From: Bacillota bacterium
Lineage (GTDB): Bacteria; Bacillota; Clostridia; Peptostreptococcales; Anaerovoracaceae
DNA length: 42,867 bases
Assembly: GCA_017459895.1 (NCBI GenBank)
Contig: JAFUCA010000028.1
Span: 1-42,867, forward strand
Reading direction: 5' to 3'
The notes beneath the pieces were generated by a model. It searched no databases and was not told where the DNA came from. It saw only the letters and a program-made list of their open reading frames with translations. Shown piece by piece: positions 1 through 42,867 of this stretch (position 1 is the first letter of the stretch; the number at the start of each line of letters is the position of its first letter). Position numbers and translations under genes: made by a program.

Positions 1-736
1 AAGCGACTGTAGTTGTCTCGTTCTTCGTAACTCCAGCGGTTGCCTCCGCTCCGGTCTGAGCCTCTCCACCATTCAGCTTATACGACACCGTGACATCTTT
101 TCCGGTGATGTCCTTCGTCGTCTCCGTTACGGTGTAGTTACCGACTTTGATTCCCTTGAATTCCAGCGTATATTCCTTCGTACCCTCTTTATGGTCGAAG
201 TCCTTCAGCGTCAGCTTCACCTCGGTGTCAGAAAGGTTGCCGTCCTTATCCAGGTACTTGCCATCCTTGTTCTTTACCGTGAACGTCAGAGCGCCTTCCG
301 CTTCTGCTTCTGTGACATCTCCCTGGATCGTTTTCGTCAGCTGCAGATTTCCGGTCTGGTCGGTGTAATCATCCTCGAAAGCGACTGTGGTTGTCTCGTT
401 CTTCGTAACTCCAGCGGTTGCCTCCACTCCGGTCTGAGTCTCTCCGCCATTCAGCTTATACGCCACCGTGACATCTTTTCCGGTGATGTCCTTCGTCGTC
501 TCCGTTACGGTGTAGTCACCGACCTTGATTCCCTGGAACTCCAGCGTATATTCCTTCGTACCCTTTTTATGGTCGAAGTCCTTCAGCGTCAGCTTCACCT
601 CGGTGTCAGAAAGGTTGCCGTCCTTATCCAGGTACTTGCCATCCTCGTTCTTTACCGTGAACGTCAGAGCGCCTTCCGCTTCTTCCTCTGTGATGTCTCC
701 CAGGATCGTCTTCTTCAGCTGCAGTTTGCCCGTCTG
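1..736 (-). repeat. Tandem 378-bp stalk-module repeat inside the adhesin gene
   Basis: Bases 1-358 and 379-736 are near-identical direct copies with a period of 378 bp (126 codons); for example AAGCGACTGT at 1 recurs at 379, and the CCAGCGGTTGCCTCC segment recurs at the same offset. Differences are mostly single bases. The array may continue beyond the left edge. Such arrays change copy number by recombination and vary adhesin length. Confidence 0.93.
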
Positions 737-1669
737 TGTCGTGTTATTGAAAACAATGTCTTCAGCGGATTTGTCAGGAACAGCCGTCAGATTACCTTTC
801 CCGTCATCCTGAATCGTTACCGTAACAACGTAGGATGCGCTGTCGTAGTCGATTCCCTGGGCTCCGTTCTGCTCCTCAGTAATCTTGTAATACCGTTTCG
901 CCCCATTCGCATTGGTTCCCGCATCAAATGCAGCATACCTGATCTTATCGAATACGACATTACCTTCCGCATCGTTCGTCTTGGTGTCGGTGTAGACCTG
1001 CTTCCCCTCTGCCGGTGTGATCGGGGTTCCGTCTTTATCTGCCACTTCCGTCAACGTAAAACGGAACTGGTCGTTTTTCGGAGCCTTCCCGTCCAGCAGC
1101 TTCTTTGCTCCAAGCTGCACCTCAGCCTGTGCATTATAATGATTAAAGACTCTGCCAAGTGTGAATTCTTCTCCGGCAACGTCAATCAGACGAACAGTGT
1201 TATCCGTCTTCCCAGCCTCCATATCTTCCGCGGACTGATATCTATAGTACTCCGCTTTGAAGACCACACTGTCATTGACGACCTCCGCATGGAGTTTGAT
1301 GTTGACCTGTCCATCCCAGTTTGTTACTCCATCGGCGGTCTTCCCTGCATTCTCTTCTTTGATAACGTAATAGAAATCGCCGTTCGGCTGGGCATCGATC
1401 ATGCTCTTTGTAAACTGGATCGATTTGAAATTAACCGTTGCTTTAGTCGTACTGTTCGTAGTTTCGATCGGAGCACCGCTCACCTGAAAGGTGCTGTCTG
1501 CTTCATAAAGAGAAAATCCAAAGGTCCTTCCGCCAAGTCCGATTTCAGTTTCATTGGCATCCTTCATCCCCTTGAACAGAGTGAATCTTATATCTCGATA
1601 CACCTGCCATCGTCTGGGGTTTGTACTGACGCTCTCTGTAAACATAGTGGAACTCGCAGCCGTCCGTTG
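1..1669 (-). CDS. Pilin-like adhesin, downstream part (partial, frame-shifted from the gene start)
   Basis: Open minus-strand frame that runs off the left edge; no stop between about 1669 and base 1. My translation shows, in order, an isopeptide pilin-type domain beginning QVYRDIRFTLFKGMK, a second one (AEVQLGAKKLLDGKAP to DIVFNNTTQT) resembling Spy0128/FctA pilin-linker domains, then two near-identical tandem modules (LQLTKTIQGDVTEAEAEG ... YTVTETTKDITGKD) of the type used as stalk repeats in Gram-positive surface proteins. There is no signal peptide in this frame: it is the continuation of the gene starting at 3404, shifted by one base somewhere between about 1615 and 1670. The C-terminus and any LPXTG anchor lie outside the window. 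An ATG at 1645 could allow restart but has no obvious ribosome site. Domain identification is from remembered family patterns; continuity with the upstream ORF is certain from the DNA. Confidence 0.8.
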
Positions 1670-3404
1670 TCACCGTTCCTCCGCTGACGATCCACCCCGC
1701 GCTGGTTCCCGTCACCTCAACGCTTCCATTCGGCACCAGGAAAACACCTGCGGAAGTATCCATCGTAACTTTTGATGCCTCCGGGATATTCCAGATCACT
1801 TTCTGCGCAATCTGTTTATCGATTCGATCATTCACCGCCGCATTCTGTCCGCTGGGACTGAAGGAGGAATATTCATCTGATTTCGTATTTTTATCCTCGC
1901 CTTCCAGCGTCACGATCATTTTCTTCAAATTCACATCAGAAGTTCCAAGCACATTGACGACAATGACCTGGTTTTCTTTTTTGTGCAAATGGAATGAGGA
2001 CTGCATCCCGATCACAGTCCGAATCATCGAGTAATTCGAGGTGTCCGGGATATTCAGGTAAATTACGGCATCATCCGCATAGCTTGTTGTATCCACGACC
2101 AGCTGGTTCTGATCCGTCACGACATCATTCGTCAGATCTATGGTGGTAGCATGATCTGCCATCAGCTGTGACTTTGATCTCGCACCATCCAGCATGGACT
2201 GGATATTCTTTTTAATGGTATCCTCTTCTTCATAAACCAGATTGACCTTGTTCTTGCCGCCGCCGTCAATCTGCACATAGTTATTAATCGAATTCTCGTA
2301 TGTTTTCGGAAGGTAAACATCGTACTGTACTTCCTTCCCCTGATAGGTATTTGTTCCGAACCGCAGCTTGTTGAGCGCAACCTCACCGATCTGATAAGGC
2401 ACATCCGAGGTTCCTGCCAGGTCAGGCTCTCCGTTGATCTGTCCAGAGTTTTTGAATGTCTTTACCGCGAAGTTCGTCTGCTGGTGGTTCTTCTGGTCAT
2501 AAGTATCCGCTACGATTCCGTACTCGACCGCACGTCCCAGAGCCAGCTCGTAGTTCACCTGTGAATTCGTCTGATCTGCCGATCCGAATTTATCCGGATT
2601 GGTGGAGACTGAAATAATCGAGAAACTGTTCAGCTCAAATGCCGTGCTCTCCGTTTTCCCCACAGCAATATCAGCATCGACGGTTTCTACCGAAACATCC
2701 GATGCTTCAATGTTCGTTGCCTCTGCGGTGGAACGATAATCGTTCCGCGCGTTCTCTTTGAGGGGAAGATGCAAAAGCTGGACATCGTCTTTAGACGATG
2801 CGTCCAGATCCTTGCTGAGCTGATCTTTCTTGAAAGTAACTGTGACATCGACGACTCCTTCGGCGGGCTGGATCTCCTCCGATCCCGCCATGAAGGCGAT
2901 GTCATACAGAAGTGTATTCGCGTCCGTATATGCAGCGTCCTGTCCAGCCTTTGCATTCAGGGCGGAGAGGTACGCTTCGTAATTGTACCCCTGCGTCCGG
3001 GCCGTGACGGGCGTTACCACCAGCTGCGCGTCGTCAGGAATGGCCGCTGCGTCGCTGAGAACTGCCGTGGCTTCGATCCGGCTGTCGCTGTAGCGATACT
3101 CCTGTTTCTGAGGGGCTGCCGATTCCTTCGCGGAAGCTGCAGTGACCTCTTCCTTCTTGATGACTGTGTCATTATCCGCCGGATCCGGTTTCTGCGGAGT
3201 TTCCTCCTGCACAGCACCGGAGTCCTGTTCGGGCTCTTCCGTTATCAAATCTCCTGTTGCTGTAATCGGCTCTTCGCTGAGCACGGCAGGCTCTGCAGTT
3301 TCACCCGCAGGCGCTGTCTGTGCAAAGGAAAAAGCGCTACTCGTCCCCTGGATCATCGCAAGTACCATTACCAGCGCGATGACCTTCCTGGCTGTCCGTT
3401 TCAT
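1551..3404 (-). CDS. Secreted adhesin, N-terminal part ending at a frameshift
   Basis: The 617-aa ORF starts with a signal peptide (MKRTARKVIALVMVLAMIQG, then SSAFSFAQTA) followed by a Pro/Glu/Thr-rich low-complexity stretch. The middle carries a conserved surface-protein segment ending AGVFLVPNGSVEVTGTSAGW, typical of choice-of-anchor/adhesin head domains that precede pilin-type stalk repeats. The last residues (roughly the final 20-25) look out of frame and end at 1551, while the adjacent frame continues as stalk domains to base 1. Start ATG at 3404 has a good AAGGAG site. In intact form this would be a cell-wall-anchored adhesin of well over 1,100 aa. The frame break could be a true pseudogene, a sequencing indel (CCCC at 1616-1619 or CTCTCT at 1632-1637 are candidate sites) or a rare programmed shift. 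Confidence 0.85.
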   Translation of the reverse strand: MKRTARKVIALVMVLAMIQGTSSAFSFAQTAPAGETAEPAVLSEEPITATGDLITEEPEQDSGAVQEETPQKPDPADNDTVIKKEEVTAASAKESAAPQKQEYRYSDSRIEATAVLSDAAAIPDDAQLVVTPVTARTQGYNYEAYLSALNAKAGQDAAYTDANTLLYDIAFMAGSEEIQPAEGVVDVTVTFKKDQLSKDLDASSKDDVQLLHLPLKENARNDYRSTAEATNIEASDVSVETVDADIAVGKTESTAFELNSFSIISVSTNPDKFGSADQTNSQVNYELALGRAVEYGIVADTYDQKNHQQTNFAVKTFKNSGQINGEPDLAGTSDVPYQIGEVALNKLRFGTNTYQGKEVQYDVYLPKTYENSINNYVQIDGGGKNKVNLVYEEEDTIKKNIQSMLDGARSKSQLMADHATTIDLTNDVVTDQNQLVVDTTSYADDAVIYLNIPDTSNYSMIRTVIGMQSSFHLHKKENQVIVVNVLGTSDVNLKKMIVTLEGEDKNTKSDEYSSFSPSGQNAAVNDRIDKQIAQKVIWNIPEASKVTMDTSAGVFLVPNGSVEVTGTSAGWIVSGGTVTTDGCEFHYVYRERQYKPQTMAGVSRYKIHSVQGDEGCQ

Positions 3405-3499
3405 AATACGTCTCCTTCGATTGTGTTATGCAATTGTATCAGGTCGATTGGGAAGAGATCGGCGGAAATTGGTCCGAAATCGATTTCGCCGCAGAAATC

Positions 3500-3554
3500 A
3501 AAAATAAAAAACTCCCCAAACGACTTTCATTTTACTCAGTCGCCGGGGCAGTTT
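3500..3554 (-). terminator. Intrinsic terminator downstream of the lipoprotein gene
   Basis: Read on the minus strand, AACTGCCCC pairs with GGGGAGTT and an inner CGACT with AGTCG, followed directly by a run reading TTTTATTTTT. It lies between the lipoprotein stop (3638) and the adhesin start (3404), isolating the two genes. Confidence 0.75.
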
Positions 3555-3637
3555 CAAGTCAATTTTAGACAATTGTCACGAATGGCAGAAAAATGTCACC
3601 ATCGTCACCTTCCGGATCCATTCCAGAGGGCCCTCGG

Positions 3638-4198
3638 TTATTCCACCAGCTCCTTCAGATACCGCTTGATATCGTCGGTGTGTTCCATAATGCTGAACTT
3701 CTCTCCGGTTCGGTCCTCGTAGAGTTCGGAAAGGCTGCGGCCCTGGTCTTCGGGGTCGAAGTCCACGTTCCCGGAGGTCACCTTCCAGGGATTGTCGTCC
3801 GGCAGGATCGCGTGGGCGATGTTGTGCTGCTTCCATTCGTACACCATGTCCTTCGCGGTCCGGAAGGATTCGTAGTCATTTCCGTGCACCGGATGCTCAT
3901 CGATCAAAGCCTGGCAGATCTTTTTCATGGCCCTGCCGCTGGTGATCTTGTAGGAATCATAGACGCACCAGTTGTCGTAGGTGTAGATCGCGGTGTAGTC
4001 TTCGCCCTTGTATGTGAACAGGTAGTAATAGCCGCCCCCGTAGATGTCCCTCAGGTTGAGGTCGCCGGTGTCCTCCTGCGCGGTCTCTTCCGTCTGCGTC
4101 TCTTCCTGCTGGTCGCTGACCGCAGCAGCGCAGCCGGCAAATGTCAGCATGACTGCTGCAAGCAGTATGATACAGATCGTCCGGATGTTCTTTTTCAA
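3638..4198 (-). CDS. Small lipoprotein of unknown function
   Basis: About 186 aa from a TTG start at 4198, chosen because AGGAGG lies 7 nt upstream; the ATG 33 nt earlier lies in a terminator hairpin and would give a poor N-terminus. The protein begins MKKNIRTICIILLAAVM and has a lipobox-like LTFAGC, so it should be lipidated and held on the outer face of the membrane. A Glu/Thr/Gln-rich linker follows, then a roughly 140-residue domain rich in Tyr and Trp (DIYGGGYYYLFTYKGEDY, DNWCVYDSYKI) with no motif I recognise. It sits alone between a terminator upstream and another downstream. Function unknown. Confidence 0.8.
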   Translation of the reverse strand: MKKNIRTICIILLAAVMLTFAGCAAAVSDQQEETQTEETAQEDTGDLNLRDIYGGGYYYLFTYKGEDYTAIYTYDNWCVYDSYKITSGRAMKKICQALIDEHPVHGNDYESFRTAKDMVYEWKQHNIAHAILPDDNPWKVTSGNVDFDPEDQGRSLSELYEDRTGEKFSIMEHTDDIKRYLKELVE

Positions 4199-4216
4199 CT
4201 CGTTTCCTCCTGCCCG

Positions 4217-4250
4217 AAAAAAAAGATCCATGACATTGTATCACGGATCT
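4217..4250 (-). terminator. Intrinsic terminator after the symporter operon
   Basis: On the minus strand AGATCC and GGATCT form a stem, extended by TGA/TCA, immediately followed by eight T residues (the A-run at 4217-4224). It ends just 18 nt before the TTG start of the lipoprotein gene, so it either closes the symporter operon or attenuates the lipoprotein. A TACAAT within the hairpin could serve as a -10 for the lipoprotein. Confidence 0.8.
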
Positions 4251-4285
4251 CTTATCTTATCCACCCGATTCCGAAAGACTGGGCC

Positions 4286-4508
4286 GGAAGAAACTTTCGA
4301 TATTTAAGCCCATCGAAATCGACGGAATCTCGTAATTGGCATCCTGCAAAGGCTTGCCAGCCTTTGCATCAGAGATTTCGACCGGTCTTTAAGGAGAAAA
4401 ACTCGAATCACTGCGCCCTCTATCCGTCTTTGCCGGGCCTTATAGGGTCTTTTCAAAGCTCTTTTCGCGATTAAAGTCTTCTCCAGAGGTGAAAATCTCG
4501 AAAAGTCG
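4286..4508 (+). repeat. R element copy 1 (intergenic double-hairpin repeat)
   Basis: First hairpin has arms TTTCGATATT (4295) and AATCTCGTAA (4325). The central block is a perfect inverted repeat, TGCAAAGGC (4345-4353) and GCCTTTGCA (4360-4368), followed by CAGAGATTTCG. The second hairpin has arms TTTCGCGATT (4463) and AAATCTCGAAA (4493). The hairpin starts are 168 bp apart. It lies between the symporter stop and the terminator at 4217-4250. Confidence 0.85.
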
Positions 4509-4527
4509 TTCAGGTAAGCATTCCCGG

Positions 4528-6036
4528 TCAGAACATCCGACCCTCTGCCGCGCGCTTGGCGTCCAGCAGATCCTGGTATTTCTCCTCGGTGATCTTCTTC
4601 CACAGATCCGCGTTCTCGATGCCGCAGTCGGCGGGCTCGAAGACCGGATCCAGTCCCATCTTCTTCTGCCGCTCGTAATCCTTCAGCAGGCGGAACGACT
4701 TGGGTGCCATCAGGGCCAGCACCGGCAGGTTCAGCCAGCACATGATGCCGACGCCCACATCCGCGTAGTTCCACGCCGTGGTCATATCCTTCATGGAGGC
4801 GAAGAAGGCCAGGGTCGCGATAATCAGGCAGCCGATGTTATAGGCGTACCTCTTCGCCTTGTCGCTGTCACTCAGCGCGCCCAGCACATACTGGATATTC
4901 GCGTCCGCGTACACCGCGAAGGAAAGCAGCGTGGTAAAGGCGAAGAAGAACAGCGCGATGGTGATGAAGGGCGCGCCCAGTCCCGGAATGAAGCTGTCGA
5001 TGGCGCCCTGCACGAATCCCGGTCCGGCTTCCACGCCAGCCAGTCCCTCCACGATGGGATTGCCGTCCGCATCCAGCACGTTGTAGCATCCGGTGGACAG
5101 CATCATGATGGCGGTTGCCGTGCAGACCAGCAGTGTATCCACATAGACGGAGAAAGCCTGGGCCAGTCCCTGCTTCGCCGGGTGGGAAACCTCGGCTGTC
5201 GCCGCCGCATGGGCACCGGAGCCCCAGCCTGCCTCATTGGAGTAGATGCCCCGCTTGACGCCCATCATGACGCAGGATCCGAAGACGGCGCCGAACATGG
5301 CTTCCTGATTGAAGGCGCACTTGAAGATCAGGGCGAACATGGATCCGATGTGGGGCGCGTTGATGATCATGATGATCAGCGCCAGCAGCAGGTAGATGCC
5401 TGCCATGATGGGTACCACGTAGCCGGCAAACGTTCCGATCCGCTTCACGCCGCCCAGGGTGACGATGATGAAGAAGCCCGCCACGACAACACCTACGATG
5501 ATCGGACTGATCCCCAGATTCAGACCCCGGAAGGCGGAGGTGATGGCTCCCGCCTGGACCGTCGGTCCGGTAATGGTCATGGCCAGGATCGTCGCCAGCG
5601 CGAAGATGACCGCCAGCGGCTTGCACTTCAGGCCTTTCTCGATGTAGTAGGCCGGGCCGCCGCGGTATTCCCCCACGACAGTGGTCTTGTAGGTCTGCGC
5701 CAGGGTGGACTCCGAGAAGGCGGAGCCAGCGCCCACCAGCGCGATGATCCACATCCAGAAGACCGCTCCCGGGCCGCCGGTGCCAATGGCGCTGGCAACG
5801 CCGGCGATGTTGCCGGTGCCGACTCTGCCGCCCAGGGCCATGCAGAATCCCTGGAAGGACGATACGCCGTTGGCGCTGCCGCTGCCCTTCAGCAGCTGAC
5901 GGACCATGTCTCCGATCAGGCGAAACTGCGGGAACCGCAGTCCGATGGAGAGGAACAGGCCCACGGCGATGGCCAGATAGACCAGGGCCGGCGCCCAGAG
6001 ATATCCGTTGATCCAGCTCGCGAATTGATCCAACAT
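4528..6036 (-). CDS. Alanine/glycine/glutamine:cation symporter (AGCS family)
   Basis: 502-aa polytopic membrane protein; start ATG at 6036 with AAGGAG 6 nt upstream, preferred over the longer frame from 6117, whose extra 27 residues are hydrophilic and overlap the leader hairpin. Family signatures are clear: GRVGTGNIAGV near residues 70-80 and SNEAGWGSG at 266-274, both part of the substrate/Na+ site in AGCS transporters, with about ten hydrophobic segments. AGCS members import alanine, glycine or glutamine with Na+ or H+. The neighbouring sensor kinase and YcbB-type regulator resemble Bacillus subtilis GlnK/GlnL, which control the glutamine symporter GlnT of this same family, so glutamine is a reasonable substrate guess. 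The operon order is amidohydrolase, kinase, regulator, symporter. Confidence 0.93.
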   Translation of the reverse strand: MLDQFASWINGYLWAPALVYLAIAVGLFLSIGLRFPQFRLIGDMVRQLLKGSGSANGVSSFQGFCMALGGRVGTGNIAGVASAIGTGGPGAVFWMWIIALVGAGSAFSESTLAQTYKTTVVGEYRGGPAYYIEKGLKCKPLAVIFALATILAMTITGPTVQAGAITSAFRGLNLGISPIIVGVVVAGFFIIVTLGGVKRIGTFAGYVVPIMAGIYLLLALIIMIINAPHIGSMFALIFKCAFNQEAMFGAVFGSCVMMGVKRGIYSNEAGWGSGAHAAATAEVSHPAKQGLAQAFSVYVDTLLVCTATAIMMLSTGCYNVLDADGNPIVEGLAGVEAGPGFVQGAIDSFIPGLGAPFITIALFFFAFTTLLSFAVYADANIQYVLGALSDSDKAKRYAYNIGCLIIATLAFFASMKDMTTAWNYADVGVGIMCWLNLPVLALMAPKSFRLLKDYERQKKMGLDPVFEPADCGIENADLWKKITEEKYQDLLDAKRAAEGRMF

Positions 6037-6067
6037 AGCTTTCTCCTTTCGATTCAAACAAATAAAG

Positions 6068-6118
6068 AATGAGTTCTTTTGAGCGTACTGTACAGCACGT
6101 GTCTCAAAAAAACTCATT
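6068..6118 (-). promoter_or_regulatory. Hairpin between regulator and symporter genes (attenuator or processing site)
   Basis: Inverted repeat with outer arms AATGAGTT (6068-6075) and AACTCATT (6111-6118) and inner arms TTGAG (6079-6083) and CTCAA (6103-6107). With the T/A pairs between them this makes a stem of about 16 bp with one mismatch and a 19-nt loop. On the minus strand it is followed by CTTTATTTG, a weak T-run. It lies about 30 nt upstream of the symporter start, where it could attenuate or differentially express the symporter relative to the regulators. Confidence 0.6.
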
Positions 6119-6148
6119 TTTGTTCAGAAAGGGCTTTCTCTTTTCGCG

Positions 6149-6982
6149 TTACGAATGGTGATACAGCAGCAGCCCTTCGAAGAACCCGGCGATATTCACC
6201 CTGCCGCCTGAGTCGCTGCTTCCTTTGAGCCAGTTCATTTCCTCCCGCAGTGTCCGGAAGTCGAACACATAACCGGCGTACACGGTGAACGCCTCGCTGT
6301 CGTAATCCTCCAGCCCGATGGCGGCAGCGTTGGTCATCCCCTTCTTGATGGCGCGGCGGATCCTCTGTTCAATGTTCTTCACCGAATCTCCGCTCTCCTC
6401 CGACAGCTGCTCCAGGATCTCCCGGTCGTATCCCTGCTCCCGGGACAGCATCGCGGCAAATACCTGGCGTATATCCGCCGTTCCCTTTTCCCCCAGCATT
6501 CCCAGAGTTCCCAGCAGGATGTCGATGTCGTTTCCTTCCGGGGCTTTCTGCAGCTCGGTCTGTCCAGACTTTGGTTCATCGATCATCGAACGGATGCTCC
6601 CCATGATGCCCCGCATCTGCACCTTCTCGGAGACGTTGGTCAGGACCCGCTCCACCTCCACGATGTTGACCGGTTTGTTGATAAAGAACTCGATCCCCGC
6701 TGTATAGGCCTGCTGCACCATCTCCTTGTCCGTGACCTTGGAGATCATGATGAAACTGATCCGGTCGTTTTTCTCCCGGATCCGCTGCACCAGAGTGATC
6801 CCGTCCATTCCCTGCATCAGCAGATCGACCAGAACGATATCCGCCGGATCCTCGAGGATCTCCCCATACGCCGTTACCGGATCCGTCGCATAACCGCAGA
6901 CGGTCCCCAGTCCCTTGGTCCGGACGATGTTCTCCAGAGTTTTGACCGTTGCCAGATTGTCGTCAACAATATAGTACCGCAT
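6149..6982 (-). CDS. glnL: Response regulator with YcbB/GlnL-type output domain
   Basis: 277 aa. The N-terminal receiver domain (1-120) has the acidic pair in YIVDDN, the phospho-accepting Asp53 in IVLVDLL, and Lys103 in FFINKPV. The C-terminal half carries the YcbB-type output domain (ILEQLSEESGDSVKNIEQRI, with helix-rich DNA-binding character) seen in B. subtilis GlnL. In that system GlnL activates glutaminase and glutamine transporter genes in response to glutamine. The gene follows the kinase gene by 10 bp and precedes the symporter. Start ATG has AGGAG 7 nt upstream. Family assignment is strong; the glutamine signal is inferred from the named relative. Confidence 0.88.
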   Translation of the reverse strand: MRYYIVDDNLATVKTLENIVRTKGLGTVCGYATDPVTAYGEILEDPADIVLVDLLMQGMDGITLVQRIREKNDRISFIMISKVTDKEMVQQAYTAGIEFFINKPVNIVEVERVLTNVSEKVQMRGIMGSIRSMIDEPKSGQTELQKAPEGNDIDILLGTLGMLGEKGTADIRQVFAAMLSREQGYDREILEQLSEESGDSVKNIEQRIRRAIKKGMTNAAAIGLEDYDSEAFTVYAGYVFDFRTLREEMNWLKGSSDSGGRVNIAGFFEGLLLYHHS

Positions 6983-6992
6983 CGCTTCTCTC

Positions 6993-8294
6993 CTATATAT
7001 TTCCCGCGGGGATCGTCAGCCGGAATTCCGTGAACTCTCCGGGGCTGCTCTCCACCTCGAGCCGGCCGCCGAAGTCATTCTCGACGTAGTCCTTGACCAG
7101 GCAGAGCCCCAGCCCCCGCTGGATGTTGCCGGTCTTCGGATCGAACTTCGTCGAGTACCCTGCCAGAAACAGATTCCCGATCTCCTCCGGCGGGATTCCC
7201 GGGCCGTTATCCCGCACCGTGATCCGATACCGGCTGGCCTTGCCGAAAGGATCCTTCAGGTCGTCCACCTCCCCTGTGACCGTCACGATGATGCTCCCCG
7301 GTCCTGTGCTGATGGCCTCCGCCGCATTGGTCATCAGGTTTCGGATGACAGCCATCATGCGGAAAGGCTTTCGTGTCATGAAGTCCGCCTGCACCCGGGA
7401 GGTGATCTCCACCTGATATCCGTTTCGGCGGGCCATGGCCAGCACGTTGGAACGCTCCAGAGAAATGATCTCCCCGATGGTCAGCCTTTCCTTCTCCAGA
7501 CCCTCCGGAAAGATCTCGTTCAGGATCCCCAGCACGTTCTGGTAGTCCCCCTTGATCTCATGAGTGTTTCTGGCCAGCTCCAGCACACTGTCCACGACTT
7601 CTTTCGGATAGCCCTGATCCTTGATGGTGTAGTACAGCTCGTAGGCGTCCTTCATGACCGCTTCCACGTCGGATACGTTCTTATTCATCAGCCGGACCTC
7701 CCCTTCGATGATCGACGCCTGCGTCAAAAGCCGCCGGTATTCCCGGTCTCTCTCCTGGTGAATGAGCAGATTGCCGTAGGCCTCGATGGCGAGGACTACC
7801 ATCATGATGATGACAGTCCGCACGAGGGCGATCAGCGCCAGATACGCAATGACGGTGGGCGTCAGAAGGAAGCTCCCCGCCAGCAGGCTCCGCAGCAGCA
7901 TTTCCATCACGTTGGCCAGCAGGTCGGAGAAAAACACCGCATAGGGAAAGTTCTTCATGGACTTCGGATCGCGGATCACGAAGCGATACATCAGGGTATA
8001 CACCGCCCCGTAGGCGAAGAAAAAGATCACGTCCGGCAGCACCGTCACCAGAGCATGCCTGACCGGATCCCCCGAGAACAGATCGATGAGGAGCCGGATC
8101 AACGGCGAAAACACGCCGGACAGGCACACGATGTAGGCTGCCGTCAGATCCTCGTAACAGTAAATAAAGATCGCCATGACCACTGAGGACATGGCTACGA
8201 TGAAACCCTCCGTCAGGAAATCGATATGGATCTGTGCCGCGATCGACACGAAAATCGCGATCATGAAGGTTTTTTGGATCTTCCTGCCGTCCAT
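6993..8294 (-). CDS. glnK: Membrane sensor histidine kinase, GlnK-like
   Basis: 433 aa with about six hydrophobic segments in residues 10-175, a coiled stretch, then the kinase core. The likely phospho-acceptor is His245 in NTHEIKGDYQNVLG, the variant H-box of the GlnK/CitA/DcuS-like group. ATP-binding boxes are N (RNLMTNAAEAI, around 319-329), G1 (VRDNGPGIP, 360-368) and G2 (QRGLGLCLVK, 392-401). There is no obvious extracellular sensor domain, so the signal may be sensed in the membrane or via the transporter. Located 27 bp after the amidohydrolase gene and 10 bp before the regulator gene in one minus-strand operon. Confidence 0.88.
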   Translation of the reverse strand: MDGRKIQKTFMIAIFVSIAAQIHIDFLTEGFIVAMSSVVMAIFIYCYEDLTAAYIVCLSGVFSPLIRLLIDLFSGDPVRHALVTVLPDVIFFFAYGAVYTLMYRFVIRDPKSMKNFPYAVFFSDLLANVMEMLLRSLLAGSFLLTPTVIAYLALIALVRTVIIMMVVLAIEAYGNLLIHQERDREYRRLLTQASIIEGEVRLMNKNVSDVEAVMKDAYELYYTIKDQGYPKEVVDSVLELARNTHEIKGDYQNVLGILNEIFPEGLEKERLTIGEIISLERSNVLAMARRNGYQVEITSRVQADFMTRKPFRMMAVIRNLMTNAAEAISTGPGSIIVTVTGEVDDLKDPFGKASRYRITVRDNGPGIPPEEIGNLFLAGYSTKFDPKTGNIQRGLGLCLVKDYVENDFGGRLEVESSPGEFTEFRLTIPAGNI

Positions 8295-8321
8295 CGTCTC
8301 TGCCTCCCTGGCGCAGCGAAC

Positions 8322-9953
8322 TTATCGCCGGTAAACCCGCCGGCCGCGGATGTACGTCTCCTCCACCTGCGCCTGATCCAGCCGGTCCGGATCCATGGTG
8401 AAGATGTCCTCGCTGAGCACCGCAAAATCCGCGGAGTATCCCGGCGCCAGCTGTCCCAGACCGCCGAAGCCGCAGACCCGCGCCGCATGAGCGGTATAGA
8501 GCCGGATGGCTGTTTCGATATCCACCTTCTCATCCTGCCCGATGTCTGTCCCGTCGTAGGCCCGCCGGCTCACCGCGGACTTCAGGTTGGAGAAGGGATC
8601 CGAGGGCACCGCCCAGGAAGTGGCCGGCGCGTCCGTGGAAAAGCTGAGATCGATGCCGCGCGCCAGCATGGTATGATAGGGATACAGCCGCTTCAGCCGC
8701 TCCCCATCCATGTTGGCCCGATAGGTCTCGATCTCGCAGTATTCGAAAATCGGCTGGCTCACGAAGGCGATCCCGCGCTCCGCTGCCAGCTTCATGGCGT
8801 GCTCCGACGGCTCCGTCACGTGTTCCACCCGCCAGCGGGGCGCGGCGTGTCCCTTCGCGGCCGCCCCGAAGTCGCTGCCGCGCCAGGAGGCAGCGGCCTG
8901 CTCCCGCACGGCTCGGTCCACGATCCGGTCGATGGCTCTTCCTCCCATGGCATGCACGGAGATCTGGCAGCCGCAGCGGTCCGCGAACCGAATGGCGCTC
9001 TCCAGATCCTCATCGGCATACACCGGCATCCCGAAGTCTTCGGTATTCAGGTACGGCTCCTGCAGCCAGGCAGTCCGGCCGCTGATGCTCCCGTCTCCGA
9101 TCAGCTTCAGTCCCGCGATGCGGATCTGCCGCTGTGGATCCATGAGCTCCTCCGTCAGCGCAAAGTCTGGATCGTCCTTGAAATAGTCCCACATATAATA
9201 GAGGCTCACCCGCTGCTGCATGCCGCGCTGCGCCGCCTTGCGGAACAGCTCGTAGTTGCCGCCGGGATGCAGATTCCCCATGTCCGCCACCGCCACGATG
9301 CCCTGGGAAAGCAGCAGCTGGCCCAGATCCACCAGGGCGGATACCAGTTCCTCCTCGGTCTGCTCCGGCATGAAGGGAAGCACCAGGTCCCGCGCGCTTT
9401 CCCGCAGGATTCCGGTGGGCTCGCCGCGCTCGTCCCGGTCGATGCTGCCGCCGGGAGGGTCCGGTGTGTCCCGGGTGATCCCGGCGATCTCCAGGGCCCG
9501 GCTGTTGACACAGCGAATGTGCTCGCAGCTTCGGACCAGAAATACCGGCCGGTCCGGGGCTCCCCGGTCCAGATCATAGCGGTTCGGGCCGCGCCGTTCT
9601 TCGTACTTTCCCTCATCGTAGCCCCAGCCCCGGATCCATCCGCCTTCCGGCGTCTGCTCCCGCTGACGTCCGATCTCCTCGGTCAGCTCCCGGATGGAGT
9701 TGATCTTCGGCGGCAGGCAGGCGATCTGCCGGGAGTACTCCGCCAGCATCACCGGATGCATGTGGGCATCCACGAAGCCCGGAATCACGGTCCGGCCCTC
9801 CAGGTCGATCCCATCCGTCTGCTCCAGCCTTTGGGTGAAATCCTCCATGCTCCCGGTCCGGACGATGCGTCCGTCCCGCACCAGCATGGCCTCCGCATAG
9901 GGGCGTTCCTCCTGTGATGTGAAGATTTTCCCGTTATAAAACAGCTGTTCCAT
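8322..9953 (-). CDS. YtcJ-like metal-dependent amidohydrolase
   Basis: 543 aa, the usual length for the Amidohydro_3/YtcJ group. Metal-site motifs are GFVDAHMHP (HxH after strand 1), SCEHIRCVN, the conserved VHAMGGRAID and FSTDAPATSW with the final catalytic Asp. These enzymes hydrolyse amide or formamide bonds of small molecules in the cytosol; relatives include N-substituted formamide deformylase, but the substrate cannot be read from sequence. It is the first gene of the operon that continues with the GlnK/GlnL-like pair and the symporter, so it may release an amino acid or ammonia. Ribosome site AAGGGAG precedes the ATG. It contains one copy of the dispersed word at 9824-9833. Confidence 0.9.
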   Translation of the reverse strand: MEQLFYNGKIFTSQEERPYAEAMLVRDGRIVRTGSMEDFTQRLEQTDGIDLEGRTVIPGFVDAHMHPVMLAEYSRQIACLPPKINSIRELTEEIGRQREQTPEGGWIRGWGYDEGKYEERRGPNRYDLDRGAPDRPVFLVRSCEHIRCVNSRALEIAGITRDTPDPPGGSIDRDERGEPTGILRESARDLVLPFMPEQTEEELVSALVDLGQLLLSQGIVAVADMGNLHPGGNYELFRKAAQRGMQQRVSLYYMWDYFKDDPDFALTEELMDPQRQIRIAGLKLIGDGSISGRTAWLQEPYLNTEDFGMPVYADEDLESAIRFADRCGCQISVHAMGGRAIDRIVDRAVREQAAASWRGSDFGAAAKGHAAPRWRVEHVTEPSEHAMKLAAERGIAFVSQPIFEYCEIETYRANMDGERLKRLYPYHTMLARGIDLSFSTDAPATSWAVPSDPFSNLKSAVSRRAYDGTDIGQDEKVDIETAIRLYTAHAARVCGFGGLGQLAPGYSADFAVLSEDIFTMDPDRLDQAQVEETYIRGRRVYRR

Positions 9954-10060
9954 CGCATTCTCCCTTGAAACACAGCGCCAGTCTCGCTTCGATGGTACGG
10001 CGCAAACTCAAAAAAACTCAGGATAACTCAGATTGCAGCAGAGCTGCCATATATGCACAC

Positions 10061-10265
10061 AAGGGACTTTCGAGATTCCGGAGATTGAAGGTATCTCAGA
10101 TCTCGAAAACTCCTTCCTGCAAAGGCTGGTTGTCCTCTTCTGTCAGAGATCTCAATGCATTCAAACACCCGAAATCTCGTACAGAGCCTCCCCTGAGGCA
10201 TGAATCCATTATGTTTTCATGAACTCGAGAACGGGTTTTCGAGATTCCAGCCTGCCCGGAGAGCA
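10061..10265 (+). repeat. R element copy 2
   Basis: Hairpin 1 arms TTTCGAGATT (10068) and ATCTCGAAA (near 10100), then CTTCCTGCAAAGGCTGG (word at 10120-10129) and GTCAGAGATCTC, CGAAATCTCG, ATGTTTTCATG, and the start of hairpin 2 TTTCGAGATT (10237), whose closing arm is lost. The 107 bases before it (9954-10060) and the 137 after it to 10402 show no gene; the stretch becomes AT-rich from about 10370. Confidence 0.85.
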
Positions 10266-10402
10266 AAAATGTTGTAAGTTCGTTCTGGCAATCCTCCCTG
10301 CCCGCAATTCTATTAATACTTTACCACAGTTCCAAATAAAAGAGAATGCCCTGCCAGGGCAATGGATTTCGGATTTCACAGGTTCGTTTTATGAACATAT
10401 GC

Positions 10403-10431
10403 TTGCCATAATTGTTATATTATGGTAATAT
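10403..10431 (+). promoter_or_regulatory. Promoter of the orphan nuclease gene
   Basis: TTGCCA (10403-10408), 17-bp spacer, TAATAT (10426-10431), followed by a leader of about 32 nt containing AAGAGAGG before the ATG at 10470. The region is markedly more AT-rich than its surroundings and holds imperfect inverted repeats (GTTATA and TATAAC). Confidence 0.7.
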
Positions 10432-10469
10432 TAACATATTATAACAATTTCAAGAAGAGAGGCCTCATC

Positions 10470-11465
10470 ATGCCAATGAATTACAAACTGGACACGAATG
10501 CCATCATCAACTCCCTGCGGGACGCTTTTCTCGTTCCGCGCGATTACGATGCGATCATTGCACGGCTTACGAAGACACTGAATCGCCTGCCCAAGGGGCG
10601 GCTTCAGATCACCCATACCCACAATGGGGTGTTCTTTTATCTGGAGGGCAGGTATCTGAGAAAGAGCTCCGATCTGATCTACTCTCTGGCACGCAGGCGG
10701 TATTGCGAAACTCTGCTGCAGGTGATCAGGTTATGTGCCCGGCACCAGGCCGGGACTTCATCGAATTCTCCGTTTCTGACTGGTTGGGCCAGAGCGTTTG
10801 AGAAACTGGAAAGACTGATACGGGATTTTTCGAAGGGAAATCTCAAGCTGGAGCGGATCCTGCTGACCCCGCAGCAATATACATGGTACTACGGGCGTTA
10901 CCATAAGAAGATGTTCCCCCAGGATCCGGCCGCTTCCGTCCTCCTGATCCCTCAGGGCGATCCGGTGCGATCCAAATCCGAGCAGCGCATCGGAATCGAG
11001 CTGCACAATTATGCCGTCCCCTGCCACTATGAAGAGCAGCTTCTTATCAACGTGCAAAGTCTGGTCCAGTCTTTGAAAGCAGAGCTAAAGCAGCAAGATC
11101 AGCTTCCACGGGATCTCTATTCGTACCAGGGTTATTCCTGTATCTGGAATGTTCCCCGTGAACTCAGCTGGATGAATGCGCCCGGATCCATCTGGCGAAG
11201 TTACGATGACCGAACCGGGTGCCTCACCTTATATCCCGATTACACGATCATGCTGGCCGATGGGCGCCTGCTTTACTGGGAGCACGAAGGAATGCTGCAT
11301 CAGTTTTTTTACAGGACCAACGCCCTGGAACGGGTCGAGATCATGCAGCAGTCAGGCCGTATCCCGAAAACATGCATCATTGAGACGAATGAGCAGCAGG
11401 CCAATGACCTGGATGTCTTAAGGGAAATCATTCGTAATCGAATCCTTCCTTACCTATGGTTCTGA
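10470..11465 (+). CDS. Orphan PD-(D/E)XK-like nuclease-fold protein
   Basis: 331 aa from ATG 10470 (AAGAGAGG 7 nt upstream). An N-terminal helical region, including RRRYCETLLQVIRL and a TPQQYTWYYGRY segment, precedes a C-terminal domain with the pattern of restriction-like folds: SKSEQRIGIELHN (Glu171), a beta segment, LYPDYTIMLADG (Asp257) and LLYWEHEGML (Glu271). I know this SKSE...PDxxI...WEHxG arrangement from uncharacterised Clostridia proteins. The usual catalytic Lys is not evident after Glu271 (EHE), so activity is uncertain. It stands alone on the plus strand, next to the Wadjet operon and bracketed by R elements 2 and 3. Alternative: an inactive DNA-binding relative. Confidence 0.65.
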   Translation: MPMNYKLDTNAIINSLRDAFLVPRDYDAIIARLTKTLNRLPKGRLQITHTHNGVFFYLEGRYLRKSSDLIYSLARRRYCETLLQVIRLCARHQAGTSSNSPFLTGWARAFEKLERLIRDFSKGNLKLERILLTPQQYTWYYGRYHKKMFPQDPAASVLLIPQGDPVRSKSEQRIGIELHNYAVPCHYEEQLLINVQSLVQSLKAELKQQDQLPRDLYSYQGYSCIWNVPRELSWMNAPGSIWRSYDDRTGCLTLYPDYTIMLADGRLLYWEHEGMLHQFFYRTNALERVEIMQQSGRIPKTCIIETNEQQANDLDVLREIIRNRILPYLWF

Positions 11466-11475
11466 ATGGGATCCG

Positions 11476-11700
11476 GAAGGGCCTTTCGAGATTTCAGTTG
11501 CCGTAGATGCCACAATTCTCGAAAGTTCCTTCCCGCAAAGGCTGTCTGATCCCTCCTGTCAGAGATTTCGATTCATCTGACCGGTCAGAATCTCGAATCG
11601 TATCCCGCCCAGGATACGATTGTCGTAAATATTCATGTATTCGGGAAGAGCTATTCGAGATCCTGCCCTGAACCAAGACCGGAAATCTCGTATGTCCGTT
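11476..11700 (+). repeat. R element copy 3
   Basis: Fills the gap between the convergent nuclease and jetD genes. Hairpin 1 starts TTTCGAGATTT (11484) and closes with TTCTCGAAAG; then TTCCCGCAAAGGCTG (one mismatch to the word), CTGTCAGAGATTTCG, and an extra perfect 10-bp stem AATCGTATCC/GGATACGATT (11596-11605, 11612-11621). Hairpin 2 is ATTCGAGATC (11653) to GAAATCTCG. The two hairpin starts are 169 bp apart. It could also act as a transcription barrier for both genes. Confidence 0.85.
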
Positions 11701-11706
11701 CTGAAA

Positions 11707-12930
11707 CTATACAATGCTCTCCTGTTCCAGCTTAATGCCTTCCTCCAGCATGCGGGAGAACAGTTCATGCTGCGCCTCATAATACGGATCCGCCAGCATC
11801 TGCTGCAGAGCCGTGCGGTCTCCTGCGGTCAGCGGCCGGCCGCTTTCGCGATAAGCTTCCCACGTCGCCAGATCCATCCGGTATGGTTCGAAGGAAATGC
11901 CGGTATGCTCACAGAGGGAGCGCCAGATCCGGAATCCTCCGCAGTCGATGTCTCCGAAATGACGATACCGCACGAGCGGAAATGCTTTGTGGATCCCTTT
12001 CAGCAGCTGCTGTCTTCTGCGTCCGGCAAACCCTCCCAGATACACCGCCAACGTGCTGTCCCCTTCAGTCCACCGGTGAAAGCTGGTCAGATTCTCGATG
12101 GTCAGGACCTGCTCCGGAGGTTCACTCGCATCCCAGCGGACCACATCCAGGTCTGCGCCTGCGATGCCGATGCCTTCCCGCAGCTCCTGCAGATCCACCC
12201 GGACACCGTCTCCGATCCGCAGCTGACCCCTGCCCTTCACATAGACCCACACGGGTGTGCGGTAAATACCATGCTCCTCCAGGATCTCATCCGCCGTCAG
12301 CCGGCCGTATGCATCTGCGGCGAACCGGCGAAATACGGCAGCCGCTTTCGGAAGCTCCTGCTCCGCCGTCTTGGAATCACGGAACACTTCAATCGAGAAT
12401 TCCCGCAGATACCGATCCTCGGTGCTGCGCTCCATGCCGCCAATCATCCGGCACAGCCGGTCAAAGCCGTCCGGATCCTCCGGCTGCGCAAACTGCCGGA
12501 TGCTCTCATGGCGCTCCAGCCTTTGCACGATCCAGTCAAGAAACGCTCCCAGCACCGGCGTACTCCCCGGACGAAGCTTCCTGCAGTTCTTAAGGATCCG
12601 CTGTTCCTGCTCCGCCTTCGGAGTTCTTCCGAGAAAGGCATAGGCTGCGGCAGCCTGCTCCCGCACCAGCGACACCTTTTCCAGAATATGTCCGCTCTGT
12701 CCGTCCTTCCAGTGAAGCTCGATCAGGCCTTTTTGCTGCAGCGCCTCCATCTGCTCATGCACGGTCTGCCAGGCAAGGGAGGACGTATCAAAATACGCCG
12801 GCAGATGCCTGCGGTCGATTCGGTAACAGACCCGGCGCCCGGTGGTCTCTGCCTGGGAAGCGGTATAATCCTTCCGGCGCTCCAAACTGTCCAGAAGGGC
12901 GTTCAGGATCTCCTCATCATATCTTCTCAT
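11707..12930 (-). CDS. jetD: Wadjet JetD nuclease subunit
   Basis: 407 aa. The N-terminal half (DUF3322-type, winged-helix-like, with YFDTSSLAWQTVHEQMEAL) and the C-terminal half (DUF2220, Toprim-like) match JetD. Toprim residues are visible: Glu279 in VLTIENLTSFH and the Asp327/Asp329 pair in RHFGDIDCGGFRIW. In Wadjet, JetD nicks and cuts circular DNA that the JetABC motor cannot finish extruding, removing plasmids. ATG 12930 is chosen over 12948 because TGGAGG lies 9 nt upstream; it overlaps the end of jetC by 14 bp. Last gene of jetABCD; a dispersed-word copy lies at 12516-12525. Confidence 0.93.
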   Translation of the reverse strand: MRRYDEEILNALLDSLERRKDYTASQAETTGRRVCYRIDRRHLPAYFDTSSLAWQTVHEQMEALQQKGLIELHWKDGQSGHILEKVSLVREQAAAAYAFLGRTPKAEQEQRILKNCRKLRPGSTPVLGAFLDWIVQRLERHESIRQFAQPEDPDGFDRLCRMIGGMERSTEDRYLREFSIEVFRDSKTAEQELPKAAAVFRRFAADAYGRLTADEILEEHGIYRTPVWVYVKGRGQLRIGDGVRVDLQELREGIGIAGADLDVVRWDASEPPEQVLTIENLTSFHRWTEGDSTLAVYLGGFAGRRRQQLLKGIHKAFPLVRYRHFGDIDCGGFRIWRSLCEHTGISFEPYRMDLATWEAYRESGRPLTAGDRTALQQMLADPYYEAQHELFSRMLEEGIKLEQESIV

Positions 12931-15900
12931 GAGTGAAATCCTCCACATAACTCAGCTGTCCGTCGGTCAGGACCAGCAGGACACTGTCCACCTCAGGAGC
13001 AATGTATTGAATCTTTTCCGGCGGCGCGGCGATGATGGTCTGGAGGTTGGAATGGTTCATGAAAGACAGGACGCCCTTCATTCTGGAGTCGTCCATGTTG
13101 TTGAAGGCTTCATCCATCATCACAAGGCCTATGGCATCTGTTCCGATGCTGGCCCTGTACAGCTGCATAAAGGAAGCCGCGATGGTGATATAGAACGGCG
13201 TCTGGGTCTCACCTCCGGACTTCTCCCGGCTGACCTTGGAATAGAACATGCAGCTTCCGTCATCAAAAGTGATCCGGATATCGTAATCCATGTACGTCCG
13301 GTAGTCCGTGTACTCCTCCAGCGCCTTCGCGCTGTTCTCATCATCCATGGCAAGCCGGGCAAACAGTTCATCGATAGCCTGCCGGTGGGCTTCGTTGAAC
13401 CGGCTGGTGAACAGCGATTCCCCTTCCAGCACATTAAAATCATCCATGATCATATCATAGAACTGCTTCAGGTTCCTGCGCGGCTCATAGCGGAATTCAT
13501 ACCGTTCATTGGCGAAGCGTATATCCGCCAGGCCCCGGTTCAGATCGCGGAACTCCTGCTGCGCCTGCCGGATGTTCTCCTGCAGCCTTGCCAGGAACTG
13601 CTCCCGGAACTCTGCCTCCGCCGCGTCTTTCGCCCGTTGGACCTTGTCCTGATATTCCAAAAGCTGTGAATGCTTCAGTTTATCGTACTCCGCCTGAAAC
13701 TCCGGGAATCCTTCCATCGTATCGGGAGCACCGAAATCGTGCGCGATCCGGTAGGCGCGCATCGCTTCCATCATCACATGCTCCGTTTTCTCCCGCCGAG
13801 TGCGGTTGCCCTTGCGTGCTCCCTCGTAGTTCTGACGGTACTTTTCGTACTCTTTGCCGGCGGTCTGTTTCTCATATTCCCGGTCACAGTCCGGACCTTC
13901 CTCCGCCAGGCGCCCGCGGACCGCGGCAGTTTCCTCCTGCTGCGCGTTCAGCTGCGCTGTGACATCTTCGATGCTCTGCTCGCAGCTGCTGATTCGTTCC
14001 TGGGCCTGGCCCAGCGCCAGCAGCGTCTCCTCCAGATCCTGCTGCAGCTTCGCCTTCTCGTTCTCGAGGGCCTGCAGATGGAGCTGCTTCTGCATCATCG
14101 TCCGGCTCCCCTGCAGCTGCGCAAGTTCCTTTTCACAGGTATCCAGCTGCGTCTGATGCTCCCGCAGCAGCTCCAGTTCCTTCAGCCGGAAACTGACCTC
14201 GATATCCTCATTTCCGGACAGCGGCTCCAGCATGGCTTCCTGCTGAGCCGCCTGCTGACGCAGATCGGCCAGTGCCTCGTCCATCTTCTGCTTCTCCCCG
14301 CGAGCCTGCTCCAGCTGGACCCGGTAAGCGCCAGAGCCGATGTAGGGCTGGCTGAAGATCTTCGGCGAGATCGCGCTGACCACATGATTCTGATATTTCA
14401 TGCACTGTTTTGTGATGGATACCGGATACCGCTTCAGCTGTTCGACGCTTTCACAGCAATGCACCTTCCCCAGCACCATATTGGCGTAGCGTCTGGCGCG
14501 GGGATCCTTCGAACTGACATACTGCGCCAGGCTTCCCTCCGGCGCCTCTTCGTATTCTCCCAGCCGGCCGGTATTGATGAGGCCTACACCGTAGGCCTTC
14601 TTCCGCCGTCTCAGCTGATCATAGACTCCGGCAGCCATATCGAAATCCTCCGGATCCACCAGAAGGTAGAACCGCTGCGTGTTCAGGTACCCTTCGACGG
14701 CATTGCGCCACGCTTCGTCCCGGATCTCCAGCTGCTCACAGAGGATGCTGGCCTCTCCGGATCTGCCCAGGCTCTTCAGCTGCGCGCGGATCTTCTCCTG
14801 CAAAAGCTGGACTTCCGGCCGGTAGACGAGCTGCTTGTTCTCCAGCATCCGGATCCTGCCCGCAATCTCCGTCAGCGCGCTTTCCTGCTCGCTGATGCGG
14901 ATGCGAAGCCGGGCCAGAGCCCCGCTGACCTCCCGGAACGTCTGCTGCTTGAACTCCTTTACCTCCTGCATCCCGATGCGAAGACCGGTCAGATCCGGCA
15001 GGGCTGTCAGTCCCCGCAGGGCTGTGCTGTAATCCTGCAGTGTCCCCGCGAATGCATGCTCCCCGCCCAGAGCCTGCCGCAGAGCATCCGCCCGGTCTGC
15101 TGCCCGAAGCGCGTATCCATTCAGTTCCTCCACCGACATCCGGTCAGAGGAGAGCTGTGTCTGCAGATCCTTCTTCTGCTTCTGCAGCTCCTGCAGCGCC
15201 TGAAATTCGCGGTCGCCGGCAAGCTCCATCTGCAGCCGCAGGATCGACTGCTCCTTGCTGTCCCGTATCCGGCTGAGCTTTTCCTTTTCGTGGCGCAGAC
15301 GGGTCCGGTCCCCCTGCGCCCTGCGCCGTCCAGCCTTTGCATCCTCGATCTCCTGCTGCAGCAGATCACAGGCGATTCGCGCCAGGAAATACTCCTGCCG
15401 GCAGTCGATGCGCAGGTAATTATCCACTTCTGCCTTGCGGGCAAGGATCGTTTCCAGTTCTTCTATGCGGATCCGGACATCCTTCAGCATCCGCTCCAGC
15501 TCCTGGAAGCTCTGCACATTCTCCCGCAGCGCTTCGATATTGACTTCTTTTTCGTCCAGTACGTAGGAATAGACGAAGTCCTTGATGTCGTGGATCGGCC
15601 GGAACGCCAGAGCCTTCGGGATCAGCGAAAAGAACTTGTTCTCCAGCCGTCCGAACCGGGTGAGGATCATCTTTCTGGCCTCGGTCGCGGTCTGGGCGAA
15701 CTGGCGGATGCCCCGGTTCGTCGAGCGGAACACAGAGATGCTTTTGACCTGGCGTCCCTGAAAGAACAGTTCATCCTCCAGCTGCCGGTTGTCCATGAGA
15801 TACCAGGCGACGTTCGGTTCCTTCTCTTCGGTCAGGGAATCCATAACCGCTCCGATGACAAAGGGCTTGTCTCTTTCTTCATCAAAAAACTCCAGAGCGA

Positions 15901-16171
15901 TATGCGCTGAAAGGCTGCCCTGTCTCTCGTAGGGACGCTGCTCCCGCCCGGTCTTGCAGCGGATGTAGCTGTTCAGGGTCCGCTTGCCCTTCTCGTGGGC
16001 CGCTTTGTTGAAATTCGCCTTCGAGCAGGTCACGACGAACTGGATCGCGTCCAGCACCGTGGACTTGCCGGCGCCGTTTTCTCCGGAGAGCAGAACCGAC
16101 CGGGAAAACTCCAGCGTCTCATTCTCAAACCGGTGCCAGTTGATCAGACGCACTTTCGTCAGGATCTTCAT
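12917..16171 (-). CDS. jetC: Wadjet JetC SMC-like ATPase
   Basis: 1084 aa, SbcC/MukB-like. ABC ATPase head motifs are split to the ends as in all SMC proteins: Walker A GENGAGKST (30-38), signature SREKSGGETQTPF (about 981-993) and Walker B IGLVMMDEAFNNMD (about 1013-1026). Between them are long Gln/Glu/Leu/Arg-rich coiled-coil arms with a central hinge region. It is the DNA loop-extruding motor of Wadjet, acting on small circular DNA with JetA (kleisin) and JetB. ATG 16171 has GGAGAGG upstream and the gene starts 47 bp inside jetB. Word copy at 15330-15339, near-copies at 14801 and 16203. Confidence 0.95.
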   Translation of the reverse strand: MKILTKVRLINWHRFENETLEFSRSVLLSGENGAGKSTVLDAIQFVVTCSKANFNKAAHEKGKRTLNSYIRCKTGREQRPYERQGSLSAHIALEFFDEERDKPFVIGAVMDSLTEEKEPNVAWYLMDNRQLEDELFFQGRQVKSISVFRSTNRGIRQFAQTATEARKMILTRFGRLENKFFSLIPKALAFRPIHDIKDFVYSYVLDEKEVNIEALRENVQSFQELERMLKDVRIRIEELETILARKAEVDNYLRIDCRQEYFLARIACDLLQQEIEDAKAGRRRAQGDRTRLRHEKEKLSRIRDSKEQSILRLQMELAGDREFQALQELQKQKKDLQTQLSSDRMSVEELNGYALRAADRADALRQALGGEHAFAGTLQDYSTALRGLTALPDLTGLRIGMQEVKEFKQQTFREVSGALARLRIRISEQESALTEIAGRIRMLENKQLVYRPEVQLLQEKIRAQLKSLGRSGEASILCEQLEIRDEAWRNAVEGYLNTQRFYLLVDPEDFDMAAGVYDQLRRRKKAYGVGLINTGRLGEYEEAPEGSLAQYVSSKDPRARRYANMVLGKVHCCESVEQLKRYPVSITKQCMKYQNHVVSAISPKIFSQPYIGSGAYRVQLEQARGEKQKMDEALADLRQQAAQQEAMLEPLSGNEDIEVSFRLKELELLREHQTQLDTCEKELAQLQGSRTMMQKQLHLQALENEKAKLQQDLEETLLALGQAQERISSCEQSIEDVTAQLNAQQEETAAVRGRLAEEGPDCDREYEKQTAGKEYEKYRQNYEGARKGNRTRREKTEHVMMEAMRAYRIAHDFGAPDTMEGFPEFQAEYDKLKHSQLLEYQDKVQRAKDAAEAEFREQFLARLQENIRQAQQEFRDLNRGLADIRFANERYEFRYEPRRNLKQFYDMIMDDFNVLEGESLFTSRFNEAHRQAIDELFARLAMDDENSAKALEEYTDYRTYMDYDIRITFDDGSCMFYSKVSREKSGGETQTPFYITIAASFMQLYRASIGTDAIGLVMMDEAFNNMDDSRMKGVLSFMNHSNLQTIIAAPPEKIQYIAPEVDSVLLVLTDGQLSYVEDFTHEKI

Positions 16172-16754
16172 GGTCTTCCTCTCCTCCTTTCCTGTACCGC
16201 TGCAAAAGCTGGCCTACCTGCCGGATATCATCCGTTCGTACCGCCATGAGAATCGAATCGTAGATCAGAATCCGCGCGTCCTCCTGCAGGATATTGCTGT
16301 CCAGCAGCTCCACCAGATTGAACCGGCGGAATCTGCGAAGAGCATCGTTCAATGTCTTCTTGTTCAGCTGCTCCTCCCGGATCTGCAGAGACAGGTACTT
16401 CTCCTGGATGTCCCCGGTATTGATCACCACGTCCGTCACCGACAGCTCCCGCTTCTTCTCATCGTGCAGGATCCGCAGGATCAGAAGAATGATCGATTCG
16501 TGAATGGTGAGCTGCAGGTGATTGTAATTCTCCCGGTTCACCATCTGGATCACTCCGTACTCTTCATTGATCTCCAGCTGAAATCCCAGCACATCCAGGT
16601 AACGCTCGAACACGTCTCTGTGCCGCAGGATAAAATAGTAGTCGCTCTTCGTCTGGGCCTTCTTCTGGACAGCGAAACAGCTGCTCATCAGCCGGTTCAT
16701 CACCCGCCGGAACTCATCCCGGTCTTTCTGGAGCATGCCCTCAAACAGATCCAT
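16125..16754 (-). CDS. jetB: Wadjet JetB (DUF4194) subunit
   Basis: 209 aa of the DUF4194 family, which corresponds to the MukE/KITE-like accessory subunit binding the kleisin. Recognisable segments are RVMNRLMSSCFAV near the start, a winged-helix region around ESIILLILRILHDEKKREL, and LNDALRRFRRFNLVELLD. The last 45 residues are polar. The start overlaps the jetA stop as ATGA, indicating translational coupling. The frame overlaps jetC by 47 bp. Confidence 0.92.
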   Translation of the reverse strand: MDLFEGMLQKDRDEFRRVMNRLMSSCFAVQKKAQTKSDYYFILRHRDVFERYLDVLGFQLEINEEYGVIQMVNRENYNHLQLTIHESIILLILRILHDEKKRELSVTDVVINTGDIQEKYLSLQIREEQLNKKTLNDALRRFRRFNLVELLDSNILQEDARILIYDSILMAVRTDDIRQVGQLLQRYRKGGEEDHEDPDESASDQLAPV

Positions 16755-18178
16755 CAGTCCTGCTTCTCCTTTCTGCGTATCTCAAAATCCCGGAATCGGA
16801 ATCCGTCCTTTCGCACGTGCTTTCCGGGGATGATCTCGTAGCTCATATTCTTTCGCTGTCCGTACAGGCGGACGTAAATCAGGCGGATGAAGGTGTCGTC
16901 TTCCTCCAGCGGCAGCTGCGACGCCATGATCTGCTGCCGGCCGTCCAGTATGGTCTGCACGTAGGCATCGATCTTCTCCGCGCTCAGAACGCGTTCCAGT
17001 TTCTCCGCAATCTGCCTCAGTCGCTGCTGCCGGCTTTTCTCATCCACGCTTCGCGCAGCGATCTCCTGGGGCTGGAACGCCTTCTTCTCTGTACGGGGAG
17101 CGTGAAGGGAATCGGTGTCCAGATACTGGATCGAAAACAGACGGATCAACCGGTCCGTTTCCTCCAGTTCATAGATCATATTGTGATCCGTATAGCCTTC
17201 GGACTGAAACGCGTCATTCAGTGCGCAGATGATATCCTTCAGCTGGCCGCGCACATCGTCCGAGGAGGTCAGCAGGAAACGGGCCCGGCCGACGGCTGCT
17301 CTCTGGTAACGGGCATTCTTGCGGTTGATCTCGTCGAGGATCTCATCCATCTGCCGAAAGGCTTCGATCACGTCGTGCAGCATATCCAGCGCCAGCGAAC
17401 GCGCCTGCTCCTCCGGGATCTCCCGGATCTGCGCCAGTTCTCTCGCCGCGCCGTTCATATAGCGGCTGCTGCGGCTGCTCTCCTCCAGCCTTTGGATAAT
17501 CTCCGGGCGGAACTTGGAAACGTTATCCGAAGTCATCAGCCGATGGTACGCCTTATCGACCACATTGGTGTAATAGTCGTTCAGCAGCGCATCCAGGATC
17601 TGCGCCACGGTTCTGTGCTTCGTCAGATCATCGATGTACTGTTTGATATTGGCGTTCAGGCTCTTGAGTCCGGTGATCAGAAGTTCGGTGTTCTCCACGA
17701 TCTGGGTCAGCGCCAGCCCCGGATGATCCTTTGCCCGGGCAAGATTGTAAATGGTATAGATGTACCCCTGATACTCCGTCTTCTCTTCGTGTTCGATCTG
17801 TGTCAGGGTCCGTATCACCCGGATCGCGTGATCCCGGAAGCTGACCCGCTGCACGTAGCTGTAATCCACCTCGATGCTGATCCATCCATAGCGCTCCAGA
17901 CGGCGCAGCATATGGTTCGCCTTATCCCGGGGGGACAGCGCCATTCCGGCGCCGCTTCTGTTTCTGTCCTGCTCCTCCCATGCGTCCCGGGGAAGGTCTG
18001 CCGCCAGATTTTGCTCGAAATAATACTCCAGCTCGTCCACCAGCACGTCCCGCTCCACACCAAAAGAAAGCTGTCTGCTGGTGATCGCAAACAGCCTCCG
18101 GATGCACTCCCAGTACACGGTCTTGCCGGGAGCCGCCAACGGGCCGAAGAAATTGTCCGGAATGATATCGAACAGCAT
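16754..18178 (-). CDS. jetA: Wadjet JetA kleisin-like subunit (type II-like)
   Basis: 474 aa from ATG 18178, matching the DUF5716-type JetA of type II Wadjet (MLFDIIPDNFFGPLAAPGKT and a Trp/Cys-containing helix just after). The N-terminal winged-helix region binds JetC heads; the middle is helical; the C-terminus is basic. A TTG at 18226 would add 16 residues but has no ribosome site and would lie upstream of the promoter. The preferred ATG has no Shine-Dalgarno sequence either: it sits exactly where transcription should begin (see the promoter entry), suggesting leaderless translation. First gene of jetABCD. Word copy at 17485-17494. Confidence 0.92.
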   Translation of the reverse strand: MLFDIIPDNFFGPLAAPGKTVYWECIRRLFAITSRQLSFGVERDVLVDELEYYFEQNLAADLPRDAWEEQDRNRSGAGMALSPRDKANHMLRRLERYGWISIEVDYSYVQRVSFRDHAIRVIRTLTQIEHEEKTEYQGYIYTIYNLARAKDHPGLALTQIVENTELLITGLKSLNANIKQYIDDLTKHRTVAQILDALLNDYYTNVVDKAYHRLMTSDNVSKFRPEIIQRLEESSRSSRYMNGAARELAQIREIPEEQARSLALDMLHDVIEAFRQMDEILDEINRKNARYQRAAVGRARFLLTSSDDVRGQLKDIICALNDAFQSEGYTDHNMIYELEETDRLIRLFSIQYLDTDSLHAPRTEKKAFQPQEIAARSVDEKSRQQRLRQIAEKLERVLSAEKIDAYVQTILDGRQQIMASQLPLEEDDTFIRLIYVRLYGQRKNMSYEIIPGKHVRKDGFRFRDFEIRRKEKQD

Positions 18179-18184
18179 AACCGA

Positions 18185-18213
18185 ATTATATCGTATCCCG
18201 GTAAGTGGGGCAA
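18185..18213 (-). promoter_or_regulatory. jetA promoter placed for a leaderless transcript
   Basis: On the minus strand: TTGCCC (18213-18208), exactly 17 bp, TATAAT (18190-18185), then only TCGGTT before the ATG at 18178. With normal spacing from the -10 hexamer the first transcribed base is the A of the ATG. No AGGAGG-like site occurs upstream of the start. Confidence 0.72.
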
Positions 18214-18225
18214 GATTGATCAACA

Positions 18226-18286
18226 ACGAGTTTTCGCGATTTTAAGAATCAAAACTATGCCAGATCTCGAATACTCCTTCCTGCCC
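18226..18286 (+). repeat. R element partial copy 4
   Basis: Only one hairpin unit remains: TTTTCGCGATTTT (about 18230) to AGATCTCGAATA, then CTCCTTCCTGC, the same flank that leads into the word in full copies, where it stops. It lies between the divergent jetA and HAD promoters. Confidence 0.65.
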
Positions 18287-18290
18287 TGTC

Positions 18291-18319
18291 TTGCCATCCG
18301 TCGCCCGGCGGCATATAAT
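18291..18319 (+). promoter_or_regulatory. HAD-gene promoter placed for a leaderless transcript
   Basis: TTGCCA (18291-18296), 17-bp spacer, TATAAT (18314-18319), then AACAGCT and the ATG at 18327. Predicted transcription start falls at 18326-18327, with no ribosome site. Confidence 0.7.
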
Positions 18320-18326
18320 AACAGCT

Positions 18327-19046
18327 ATGAACACGAAATACAAAGCCGCCGTCTTCGATATGGACGGCACGATACTGGATACGATCGATGATCTGAGAAA
18401 TGCCCTGAACCATTCCATGGAGCGGTTCGGGCACAAGAGCGACTTCACTGCGGAGGAGGCGAAGCTTTTCTTTGACAGCGGGGCGCGGACGGCTCTGCTT
18501 CGGGCGCTGCTGCGGGAGGCGGGGGTTCCCCTGGAGCAGCTGGATCTGGCAGGGACTCCGGATGCGCCGCTGCCGCAGGTCAGCGATGCCGTTCTGACGG
18601 AGATCCTGGACTATTACAAACCCTACTACGCAGCCCATTGCACGATCCGGACCGGTCCTTTCCCGGGGATCCCGGAGCTTCTGGCTGACCTTCGCCGCGC
18701 CGGGATTCGCACCGCGGTGGTTTCCAACAAGCCGGATCCCGCCGTGCAAAAGCTGTGCATCGCGTATTTCCCGGATTGCTTCGATTACATCAGCGGGGAA
18801 AAGCCCGGGGTGCGCAGAAAGCCCGCCCCCGATATGATCGAGCAGGCGCTGACTGCCCTCGGAGTTTCCCGCGAGGAGGCCGTGTATATCGGCGATACCA
18901 AAATCGATCTTCTTACCTCGAAGGGCGCCGGTCTCGACTGCATCTGCGTCGACTGGGGCTTTCGGCCCCGCAGCTTCCTGCTGCAGGAAGGCGCCCGCGC
19001 CGTCGCATCCACCCCTCGCCAGCTGCAAAAGCTGCTTCTGGGCTGA
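18327..19046 (+). CDS. HAD-family phosphatase (phosphoglycolate phosphatase-like)
   Basis: 239 aa from ATG 18327; a TTG 36 nt earlier overlaps the promoter and is rejected. All HAD motifs are visible: motif I AAVFDMDGTILD (nucleophile and acid/base Asp), motif II VVSNKP, the motif III Lys in KPAPDM, and motif IV YIGDTKIDL. The helical cap between motifs I and II identifies subclass I, the Gph/PGMB type, acting on small phosphate esters such as 2-phosphoglycolate. Divergent from jetABCD, convergent with the metallophosphoesterase gene. The stop codon adjoins a palindrome carrying the dispersed word (19049-19058). Confidence 0.88.
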   Translation: MNTKYKAAVFDMDGTILDTIDDLRNALNHSMERFGHKSDFTAEEAKLFFDSGARTALLRALLREAGVPLEQLDLAGTPDAPLPQVSDAVLTEILDYYKPYYAAHCTIRTGPFPGIPELLADLRRAGIRTAVVSNKPDPAVQKLCIAYFPDCFDYISGEKPGVRRKPAPDMIEQALTALGVSREEAVYIGDTKIDLLTSKGAGLDCICVDWGFRPRSFLLQEGARAVASTPRQLQKLLLG

Positions 19047-19076
19047 CCCAAAGGCTGGTCCAGCCCGCGCGGACCA

Positions 19077-19661
19077 CTACTTCTCAATTTCTATGATCTG
19101 ATAGCCGCAGGCGTTGATGATCCGGGTGCCGCAGGGATGCTCCAGCTGGCGGGAGATCCTGCCGTAGGCCATGTGGATGTGTCCGTGAAGCATGAGGTCC
19201 GGCGTGAACCGCTGCAGCAGATCGCAGAACGCATCGAAGCCCTGGTGCGGCAGATCCTCCAGATCGCCCCAGCCCCTGGCCGGGGCATGGGTCACCAGAA
19301 CATCCAGTCCCCGCCGGTACAGGATCTGCGGGATCAGCCGCCGCGCGCGGCGCCGCATCTCCTTCTGGGTGTAGAGGTTTTCTCCCGGGCGGTAGCTCAG
19401 CGCGCCGCCAAGTCCCGCGATGCGGATTCCCTGGTAGCGGATGACTTTGCCGTCAATGCACTCCCCGCAGGTCATGGGACCGTAGGTATGATTCCCGTTC
19501 ACATAGACCAGCAGTGCATTGACCTGGTCCGCCAGTTCTTCCAGATAGGAAGGATGCAGGTCTCCGCAGGAAACGATCAGATCGATCTTCGGGAGCTTCC
19601 CCGCGCGGATCTTGTTCTGCAGCGCCCTGCTCTCTTCATCGGATACAACCAGAATTCTCAT
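19077..19661 (-). CDS. Calcineurin-like metallophosphoesterase
   Basis: 194 aa with the full metal-binding set: ILVVSDEES (Asp8), SCGDLHPS (33-36), VNGNHTYG (56-59), VTHAPARGWGD and LHGHIHMAYGR. The Asp in SDE replaces the more common D-x-H first motif, where His is lacking. These enzymes hydrolyse phosphodiesters or phosphomonoesters with two metal ions in the cytosol; the substrate is unknown. The start overlaps the stop of the BMP-like gene (ATGA), so the two are co-translated. Confidence 0.88.
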   Translation of the reverse strand: MRILVVSDEESRALQNKIRAGKLPKIDLIVSCGDLHPSYLEELADQVNALLVYVNGNHTYGPMTCGECIDGKVIRYQGIRIAGLGGALSYRPGENLYTQKEMRRRARRLIPQILYRRGLDVLVTHAPARGWGDLEDLPHQGFDAFCDLLQRFTPDLMLHGHIHMAYGRISRQLEHPCGTRIINACGYQIIEIEK

Positions 19662-21742
19662 TTCTTCACCGCTTCCAGAATTCCTCCGGCGCGGACGGCC
19701 CGCTGCGCCGGCTCCGTCAGATCATCCCACCGGGGGATCCTGCCGCTGACCGACTCGTGCAGCCAGTCCATGGTAACAATCTCCTGAGGCGTAAGGCCCA
19801 CGTCCGCCTCGGTCTTTTCTTCGAAAAATCCCTGCCGGAGCTTCTTTTCTCCTGCGGACAGGACCCTTCGCAGGACGTTTCCCTGCCGGGCACCGGAAGA
19901 GGGCTGCCCGCCGGGGGTTCCGGCTTTCGTACCGCCGGCCGCTCCAGCCTTTGCGCCTTCCCCCAGCGGACCGGCCTGGGAAAACAGCTCGCCCTCGAAG
20001 GGACCGATCAGTCCGGCCATCAGCGCCTTCCGCAGCCCTTCGATGAGATGACGGGTACTCCGGGGAACCTCCTCCGAAATCCCGATGTCGATGACACCGG
20101 AAGAAAGCCCCCACCAGTAATTCAGCGCCTGGTCTCTGGCGGAACCCGCTTCCCGCTGCCATGCCCCCGCCATAGCGGCGCGGACCATGGTCTCATAGAA
20201 CCGGCTCCAGTCCCAGATGGGCGTTCCCAGCCGGCAGATGCTGCCGTCCGGCTCATACCGATAGAGCCCGTATTCCCTGTCTTCCCTTCCCGGACGGATC
20301 AGATCCGGTCCGGACACAATGGAGATCCCTTCCTCCCGCAGCTCGTCCCTCCAGCTGTGGTCCTTCAGACAGGACCAGGTGAGATGGATCTGCACTTTGG
20401 GATCGATCATCGCCGCGCCGACGGCAAAGGCATTGATGTTCGCTACCGTCCCGAACAGAGGAACTCCGCAGACGTAGCCGATCCGGTGGTCCTCCGCCAG
20501 GACTGCCGCCAGCGCCCCCAGCAGGAATTTCACCTCGTACATCCTGCCGTAATAGCTGCGGACCGCCCGGTGGGACAGGTGAACGGAACAGTTCAGGAAA
20601 CGCACCTGCGGGAAGCGGACCGCCGCGCGCAGCGTATCGTTCATCTGAATCGGCGATGTGGTGAAAATGATCTTCGCCCCCTGCTGCATGGCTTCATCCA
20701 CGGCGGCGGTGAACTCCTCGGAAGAAGCGCACCCGGGATAGGCGGACGTCCGGACCCTGCCCTGCATGCGCTCTTCCAGACTGCGCCGTCCCTGTTCGTG
20801 TCCGTGGATCCAGCGGGACTGCTCCGGGTCTCCGTCGTAGATAAACGCGACGTGCAGCGGATGCGACGGCGACGGGCTGCCCGCCCGGCTAATGATCTTC
20901 TTCAGGGGGCTTCGCGGCCGGCGGATATTGGGAATGCGCAGAAAGGCGATGGGCTCCCGGTTCGACTGGACCCGGTATTCCTCCCAGAGGCCTTTGATCT
21001 TCTTTCGAAGATCCTCCTCCTGCCCGCCGCCCAGCGGACCTCTCCCGTAAACATCCAGAAACAGCAGAAACGCGTCTCCCGGCGAAAGCCGCAGTTCCTC
21101 TCCTCCCCGGGCGCTGTAGGCAGAGGAAAACCGGATATAGGAAGACCGCAGGCTTTGCACCGCCCGCCAGTCCCACGGCTCGTCCAGCTTCTGACCGAAG
21201 GCCGCCGCCAGACGCTCGTAGCCGCCCCTCTGGGAAAGCATGGGCTCATACTGTTTCGTGCATCCGTAAAACCGCAGGAACTCCCGGTAGACCAGCACCT
21301 CCTCGGACTGCACCTCCGGCGGATGGATCCGCGTGACGTTCGCCGGAATGCCGGGATTGTCCAGGTATTTCATGACAGAGACCCGCTTGTTCCCTTCCAG
21401 AACGTAGAATCTTCCCAGGAACTCGTAAACCTTCACCGGCTCCGCGATCCCCTGCTGCTCCTGGTATTCCAAAAGGCTGGTCCACTTCAGCGCGAATTCG
21501 GAATCGATCGGAAGCAGCGGCATGAAATTGTCCGCGAAGGACTCCTGCCTGCCTCTGGTCACCGTTCCCGCGATCAGGCGGATCGGGATCTCCAGGACGC
21601 CCAGCCGCTCCTCCCGCAGACGATCCGCTCCCCGGAGGATTTCATCCAGCGCCGGCAGGAACGGGTATTTCCCTTCTGCCACATTCTTTCGATAAGCCTT
21701 CTCGGCTGCTTTCTTTGCCTTCGCGTAATCGTTAAAGTCCAT
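19658..21742 (-). CDS. ParB-like plus BMP/PnrA-type ligand-binding fusion, cytosolic
   Basis: 694 aa without signal peptide or membrane segment. N-terminal 1-160 contains a ParB/sulfiredoxin-like segment (IPIRLIAGTVTRGRQESFA, then FYVLEGNKRVSVMKYL), followed by a helical linker. Residues about 280-590 resemble the BMP/PnrA periplasmic nucleoside-binding fold (LHVAFIYDGDPEQSRW, TSPIQMNDTLRAAVRFP, RIGYVCGVPLFGTVANINAFAVGAAM). The tail has an Ala/Gly/Lys low-complexity insertion (GAKAGAAGGTKAG) followed by a charged region. Normally BMP domains sit on lipoproteins of nucleoside ABC importers; here the protein should be cytosolic, perhaps a ligand sensor. Co-translated with the metallophosphoesterase. 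Role unknown. Confidence 0.75.
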   Translation of the reverse strand: MDFNDYAKAKKAAEKAYRKNVAEGKYPFLPALDEILRGADRLREERLGVLEIPIRLIAGTVTRGRQESFADNFMPLLPIDSEFALKWTSLLEYQEQQGIAEPVKVYEFLGRFYVLEGNKRVSVMKYLDNPGIPANVTRIHPPEVQSEEVLVYREFLRFYGCTKQYEPMLSQRGGYERLAAAFGQKLDEPWDWRAVQSLRSSYIRFSSAYSARGGEELRLSPGDAFLLFLDVYGRGPLGGGQEEDLRKKIKGLWEEYRVQSNREPIAFLRIPNIRRPRSPLKKIISRAGSPSPSHPLHVAFIYDGDPEQSRWIHGHEQGRRSLEERMQGRVRTSAYPGCASSEEFTAAVDEAMQQGAKIIFTTSPIQMNDTLRAAVRFPQVRFLNCSVHLSHRAVRSYYGRMYEVKFLLGALAAVLAEDHRIGYVCGVPLFGTVANINAFAVGAAMIDPKVQIHLTWSCLKDHSWRDELREEGISIVSGPDLIRPGREDREYGLYRYEPDGSICRLGTPIWDWSRFYETMVRAAMAGAWQREAGSARDQALNYWWGLSSGVIDIGISEEVPRSTRHLIEGLRKALMAGLIGPFEGELFSQAGPLGEGAKAGAAGGTKAGTPGGQPSSGARQGNVLRRVLSAGEKKLRQGFFEEKTEADVGLTPQEIVTMDWLHESVSGRIPRWDDLTEPAQRAVRAGGILEAVKK

Positions 21743-21769
21743 AATCTCCTTTCCCCATCCCGCCGGTTC

Positions 21770-22537
21770 TCATTGCTGCCGGCTTTCGGACATGAATTCC
21801 GTCTGTCCGTCGATCATGAAAAGCTGCAGGCGCCATTGATCCTCGATATGAACCATGATGATGATCGGCGCATCGTCCTTCTCATATGTCTCGATCAATG
21901 CGCGGATCTCCTTCGTTGCCTTCCCCCAGGTCTTCTCCAGCTTTTGCAGCTCTTCGCCCTCCGCGCAGGTCGGCGACACGTAGATCAGACCCTCGTGTAT
22001 ATACCAGGTGCAGTCCGCCTCATACCGATCGACGATCTCCCCAATGTCCCAGTAAATCTGTCCATACAGGGCATTCGGATCCTCCGGCGGCTCGGTGTGC
22101 GCCTCAGCGTAATTGTAAATTTCCGTGAGGGAAGATCGCTCATTGATCTTCGCTGCCTCTGACTTCGGTGATCCGGCGGTCCGCGTCGTCTCTGCCGTCT
22201 GCGTCGTCACCGTCCATTCGGTCGCCTGCGTTCGCTGCTCCGGCACCGGCTGCGGCTCGCTCACATGCACATACGCACCGATGATCGCCGAAACGGCAGC
22301 CGCTGCGATCATGAGGACGACGGCGGCCACTGCCTTCGGGGATTTCGGTCCCGCGGATCCGCCGGTTCTGCCTGATCCGGCGGCTCTCCTGATTACCGTG
22401 CTTCTCCCGGCTGCGGAGGAACGCTCGAAGTGACCGGAAGCGGTGAGATCGCTGTGCTCCCCCGCGCCTTCCCGGCTTTCACCGGCCGCCCTTCTGGCCG
22501 CCAGTTCCTCCTGCATGCTCATGTACTTTTTGCTCAT
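21770..22537 (-). CDS. Single-pass membrane protein of unknown function
   Basis: 255 aa from ATG 22537 (AGGGGGG 7 nt upstream). A polar Ala/Arg/Gly/Ser-rich cytoplasmic N-terminus of about 65 residues precedes one membrane helix (AVAAVVLMIAAAAVSAIIGA), a Thr/Gln/Pro-rich linker, and an extracellular domain of about 130 residues (ERSSLTEIYNYAEAH, QIYWDIGEIVDRYEADCTWY, DQWRLQLFMIDGQ). No catalytic motif recognised. It precedes the BMP-like gene by 27 bp, probably in one transcript. Confidence 0.75.
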   Translation of the reverse strand: MSKKYMSMQEELAARRAAGESREGAGEHSDLTASGHFERSSAAGRSTVIRRAAGSGRTGGSAGPKSPKAVAAVVLMIAAAAVSAIIGAYVHVSEPQPVPEQRTQATEWTVTTQTAETTRTAGSPKSEAAKINERSSLTEIYNYAEAHTEPPEDPNALYGQIYWDIGEIVDRYEADCTWYIHEGLIYVSPTCAEGEELQKLEKTWGKATKEIRALIETYEKDDAPIIIMVHIEDQWRLQLFMIDGQTEFMSESRQQ

Positions 22538-22565
22538 AAACAATCCCCCCTGCCGCTTTCACCGG

Positions 22566-23045
22566 TCAGATCCGGTCCACTGCCATCTCGATGACCTCCA
22601 GCTCCTCTCCGCGGATAGAATAGGTCTCCGTCTCCCCGGTCCGGGTGAATCCGATGGCGCTGTAGCATGCAAAGGCTGGACGGTTCTGTTCGAACACGCC
22701 CAGGGAAACCCGCTTTGCCTGATAGATGGTAAACGCATACGAAAGTCCCTGCCGCAGCATGGTCTTGCCGATGCCCTGTCCCCGACGCGCAGGATCCACG
22801 ATCACGAATCCGAAGCGCAGCTCCTCCAGCCTTTGCCCGGGGTTGCGGACGGTAAAAAAGCCCACCACGTCCGATCCGTCTATCGCGGTGAACCGGCTGT
22901 ATTTCTCTGTCTTCGCGAACTTCTCCCCGGTCAGCGGGAATTCTCCCAGCACGCCGAAGGACCACTTGTAAAACGTATCTTCATCGGGGCACCACTTCAG
23001 GATCTCCTGTTCATCCCCGCCCCGGAACGGTCTGATTCGTATCAT
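22566..23045 (-). CDS. GNAT-family N-acetyltransferase
   Basis: 159 aa from ATG 23045, with GGAGGTG close upstream. The acetyl-CoA-binding motif A is FGFVIVDPARRGQGIGKTML (R-x-x-G-x-G/A), followed by SLGVFEQNRPAFACYSAIGF, typical of the RimI-like group. Transfers an acetyl group to an amine; substrate unknown. It carries two word copies (22670-22679 in one orientation, 22826-22835 in the other), read as RPAFA and QRLE. Divergent from the MATE gene. Confidence 0.9.
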   Translation of the reverse strand: MIRIRPFRGGDEQEILKWCPDEDTFYKWSFGVLGEFPLTGEKFAKTEKYSRFTAIDGSDVVGFFTVRNPGQRLEELRFGFVIVDPARRGQGIGKTMLRQGLSYAFTIYQAKRVSLGVFEQNRPAFACYSAIGFTRTGETETYSIRGEELEVIEMAVDRI

Positions 23046-23076
23046 AAGCACCTCCATACTTCAGCGGAATCTCTGT

Positions 23077-23106
23077 ATTATACCATCCGGCCGGTTTGTT
23101 CAGCAA
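23077..23106 (-). promoter_or_regulatory. Promoter of the GNAT gene
   Basis: On the minus strand TTGCTG (23106-23101), 18-bp spacer, TATAAT (23082-23077), giving a leader of about 25 nt with a GGAGGTG ribosome site. Confidence 0.65.
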
Positions 23107-23136
23107 CATTGTGATTATGTTAAAGCAAAATCTGCA

Positions 23137-23165
23137 TTGCCCGGTCGGCGGGATGATGCTATCCT
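23137..23165 (+). promoter_or_regulatory. MATE-gene promoter with almost no leader
   Basis: TTGCCC (23137-23142), 17-bp spacer, TATCCT (23160-23165), then eight bases to ATG 23174. Predicted start is within 1-2 nt of the ATG and there is no ribosome site. Same -35 word as jetA. Confidence 0.6.
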
Positions 23166-23173
23166 TTAATCGT

Positions 23174-24529
23174 ATGGACACAGATCGGAGCTCAAAAAAC
23201 AGAATTCAATTATCGGATCATTTCACTTACCGGAGATTATTCGCCTTCGTCCTGCCGACGATCGCGAACATGATTTTTCTCTCCGTCTACGGGATCATCG
23301 ACGGGCTGTTCATTTCGAACTGCGTCGGCAAGGTGGCCTTCGCCTCGGTGAACGTTGTATTCCCGATCTTCTCGGTTCTCGGGGTATTCGGTCTGATGGT
23401 GGGAACGGGAGGCTCGGCCATCATCGGCAAAACGCTGGGGGAGCAGAAGCCGGAAAAGGCGAACGGGTACTTTTCGTTTTTTGTCTACGCCTGCATCATC
23501 ATCGGGGTGATCATGGCAGTCCTCGGGATGTTCGTTCTGCGGCCGGCCATCCGCCTGCTGGGTGTTGAGCCGGATATGATCGATCCCTGCATGGAATACG
23601 GGATCATCGGCATGTTCACCGTTCCCTGTTTCATGCTGCAGTTCCTGTTTCAGATCCTGTTCGTCACCGCGGAGAAACCCCGGCTGGGATTCTGGATCAC
23701 CATATCCGCCGGCATCACAAACATTGTGCTGGACTTTTTCTTTGTCTATCTGTTTCACTGGGGAGTCGCGGGAGCGGCGGTGGCGACGGACATCAGCGAA
23801 GTCGTGGGCGGCATCGTTCCGCTGATCTATTTCGTCCGCCCGAACAACAGCCTTCTTCAGATCGGCCGGCCGGATGTGGACTTCCGCGCCCTGCTCAAGG
23901 CCTGCACCAACGGTCTTTCGGAGCTCGTTTCCACGGTTTCGGAATCGGTGGTCTCCATGCTCTACAATTTCCAGCTTCTGCGCATTGCGGGATCGGACGG
24001 CGTGGCCGCTTTCGGCGTCATGGAGTACTGCACCTTCATCTTCTTCGCGATCTTCGCCGGATACAACATGGGAGTCCAGCCTTTGTTCAGCTACAACTAC
24101 GGCGCCGACAACCGGGATGAAATGAAGAATCTCTTCCGAAAAAGCATTATCCTGATGGAGGGCTTCGGGCTGGTCATGCTGGCGCTGCTCTTCTTTTTCG
24201 CCCGGCCGCTCGTCTCCGTATTCGTCGGCTACGATGCGGATCTCGTCGATCTGACGGTCCACGGCATACGGATCTACTCGCTTCTTTTCATCACCTGCGG
24301 GATCCAGATCTTCGCGACGGGCATGTTCACCGCTCTGAACAACGGCCTCGTCTCGGCGATCTGCGCCACCGTGCGGGTCGTCGTCTGTGAAATCAGCTCC
24401 GTCATGATCCTCCCTATCTTCTTCGGGTTGAACGGCATCTGGTGCTCGGCGCCTGTGGCGGAGGCGGGCTCCATCCTGGTGGTGTTCTTCTTCGTGATCC
24501 GGCTGCGGCGAAGATACGGGTACGCGTAG
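23174..24529 (+). CDS. MATE-family multidrug/Na+ efflux transporter
   Basis: 451 aa from ATG 23174; the longer frame from 23096 would start upstream of the promoter. Twelve hydrophobic segments in two halves, with the MATE/MepA-type signatures FAFVLPTIANMIFLSVYGI and VGTGGSAIIGKTLG in the first half and GVQPLFSYNYGADNRDEM in the second. Exports cationic drugs or metabolites using Na+ or H+ gradients. It ends at the P repeat cluster in the convergent gap. Word copy 24076-24085 encodes VQPLF within a conserved family motif. Confidence 0.92.
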   Translation: MDTDRSSKNRIQLSDHFTYRRLFAFVLPTIANMIFLSVYGIIDGLFISNCVGKVAFASVNVVFPIFSVLGVFGLMVGTGGSAIIGKTLGEQKPEKANGYFSFFVYACIIIGVIMAVLGMFVLRPAIRLLGVEPDMIDPCMEYGIIGMFTVPCFMLQFLFQILFVTAEKPRLGFWITISAGITNIVLDFFFVYLFHWGVAGAAVATDISEVVGGIVPLIYFVRPNNSLLQIGRPDVDFRALLKACTNGLSELVSTVSESVVSMLYNFQLLRIAGSDGVAAFGVMEYCTFIFFAIFAGYNMGVQPLFSYNYGADNRDEMKNLFRKSIILMEGFGLVMLALLFFFARPLVSVFVGYDADLVDLTVHGIRIYSLLFITCGIQIFATGMFTALNNGLVSAICATVRVVVCEISSVMILPIFFGLNGIWCSAPVAEAGSILVVFFFVIRLRRRYGYA

Positions 24530-24540
24530 GTCATCGACGT

Positions 24541-24820
24541 GATTGTACAGAAAGGCTGTTTCAATGGGTTTTTTACAAAATCTGACGGAGCTTTTTGTAC
24601 CTAAACCTGGTTTCAGAGCAATTCTTACAATGAGATTTTCTGAGAGTCAATAAAACCGGGCCCATACAGCATTTTTTGTCGATTATTGACTGGCCGATCC
24701 GTGCGGTTTGGGATCAGCGGCCTGCATTATTGTAAAATCTGGTCTGAAGTGCGATTTACGTTCAAAATTCCAGGACGATTATTGTAAAAAGCGCTCTGAA
24801 AACGCTTCCAGGTACAATTT
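24541..24820. repeat. P repeat cluster: four TTGTAAAA modules arranged as mirror pairs
   Basis: The 427-bp convergent gap between the MATE and MBL genes holds no gene. Four degenerate modules of about 40 bp read TTGTAARAA-NN-CTCTGAAAA...GTACAA: two on the minus strand (24541-24582, 24595-24633) and two on the plus strand (starts at 24730 and 24783). Members of each pair are about 52 bp apart, and the two pairs face each other, so the whole can fold as a large inverted repeat. Confidence 0.65.
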
Positions 24821-24957
24821 TGCCAAATATTGGATGCCGCAGAAGCCGCATTTGCAGCGGTATGGTGCGGAAATCACCGAGCATTTTTTGTGAGGATGAC
24901 TTTAACTGCGATAGGCCAGCCTTTCCGCGGAAATTCACCTCGCATCACGTCTCGGTG

Positions 24958-25743
24958 CTACTCGATCGTGAGTTCTTCTCCCGGCTGAAGGATCAGCTTA
25001 TCCGGAGCCGGGAAGCGCTCCGCCCGCTCCATGTCGAAGTGCTCCGGATCCTCCGCCTCAACGATATGATATGGGATGTTGTGTTTCGCCTGTACCAGCT
25101 CCGCGCACTCCGCCGCTTCCTCCAGGTCCATGTTATATACACCGTCGCAGCAGAAGAAGGCGTAGTCGATGCCCTGATCCGCAAGGTCTGCCATCTGATC
25201 CGTCTTCGACGTGTCCCCGGAGACGTATACTTTCTTATCATTGCTGAACGTCAGGACGTATCCGACACATTCATTGATGTCATGATACTCGTTGTTCCCC
25301 GCTTCAACCGCCTCGACCGACACGTAGCCGAGAGCGAAAGTTCCCGACTCCAGGGCTTCGGCTTGTGTGATCAAAGTGCAGTCTTCCTTTCTGTCAGGGA
25401 TCCGGCCGAGTGAATTGTGGTCGTAGTGATCATGGGTGACGAGGATCAGATCGGCAGGCAGATCATAGCCTTCTCCGGCGTAGGGATCGATATAGATCAC
25501 CTTATCCTCGCCTGTCACGATCCGGATGCTCGCATGACCCATGTACAGGAGCACCGGGTCCGGGGAGGCGGCATTCGCCTCAGGCTCTGCCGCTTCTGTT
25601 TCTGCCGTTTCCTCCGTCTGCGCTTCCTGCGGCGCATCTGCGTCCGCATCTGATGCGCTTCCTCCGCACCCCGTCAGCAGAAAGCCTGCGGCGAGCATAC
25701 AGAAAACGATGCTTAACAGTGTTTTCTTTCGTTTGTTTATCAT
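24958..25743 (-). CDS. MBL-fold metal-dependent hydrolase lipoprotein (UlaG-like)
   Basis: 261 aa from the ATG at 25743, giving a clean lipoprotein signal (MINKRKKTLLSIVFCMLAAG then LLTGC). An ATG 39 nt upstream is possible but would put 13 polar residues before the signal. After an Ala/Glu/Asp-rich linker comes a Lactamase_B_3/UlaG-type domain: metal motif LVTHDHYDHN (HxHxDH), VYVSGDTSKT, and C-terminal PYHIVEAED. It should face outward on the membrane. Substrate unknown. Confidence 0.88.
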   Translation of the reverse strand: MINKRKKTLLSIVFCMLAAGFLLTGCGGSASDADADAPQEAQTEETAETEAAEPEANAASPDPVLLYMGHASIRIVTGEDKVIYIDPYAGEGYDLPADLILVTHDHYDHNSLGRIPDRKEDCTLITQAEALESGTFALGYVSVEAVEAGNNEYHDINECVGYVLTFSNDKKVYVSGDTSKTDQMADLADQGIDYAFFCCDGVYNMDLEEAAECAELVQAKHNIPYHIVEAEDPEHFDMERAERFPAPDKLILQPGEELTIE

Positions 25744-25805
25744 CTTCAGCAAATCTCCACAATTCCTTCTCAGAATCGGCATATTGTCCTGCTACTATAC
25801 AATCA

Positions 25806-25828
25806 CAGAAAGGGCGCAAGCCTTTCTG
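25806..25828. repeat. 8-bp stem upstream of the MBL lipoprotein gene
   Basis: CAGAAAGG (25806-25813), a 7-nt loop, CCTTTCTG (25821-25828). No T-run on either side, so not an intrinsic terminator. The 226 bases between 25744 and 25969 hold no convincing gene otherwise. Confidence 0.5.
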
Positions 25829-25968
25829 AGAAACTACATACTGCGGGGCATTACACCAATACAAACACTTCTTCTTCTCATTCCCCAAACACACACCTCT
25901 CGCCCTGCAGCAGATGAGTTTCGTGGATAAACCTCTTACCAAGCAAAAGATAATGATGACGAGGACAG

Positions 25969-25995
25969 CCGGCAGCAATGCCGGTTTTCCTTTTT
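25969..25995 (+). terminator. Plus-strand intrinsic terminator without an assigned gene
   Basis: CCGGCA, loop GCAA, TGCCGG, then TTTTCCTTTTT. It is oriented to stop a plus-strand transcript, yet no plus-strand gene lies to its left before the MATE gene, suggesting a short noncoding RNA from about 25800 onward or a relict. Confidence 0.65.
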
Positions 25996-26010
25996 ACCGG
26001 GGTTACCGGA

Positions 26011-26208
26011 TCACTTGATCAGGCCGAGCTCCTTCGCCTTCTTCACGAGAGCCGGGAACTCCGTCACCGAAACATGCACATCGTGTTTCTTCGTGAATGC
26101 CATGAACTCCTTCAGCGTGATCTTGTTGTCCGCCAGGATCTCGTCCACTTCTCTCTTCAATTCCGGATCCGTCTTGTACTGTTCGATTAATTCTTCTGGT
26201 GTTGCCAT
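26011..26208 (-). CDS. Small helical protein, Nif11-leader-like pattern
   Basis: 65 aa from ATG 26208 with AGGAGG 6 nt upstream, a stronger site than the upstream in-frame starts. Composition is charged and helical: MATPEELIEQYKTDPELKRE ... KEFMAFTKKHDVHVSVTEF ... KKAKELGLIK. The layout of a TDPELK helix followed by an FxAFxKKHxVxVSxxEF helix resembles the Nif11/NHLP family, but there is no Gly-Gly cleavage motif, no core peptide and no modification enzyme nearby. More likely a small intracellular protein of unknown role. Confidence 0.75.
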   Translation of the reverse strand: MATPEELIEQYKTDPELKREVDEILADNKITLKEFMAFTKKHDVHVSVTEFPALVKKAKELGLIK

Positions 26209-26277
26209 AGCTGCCTCCTGTTCTTTTCGTATGATATATAACTGCTTACCAGTCCATAAGCTAAGCAAAACGAGGCC

Positions 26278-26529
26278 CTACCATATTCGCGGATTTCCTG
26301 TTCAATATGGTAGTCCCCTACCATATCAGGCCGGTTTTCAGCAAAAATGGTAAGGAAGTTTCTCTGGCGCTCTTCAAGCAGAACAATTTTGCTGTTGTCT
26401 ATTGTTGGCCCAGGACTTGTTTGCTGTTGATTGGTTCGTGGCAGGGCATTTCCTACCACGGATGATGCAAAAGCCGCCAAAAATGGTAGGCACCTACCAT
26501 CCCGACAGGGATTTCGTCAAAAATGGTAG
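26278..26529. repeat. C repeat: CTACCAT/ATGGTAG double module
   Basis: Left module: CTACCAT (26278), ATGGTAG (26307), CTACCAT (26318), ATGGTAA (26347). Right module: CTACCAC (26453), ATGGTAG (26483), CTACCAT (26494), ATGGTAG (26523). Corresponding sites are 175-176 bp apart. In each module the inner ATGGTAG-N4-CTACCAT and the outer CTACCAT-N22-ATGGTAG pairs are mutually exclusive foldings. Fills the 352-bp gap between the small-protein and DUF1810 genes, which holds no other gene. Confidence 0.85.
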
Positions 26530-26560
26530 CCCGCTCAGGCAGATCCTGATTAAAGCATGC

Positions 26561-26986
26561 TTACCCGATCATCCGCAGCGTCAGCTGATCCGGCTGGCCG
26601 TCATAGAATTTGTCCAGCACCTTTGCGAACACTTCGATCTTCGGGTCCGCTTCCCTGAACAGCGTCATGCACGAGCGCACCTTCATGGCGTCTACATACC
26701 CCACGATGCTCTCGATTCTCCCGTTCTGTTCCAGCAGCGCCTGCGAGATTTCGATGAGCCGCTCACGCAAAAGCTGGTGCTGCAGGTATTGTTTTGCCTC
26801 GTCAAGATCCGCCAGGCCATAGTACTGCGCTGTCCCGCTGCGGCCCAGTCCCTTCAGCTGCGGGAAGATGTACCAGATCCAGTGGCTGACCTTCCGCCCT
26901 CTTCGGATCTCCGCCAGCGCTTGCTCGTAGGAATCGTATGACGCGTTCTGCGCGCTCAGAAATTTGTCCGCGTTGAATTCTTTCAT
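26561..26986 (-). CDS. DUF1810 family protein
   Basis: 141 aa, the full length of this family, with its hallmark VSHWIWYIFPQLKGLGRSGTA preceded by YEQALAEIRRGRK and followed by AQYYGLADLDEAKQYLQH. Function of the family is not established. The start overlaps the stop of the EamA-type gene (ATGA), so it is co-translated with it as the third gene of a three-gene minus-strand unit. Near-copy of the dispersed word at 26767. Confidence 0.9.
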   Translation of the reverse strand: MKEFNADKFLSAQNASYDSYEQALAEIRRGRKVSHWIWYIFPQLKGLGRSGTAQYYGLADLDEAKQYLQHQLLRERLIEISQALLEQNGRIESIVGYVDAMKVRSCMTLFREADPKIEVFAKVLDKFYDGQPDQLTLRMIG

Positions 26987-27882
26987 GCCCTTTCCCCTTT
27001 CTCGCTCGTATTATAATAGAACAATCCTCCCAGGATCAGTACGCCACCGATCAGGTGCGCCAGGGTCAGACCCTCTCTCCAGATCAGATACCCATAAAAG
27101 GACGCGACCACCGGTTCCATCAGTGCGACGTTGCCGGCAAAGCTCGCCTTCACGTGACGAAGGGACCGGTTGATGACCGCCTGGGGGATGCTGATGGAGA
27201 GAAGCCCCGAGCACAGGATCCACAGCTGCTGGATCCCGAAGCCCTGCCCTTCGCAGAAGAAGGCATTCCCCTGCGCCAGTGAGATTACCGTCGCGAAGAG
27301 GAAGCTCCCCAGGTAAACATAGAACAGCTTCAGGAACACATCCAGATGGGCAAACCGCTTCATGAACACCATGTAGGTCGCCCCGCACATCGCACAGGCC
27401 AGCGCCAGAAGATTTCCTGACAGGCTGCTGCCGCCGCTGTCCCCCATCAGAAAGATCACCACAATACCGGAGAACGCCACTCCCGTGGCAAAGTATGCCC
27501 GCAGTCCCTGTTTTTCTTTCAGAAACAGGCGGGAAAGGATCACGATGAAAATCGCGCTGCAGCAGGTCAGCAGCAGGACCGAAGCCAGCGCCGTCCGCTT
27601 CAGAGCCAGAAAATACACGAATGCTCCCGTCCCGTAGACACAGCCGATCCCCATCAGCACCGCCGCCTCCCGCCAGGATACCGGCCGGTCCGTCCTGCCT
27701 TTGAGGACCCTGCTTATCAGGGCCAGCAGCAGGAACAGCGCCGAGGCGATCATGAACCGCCCGCTGACAAAGACCATGGGCTGCAGCTGGGACAGCTTAA
27801 AAAAGATTGCATTGCTGGATGTGAACAGGAGCATACAGACCACAGCGGTCTTGTGCCGGTTCCATGGGATCTGATTCATCAA
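26983..27882 (-). CDS. EamA/DMT-family transporter
   Basis: 299 aa with ten hydrophobic segments in two EamA repeats of about 140 residues (FTSSNAIFFKLSQLQPMVFV in the first; LLALACAMCGATYMVFMKRF and VALMEPVVASFYGYLIWREG in the second). Members of the drug/metabolite superfamily export amino acids or metabolites; substrate unknown. The first codons overlap the stop of the upstream gene as ATGATGA, and its stop overlaps the DUF1810 start, so three genes are translationally coupled. Confidence 0.9.
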   Translation of the reverse strand: MMNQIPWNRHKTAVVCMLLFTSSNAIFFKLSQLQPMVFVSGRFMIASALFLLLALISRVLKGRTDRPVSWREAAVLMGIGCVYGTGAFVYFLALKRTALASVLLLTCCSAIFIVILSRLFLKEKQGLRAYFATGVAFSGIVVIFLMGDSGGSSLSGNLLALACAMCGATYMVFMKRFAHLDVFLKLFYVYLGSFLFATVISLAQGNAFFCEGQGFGIQQLWILCSGLLSISIPQAVINRSLRHVKASFAGNVALMEPVVASFYGYLIWREGLTLAHLIGGVLILGGLFYYNTSEKGERA

Positions 27883-29522
27883 AGCACGTCCTCCAGCACG
27901 CCCTGCAGGCCTTCTTCCCGGTACATTTCCTTATATGCCGCCAGCTCCTCCGCGATGACCTGATCGATCGCCCGCATGCTCAGCACCTCCACCGGCGCCC
28001 GGTCATCGGTGAGAATATGTCCCTGCCCTTCGTAGGCTGTGAGCTGCCCGGGGATCTGCCCCAGGAAGGCCCGAAGCCGCGCCCGTTTCACGGGATCCGC
28101 GGTCGCGATTTCCTCCAGAGCCTGCCGGTAAGAGGCCTGCTCCAGCCTTTGCATGGAGGCGAAGAGGATCCGGTTGGTATTGTTCTTCACGTCCACGGTC
28201 TGCACGTATGGGTACACGGAGGCGATGGTGTCGGACAGCCAGGCGTTGATCCCGTCCTCCGCATCGGACCGCAGGTTCATGTTCACCACCATCACCCCGT
28301 TCTCCGTCAGGTGCTCCCGGGTCTCCGAGAAAAATTCCTTCGATGACATCTGAAAGGGTATGGTGATGTCCTGATAGGCGTCCACCATGATCACATCGTA
28401 CTTCTGATCCGTGGCCATCAGGTACGCCCGGCCGTCATACGTCGTCACCTTCGCGTCCCGGGGCAGCTGGAAATACTCATGGGCCAGATCCGTGATCTTC
28501 TCGTCGATCTCCACGCCCTCGATGTCCAGATTATCGAAATATGCCCGGCACTGATGATCGTAGGTCCCGCTGCCCATCCCCAGCACCAGCACCTTCAGCG
28601 GCTCTTTATCCTGCAAAGGCTGGTTCGCTGCGGCCATCACGGGAGCTGCCATGGCATAATCGTAGTACATGCCGGTGAGCTGATCCTGCTTCTCCAGCAG
28701 CGACTGCACGCCGAAGAGCACGTTGGTGGAGAGGATCACCTGCTGATCCGTCTCCCGGACCTGCAGATAGTTGTAGATGGACTCCCCTTCGTAGGTCAGA
28801 TCGCTCTCCCAGAAGGCGAAGTGGCTGGCGTTGCCGAATACCGCGCAGATGCAGAAGGCGATGCTGCAGACGATGCAGGCCAGTTTCCTGCGCCGGCAGG
28901 AGATGAAATAGATCAGAGCCAGGATCAGCAGGATCCCGGAGAAGATCAGGAAGGTGATGGCGGTTCCCACCGCCGGGATCGTTACGAAAGTCGGAAGGAA
29001 AGTTCCAATGATGCTCCCGATGGTATTGAATGCTCCCAGCATGCCCACCGTGGTACCGCTCTCCTCCAGGCTCCCCACGGTGTACTTCACCAGGGATGGC
29101 GTCACCGTTCCCAGCAGGAAACATGGGAACACGAAAATGATCATGCACGCCGCAAAGGCCGCGATGACCAGGAGGTTATGGCTGATGGTGATGATCAGCG
29201 CTCCCGAGATCAGCAGGATCATGTACTTGCCCAGCAGCGGGATCGCCGCGATCCACACCGCCGCGATGAGAAGCCGCCGGTACAGTATATCCGGATCCGG
29301 CCGCTTGTCCGCGCTGCGTCCGCCGTAGACATTGCCCGCCGCCATGGCGATCATGATGGTGGCAATGATGATGGTCCAGACGATCTGGGACGAAGAGAAA
29401 TACGGCGCCAGCAGGCGACTGGCCCCCAGCTCCACCGCCATGATCGCCATCCCGGAGAAGAACTCCGTGAGATAGAGATAGGCTTTGCTCTTCAGGATGT
29501 TGTACTGTTTCTGTGTCTCCAT
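27879..29522 (-). CDS. Membrane-fused spermidine-synthase-like methyltransferase-fold protein
   Basis: 547 aa. Residues 15-235 form about seven membrane segments (FSGMAIMAVELGASRLLAPY is the typical start of this fused family). Residues about 240-530 form a Rossmann domain like spermidine synthase: LKVLVLGMGSGTYDHQCRAY, a loop ending in GVEIDE, VTTYDGRAYLMATD and YDVIMVDAYQD. Family members are often annotated as fused MFS/spermidine synthase; whether they make polyamines is doubtful. First gene of a unit with EamA and DUF1810. Word copies at 28142-28151 (MQRLE) and 28614-28623 (NQPLQ). Confidence 0.88.
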   Translation of the reverse strand: METQKQYNILKSKAYLYLTEFFSGMAIMAVELGASRLLAPYFSSSQIVWTIIIATIMIAMAAGNVYGGRSADKRPDPDILYRRLLIAAVWIAAIPLLGKYMILLISGALIITISHNLLVIAAFAACMIIFVFPCFLLGTVTPSLVKYTVGSLEESGTTVGMLGAFNTIGSIIGTFLPTFVTIPAVGTAITFLIFSGILLILALIYFISCRRRKLACIVCSIAFCICAVFGNASHFAFWESDLTYEGESIYNYLQVRETDQQVILSTNVLFGVQSLLEKQDQLTGMYYDYAMAAPVMAAANQPLQDKEPLKVLVLGMGSGTYDHQCRAYFDNLDIEGVEIDEKITDLAHEYFQLPRDAKVTTYDGRAYLMATDQKYDVIMVDAYQDITIPFQMSSKEFFSETREHLTENGVMVVNMNLRSDAEDGINAWLSDTIASVYPYVQTVDVKNNTNRILFASMQRLEQASYRQALEEIATADPVKRARLRAFLGQIPGQLTAYEGQGHILTDDRAPVEVLSMRAIDQVIAEELAAYKEMYREEGLQGVLEDVL

Positions 29523-29564
29523 ACCCTGTGCCCTTTGAACTAATTCATTGAACTTCCCAGTTAG

Positions 29565-29593
29565 ATTTTATCGTGAATCAAGGGCTTTTCCAA
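29565..29593 (-). promoter_or_regulatory. Promoter of the spermidine-synthase-like operon
   Basis: Minus strand TTGGAA (29593-29588), 17-bp spacer, TAAAAT (29570-29565), leader about 36 nt to the ATG at 29522. Confidence 0.65.
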
Positions 29594-29649
29594 TAAGATT
29601 TTTTTGCACATACATCCGTGTTGATCCGCAGAGAATCCGTTCTCTGCAA

Positions 29650-29886
29650 AAGGGACTTTCGATATTCAATCGCCCGGAGGCCTGCATAATCTCGAAATCT
29701 CCTTCCTGCAAAGGCTGATCAGCCCCTCCTGTCAGAGATCTCAGGGTATCAAGCTCCCCGAAATCTCGAATCGTGTCCCGGTTCGTCCTTTGTTTTCATG
29801 TACTCGAGAAGAACTTTTCGAGGTTTTGATCGTCATAGAAAGCGAAAATCTCGTATTTTCGTTTTCTTTCAATCGCAATCTCGTTT
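29650..29886 (+). repeat. R element copy 5
   Basis: Hairpin 1 TTTCGATATT (29657) to AATCTCGAAA, then CTTCCTGCAAAGGCTGA (one mismatch to the word), CTGTCAGAGATCTC, GAAATCTCGAATCGTG, TGTTTTCATG, and hairpin 2 TTTCGAGGTT (29816) to AAAATCTCGTA, with an extra CAATCTCG. Hairpin spacing 159 bp. The remaining gap to 30051 contains a word copy (29998-30007) and a short ACGGCG/CGCCGT stem, no gene. Confidence 0.83.
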
Positions 29887-30051
29887 TTTAAAGACGATGC
29901 GTTCCATCTCAACGGGCATTTTCGGCAGGACGCTGAAAAACGTTTTATCTGGTAATTTGACCCAAAGAAATACGGCGCCGCCGGGAGGGACGCCGTACAA
30001 AGGCTGGTCATGCGCCGGATCAGGAATCTGATCACTGCACGTTAAGCTTAA

Positions 30052-30993
30052 TTACGCCTTATTGAACTTTTCCTTGCTCTGCTTGCATCTGGGGCAGGTC
30101 CAGTCTTCCGGCAGATCTTCGAAGCGGGCGCCGTCATGCTCGGCAGGATCGTAGACGTAGCCGCAGATGGAGCAGACGTATTTGCCGGAGGCCTCTGCCT
30201 TGGAGAAATCCACTTCGGCGAACACCGTGGGCACCGGGTTATCCAGATCCATCACCCGCTTTGCTTCCAGGTTCTCATAGCCCTGGGGCGTATGGGTTCC
30301 CATGTAGACCGTGGGATGGTTGCGGACGAATTCCCGTACCCGGTCGAAGGTTTCCCGGGCTGCCGGAAGATCGTCAAAGACCACCGAGAGCTTGTTCTCA
30401 TAGAGAGCTTCGTCCACATAGGTGATGTCCGCCTCGAACATGTAGAACAGGCCGCCTTCTTCCGCGATCACCAGGCTGTTCCCGTTGGTGTGGCCCTTGG
30501 CTTTGATGAGGTAGATGCCCTCCGCGATCTTCTGGCTCTCGGGGAAATTGTAATACGCTCCGTCCGTGAAGCTGACGGGAACGATATTCTCGATTCCCTG
30601 AAGCTCATCGGCGGACGTCTCTTCTTCGCTCATATAGATCTTCGCGTTGGGGAAGGACCGCAGTTCTCCGGAATGGTCGCCGTGCTTATGGGTGAGAAGG
30701 ATCTTCGTCACCTGCTCTGGCTTGTAACCCAGGGCAGCGAAGGCGTCCATGTAAGTGCTGATGTCCTTGCCGGTATACAAAAGGCTGGTCTCATCCGGTA
30801 CCTCTTCCGGGGTTCCCGCCGGCAGGCCCGTGTCCACCAGGATCACATCATCTCCGGTATCGATCAGATAATTCTGCAGGCTTCCGCGGTATCTGACCGT
30901 CGGGTCGAAGTTTTCTGCTCCTTCTTCTCCGCCAAAAACAAATGGCTGCGCATAAAAGCCGTCTGCTCTGAATTTCACTGCTTTGATTTCCAT
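30052..30993 (-). CDS. MBL-fold hydrolase with C-terminal rubredoxin
   Basis: 313 aa. The N-terminal metallo-beta-lactamase domain has [14 protein letters not shown] (HxHxDH), [12 protein letters not shown] and MFEADITY, in the lactonase-like group. From about residue 272 a rubredoxin domain supplies four iron-binding Cys: C274 and C277 ([12 protein letters not shown]) and C300 and C303 (DWTCPRCK). The fusion suggests electron transfer to the MBL domain, although its ligand set is of the hydrolytic type rather than a flavodiiron protein. Starts 4 bp after the stop of the flavoprotein gene, so one transcript. Confidence 0.9.
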
Positions 30994-30996
30994 CTT

Positions 30997-31425
30997 CTAA
31001 TCCTCCTTCACTGTTTTGGTTGCTAATTCCGCTCCCATACTATATACCTTTTTGCATTCCTGGGGGAACACTGTCTCATGTCTTCGGTATTTCGCTTCCG
31101 CATCAAAATACCAGGGCCAGTCGGTCTTGCTGTAGTCCTTCAGCTCTCCCAGATAGTTTGGGGATCCGATGATCAGGCCATCCGCCTCCCGGATCGCGTC
31201 CAGCACCGGAGTCAATCCATCCCTGCAGATGCAGTGCCCCTTGAACTTCTCCTTCTTGCACCCGAAGCAGGATATGCATCCGGTGTACTTCTCCAGCTTG
31301 AAGAGGTCAAATTTCTGAATTTCCGCCCCGGCAGATTCCGCGCCTCTGACCGCTTCATCGATCAGTGTGTCTGTATTCCAGCCTTTTCTCGGTCCCGCGT
31401 TGACCGCTATGATCTTCTTTCCCAT
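30997..31425 (-). CDS. Flavodoxin-family FMN reductase with an internal deletion
   Basis: 142 aa from ATG 31425 (GGAGG 5 nt upstream). The N-terminal half is canonical for NADPH-dependent FMN reductases/iron-sulfur flavoproteins: VNAGPRKGWNTDTL, CISCFGCKKEKF, ADGLIIGSPNYLGEL. It then jumps directly to what looks like the usual C-terminal end, DYSKTDWPWYFDAEAKYRRH followed by TVFPQECKKVYSMGAE. Intact relatives are about 190-210 aa, so roughly 60-70 middle residues, including much of the FMN/dimer region, appear missing in frame. Still open and in an operon with the MBL-rubredoxin gene, but probably not a normal FMN reductase. Confidence 0.75.
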   Translation of the reverse strand: MGKKIIAVNAGPRKGWNTDTLIDEAVRGAESAGAEIQKFDLFKLEKYTGCISCFGCKKEKFKGHCICRDGLTPVLDAIREADGLIIGSPNYLGELKDYSKTDWPWYFDAEAKYRRHETVFPQECKKVYSMGAELATKTVKED

Positions 31426-31460
31426 ACGGACCTCCATCTATGTACGATTCATCATTATCA

Positions 31461-31695
31461 AAACGAACATTCGAGATCGAACAAGTTTGTGAAAGCTTAA
31501 ATCTCGAAACTTCCTTCTTGAACACATGAAAACAGAAGGCATTCGTGTCCCAGATGAGGTCTTGTTCGAGATTCCGAATGATTCAATGAACCAAAATCTC
31601 TGACCGGATGGACTGACCAGCCTTTGCAGGAAGGAGTATTCGAGATTTGACATACCTCTGCTCCTCGATATCCCGTAATTTCCTTCCGGCCCTTT
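31461..31695 (-). repeat. R element copy 6 (inverted orientation)
   Basis: Read on the minus strand: AAATCTCGAATACTCC, TTCCTGCAAAGGCTGG (word at 31617-31626), CCGGTCAGAGATTTT, GGAATCTCGAAC, TGTTTTCATG, then a TTTCGAGATTTAAGC hairpin. Hairpin starts on the plus strand at 31469 and 31638 are 169 bp apart. Confidence 0.83.
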
Positions 31696-31701
31696 GATCT
31701 C

Positions 31702-32103
31702 TTAGAATGTAACGGTTTCCGGCTCCTCGGTAAAGGAACTGAATGTTGCCGTCGCGTTCCTGAAATAGAGCATCTGCATATTGTCATCATCCGCGCTGTA
31801 CATGGCCTTCAGTGAGGGCATCTTCTCCAGCATTGCGACCTTCACGTCGTGGTCATCATCGTTGACCAGCTCGCCTTCGATGCGTACCCACTTGCCACCC
31901 TTAAATGCGCAGACCTCCACCTTCGGGTTCACTGCGATCTGATGGGAGACGGGCTTCACCTTACCGGTCTGAATATACAGCTTCCCATCGTACAGAAGCG
32001 CTGTTCCGAAAGGTCTGACTCTGGGCTGGTCCCCTTCTACTGTCGCCAAATAATAGGTGTTTGCTTCCTCCAAAAACTGGCATACCTTCTCAATTCCACT
32101 CAT
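31702..32103 (-). CDS. Pyridoxamine 5'-phosphate oxidase-like flavoprotein
   Basis: 133 aa, a single split-barrel FMN-binding domain: NTYYLATVEGDQPRVRPFGT, LYDGKLYIQTGKVKPVSHQI, VEVCAFKGGKWVRIEGEL. Short members of this family bind FMN or F420-like cofactors and reduce small molecules; the substrate is unknown. Last gene of the AKR, flavodoxin, flavodoxin remnant, PPOX series. AAGGAGG-like site upstream. Confidence 0.92.
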   Translation of the reverse strand: MSGIEKVCQFLEEANTYYLATVEGDQPRVRPFGTALLYDGKLYIQTGKVKPVSHQIAVNPKVEVCAFKGGKWVRIEGELVNDDDHDVKVAMLEKMPSLKAMYSADDDNMQMLYFRNATATFSSFTEEPETVTF

Positions 32104-32139
32104 GTTGATACCTCCTTATTCCAAAACAGATAATAATTC

Positions 32140-32368
32140 TTATCTGCCTGAATTATATCCAGTTTTCTTGTCTGTGGCAATCACCTCACCGAATGAATTT
32201 CTCGCCTTCCGATCCGCCTCCTGCTTCGGCAGAGGCACGCCAGCCTTTGCACCGGCTTCCTTGAGCTTCAGAAACCACGCCATGTTTCTTGCCAGCACCC
32301 GCAGGATCCAGCGCCTTGTTGGTGCAGCCCGACTTGTGGGGCGATCCGTTTACGAGCAATACTTTCAT
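32140..32368 (-). pseudogene. Remnant of a flavodoxin/NADPH-dependent reductase gene
   Basis: Starts in one frame as MKVLLVNGSPHKSGCTNKAL at 32368, the exact N-terminus of GSPHKxGCT-type FMN reductases, with an AGGAGG site. It then continues only in another frame as RNMAWFLKLKEAGAKAGVPL, the usual C-terminus of the same family, stopping at 32140. About 150 residues of the middle are gone. It sits between an intact flavodoxin and the PPOX gene. Word copy at 32240-32249. Confidence 0.8.
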
Positions 32369-32381
32369 AGTGATGTCCTCC

Positions 32382-32870
32382 TTAGTCCAGGTCCAAACCT
32401 GCCAGCCATTCCTCCACTGCCTTATCGGGAGAGACTTCCGCATCCCGCATCTCCACGGGAAGGCCGGCCAGCACGGTGGCTCCCGGTTCCATCTGCCGAA
32501 TGGTATCGTAGGTCCCGCCGTCGCCGGAGCCCATATGGGTGTTGAACGGGATGATGGTCTTCCCGCTGAAATCGTACTTGTCGAAGAAAGTATAGAGGAT
32601 CATCGGGAAGGTGTACCACCACATGGGATAGCCCACGTAGATCCGGTCGTATGCATCGATGTCGATGTCATTGCGGATGGCCGGGCGCTGATTCTCATCG
32701 TGCTCCCGCTTCGCCAGACGCGCCAGGGCATCGTAATGCTCCCGGTTGCTGTCATACGGGGTCACCGGCTGGATCTCCACAAGATCTGCTCCCGTCTGCC
32801 GGGCGATCTTCTCCGCCACGTTCCTCGCGGTGCCGTAGACCGAGAAATAGGTTACCAGTTCCTTTGCCAT
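32382..32870 (-). CDS. Flavodoxin
   Basis: 162 aa, full length. FMN phosphate loop-like start VTYFSVYGTARNVAEKIARQ, then YDRIYVGYPMWWYTFPMILY (the WW flavin-stacking loop) and KTIIPFNTHMGSGDGGTYDT. Low-potential electron carrier in the cytosol. It follows the aldo/keto reductase gene by 28 bp in the same transcript. Confidence 0.93.
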   Translation of the reverse strand: MAKELVTYFSVYGTARNVAEKIARQTGADLVEIQPVTPYDSNREHYDALARLAKREHDENQRPAIRNDIDIDAYDRIYVGYPMWWYTFPMILYTFFDKYDFSGKTIIPFNTHMGSGDGGTYDTIRQMEPGATVLAGLPVEMRDAEVSPDKAVEEWLAGLDLD

Positions 32871-32898
32871 ATCAGACCTATCCTCGCTTCCCGCCGGT

Positions 32899-33738
32899 TT
32901 ACAGATCCGGCTGCAGTTCCATCTGCGCGTACTGGGCGATGATTTCCGGGGTAGCGGTATAGTAGCGGACGCCCTTATCCACGGTGGCGATCTTCGCCAT
33001 GTCTTCGTCCGTCAGCTCGAAGTCGAAGATATCGAAGTTGTCCCGGATGTGATCCGGGTTCTTGGAGCCCGGGATGACCACGTTGCCGCTCTGGATGTGC
33101 CAGCGGAGGATGATCTGGGCATTGGACTTGCCGTACTTCTCTGCCAGCTCTGTCAAAGCCGCTTCGTTCACCAGGTTCTTATCTCCGTGGCCCAGAGGAT
33201 ACCAGGCCATCAGTCCCATGCCGGTCTCGGCCAGGATCTTCTTCAGCTCGGTCTGGGGGAAATACGGGTGGGCTTCCACCTGCACCACCTGAGGTTTGAT
33301 CTCCATGGTATCGATGGCTTCCTGCAGCAGATCCTCGGGGAAGTTGGAGAGGCCGATGGCCTTGACCTTGCCTTCTCTGTACGCCTTCTCGATGTTTTTA
33401 TAGCCCTCTCTCCAGTTATCCGTGGGCTGATGGAGGAACAGCAGATCGATGTAATCCGTGCCCAGTCGCTCCAGCGTTTCCTCGATGGCGGTCTCCTTCT
33501 CGTATACGGTGGGCCACAGCTTCGTTACCAGGAATATCTCCTCTCTGGCGACGCCGCTCTTCCTGATGCCCCGGCCGGTGCCGGATTCATTCATATAGCC
33601 GTTGGCGGTATCGATGAGACGCACACCGCTTCTCAGCGCGCTCTCCACCGAAGCCTCCGCCTCCGCCGGGGACATCATAAATACACCGATTCCTGCCATG
33701 GGCATCTTGATTCCGTTATTCAGTGCGAAGTATTCCAT
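32899..33738 (-). CDS. Aldo/keto reductase
   Basis: 279 aa AKR of the 2,5-diketo-gluconate reductase-like group. Catalytic tetrad elements: DTANGYMNESG (Asp and Tyr), VTKLW (Lys), LLFLHQPTDNW (His). The NADP-binding end is VIPGSKNPDHIRDN. Reduces carbonyls with NADPH. First gene of a minus-strand redox operon, divergent from LysR. Upstream TATAAT in the shared region. Confidence 0.94.
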   Translation of the reverse strand: MEYFALNNGIKMPMAGIGVFMMSPAEAEASVESALRSGVRLIDTANGYMNESGTGRGIRKSGVAREEIFLVTKLWPTVYEKETAIEETLERLGTDYIDLLFLHQPTDNWREGYKNIEKAYREGKVKAIGLSNFPEDLLQEAIDTMEIKPQVVQVEAHPYFPQTELKKILAETGMGLMAWYPLGHGDKNLVNEAALTELAEKYGKSNAQIILRWHIQSGNVVIPGSKNPDHIRDNFDIFDFELTDEDMAKIATVDKGVRYYTATPEIIAQYAQMELQPDL

Positions 33739-33818
33739 TGTTGTTCTCCTTTCGCCTTAAAGGTGCGTCACATCTATAGGTTTCTTGTTTCGATGGATAC
33801 ATTATATGCAAAGGCTGG

Positions 33819-33847
33819 TTGCAAGCATAGTGCTTCTTGTCTATAAT
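33819..33847 (+). promoter_or_regulatory. LysR-gene promoter
   Basis: TTGCAA (33819-33824), 17-bp spacer, TATAAT (33842-33847). Its -35 abuts a word copy at 33809-33818. The leader carries GAAAGGA before the ATG at 33887. Confidence 0.75.
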
Positions 33848-33868
33848 GGTATACGTAACGCGAATACC
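33848..33868. promoter_or_regulatory. LysR-type binding site, T-N11-A palindrome
   Basis: GGTAT (33848-33852), eleven bases, ATACC (33864-33868): a perfect LysR box immediately downstream of the -10, suited to self-repression and control of the divergent aldo/keto reductase operon. Confidence 0.7.
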
Positions 33869-33886
33869 TTTTGAAAGGACACGAGT

Positions 33887-34759
33887 ATGATTGAGAACTA
33901 TCTTCTGGAACAGTTTGTTGCCTTCGCCCGGTTCGGTACCCTGCGGAAGGCGTCGGAAGAATTGCATATCACCCAGCCAACCCTCTCCCGTTCTATGAAA
34001 AAGCTGGAGGACGAGTTGGGGGCATCCCTGTTTCACAGGGAGAACAGCAAGCTGTCTCTGAATGAGACCGGAAAGGTCGCGGCAGAATGTGCCGAAAAGG
34101 CCCTGGCAGCGAATCAGGACCTGATCGACCACGTGCTCCGCTTCGACCGGAGCCTGCGGACCATCACCCTGGGATCCTGCTCACCTTATCCTGTCAACGA
34201 GCTGGTTCCGCTCCTGCAGGAGCAGCTTCCGGGAAAGACCCTGACCACGGAGCTGAACAACGAAGACGCGCGCCTGATCGCAGGGCTGCGCAGTCATCTC
34301 TATCAGATCATCGTCCTTCATGAATACCCGGAGGAAAAGGATCTGTTCTGCCAGCGGTACATCGACGAACAGATCTATATCACCGTTCCGGAGGATCATC
34401 CTCTGGCGGCGAAGGATGCTGTTACATTTGAAGACCTGCTGGAGTACCGCATTCTGATGACCGCCCACATCGGATTCTGGATGGACGTCACTCTGAGCAA
34501 GCTGCCCCCCTCCAACCTCCTGATCCAGAGCAGCCTGGACGCCCTGGGAGATCTGATCGCAGCCTCCAGCCTGCCCTTCTTCAACTCCGACCGGATGATC
34601 CATTCCTCGGGCGACATCCCGGGGCGCGTCTCCATTCCCATCGTGGATCCGGAGGCGAAGGCCACCTACTGGGTCTGCTGCCTCACTTCCGATCAGCAGC
34701 GGTTCCGCTCCCTGTTCAACGCCATCCGCGGCAGCATGATACGGGGCAGCGGCAAATAG
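33887..34759 (+). CDS. LysR-family transcriptional regulator
   Basis: 290 aa. N-terminal winged helix with the family pattern VAFARFGTLRKASEELHITQ and SLFHRENSKLSLNETGK; effector domain from about residue 90 (ITLGSCSPYPVNELVPLLQE). Divergently transcribed from the AKR/flavodoxin/PPOX operon, which it probably controls, with a T-N11-A site between them. Effector unknown. Confidence 0.93.
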   Translation: MIENYLLEQFVAFARFGTLRKASEELHITQPTLSRSMKKLEDELGASLFHRENSKLSLNETGKVAAECAEKALAANQDLIDHVLRFDRSLRTITLGSCSPYPVNELVPLLQEQLPGKTLTTELNNEDARLIAGLRSHLYQIIVLHEYPEEKDLFCQRYIDEQIYITVPEDHPLAAKDAVTFEDLLEYRILMTAHIGFWMDVTLSKLPPSNLLIQSSLDALGDLIAASSLPFFNSDRMIHSSGDIPGRVSIPIVDPEAKATYWVCCLTSDQQRFRSLFNAIRGSMIRGSGK

Positions 34760-34845
34760 TCCGGCAGGACAGGTGTATGCGAAGGACATGGCTGCAGCCG
34801 CAACCGGATTCTTCATATCGTTCAGGTTTCACGAATCTCTCTTTC

Positions 34846-35064
34846 TGCTCGTTTATGGGACATTCTTCCCATAACTGAGCAAATCCTGCCTTTCATGAGA
34901 ATTTAACGACCGCATCAATAAGCACAGGCCCTTCGTTTTCCCACGAAATGCTCAGTGTGCTCCAAATGTGAGAATCTTCACAGCGAATCGTCTCACGAAA
35001 AGTCAATTCCGCTCGGTTATGAGACATTCTTCCCATTTTTGAGTCCGCGACGACTTTTATGGGA
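34846..35064. repeat. T repeat copy A: two TTCTTCCCAT modules
   Basis: Module 1 has the perfect stem TTATGGGA/TCCCATAA (34853 on), then CTGAGCAAATC and TTTCATGAGAA. Module 2 is TCGTCTCACGAAAAGTC, GCTCGGTTATGAGAC, TTCTTCCCATTTTTGAG. Corresponding points are 164 bp apart. It occupies most of the 617-bp gap between LysR and the Nim-like gene, where I see no gene. Confidence 0.82.
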
Positions 35065-35302
35065 AGCTTCACAGAAGGGCAAGCGGGAGCCGCAGATCTA
35101 TTACCGGCAGCCGGGATTTTAGCTGCTGTGCTTACATAGGCGAGGCCGCAGCTTGACGCGGTCAGGCTTCACTTTTACACCCTTTCCGCCATCCTGTCAT
35201 CAAAAAGGAATAGAATCGAAATATCAGAGCCCCATCTCCCTCTCCTTTTTTTCAGATCCATTCCGCACCTCGCTCTTCGTTTTCCTCTGGGCAAATTGCC
35301 GC

Positions 35303-35331
35303 TTTTCAAAGCTCCGCTCCAAATATATAAT
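35303..35331 (+). promoter_or_regulatory. Promoter of the Nim-like gene
   Basis: TTTTCA (35303-35308), 17-bp spacer, TATAAT (35326-35331), with AGGAGG before the ATG at 35377. Confidence 0.6.
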
Positions 35332-35376
35332 AAATCAGGAAATCGAAAATGCAAGACGAATCAGAGGAGGTACGTG

Positions 35377-35865
35377 ATGTCAACGCAGAGACCGATGAGA
35401 AAAAAAGACAGAGAAGTGACGGAGCCCGCGGCGATCAACGGGATCATCGAGCAGATGGATGCGATTCGGATCGGGTTTTTCGACGGAGATGAGGTCTATA
35501 TCGTCCCGCTCTCCTTCGGCTACGCGGAGGAGGACGGCAAGTACACGTTCTATATGCACGGTGCAAAGGCTGGCCGCAAGGCGGATCTGGTAAGGCAGTG
35601 CGCAAAGGCTGGCTTCGAACTGGACAGGGCCATCGAAGTTAAAACGGATCCGGAGCCCTGCGATCACACGGTGCAGTACAACAGCATCATCGGACACGGA
35701 AGCATCGATGAAGTGACCGATCCGGAAGAGAAGAAGGTCGCACTGAACGCCATCATGAAGCAGAACACCGGCAAGGGTGACTGGGACTTCCCGGAGAAGA
35801 TGGTGCAGGCCACCTTCGTGATGAAGCTCAGCGCCGACTGGATCACCTGCAAGGTGCATGAGTAA
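35377..35865 (+). CDS. PPOX/Nim-like flavoprotein (nitroimidazole-reductase family)
   Basis: 162 aa from ATG 35377 with AGGAGG 6 nt upstream. Pattern MRKKDREV, then IRIGFFDGDEVYIVPLSFGY, YTFYMHGAKAGRKADLVRQC and QYNSIIGHGSI is that of NimA-like FMN proteins in the split-barrel family. Some members reduce nitroimidazoles to inactive amines, others have unknown substrates, so resistance should not be assumed. Two word copies lie 39 bp apart (35564-35573 and 35603-35612), both read as AKAG. Confidence 0.88.
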   Translation: MSTQRPMRKKDREVTEPAAINGIIEQMDAIRIGFFDGDEVYIVPLSFGYAEEDGKYTFYMHGAKAGRKADLVRQCAKAGFELDRAIEVKTDPEPCDHTVQYNSIIGHGSIDEVTDPEEKKVALNAIMKQNTGKGDWDFPEKMVQATFVMKLSADWITCKVHE

Positions 35866-35868
35866 AAC

Positions 35869-35908
35869 AGAGCCTGTTCCCACGAAATGTGAGAGCAGGC
35901 TCTTTTTT
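35869..35908. terminator. Bidirectional intrinsic terminator
   Basis: AGAGCCTG (35869-35876) and CAGGCTCT (35896-35903) form an 8-bp stem followed by TTTTTT on the plus strand and GTTTT on the minus strand. It separates the convergent Nim-like and AKR-ferredoxin genes. Confidence 0.85.
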
Positions 35909-35909
35909 A

Positions 35910-37052
35910 TTATCCGATCTTCGCTACAAAGTCTGTCATCACATCGGAGATCCTGATCTGCTGCGGGCAGACCTGCTCGCAGCTGCCGCAGTGCAGACAT
36001 GCGGCCGGGCGCTCCTCCTCCGGGATCGCCGCCAGGGCCATGGGGGCGATGAATCCGAAGAGACCTGCTTTGGTGGTCAGGACGTGTTCGTTGTAGAGGG
36101 AGATCAGCCGGGGAATGTCCAGTCCCTGGGGACAATGACTGGTGCAGTAATGGCACGCGGTACAGGGGACGGAACCGCTGCTGCCCATCCGGTCCGCGAT
36201 CTTCATCAGCGCATCGCTCTCTACGGCGTTCAGCGGACGGTCCTCCGCGAAGGTCCGAAGGTTTGCTTCCAGCTGGGCCTCATTGGACATACCGGAGAGG
36301 ATCACTTTCACCTCCGGGATCGTCTGCAGGAACCGGAAAGCCCAGGCCGGGATCTCCTCCTCCGGCCGCAGCGCCCTGAGCTGCTTCTCGTCCTCCTCAT
36401 CCAGCTTGGCCAGTTTGCCGCCCCGCAGCGGTTCCATGACCCAGACGGGGATATCTCTTTCCTTCAGGAGATCCACCTTCTCCTTGCCGTGCTGGAAGGT
36501 CCAGTCCAGATAGTTCAGCTGCAGCTGGCAGAATTCCATCTCATCCCCATAGGCGTCCAGGAAACGCCGGAGCACGTCCATCTCTCCGTGGCAGGAGAAC
36601 CCCAGATACCGGATCCGGCCGTTCTTCTTCTGCTCCAGAAGATGCTCCATGATGCCGTACTGGGGATCCAGGTACTGCTCGATATTCATCTCGCACACGT
36701 TGTGGAGCAGATAGAAATCGAAGTACTCCAGACCGGTCTTCTCCAGCTGCCGGGCGAAGATCTCCTTCACCTTCGGCATATTGGAGAGATCGTATCCCGG
36801 GAACTTGGTGGCAAAATAGTAACTGTCTCTGGGATGCTTCGCCAGGGCTTCTGCTATAACGATTTCCGATGTTTCTCCGTGGTAACCCCAGGCGGTGTCA
36901 TAGTAGTTGACGCCGGCATCCATGGCCGCATCCACCATCCGCTGGGTCTGCTCCCGGTCCACCTTCGCATCGTCGCCGTCGATCACCGGCAGCCGCATGG
37001 CGCCGAAGCCCAGCTGCGACAGTTTCAGTTCCTTAAAGTCTCTGTAAATCAT
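35910..37052 (-). CDS. Aldo/keto reductase with C-terminal 4Fe-4S ferredoxin domain
   Basis: 380 aa. Residues 1-270 are an AKR barrel (YDTAWGYHGE, FATKFPGYD, FYLLHNVCEMN, VILSGMSNEAQ). The C-terminus has two cluster motifs, CTACHYCTSHCPQG and CLHCGSCEQVCPQQ, so electrons can pass between NAD(P)H and ferredoxin or flavodoxin. It follows a flavodoxin gene by 30 bp in one transcript, a likely redox partner. Confidence 0.93.
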   Translation of the reverse strand: MIYRDFKELKLSQLGFGAMRLPVIDGDDAKVDREQTQRMVDAAMDAGVNYYDTAWGYHGETSEIVIAEALAKHPRDSYYFATKFPGYDLSNMPKVKEIFARQLEKTGLEYFDFYLLHNVCEMNIEQYLDPQYGIMEHLLEQKKNGRIRYLGFSCHGEMDVLRRFLDAYGDEMEFCQLQLNYLDWTFQHGKEKVDLLKERDIPVWVMEPLRGGKLAKLDEEDEKQLRALRPEEEIPAWAFRFLQTIPEVKVILSGMSNEAQLEANLRTFAEDRPLNAVESDALMKIADRMGSSGSVPCTACHYCTSHCPQGLDIPRLISLYNEHVLTTKAGLFGFIAPMALAAIPEEERPAACLHCGSCEQVCPQQIRISDVMTDFVAKIG

Positions 37053-37082
37053 TCATGTATCCTCCTATGTTCCTTATGCTCC

Positions 37083-37604
37083 CTATGCTCCGATCTCGCT
37101 CATAGCCCACTTCGCTACGGTGCTTTCGGAGCGAGCGGCGTCCGCTCCATGGATCGCCAGTCCTTTGCCAACAGTCGCTCCGGGGCAGTGCTTCTTCAGC
37201 GCCGCGGGTGCTCCCGCCAGACCGCTGCCTTCGTGGGTCATTACCGGGAAGACCTTCTTGCCCGTGAAGTCCAGCCTTTCCAGCTGTGTGAAGACGGCCA
37301 TCGGATAGGTCCCCCACCAGCAGGGGCCTGCCACGACGATGTTGTCGTATTCGGAGATGTCCTCCAGATATTCCTTCAGCTCCGGTCTGGCATCCGCGCG
37401 CAGCTCAGCCTTTGCATCATCGATGCACTCATAGTAGTCCGCCGCGTAGGTCTTCACGGTGTCCACCTGGAACAGATCGCCGCCCACCGCCTTCTGAATG
37501 AACTCCGCCACGATCTCCGTGTTGCCCTTCGGGATGTCCCGGATGCTCCCGTTCCAATAATTCTCGCCTGTTCTGGAATAATAGATGATCAGATTCTTTG
37601 CCAT
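37083..37604 (-). CDS. Flavodoxin
   Basis: 173 aa. IIYYSRTGENYWNGSIRDIP, KGNTEIVAEFIQKAVGGDLF, YDNIVVAGPCWWGTYPMAVF and KKVFPVMTHEGSGLAG are typical of the flavodoxin-4-like group. First gene of the pair with AKR-ferredoxin; AGGAGG-like site (GAGGCAATTATT spacing) upstream. Near-copies of the word at 37271 and 37405. Confidence 0.92.
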   Translation of the reverse strand: MAKNLIIYYSRTGENYWNGSIRDIPKGNTEIVAEFIQKAVGGDLFQVDTVKTYAADYYECIDDAKAELRADARPELKEYLEDISEYDNIVVAGPCWWGTYPMAVFTQLERLDFTGKKVFPVMTHEGSGLAGAPAALKKHCPGATVGKGLAIHGADAARSESTVAKWAMSEIGA

Positions 37605-37630
37605 AATAATTGCCTCCTTATTGTATTGGT

Positions 37631-37875
37631 GATGCAGAAGGACTTTTCGAGATTATATCGTCAGAAGAGGTTCTTAATCTCGAAATTACTCCTGCAAGGA
37701 CTTGAAATATGCTATGAAAACGGATAATAAACTTATCGATTCGAGATTTCCCAGGTTCAAATCGGACGAAATCTCTGATGCAAAGGCTGGCCAGCATTTG
37801 CAGGAAGACCAATTCGAGAAGATTTCGAGATTCAGCCTGCCCAGATGGGCTTAAATCTCGAAAGTTCCTTCCTTA
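37631..37875 (-). repeat. R element copy 7 (inverted orientation)
   Basis: Hairpins TTTCGAGATT (37645) to AATCTCGAAA (37676) and TTTCGAGATT (37823) to AAATCTCGAAA (37852), 178 bp apart. The core is an inverted repeat of the word, CAAAGGCTGG (37781-37790) abutting CCAGCATTTG. Its right end overlaps the MerR stop by 3 bp. The most regular copy. Confidence 0.88.
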
Positions 37876-38250
37876 TTCGTCCCAGCTGAGAACGCCGGTC
37901 TTCAGCGCCTCATCGTACCGCGAGACCTTGTAGTCCAGAAGCTGCGCGGTCTGCTGCAGCTGATCCATCTGAGCCTGAAGCTCGCTTCTGGCTTCCGCCA
38001 GCAGATCACGGCGGGCCTGAAACGTCCCGTCGCCTTCCTGAAACAGCCGCACGTATTCGATCAGCATCTCCACCGGAAGTCCCGCGTTTCTCATGCAGAT
38101 CGCGTTCTCCACCCACTTGATATCCTCTTCTGTGAAGTTCCGGATCCCGCCTTTGGTACGGGTCACCTGCGGTATGACGCCCACCCGCTCATAGTAGCGC
38201 AGCGTATCCGCGGAGATCCCGAACCGCTCACAGACTTCTTTGATCGTCAT
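37873..38250 (-). CDS. MerR-family transcriptional regulator
   Basis: 125 aa. Winged helix MTIKEVCERFGISADTLRYY then VGVIPQVTRTKGGIRNFTEE, followed by a dimerisation coiled coil (LLAEARSELQAQMDQLQQTA). No Cys-rich metal loop, so it belongs to the AdhR/YhdM-like group associated with aldehyde or redox stress. It overlaps the truncated flavodoxin gene by 23 bp and is third in the SDR transcript. Its probable operator is upstream of the SDR. Confidence 0.93.
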   Translation of the reverse strand: MTIKEVCERFGISADTLRYYERVGVIPQVTRTKGGIRNFTEEDIKWVENAICMRNAGLPVEMLIEYVRLFQEGDGTFQARRDLLAEARSELQAQMDQLQQTAQLLDYKVSRYDEALKTGVLSWDE

Positions 38251-38647
38251 CGCTATATCCTCCTTCGTAACGTTCTACCTTCTGAGCATTCTCGTTCTGT
38301 TCCTTCTTCGCCACTTCCGTCAGTTCATCGTAGGTATAGGGATAGTAGTCTTCCTGCGGGAGGATTTCAAACGTATCTGCTCCTGTGTGCTCCGCAATCA
38401 TTTCCGCTACGATGGCAGTATTTCCTTTATCAATCGTGCCGACAGTGAATTGCTCTCCTGTCCTTGAGAAGTAAACGACAAGAGTATCACTGTTTTGATT
38501 TGTTTCCGCCTCCGTCTGCGTATTGGTGTCTTGCGGTGGTTCTGCAGAATTGTCGTTTTGACCGCCCGCAGAGCTGCCGCATCCCACAAGTGCGAAGAAC
38601 ATGGCAAATACCCGCAACAATTTCGAAGCTTCTTTTATGCGATTCAT
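38228..38647 (-). CDS. Truncated flavodoxin lipoprotein
   Basis: 139 aa. Signal and lipobox-like start (LLRVFAMFFALVGCGSS), a polar linker, then the first half of a flavodoxin (DTLVVYFSRTGEQFTVGTID, GNTAIVAEMIAEHTGADTFE, YPYTYDELTEVAKKEQNENA). Where relatives continue to the GYPIWWG loop, this one runs into unrelated residues (ERYEGGYSDDDQRSL) and stops inside the MerR start. About 80-100 residues, including the second FMN loop, are lost, so FMN binding is unlikely. Confidence 0.8.
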   Translation of the reverse strand: MNRIKEASKLLRVFAMFFALVGCGSSAGGQNDNSAEPPQDTNTQTEAETNQNSDTLVVYFSRTGEQFTVGTIDKGNTAIVAEMIAEHTGADTFEILPQEDYYPYTYDELTEVAKKEQNENAQKVERYEGGYSDDDQRSL

Positions 38648-38659
38648 GGGATTCTCCTC

Positions 38660-39496
38660 CTACTGTTTCTCCGGCTGCAGCGGTCCGTAGTAATAAGACG
38701 CGGTCGCACCGCCGTCCGCCAGGAATGTGGAACCCGTGATGAATGCTCCCGCATCACTCATCAGAAGCTCTGCGATATTCGCCATTTCATCCGCTGTTCC
38801 CGGTCTGCCCGCCGGACACTTCGCAAACATGTTCTTATAGAAATCCCCGCGCGGGCCATTAAACTCATCGATGGCCAGCGGTGTCACGATGATGCCGGGC
38901 GCGATGTCATTCAGCCTTGCTCCTCTCTCGCCCCAGCGGACGCACTCATACATCACGCGCTTCTCGTTGCATCTCTTCGCCATCTGGTAAGCATGAAGCG
39001 TGTCCCTGATGTTCTTCGGCTTTAAGATCTCAAGATCCAGAAGTTCCTCTGCAGGCGTAGTTGCCAGCGCTCTGTCCTGCTCCGGCGTAAGCTGCGGCAT
39101 TCTCCATCCGGACTGGCTGGAGATGGTCACGCCGGCGCCGCCTTCCGCGATCACCTTGCCCACTTCCTCGAGTAAGACCGCCGTTCCGTACAGATCCACC
39201 TTCAGAATGGTCTCGATGGGTGCCTGGGACGGAGAGACGCCGGCACCGTTGACCAGATATTTGATCTCGCCGTACTCCTGTGCCTTGGCGATCATCGCGA
39301 GAATGGATTCCCTGGATGACAGATCCATCTCAAAGGGTTCCACGTCGTACCCTGCCTCGATCATGATCTTAGCAATGGCCTCGCAGTTCTTCCTGCTCTT
39401 GTCGCCAAGTATGATCTTCTTTCCGAACCCAACTCTTCTGGCAATCGCCATGCTGATCTGCCCTGCGCCGGTAACGATCATTACGTCTTTCTTCAT
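38660..39496 (-). CDS. Short-chain dehydrogenase/reductase
   Basis: 278 aa from ATG 39496 (GGAGG 8 nt upstream; a TTG 6 nt earlier is too close). Rossmann start VMIVTGAGQISMAIARRVGF is a variant of TGxxxGxG; NGAG in YLVNGAGVSP and catalytic-region Tyr in DTLHAYQMAKRCNEKRVMYE (YxxxK) are visible. Oxidoreductase with NAD(P); substrate unknown. First gene of the SDR, truncated flavodoxin, MerR unit with a MerR-type promoter. Confidence 0.9.
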   Translation of the reverse strand: MKKDVMIVTGAGQISMAIARRVGFGKKIILGDKSRKNCEAIAKIMIEAGYDVEPFEMDLSSRESILAMIAKAQEYGEIKYLVNGAGVSPSQAPIETILKVDLYGTAVLLEEVGKVIAEGGAGVTISSQSGWRMPQLTPEQDRALATTPAEELLDLEILKPKNIRDTLHAYQMAKRCNEKRVMYECVRWGERGARLNDIAPGIIVTPLAIDEFNGPRGDFYKNMFAKCPAGRPGTADEMANIAELLMSDAGAFITGSTFLADGGATASYYYGPLQPEKQ

Positions 39497-39528
39497 TGTC
39501 AATGCCTCCCCCGTAATGTGCTACCAAA

Positions 39529-39559
39529 AGTATACGACCTGGAGTTAACTCCAGGTCAA
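39529..39559 (-). promoter_or_regulatory. MerR-type promoter with 19-bp spacer and perfect palindrome
   Basis: Minus strand TTGACC (39559-39554), 19-bp spacer, TATACT (39534-39529). The spacer is filled by a perfect 22-bp palindrome (39536-39557; half-site GACCTGGAGTT). An over-long 19-bp spacer spanned by a palindrome is the hallmark of MerR-activated promoters. Probable target of the MerR at 37873-38250. Confidence 0.9.
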
Positions 39560-39625
39560 GTGTTTTTTATAAACTTTTGATTCGGATACACTCTTAAGAG
39601 AACAGGTGAGGACATCCGGCACTCG

Positions 39626-40384
39626 TTATTTCAGTTTACCGTAGTCTTCATCCGATACGGGCTCATGCCATTCAGTGCCTGCGTCCTCGCCCGGGACCTC
39701 GACCGCAATATGGGAGAACCACGAATCCAGCGCTGCGCCGTGCCAATGCTTGACATTCGGCGGAATATTGATCACCGTTCCCGGTGTCATTTCAATCGGA
39801 TCCTTGCCCCATTCCTGATAGTAGCCGCGGCCTCCCACGCAGATCAGCATCTGCCCGCCGCCGCTTCCCGCATGGTGCGTATGCCAGTTGTTTCTGCATC
39901 CCGGCTCAAAGGTCACATTGAACATCGGGACCTGCTCCATGGACAGCGGCGCCAGGAAGCTTTGGCCGACGAAATACTGCGCGTAGGCTTCGTTCGGCTC
40001 CCCGATGGGGAAGAAGATCGTATTCTGGTATCTGTCCTTATCCGTAAGTTCCGGCTGCTTCTCGCTCCACACCTGCTTCGCCAGATTAAAGACGGCCCAG
40101 CCTTTGGGCCAGCCCACATACATCGCGGCATGGGTAATGATGGCGGCGATCTCTTCTTTCGTAACGCCGTGAGCCTTCGCGTTCTGCAGGTGATACTGCA
40201 AAGAAGAATCCGTAATCCCGGACGCCATCAGGCTTACCACCGTGATGATACACTTTGTCTTCACATCTATGGCTTCTTCGTTCCACACCTCACCGAACAG
40301 CACATCATCGTTCAGATGTGCAAAGGCTGGCGCGAACTCTCCCAGCTGCTCTCTTCCTGCCGTCTGTACGATTTTTTCACTCAT
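39626..40384 (-). CDS. Carboxymuconolactone decarboxylase-like/cupin fusion
   Basis: 252 aa from ATG 40384 (AAGGAGG about 9 nt upstream). N-terminal CMD/AhpD-like helical domain (VKTKCIITVVSLMASGITDS, AHGVTKEEIAAIITHAAMYV) lacking the CxxC of true AhpD, and a C-terminal cupin with metal ligands HTHHAGSGGGQ and PPNVKHWHGA. Such fusions are found next to aldo/keto reductases and TetR or LysR regulators. Substrate unknown. Word copies at 40097 and 40321. Confidence 0.9.
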   Translation of the reverse strand: MSEKIVQTAGREQLGEFAPAFAHLNDDVLFGEVWNEEAIDVKTKCIITVVSLMASGITDSSLQYHLQNAKAHGVTKEEIAAIITHAAMYVGWPKGWAVFNLAKQVWSEKQPELTDKDRYQNTIFFPIGEPNEAYAQYFVGQSFLAPLSMEQVPMFNVTFEPGCRNNWHTHHAGSGGGQMLICVGGRGYYQEWGKDPIEMTPGTVINIPPNVKHWHGAALDSWFSHIAVEVPGEDAGTEWHEPVSDEDYGKLK

Positions 40385-40385
40385 C

Positions 40386-41444
40386 TTATTTTGCCTCCTT
40401 GTCATTTATCTTCTGGTCGCCGGTTGACCACACATGTTTTTCTTTTGCGTTTGCTGGCTTGTTCTGTGCCATCACTCCCGCAAGAGCATGGGCAACATAC
40501 GGCTCTTCCAGATAGCTGATCTCGTCCTTAGTCATCTCCAGCTCTACAGCTTTTGTTGCCCCTTCGATATGATGAAACTTCGTTGCTCCGACCACTGGCG
40601 AAGTAACCTTTGTCAGCAGCCACGCCAGTGATATCTCTGTCATACTCACGCCGTGCTTTTCGGCAAGCTCTGCCACACGGGCGATGATGACATTGTCCTG
40701 GGCATCTGTCGCGTCATATTTGAACCTTGCGTAGCTGTCCTCCTCGGCACGCTTCGTGCCCCCTTCTCCCGGAAGTCTGGAAAGTCGTCCGCTTACGAGA
40801 GCGCTGTACGGAGTCAGTGCGATATTTTCTTCCTCACAGTACGGCACCATTTCCCGCTCTTCCTCGCGGAATATCAGGTTGTAATGTCCCTGGATGGATA
40901 CGATTTTTGCAAAGTCCTCGCGCTCGGCAATCGCATTCGCCTTGGCGATCTGCCAGGCAAAACAGTTGGAGATACCGATGTATCTCGCCTTGCCTGCCTT
41001 CACAATCCGGTTCAATCCGTCCATGATATCCTCAAGGGGCGTCTGCCAGTCCCACATGTGATAGATATACAGATCTACATAATCCATGCCGAGATTCTGA
41101 AGACTCGTATTGATCATGTTTTCAATATGCTGCTGCCCGCTGATGCCTTTTTCAATCTCTTCCGGCGTTCTTGGAAGAAACTTTGTAGCAACAACCACCT
41201 CGTCCCGTTTTGCGAAATCACGGAGCGCACGTCCGACATATTGTTCACTCGTACCGCTCTGATAAGCAATGGCAGTGTCATAAAAATTGACGCCCAGTTC
41301 CAGACCTCTCTTTATGATCTCTCTGGAATGTTCTTCATCAATCGTCCAGCTATGCTGTCCTCTTGTGGAATCTCCAAACCCCATACATCCCATACAAATA
41401 CGGGATACATTAAGGTCTGAATTTCCAAGTTTTGTGTACTTCAT
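40386..41444 (-). CDS. Aldo/keto reductase (YhhX/IolS-like group)
   Basis: 352 aa AKR: FYDTAIAYQSGTSEQYVGRA (Asp, Tyr), VVVATKF (Lys), DLYIYHMWDWQTP (His), and PVVGATKFHHIEGATKAVEL at the NADP end. Follows TetR and is overlapped at its stop by the ribosome site of the CMD-cupin gene, so TetR, AKR and CMD-cupin form a unit. Confidence 0.93.
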   Translation of the reverse strand: MKYTKLGNSDLNVSRICMGCMGFGDSTRGQHSWTIDEEHSREIIKRGLELGVNFYDTAIAYQSGTSEQYVGRALRDFAKRDEVVVATKFLPRTPEEIEKGISGQQHIENMINTSLQNLGMDYVDLYIYHMWDWQTPLEDIMDGLNRIVKAGKARYIGISNCFAWQIAKANAIAEREDFAKIVSIQGHYNLIFREEEREMVPYCEEENIALTPYSALVSGRLSRLPGEGGTKRAEEDSYARFKYDATDAQDNVIIARVAELAEKHGVSMTEISLAWLLTKVTSPVVGATKFHHIEGATKAVELEMTKDEISYLEEPYVAHALAGVMAQNKPANAKEKHVWSTGDQKINDKEAK

Positions 41445-41543
41445 CGCTTGTGCCCTCCCTTATGCTTGCAGCAGTGCTGCTGCGTTGTCCTTGTATATTT
41501 TTTCCTGGATGCCGTTATAATTGCGGTTGGTATCAAAGTATTA

Positions 41544-42167
41544 TTATTTCCCCAGCAGCCTGATCAGGCATGCATAGGTGATTTCCTGTATCGACTGATA
41601 GACGTAATCCACATTCGCCTGCTTCATTGCTTCCCTCTGTTTGTCTGTAACCGCAGTATAGGGATAGATCCCAAACATGAACGGGAAGAAGATATATATA
41701 AAGATCTGAATTTCCTCCATTGTCATTTCAGGGCAGAACTTTTCAAGCAGCCTGCATATATTTCTCATGGATTCCCCATAGGCTCTCTTAAACGATACGA
41801 GAAGTTCCGGCCTGCTGTTTGCCTCCATGTCATAATTGTTCATGGCGAGCAGTTTCAAAAGCTGCGCCCTCTTAGCAAGGGACCCGGCTATTTTTGACGC
41901 AAGTTCATCCTTGCTTAAGTCTTCATAACCCTCCATTATTGCGATAAGCGCCTCGTTCCAACGGTCATACTCCCGTTCAAAAAGCGCAAGAAATATCTCT
42001 TCCTTCGTCTGGAAATAGTTGTAGATGGATGTTCTGGTAAAGGACGTCACTGCTCCGATCTCTTTTATCGTGATATCCTTAAAGCTCATTGTCTGATAAA
42101 GCTGTTCACAGGCATTTACGATCTCTTCTTTCCTGGCAGCTGTTCGTTCCGGTGATCCCTTCGGCAT
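41544..42167 (-). CDS. TetR-family transcriptional regulator
   Basis: 207 aa. N-terminal helix-turn-helix KEEIVNACEQLYQTMSFKDI, TIKEIGAVTSFTRTSIYNYF, followed by an alpha-helical effector domain. It lies upstream of AKR and CMD-cupin, with two operators in its own promoter. Ligand unknown. Confidence 0.93.
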   Translation of the reverse strand: MPKGSPERTAARKEEIVNACEQLYQTMSFKDITIKEIGAVTSFTRTSIYNYFQTKEEIFLALFEREYDRWNEALIAIMEGYEDLSKDELASKIAGSLAKRAQLLKLLAMNNYDMEANSRPELLVSFKRAYGESMRNICRLLEKFCPEMTMEEIQIFIYIFFPFMFGIYPYTAVTDKQREAMKQANVDYVYQSIQEITYACLIRLLGK

Positions 42168-42202
42168 GACATTGTCTCCATTTCATTGAGCGCTCGTTTG
42201 TA

Positions 42203-42255
42203 TTCTGACTCTGCGTCAGAACATATTATAGTTCCATTCTGACATCGTGTCAATA
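42203..42255 (-). promoter_or_regulatory. TetR-gene promoter with two operators
   Basis: Minus strand TTGACA (42253-42248), 17-bp spacer, TATAAT (42230-42225): a near-consensus promoter. Operator 1 is the perfect inverted repeat TTCTGAC-N5-GTCAGAA (42203-42221) over the start site; operator 2 is TTCTGAC-N5-GTCAATA (42237-42255) over the -35. Strong evidence for autorepression. Confidence 0.88.
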
Positions 42256-42339
42256 TATTTGGTTTCCTGAAAATATGAAAAGGCCTGTGAGACATCCATG
42301 TAAAAGGCCGGAGGTGCCTGGGGGCATGGGCGTATTGAC

Positions 42340-42560
42340 GCGTTTCTCACAAATAGCCGAATTTGCTCAGATATGAGACTTTCTTCCCACAACTGAGTAA
42401 ATTGTGCATTTCATGAAACCGCGAATGGCCTGCGGATTGAGTTCGGACCAGTATTTTCTCACGAAATTGCGATATCCTTCAAAAATGGGGTACACTTCAC
42501 CTGAATCGTCTCACAAACAGTCGATTCTGCTCAATCATGAAACTTTCTTCCCATTTTCAA
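42340..42560. repeat. T repeat copy B
   Basis: Same layout as copy A: TTTCTCACAAATAGCC, GCTCAGATATGAGAC, TTCTTCCCACAACTGAG, TTTCATGAAAC; then TCGTCTCACAAACAGTC, GCTCAATCATGAAAC, TTCTTCCCATTTT. The two modules are 164 bp apart. It lies in the 700-bp gap right of TetR, which holds no gene before 42864. Confidence 0.82.
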
Positions 42561-42660
42561 AGTAACCACCGTATTTTGCGGGAACATAAACGGATCGCGG
42601 AGAATGCTCTTAAAAAATCTATCCCGGCAGATCGTGGTACCGGATGCCAAATTCCCTGAC

Positions 42661-42699
42661 AAAGAAAAGAAACGCATCACCACATCTGTGATACGTTTC
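42661..42699 (-). terminator. Minus-strand terminator-like hairpin near the right edge
   Basis: GAAACGCATCAC (42669-42680) and GTGATACGTTTC (42688-42699), one mismatch, 7-nt loop; on the minus strand followed by TTTTCTTT. It has no minus-strand gene to its right inside the window. Confidence 0.55.
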
Positions 42700-42798
42700 G
42701 TGTCATGCATCTTATATTCGGTTTACATAGTGTCTGCTTTTAACAGAACAATATCGGCTTGAACCGTTGAAATTATCGCATTTACGGGCATTCTGTGG

Positions 42799-42863
42799 TA
42801 TACTGTAAGTGCAAGGAAAACTGTCAAAACCACCCATAAACCTTGCACTTCAAGGAGTGCCCA
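42799..42863 (+). promoter_or_regulatory. Promoter and structured leader of a gene starting at the right edge
   Basis: Extended -10 (TGG then TATACT, 42799-42804), then a perfect 10-bp inverted repeat AAGTGCAAGG (42807-42816) and CCTTGCACTT (42841-42850), AAGGAG (42852-42857). The stem ends just before the ribosome site. Confidence 0.55.
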
Positions 42864-42867
42864 ATGT
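42864..42867 (+). CDS. Start codon of a gene cut by the right edge
   Basis: Only ATG plus one base is present, supported by AAGGAG 6 nt upstream. Nothing can be said about the product; the structured leader would suit a transposase, but this is a guess. Confidence 0.4.

Follow-up and report, generated by a model that had tools for sequence, protein, structure and literature searches.

Inverted pairs of uptake sequences at terminators are frequent in Neisseria and Pasteurellaceae, without being universal enough to serve as a definition. In the USS of Haemophilus a flanking half lies at a distance of roughly one helical turn, and the distal part of the USS consists of A/T tracts. For the DNA uptake sequence (DUS) of Neisseria, passages of two papers state that its sites exceed their surroundings in conservation and are seldom found in recently acquired genes (PMC2397512), and that about 55% of the terminators considered contain DUS (PMC1852404). 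Almost all competent species except Neisseria and Haemophilus take up DNA independently of its sequence, according to passages of a 2025 paper (PMC12040237).

The window analysed here, a stretch of 42,867 nt from assembly GCA_017459895.1 (G000; 2,495,951 bases, ~2.5 Mb), contains 23 exact copies of the word CAAAGGCTGG, 10 on the plus and 13 on the minus strand, where 100 rounds of dinucleotide shuffling give 0.11 on average. A preliminary description of the window had likened the word to a DNA uptake sequence, reporting 22 copies between 4357 and 40330 that divided 10 to 12 between the strands. The abundance it noted is real and the strands are indeed nearly balanced, but its count and split omitted a copy at 2944..2953 (−), outside that range, which was recovered by exact search. 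This copy lies within a predicted gene, as do those at 9824..9833, 12516..12525, 15330..15339, 17485..17494, 19944..19953, 22826..22835, 24076..24085, 28142..28151 and 40097..40106 on the minus strand and those at 22670..22679, 28614..28623, 35564..35573, 35603..35612 and 40321..40330 on the plus strand. The remaining 8 of the 23 fall outside genes as predicted, here and throughout G000, with a home-made gene caller: 4357..4366, 31617..31626 and 32240..32249 on the minus strand, and 10120..10129, 19049..19058, 29998..30007, 33809..33818 and 37781..37790 on the plus strand.

Four of these intergenic copies (4357..4366, 10120..10129, 31617..31626 and 37781..37790) belong to one longer repeated element, of which six copies were aligned, four of them in the window. 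Two of the three inverted pairs pointed out previously, at 4346 and 37781, lie within this element; the pair at 4346-4367 is exact across GCAAAGGC, but the partner at 37781 is imperfect and the pair at 19049 is a short GGCTGG/CCAGCC. Such hairpin pairs are rare, a sample of about 470 kb containing 5, of which 3 are intergenic, and a scan of 4200-4600, the sole place covered, gave no terminator-like site. The suggestion that the pairs behave like uptake sequences at terminators finds little support, and the case for a terminator role of the word is weak.

Across G000 the word occurs 395 times on one strand and 396 on the other, as compared to 4 and 3 copies of the reversed word, and the enrichment is therefore genome-wide. 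The total of 791 is an upper figure, because some contigs of the assembly are redundant (C24:1-4817 matches window positions 19713-24529 exactly, and contig C14 duplicates part of C34). A 652-kb sample with known overlaps removed (L028 and the L015/L063 overlap, which were also excluded from the mismatch-profile sample, further redundant contigs being possible) holds 224 copies, or 0.34/kb. A second sample of ~470 kb, used for strand, spacing, flank and neighbour analyses and for the first dialect counts in relatives, includes L028; as that contig duplicates part of L066, a few copies are doubly counted.

The 178 genic copies in the 652-kb sample of G000 are read in all six frames, 100 along the gene and 78 against it, and 100 synonymous shuffles left 2.85 on average and never more than 8; the earlier contention that the constraint acts on DNA rather than protein is upheld, and codon use is excluded as the cause in this genome. 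The word is, in addition, enriched between genes. When the ~470-kb sample was divided by the GC skew of each stretch, leading and lagging copies numbered 92 and 79, with no clear bias, in agreement with the previously argued lack of Chi-, KOPS- or AIMS-like polarity. Neighbouring copies favour opposite orientations (59 of 94); even spacing was looked for in the same sample and is absent, the spacing being random-like.

The full motif is close to TGCAAARGCTGG, with GCAAAGGC as its core and a loosely conserved C eight further bases beyond that core. It spans about 12 to 17 bases and is non-palindromic, CAAAGGCTGG differing from its own reverse complement. Both the TG ahead of the word and the distal C are common to perfect and several imperfect copies in the ~470-kb sample of G000, and flanks beyond the motif generally differ between copies. 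The distal C is also present in G322, G326 and G243, and was absent in 6 of 9 other relatives with a usable sample. Copies with one mismatch are enriched for changes at positions 1, 5, 6 and 10, and not at A2-A4 or C7, in G000, G322 and G326.

Among the other 295 genomes of the family in a first survey, the next highest count of CAAAGGCTGG was 26, which suggested an oddity of a single species. That idea was refuted by three further MAGs that share the exact word (334-477 copies each) and by the occurrence of dialects. In a sister species GCAAAGGCAAC takes the place of CAAAGGCTGG, with nearly the same tolerated mismatch positions, and 201 kb of the sister genome G326 contain 44 copies of GCAAAGGCAA (0.36 expected) and 38 of CAAAGGCAAC (0.32 expected). 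The two versions differ at the 3' end of the word, TGG versus AAC. These are two clear dialects in sister groups; further dialects are weaker, and the weaker words of several relatives are commoner along genes than against them (41:14 in G268, 27:7 in G305 and 27:10 in G243).

The core GCAAAGGC is dense in 13 of the 23 genomes of the genus that were examined; the 20 comparison genomes from outside the genus are those densest for the core, chosen by eye. In a tree of FBPase, built from our own sequence and 44 hand-chosen loci of the 80 fetched and labelled rich, poor or unsure by the analyst, all 18 motif-rich rows fall in a single 100/100 clade. A count over the three labels requires 8 changes for 'rich', because unsure rows sit among the rich ones. 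Genome G323 has only 4 + 9 copies of the word, and its FBPase contig (L123) may not belong there, given that L167 came out of the same bin.

Of 38 word sites aligned between species, 19 are identical (3.7 expected), a conservation beyond the identity of their flanks. Individual comparisons vary: 3 of 9 sites are in common between G324 and G000 (the copy at 28614..28623 is one not conserved in G324), 0 of 6 occurrences are shared in alignments of G324 and G322, both word-rich, and no G000 word site in the FBPase region aligned in the six closest relatives checked. One mobile island carries a single copy in 18.1 kb, where about 6.2 are expected, and L283 likewise has one copy in 20 kb. Word-free stretches of housekeeping genes exist too: prophage was considered as the cause of two such stretches of about 17 kb (L020 and L017), which are not foreign DNA, and of a 12-kb desert at L011, which proved to be a microcompartment-type operon.

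Genes for ComEC, ComEA and DprA are all present, together with a cluster encoding a T2SSF protein, four small pilin-like proteins and a PilT-family ATPase, and a Tad operon. The competence and type IV pilus set that would accompany an uptake sequence is thereby found in part, but PilB/ComGA was looked for in the draft MAG and not found. The draft MAG of the word-rich G325 lacks a close match to the cluster's PilT protein, and those of G250 and G277 gave nothing above the cut-off in a survey whose PilT-type assignments were judged from frame length and profile range. Identity across dialects is 29-39% for T2SSF and three of the small proteins and 46% for the fourth; because all are similarly diverged, no single protein is conspicuous, and divergence gives no pointer to a receptor. 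Separately, the predicted model of a 104-aa protein has a pLDDT of 64.

We believe that the word is probably the core of an uptake sequence, existing in dialects, by which members of a clade of uncultured Clostridia recognise their own DNA during natural transformation; none of the computable tests run refutes this reading, which they support at the level of sequence. In its favour are the genome-wide abundance beyond codon use, the strand balance, the further MAGs with the exact word, the dialects and their common mismatch profile, the shared TG and distal C, the conserved sites, the single clade of motif-rich rows, the ComEC, ComEA, DprA and pilin-like/PilT genes and the one island with few copies. 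We infer that a surface protein would bind word-bearing DNA, the candidate receptor being a small pilin-like protein of the T2SSF/pilin/PilT cluster, with the Tad pilus as an alternative binding apparatus. Bound DNA would enter via ComEA and ComEC, be handled by DprA and recombine with the chromosome, and copies would multiply and persist through biased uptake and recombination, spreading because tagged fragments enter preferentially. The TGG/AAC difference would then restrict exchange between the sister species. We consider it fairly likely that such dialects arose independently in Clostridia, where a small pilin/PilT or Tad apparatus would read them with neither PilB nor ComGA. Counted against an uptake sequence are the failure to find PilB/ComGA and, in some draft MAGs, PilT, the word-free housekeeping stretches, the rarity of hairpins, the comparisons of G324 with G322 and G000, the random-like spacing, the weaker gene-oriented words of several relatives and the patchy distal C.

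The same strand balance, near-random spacing, conserved sites, intergenic enrichment and long motif with a distal half could also describe a dense, non-polar family of binding sites for a nucleoid or chromosome-organising protein, selected for chromosome structure and unrelated to uptake. We regard this as unlikely: at hundreds of sites the sister species have exchanged the 3' half of the word and retained its core. A structural family would need simultaneous change everywhere, whereas tagged DNA that spreads through uptake and recombination readily provides a path for such a switch. A polar site for recombination or segregation was already disfavoured and seems extremely improbable; the abundance and length of Chi-, KOPS- and AIMS-type sites fit the word, but its leading and lagging counts, its overall 395:396 balance (on unoriented contigs) and its opposed neighbours do not.

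An artefactual origin in codon or peptide usage or in a dispersed repeat might draw on the intergenic copies that share one repeated element and on the bias of GCAAAGGC along genes in several relatives; for G000 it is refuted by the synonymous shuffles, the use of six frames and the generally unshared flanks, and we give it almost no credence. Quite improbable is a HIP-like word made and kept by methylation-dependent repair or by a modification system. Passages of PMC4390886 describe HIP1 as likewise abundant, with alternates in certain genomes and position-biased one-base deviations, but the word described here has a length and asymmetry that speak against such an origin.

If an uptake sequence is indeed at work, self-recognition by sequence during transformation would have evolved among Gram-positive bacteria too, beyond Neisseriaceae and Pasteurellaceae, the Gram-negative families to which most known signals of this kind belong. 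In the literature found (most subscription journals and bioRxiv being outside its scope), no uptake word is reported for Clostridia, as the preliminary description had held, and no paper was found on natural competence in the host family. An independently evolved example among Clostridia would offer a natural replicate for the old question of whether uptake words serve self-recognition or are a by-product of receptor bias, and would suggest active natural transformation in an uncultured bacterial group. The idea of a barrier is directly testable at the boundary where the dialects of sister species meet.

Compared with described systems, the word resembles the DUS of Neisseriaceae as a non-palindromic sequence of 10-12 bases, present in hundreds of copies on both strands, with phylogeny-following dialects built on a fixed core (DUS according to passages of PMC3630211); as in Neisseria, its sites are conserved beyond their flanks. 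The one island with few copies may parallel the scarcity in acquired genes there, though housekeeping stretches can lack the word too. Unlike that system, the word is unrelated, the host is Gram-positive, no ComP, PilB or secretin is shown and hairpin pairs are rare. As with the USS of Pasteurellaceae, copies are abundant in and between genes and one-mismatch forms are over-represented (USS according to passages of PMC1939737). The distal C has a counterpart in the flanking half of the Haemophilus USS, whereas the word itself differs and its distal part is a C/G-rich position. Like the cyanobacterial HIP1 the word is repeated very many times and has alternates in certain genomes (HIP1 according to passages of PMC4390886), and unlike HIPs, which are palindromes tied to methyltransferases, it is non-palindromic.

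The window carries 23 exact copies of the 10-bp word CAAAGGCTGG (10 forward and 13 reverse), against 0.11 expected from dinucleotide shuffles. Across the whole assembly that holds it (G000; 2,495,951 bases in 55 contigs), the word occurs 395 times forward and 396 times in reverse, a total of 791 that is an upper figure because some contigs are redundant; a control with its letters in reversed order occurs 4 and 3 times. Among the redundant contigs, C24:1-4817 is identical to window positions 19713-24529, and C14 duplicates part of C34 (stretches L028 and L066). A 652-kb sample with known overlaps removed contains 224 copies (0.34 per kb), and a second-order Markov model gives an approximately 120-fold excess, with 150 copies observed and 1.22 expected in 414 kb.

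The word is found at 0.50 copies per kb between predicted genes and 0.32 within them (652-kb sample). Codon use, which had been raised beforehand as a possible source of the enrichment, does not account for it: 178 copies lie within genes, compared with a mean of 2.85 and a maximum of 8 in 100 rounds of within-gene synonymous codon shuffling. These genic copies run along the gene in 100 cases and against it in 78, using all six frames. The even strand use described from the window also held when leading and lagging strands were assigned from the GC skew of each stretch (92 and 79 copies). Adjacent copies are oppositely oriented in 59 of 94 pairs (p 0.017; first 100 listed places, contigs C1-C6), and pairs within 1 kb are opposite in 22 cases and same-oriented in 8. 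Hairpin pairs, the inverted pairs of the preliminary description, are not frequent; spacing showed no clear difference from random in 120 kb of contig C6 or in the window.

Several other repeats were observed. One intergenic repeat, ~100-160 bases long, has the word close to its centre and contains several AAATCTCGAA-like half-sites facing either way; it lies at window positions 4280-4440, 10040-10210, 31540-31700 and 37710-37860, and at L013:10020-10170 and L014:14680-14840 elsewhere. AATCTCGAAA has 10 copies in the window. A second enriched word of the assembly, CGTGACAATT/AATTGTCACG, numbers 20 copies in 414 kb where 0.19 would be expected, and its 9-mer core occurs five times in L010 (C6:20001-40000). 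L183, a stretch from a distant relative, shows strong enrichment of the palindrome TTTGCAAA, with 12 sites in 21.9 kb (24 counts over both strands); this is possibly another iterated word.

Most copies in G000 are preceded by TG (T 0.65, G 0.73), and C is favoured (0.54) at +15 from the first C of the word, with weaker preferences adjoining; beyond these features the copies have little in common. Imperfect copies of the forms CAAAAGCTGG and CAAAGGCTG[ACT] have the same preceding TG, while a third group (mismatch at position 6 or 8) keeps the G and not the T; the distal C is present in all three groups examined. In the 652-kb sample, copies with one mismatch are enriched 16-fold at position 10, 14-fold at position 5, 7-fold at position 6 and ~4.5-fold at positions 1 and 8, and show no enrichment (0 to 1.6-fold) at A2-A4, C7 and G9. 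Part of the word's positions are therefore fixed and others soft.

Conservation beyond codon needs, proposed in the preliminary description as a check, was evident in one-to-one alignments of stretches from the related genomes G322 and G324 against G000. Word sites were identical in 19 of 38 cases (G322 16/29, G324 3/9), against 3.7 predicted by flank identity, and third codon positions were identical in 76 of 98 cases inside the word compared with 661 of 1097 in the flanks; flank identity was equal around conserved (0.758) and changed (0.765) sites. Alignments of G324 with G322 contained six word occurrences, none common to both. In a looser G322-G000 comparison, 13 ungapped differing sites were one base off in five cases, two in one, and three or more in seven. 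For Neisseria, one study describes uptake sequences found in one genome only, too divergent for point mutation, and interprets them as recombination arrivals (PMC2397512).

Of 296 genomes sampled from the family, the one ranking second after G000 has 26 exact copies. Further word-rich MAGs were reached through a search with fructose-bisphosphatase (FBPase; our own reading of the sequence): the word is common in G322 (242+235), G324 (180+195) and G325 (163+171), where reversed-word controls number at most 8, and each of the remaining 12 genomes reached in this way has between 3 and 21 copies. In the MAG CAMOGZ, FBPase genes lie on two contigs (L123 and L167) and match the query at 90% and 65% identity; one of the two contigs may therefore belong to a different species.

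Other members of the genus have enriched words built around the same core, GCAAAGGC. The clearest of these differing dialects is that of G326 (MAG RGIG2468, sister group), in which 201 kb contain 44 copies of GCAAAGGCAA against 0.36 expected and 38 of CAAAGGCAAC against 0.32. The G000 word occurs only 2+2 times in 2.0 Mb of G326, and CAAAGGCAAC once in 652 kb of G000. The one-mismatch profile of G326 is flat at AAA and C7 and raised at positions 1, 5, 6 and 10, as in G000; position 8 is nearly flat (1.9-fold, compared with 4.5-fold in G000), although expected numbers are small. The distal C is favoured at the same position in G322, G326 and G243, is weak and one base further out in G324, and was not over threshold in G268, G305, G250, G279, G235 or G313. 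We take G000 and G326 to share what would be a single recognition mode differing in 3' specificity. The dialects of G268, G305 and G243 are less certain because the core is commoner along the gene strand than against it (41:14, 27:7 and 27:10); G162, G127 and G210 showed no word enrichment. The switch of dialect between sisters and their similar tolerance profiles are the strongest arguments for an uptake word. The word may instead be a binding site of a nucleoid protein, a less probable function that would not easily explain that switch.

Among 23 of the 49 genomes of the genus, the density of GCAAAGGC is bimodal (13 at 332-545 per Mb, one at 191, nine at 42-126), and the densest of 20 genomes outside it, chosen by eye, reaches 202. 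In a 45-row FBPase tree, with 'rich' defined as a significant excess of GCAAARGC, all 18 rich rows fall inside one 100/100 clade of 26, the other 8 being undecided; outside the clade, 15 of the 19 rows are poor and the remaining 4 undecided. G000, G322 and G324 cluster (100/99), adjoining G326 and two relatives, and named isolates among the distant rows (Emergencia, Aminicella, Hornefia and Eubacterium minutum) carry the label Anaerovoracaceae. A single origin of the word would be the simplest reading, but the label changes 8 times on the tree if undecided is scored as its own state.

A mobile island inserted after the tmRNA gene (L281:1866-20000, C3:44609-62743; GC ~40-51%) encodes a large serine recombinase, a Replic_Relax relaxase, a TrwB-like coupling protein, an amidoligase, and ThiF and JAB-domain proteins, and has 1 word copy in 18.1 kb against ~6.2 expected (Poisson chance ~0.015, both our own arithmetic). 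Word-free stretches include two of ~17 kb with housekeeping genes such as smc, ftsY, mfd and prs (named from Pfam matches) and one of 12 kb with a microcompartment-type operon. Scarcity of the word in foreign DNA is only suggested.

G000 encodes ComEC, ComEA and DprA above the TIGR00361, TIGR00426 and PF02481 cut-offs. Of the ComEA and type IV pilus set that the preliminary description had proposed to look for, ComEA is accompanied by a compact, candidate pilus cluster of T2SSF, small pilin-like proteins and a PilT-family ATPase (L066:7071-10892), followed by a GGDEF protein, and neither PilB nor ComGA was found in the G000 genome. The ATPase scores above the TIGR01420 (PilT/PilU) cut-off, and inspection by eye shows a hydrophobic stretch at the N-terminus of each of the four small proteins. 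The model of one of them, a DUF4860 protein, has a long helix and then strands (pLDDT 81), and the top three PDB matches are type II secretion minor pseudopilins (E 0.045 or worse). Gene order is kept in G322, G326 and, over the piece examined, G324; in word-rich G325 the cluster's PilT protein lacks a close match (best 28% identity). PilT-type matches were recorded for 11 of the 13 motif-rich genomes of the genus, compared with 2 to 4 of the 9 motif-poor ones (Fisher p 0.007 or 0.07, kinship ignored).

The word has most of the properties of an uptake word that are visible in sequence, and that it would behave as one is well supported. We consider it fairly probable that these Clostridia possess an uptake-word system with dialects, of independent origin and using a small pilin/PilT or Tad apparatus without PilB/ComGA; the results from G325 and from the G324-G322 alignments lower our confidence. 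G000 also has a Tad operon, which could be an alternative uptake machine, since a role of Tad/Flp pili in Micrococcus luteus transformation has been reported (PMC6370729).
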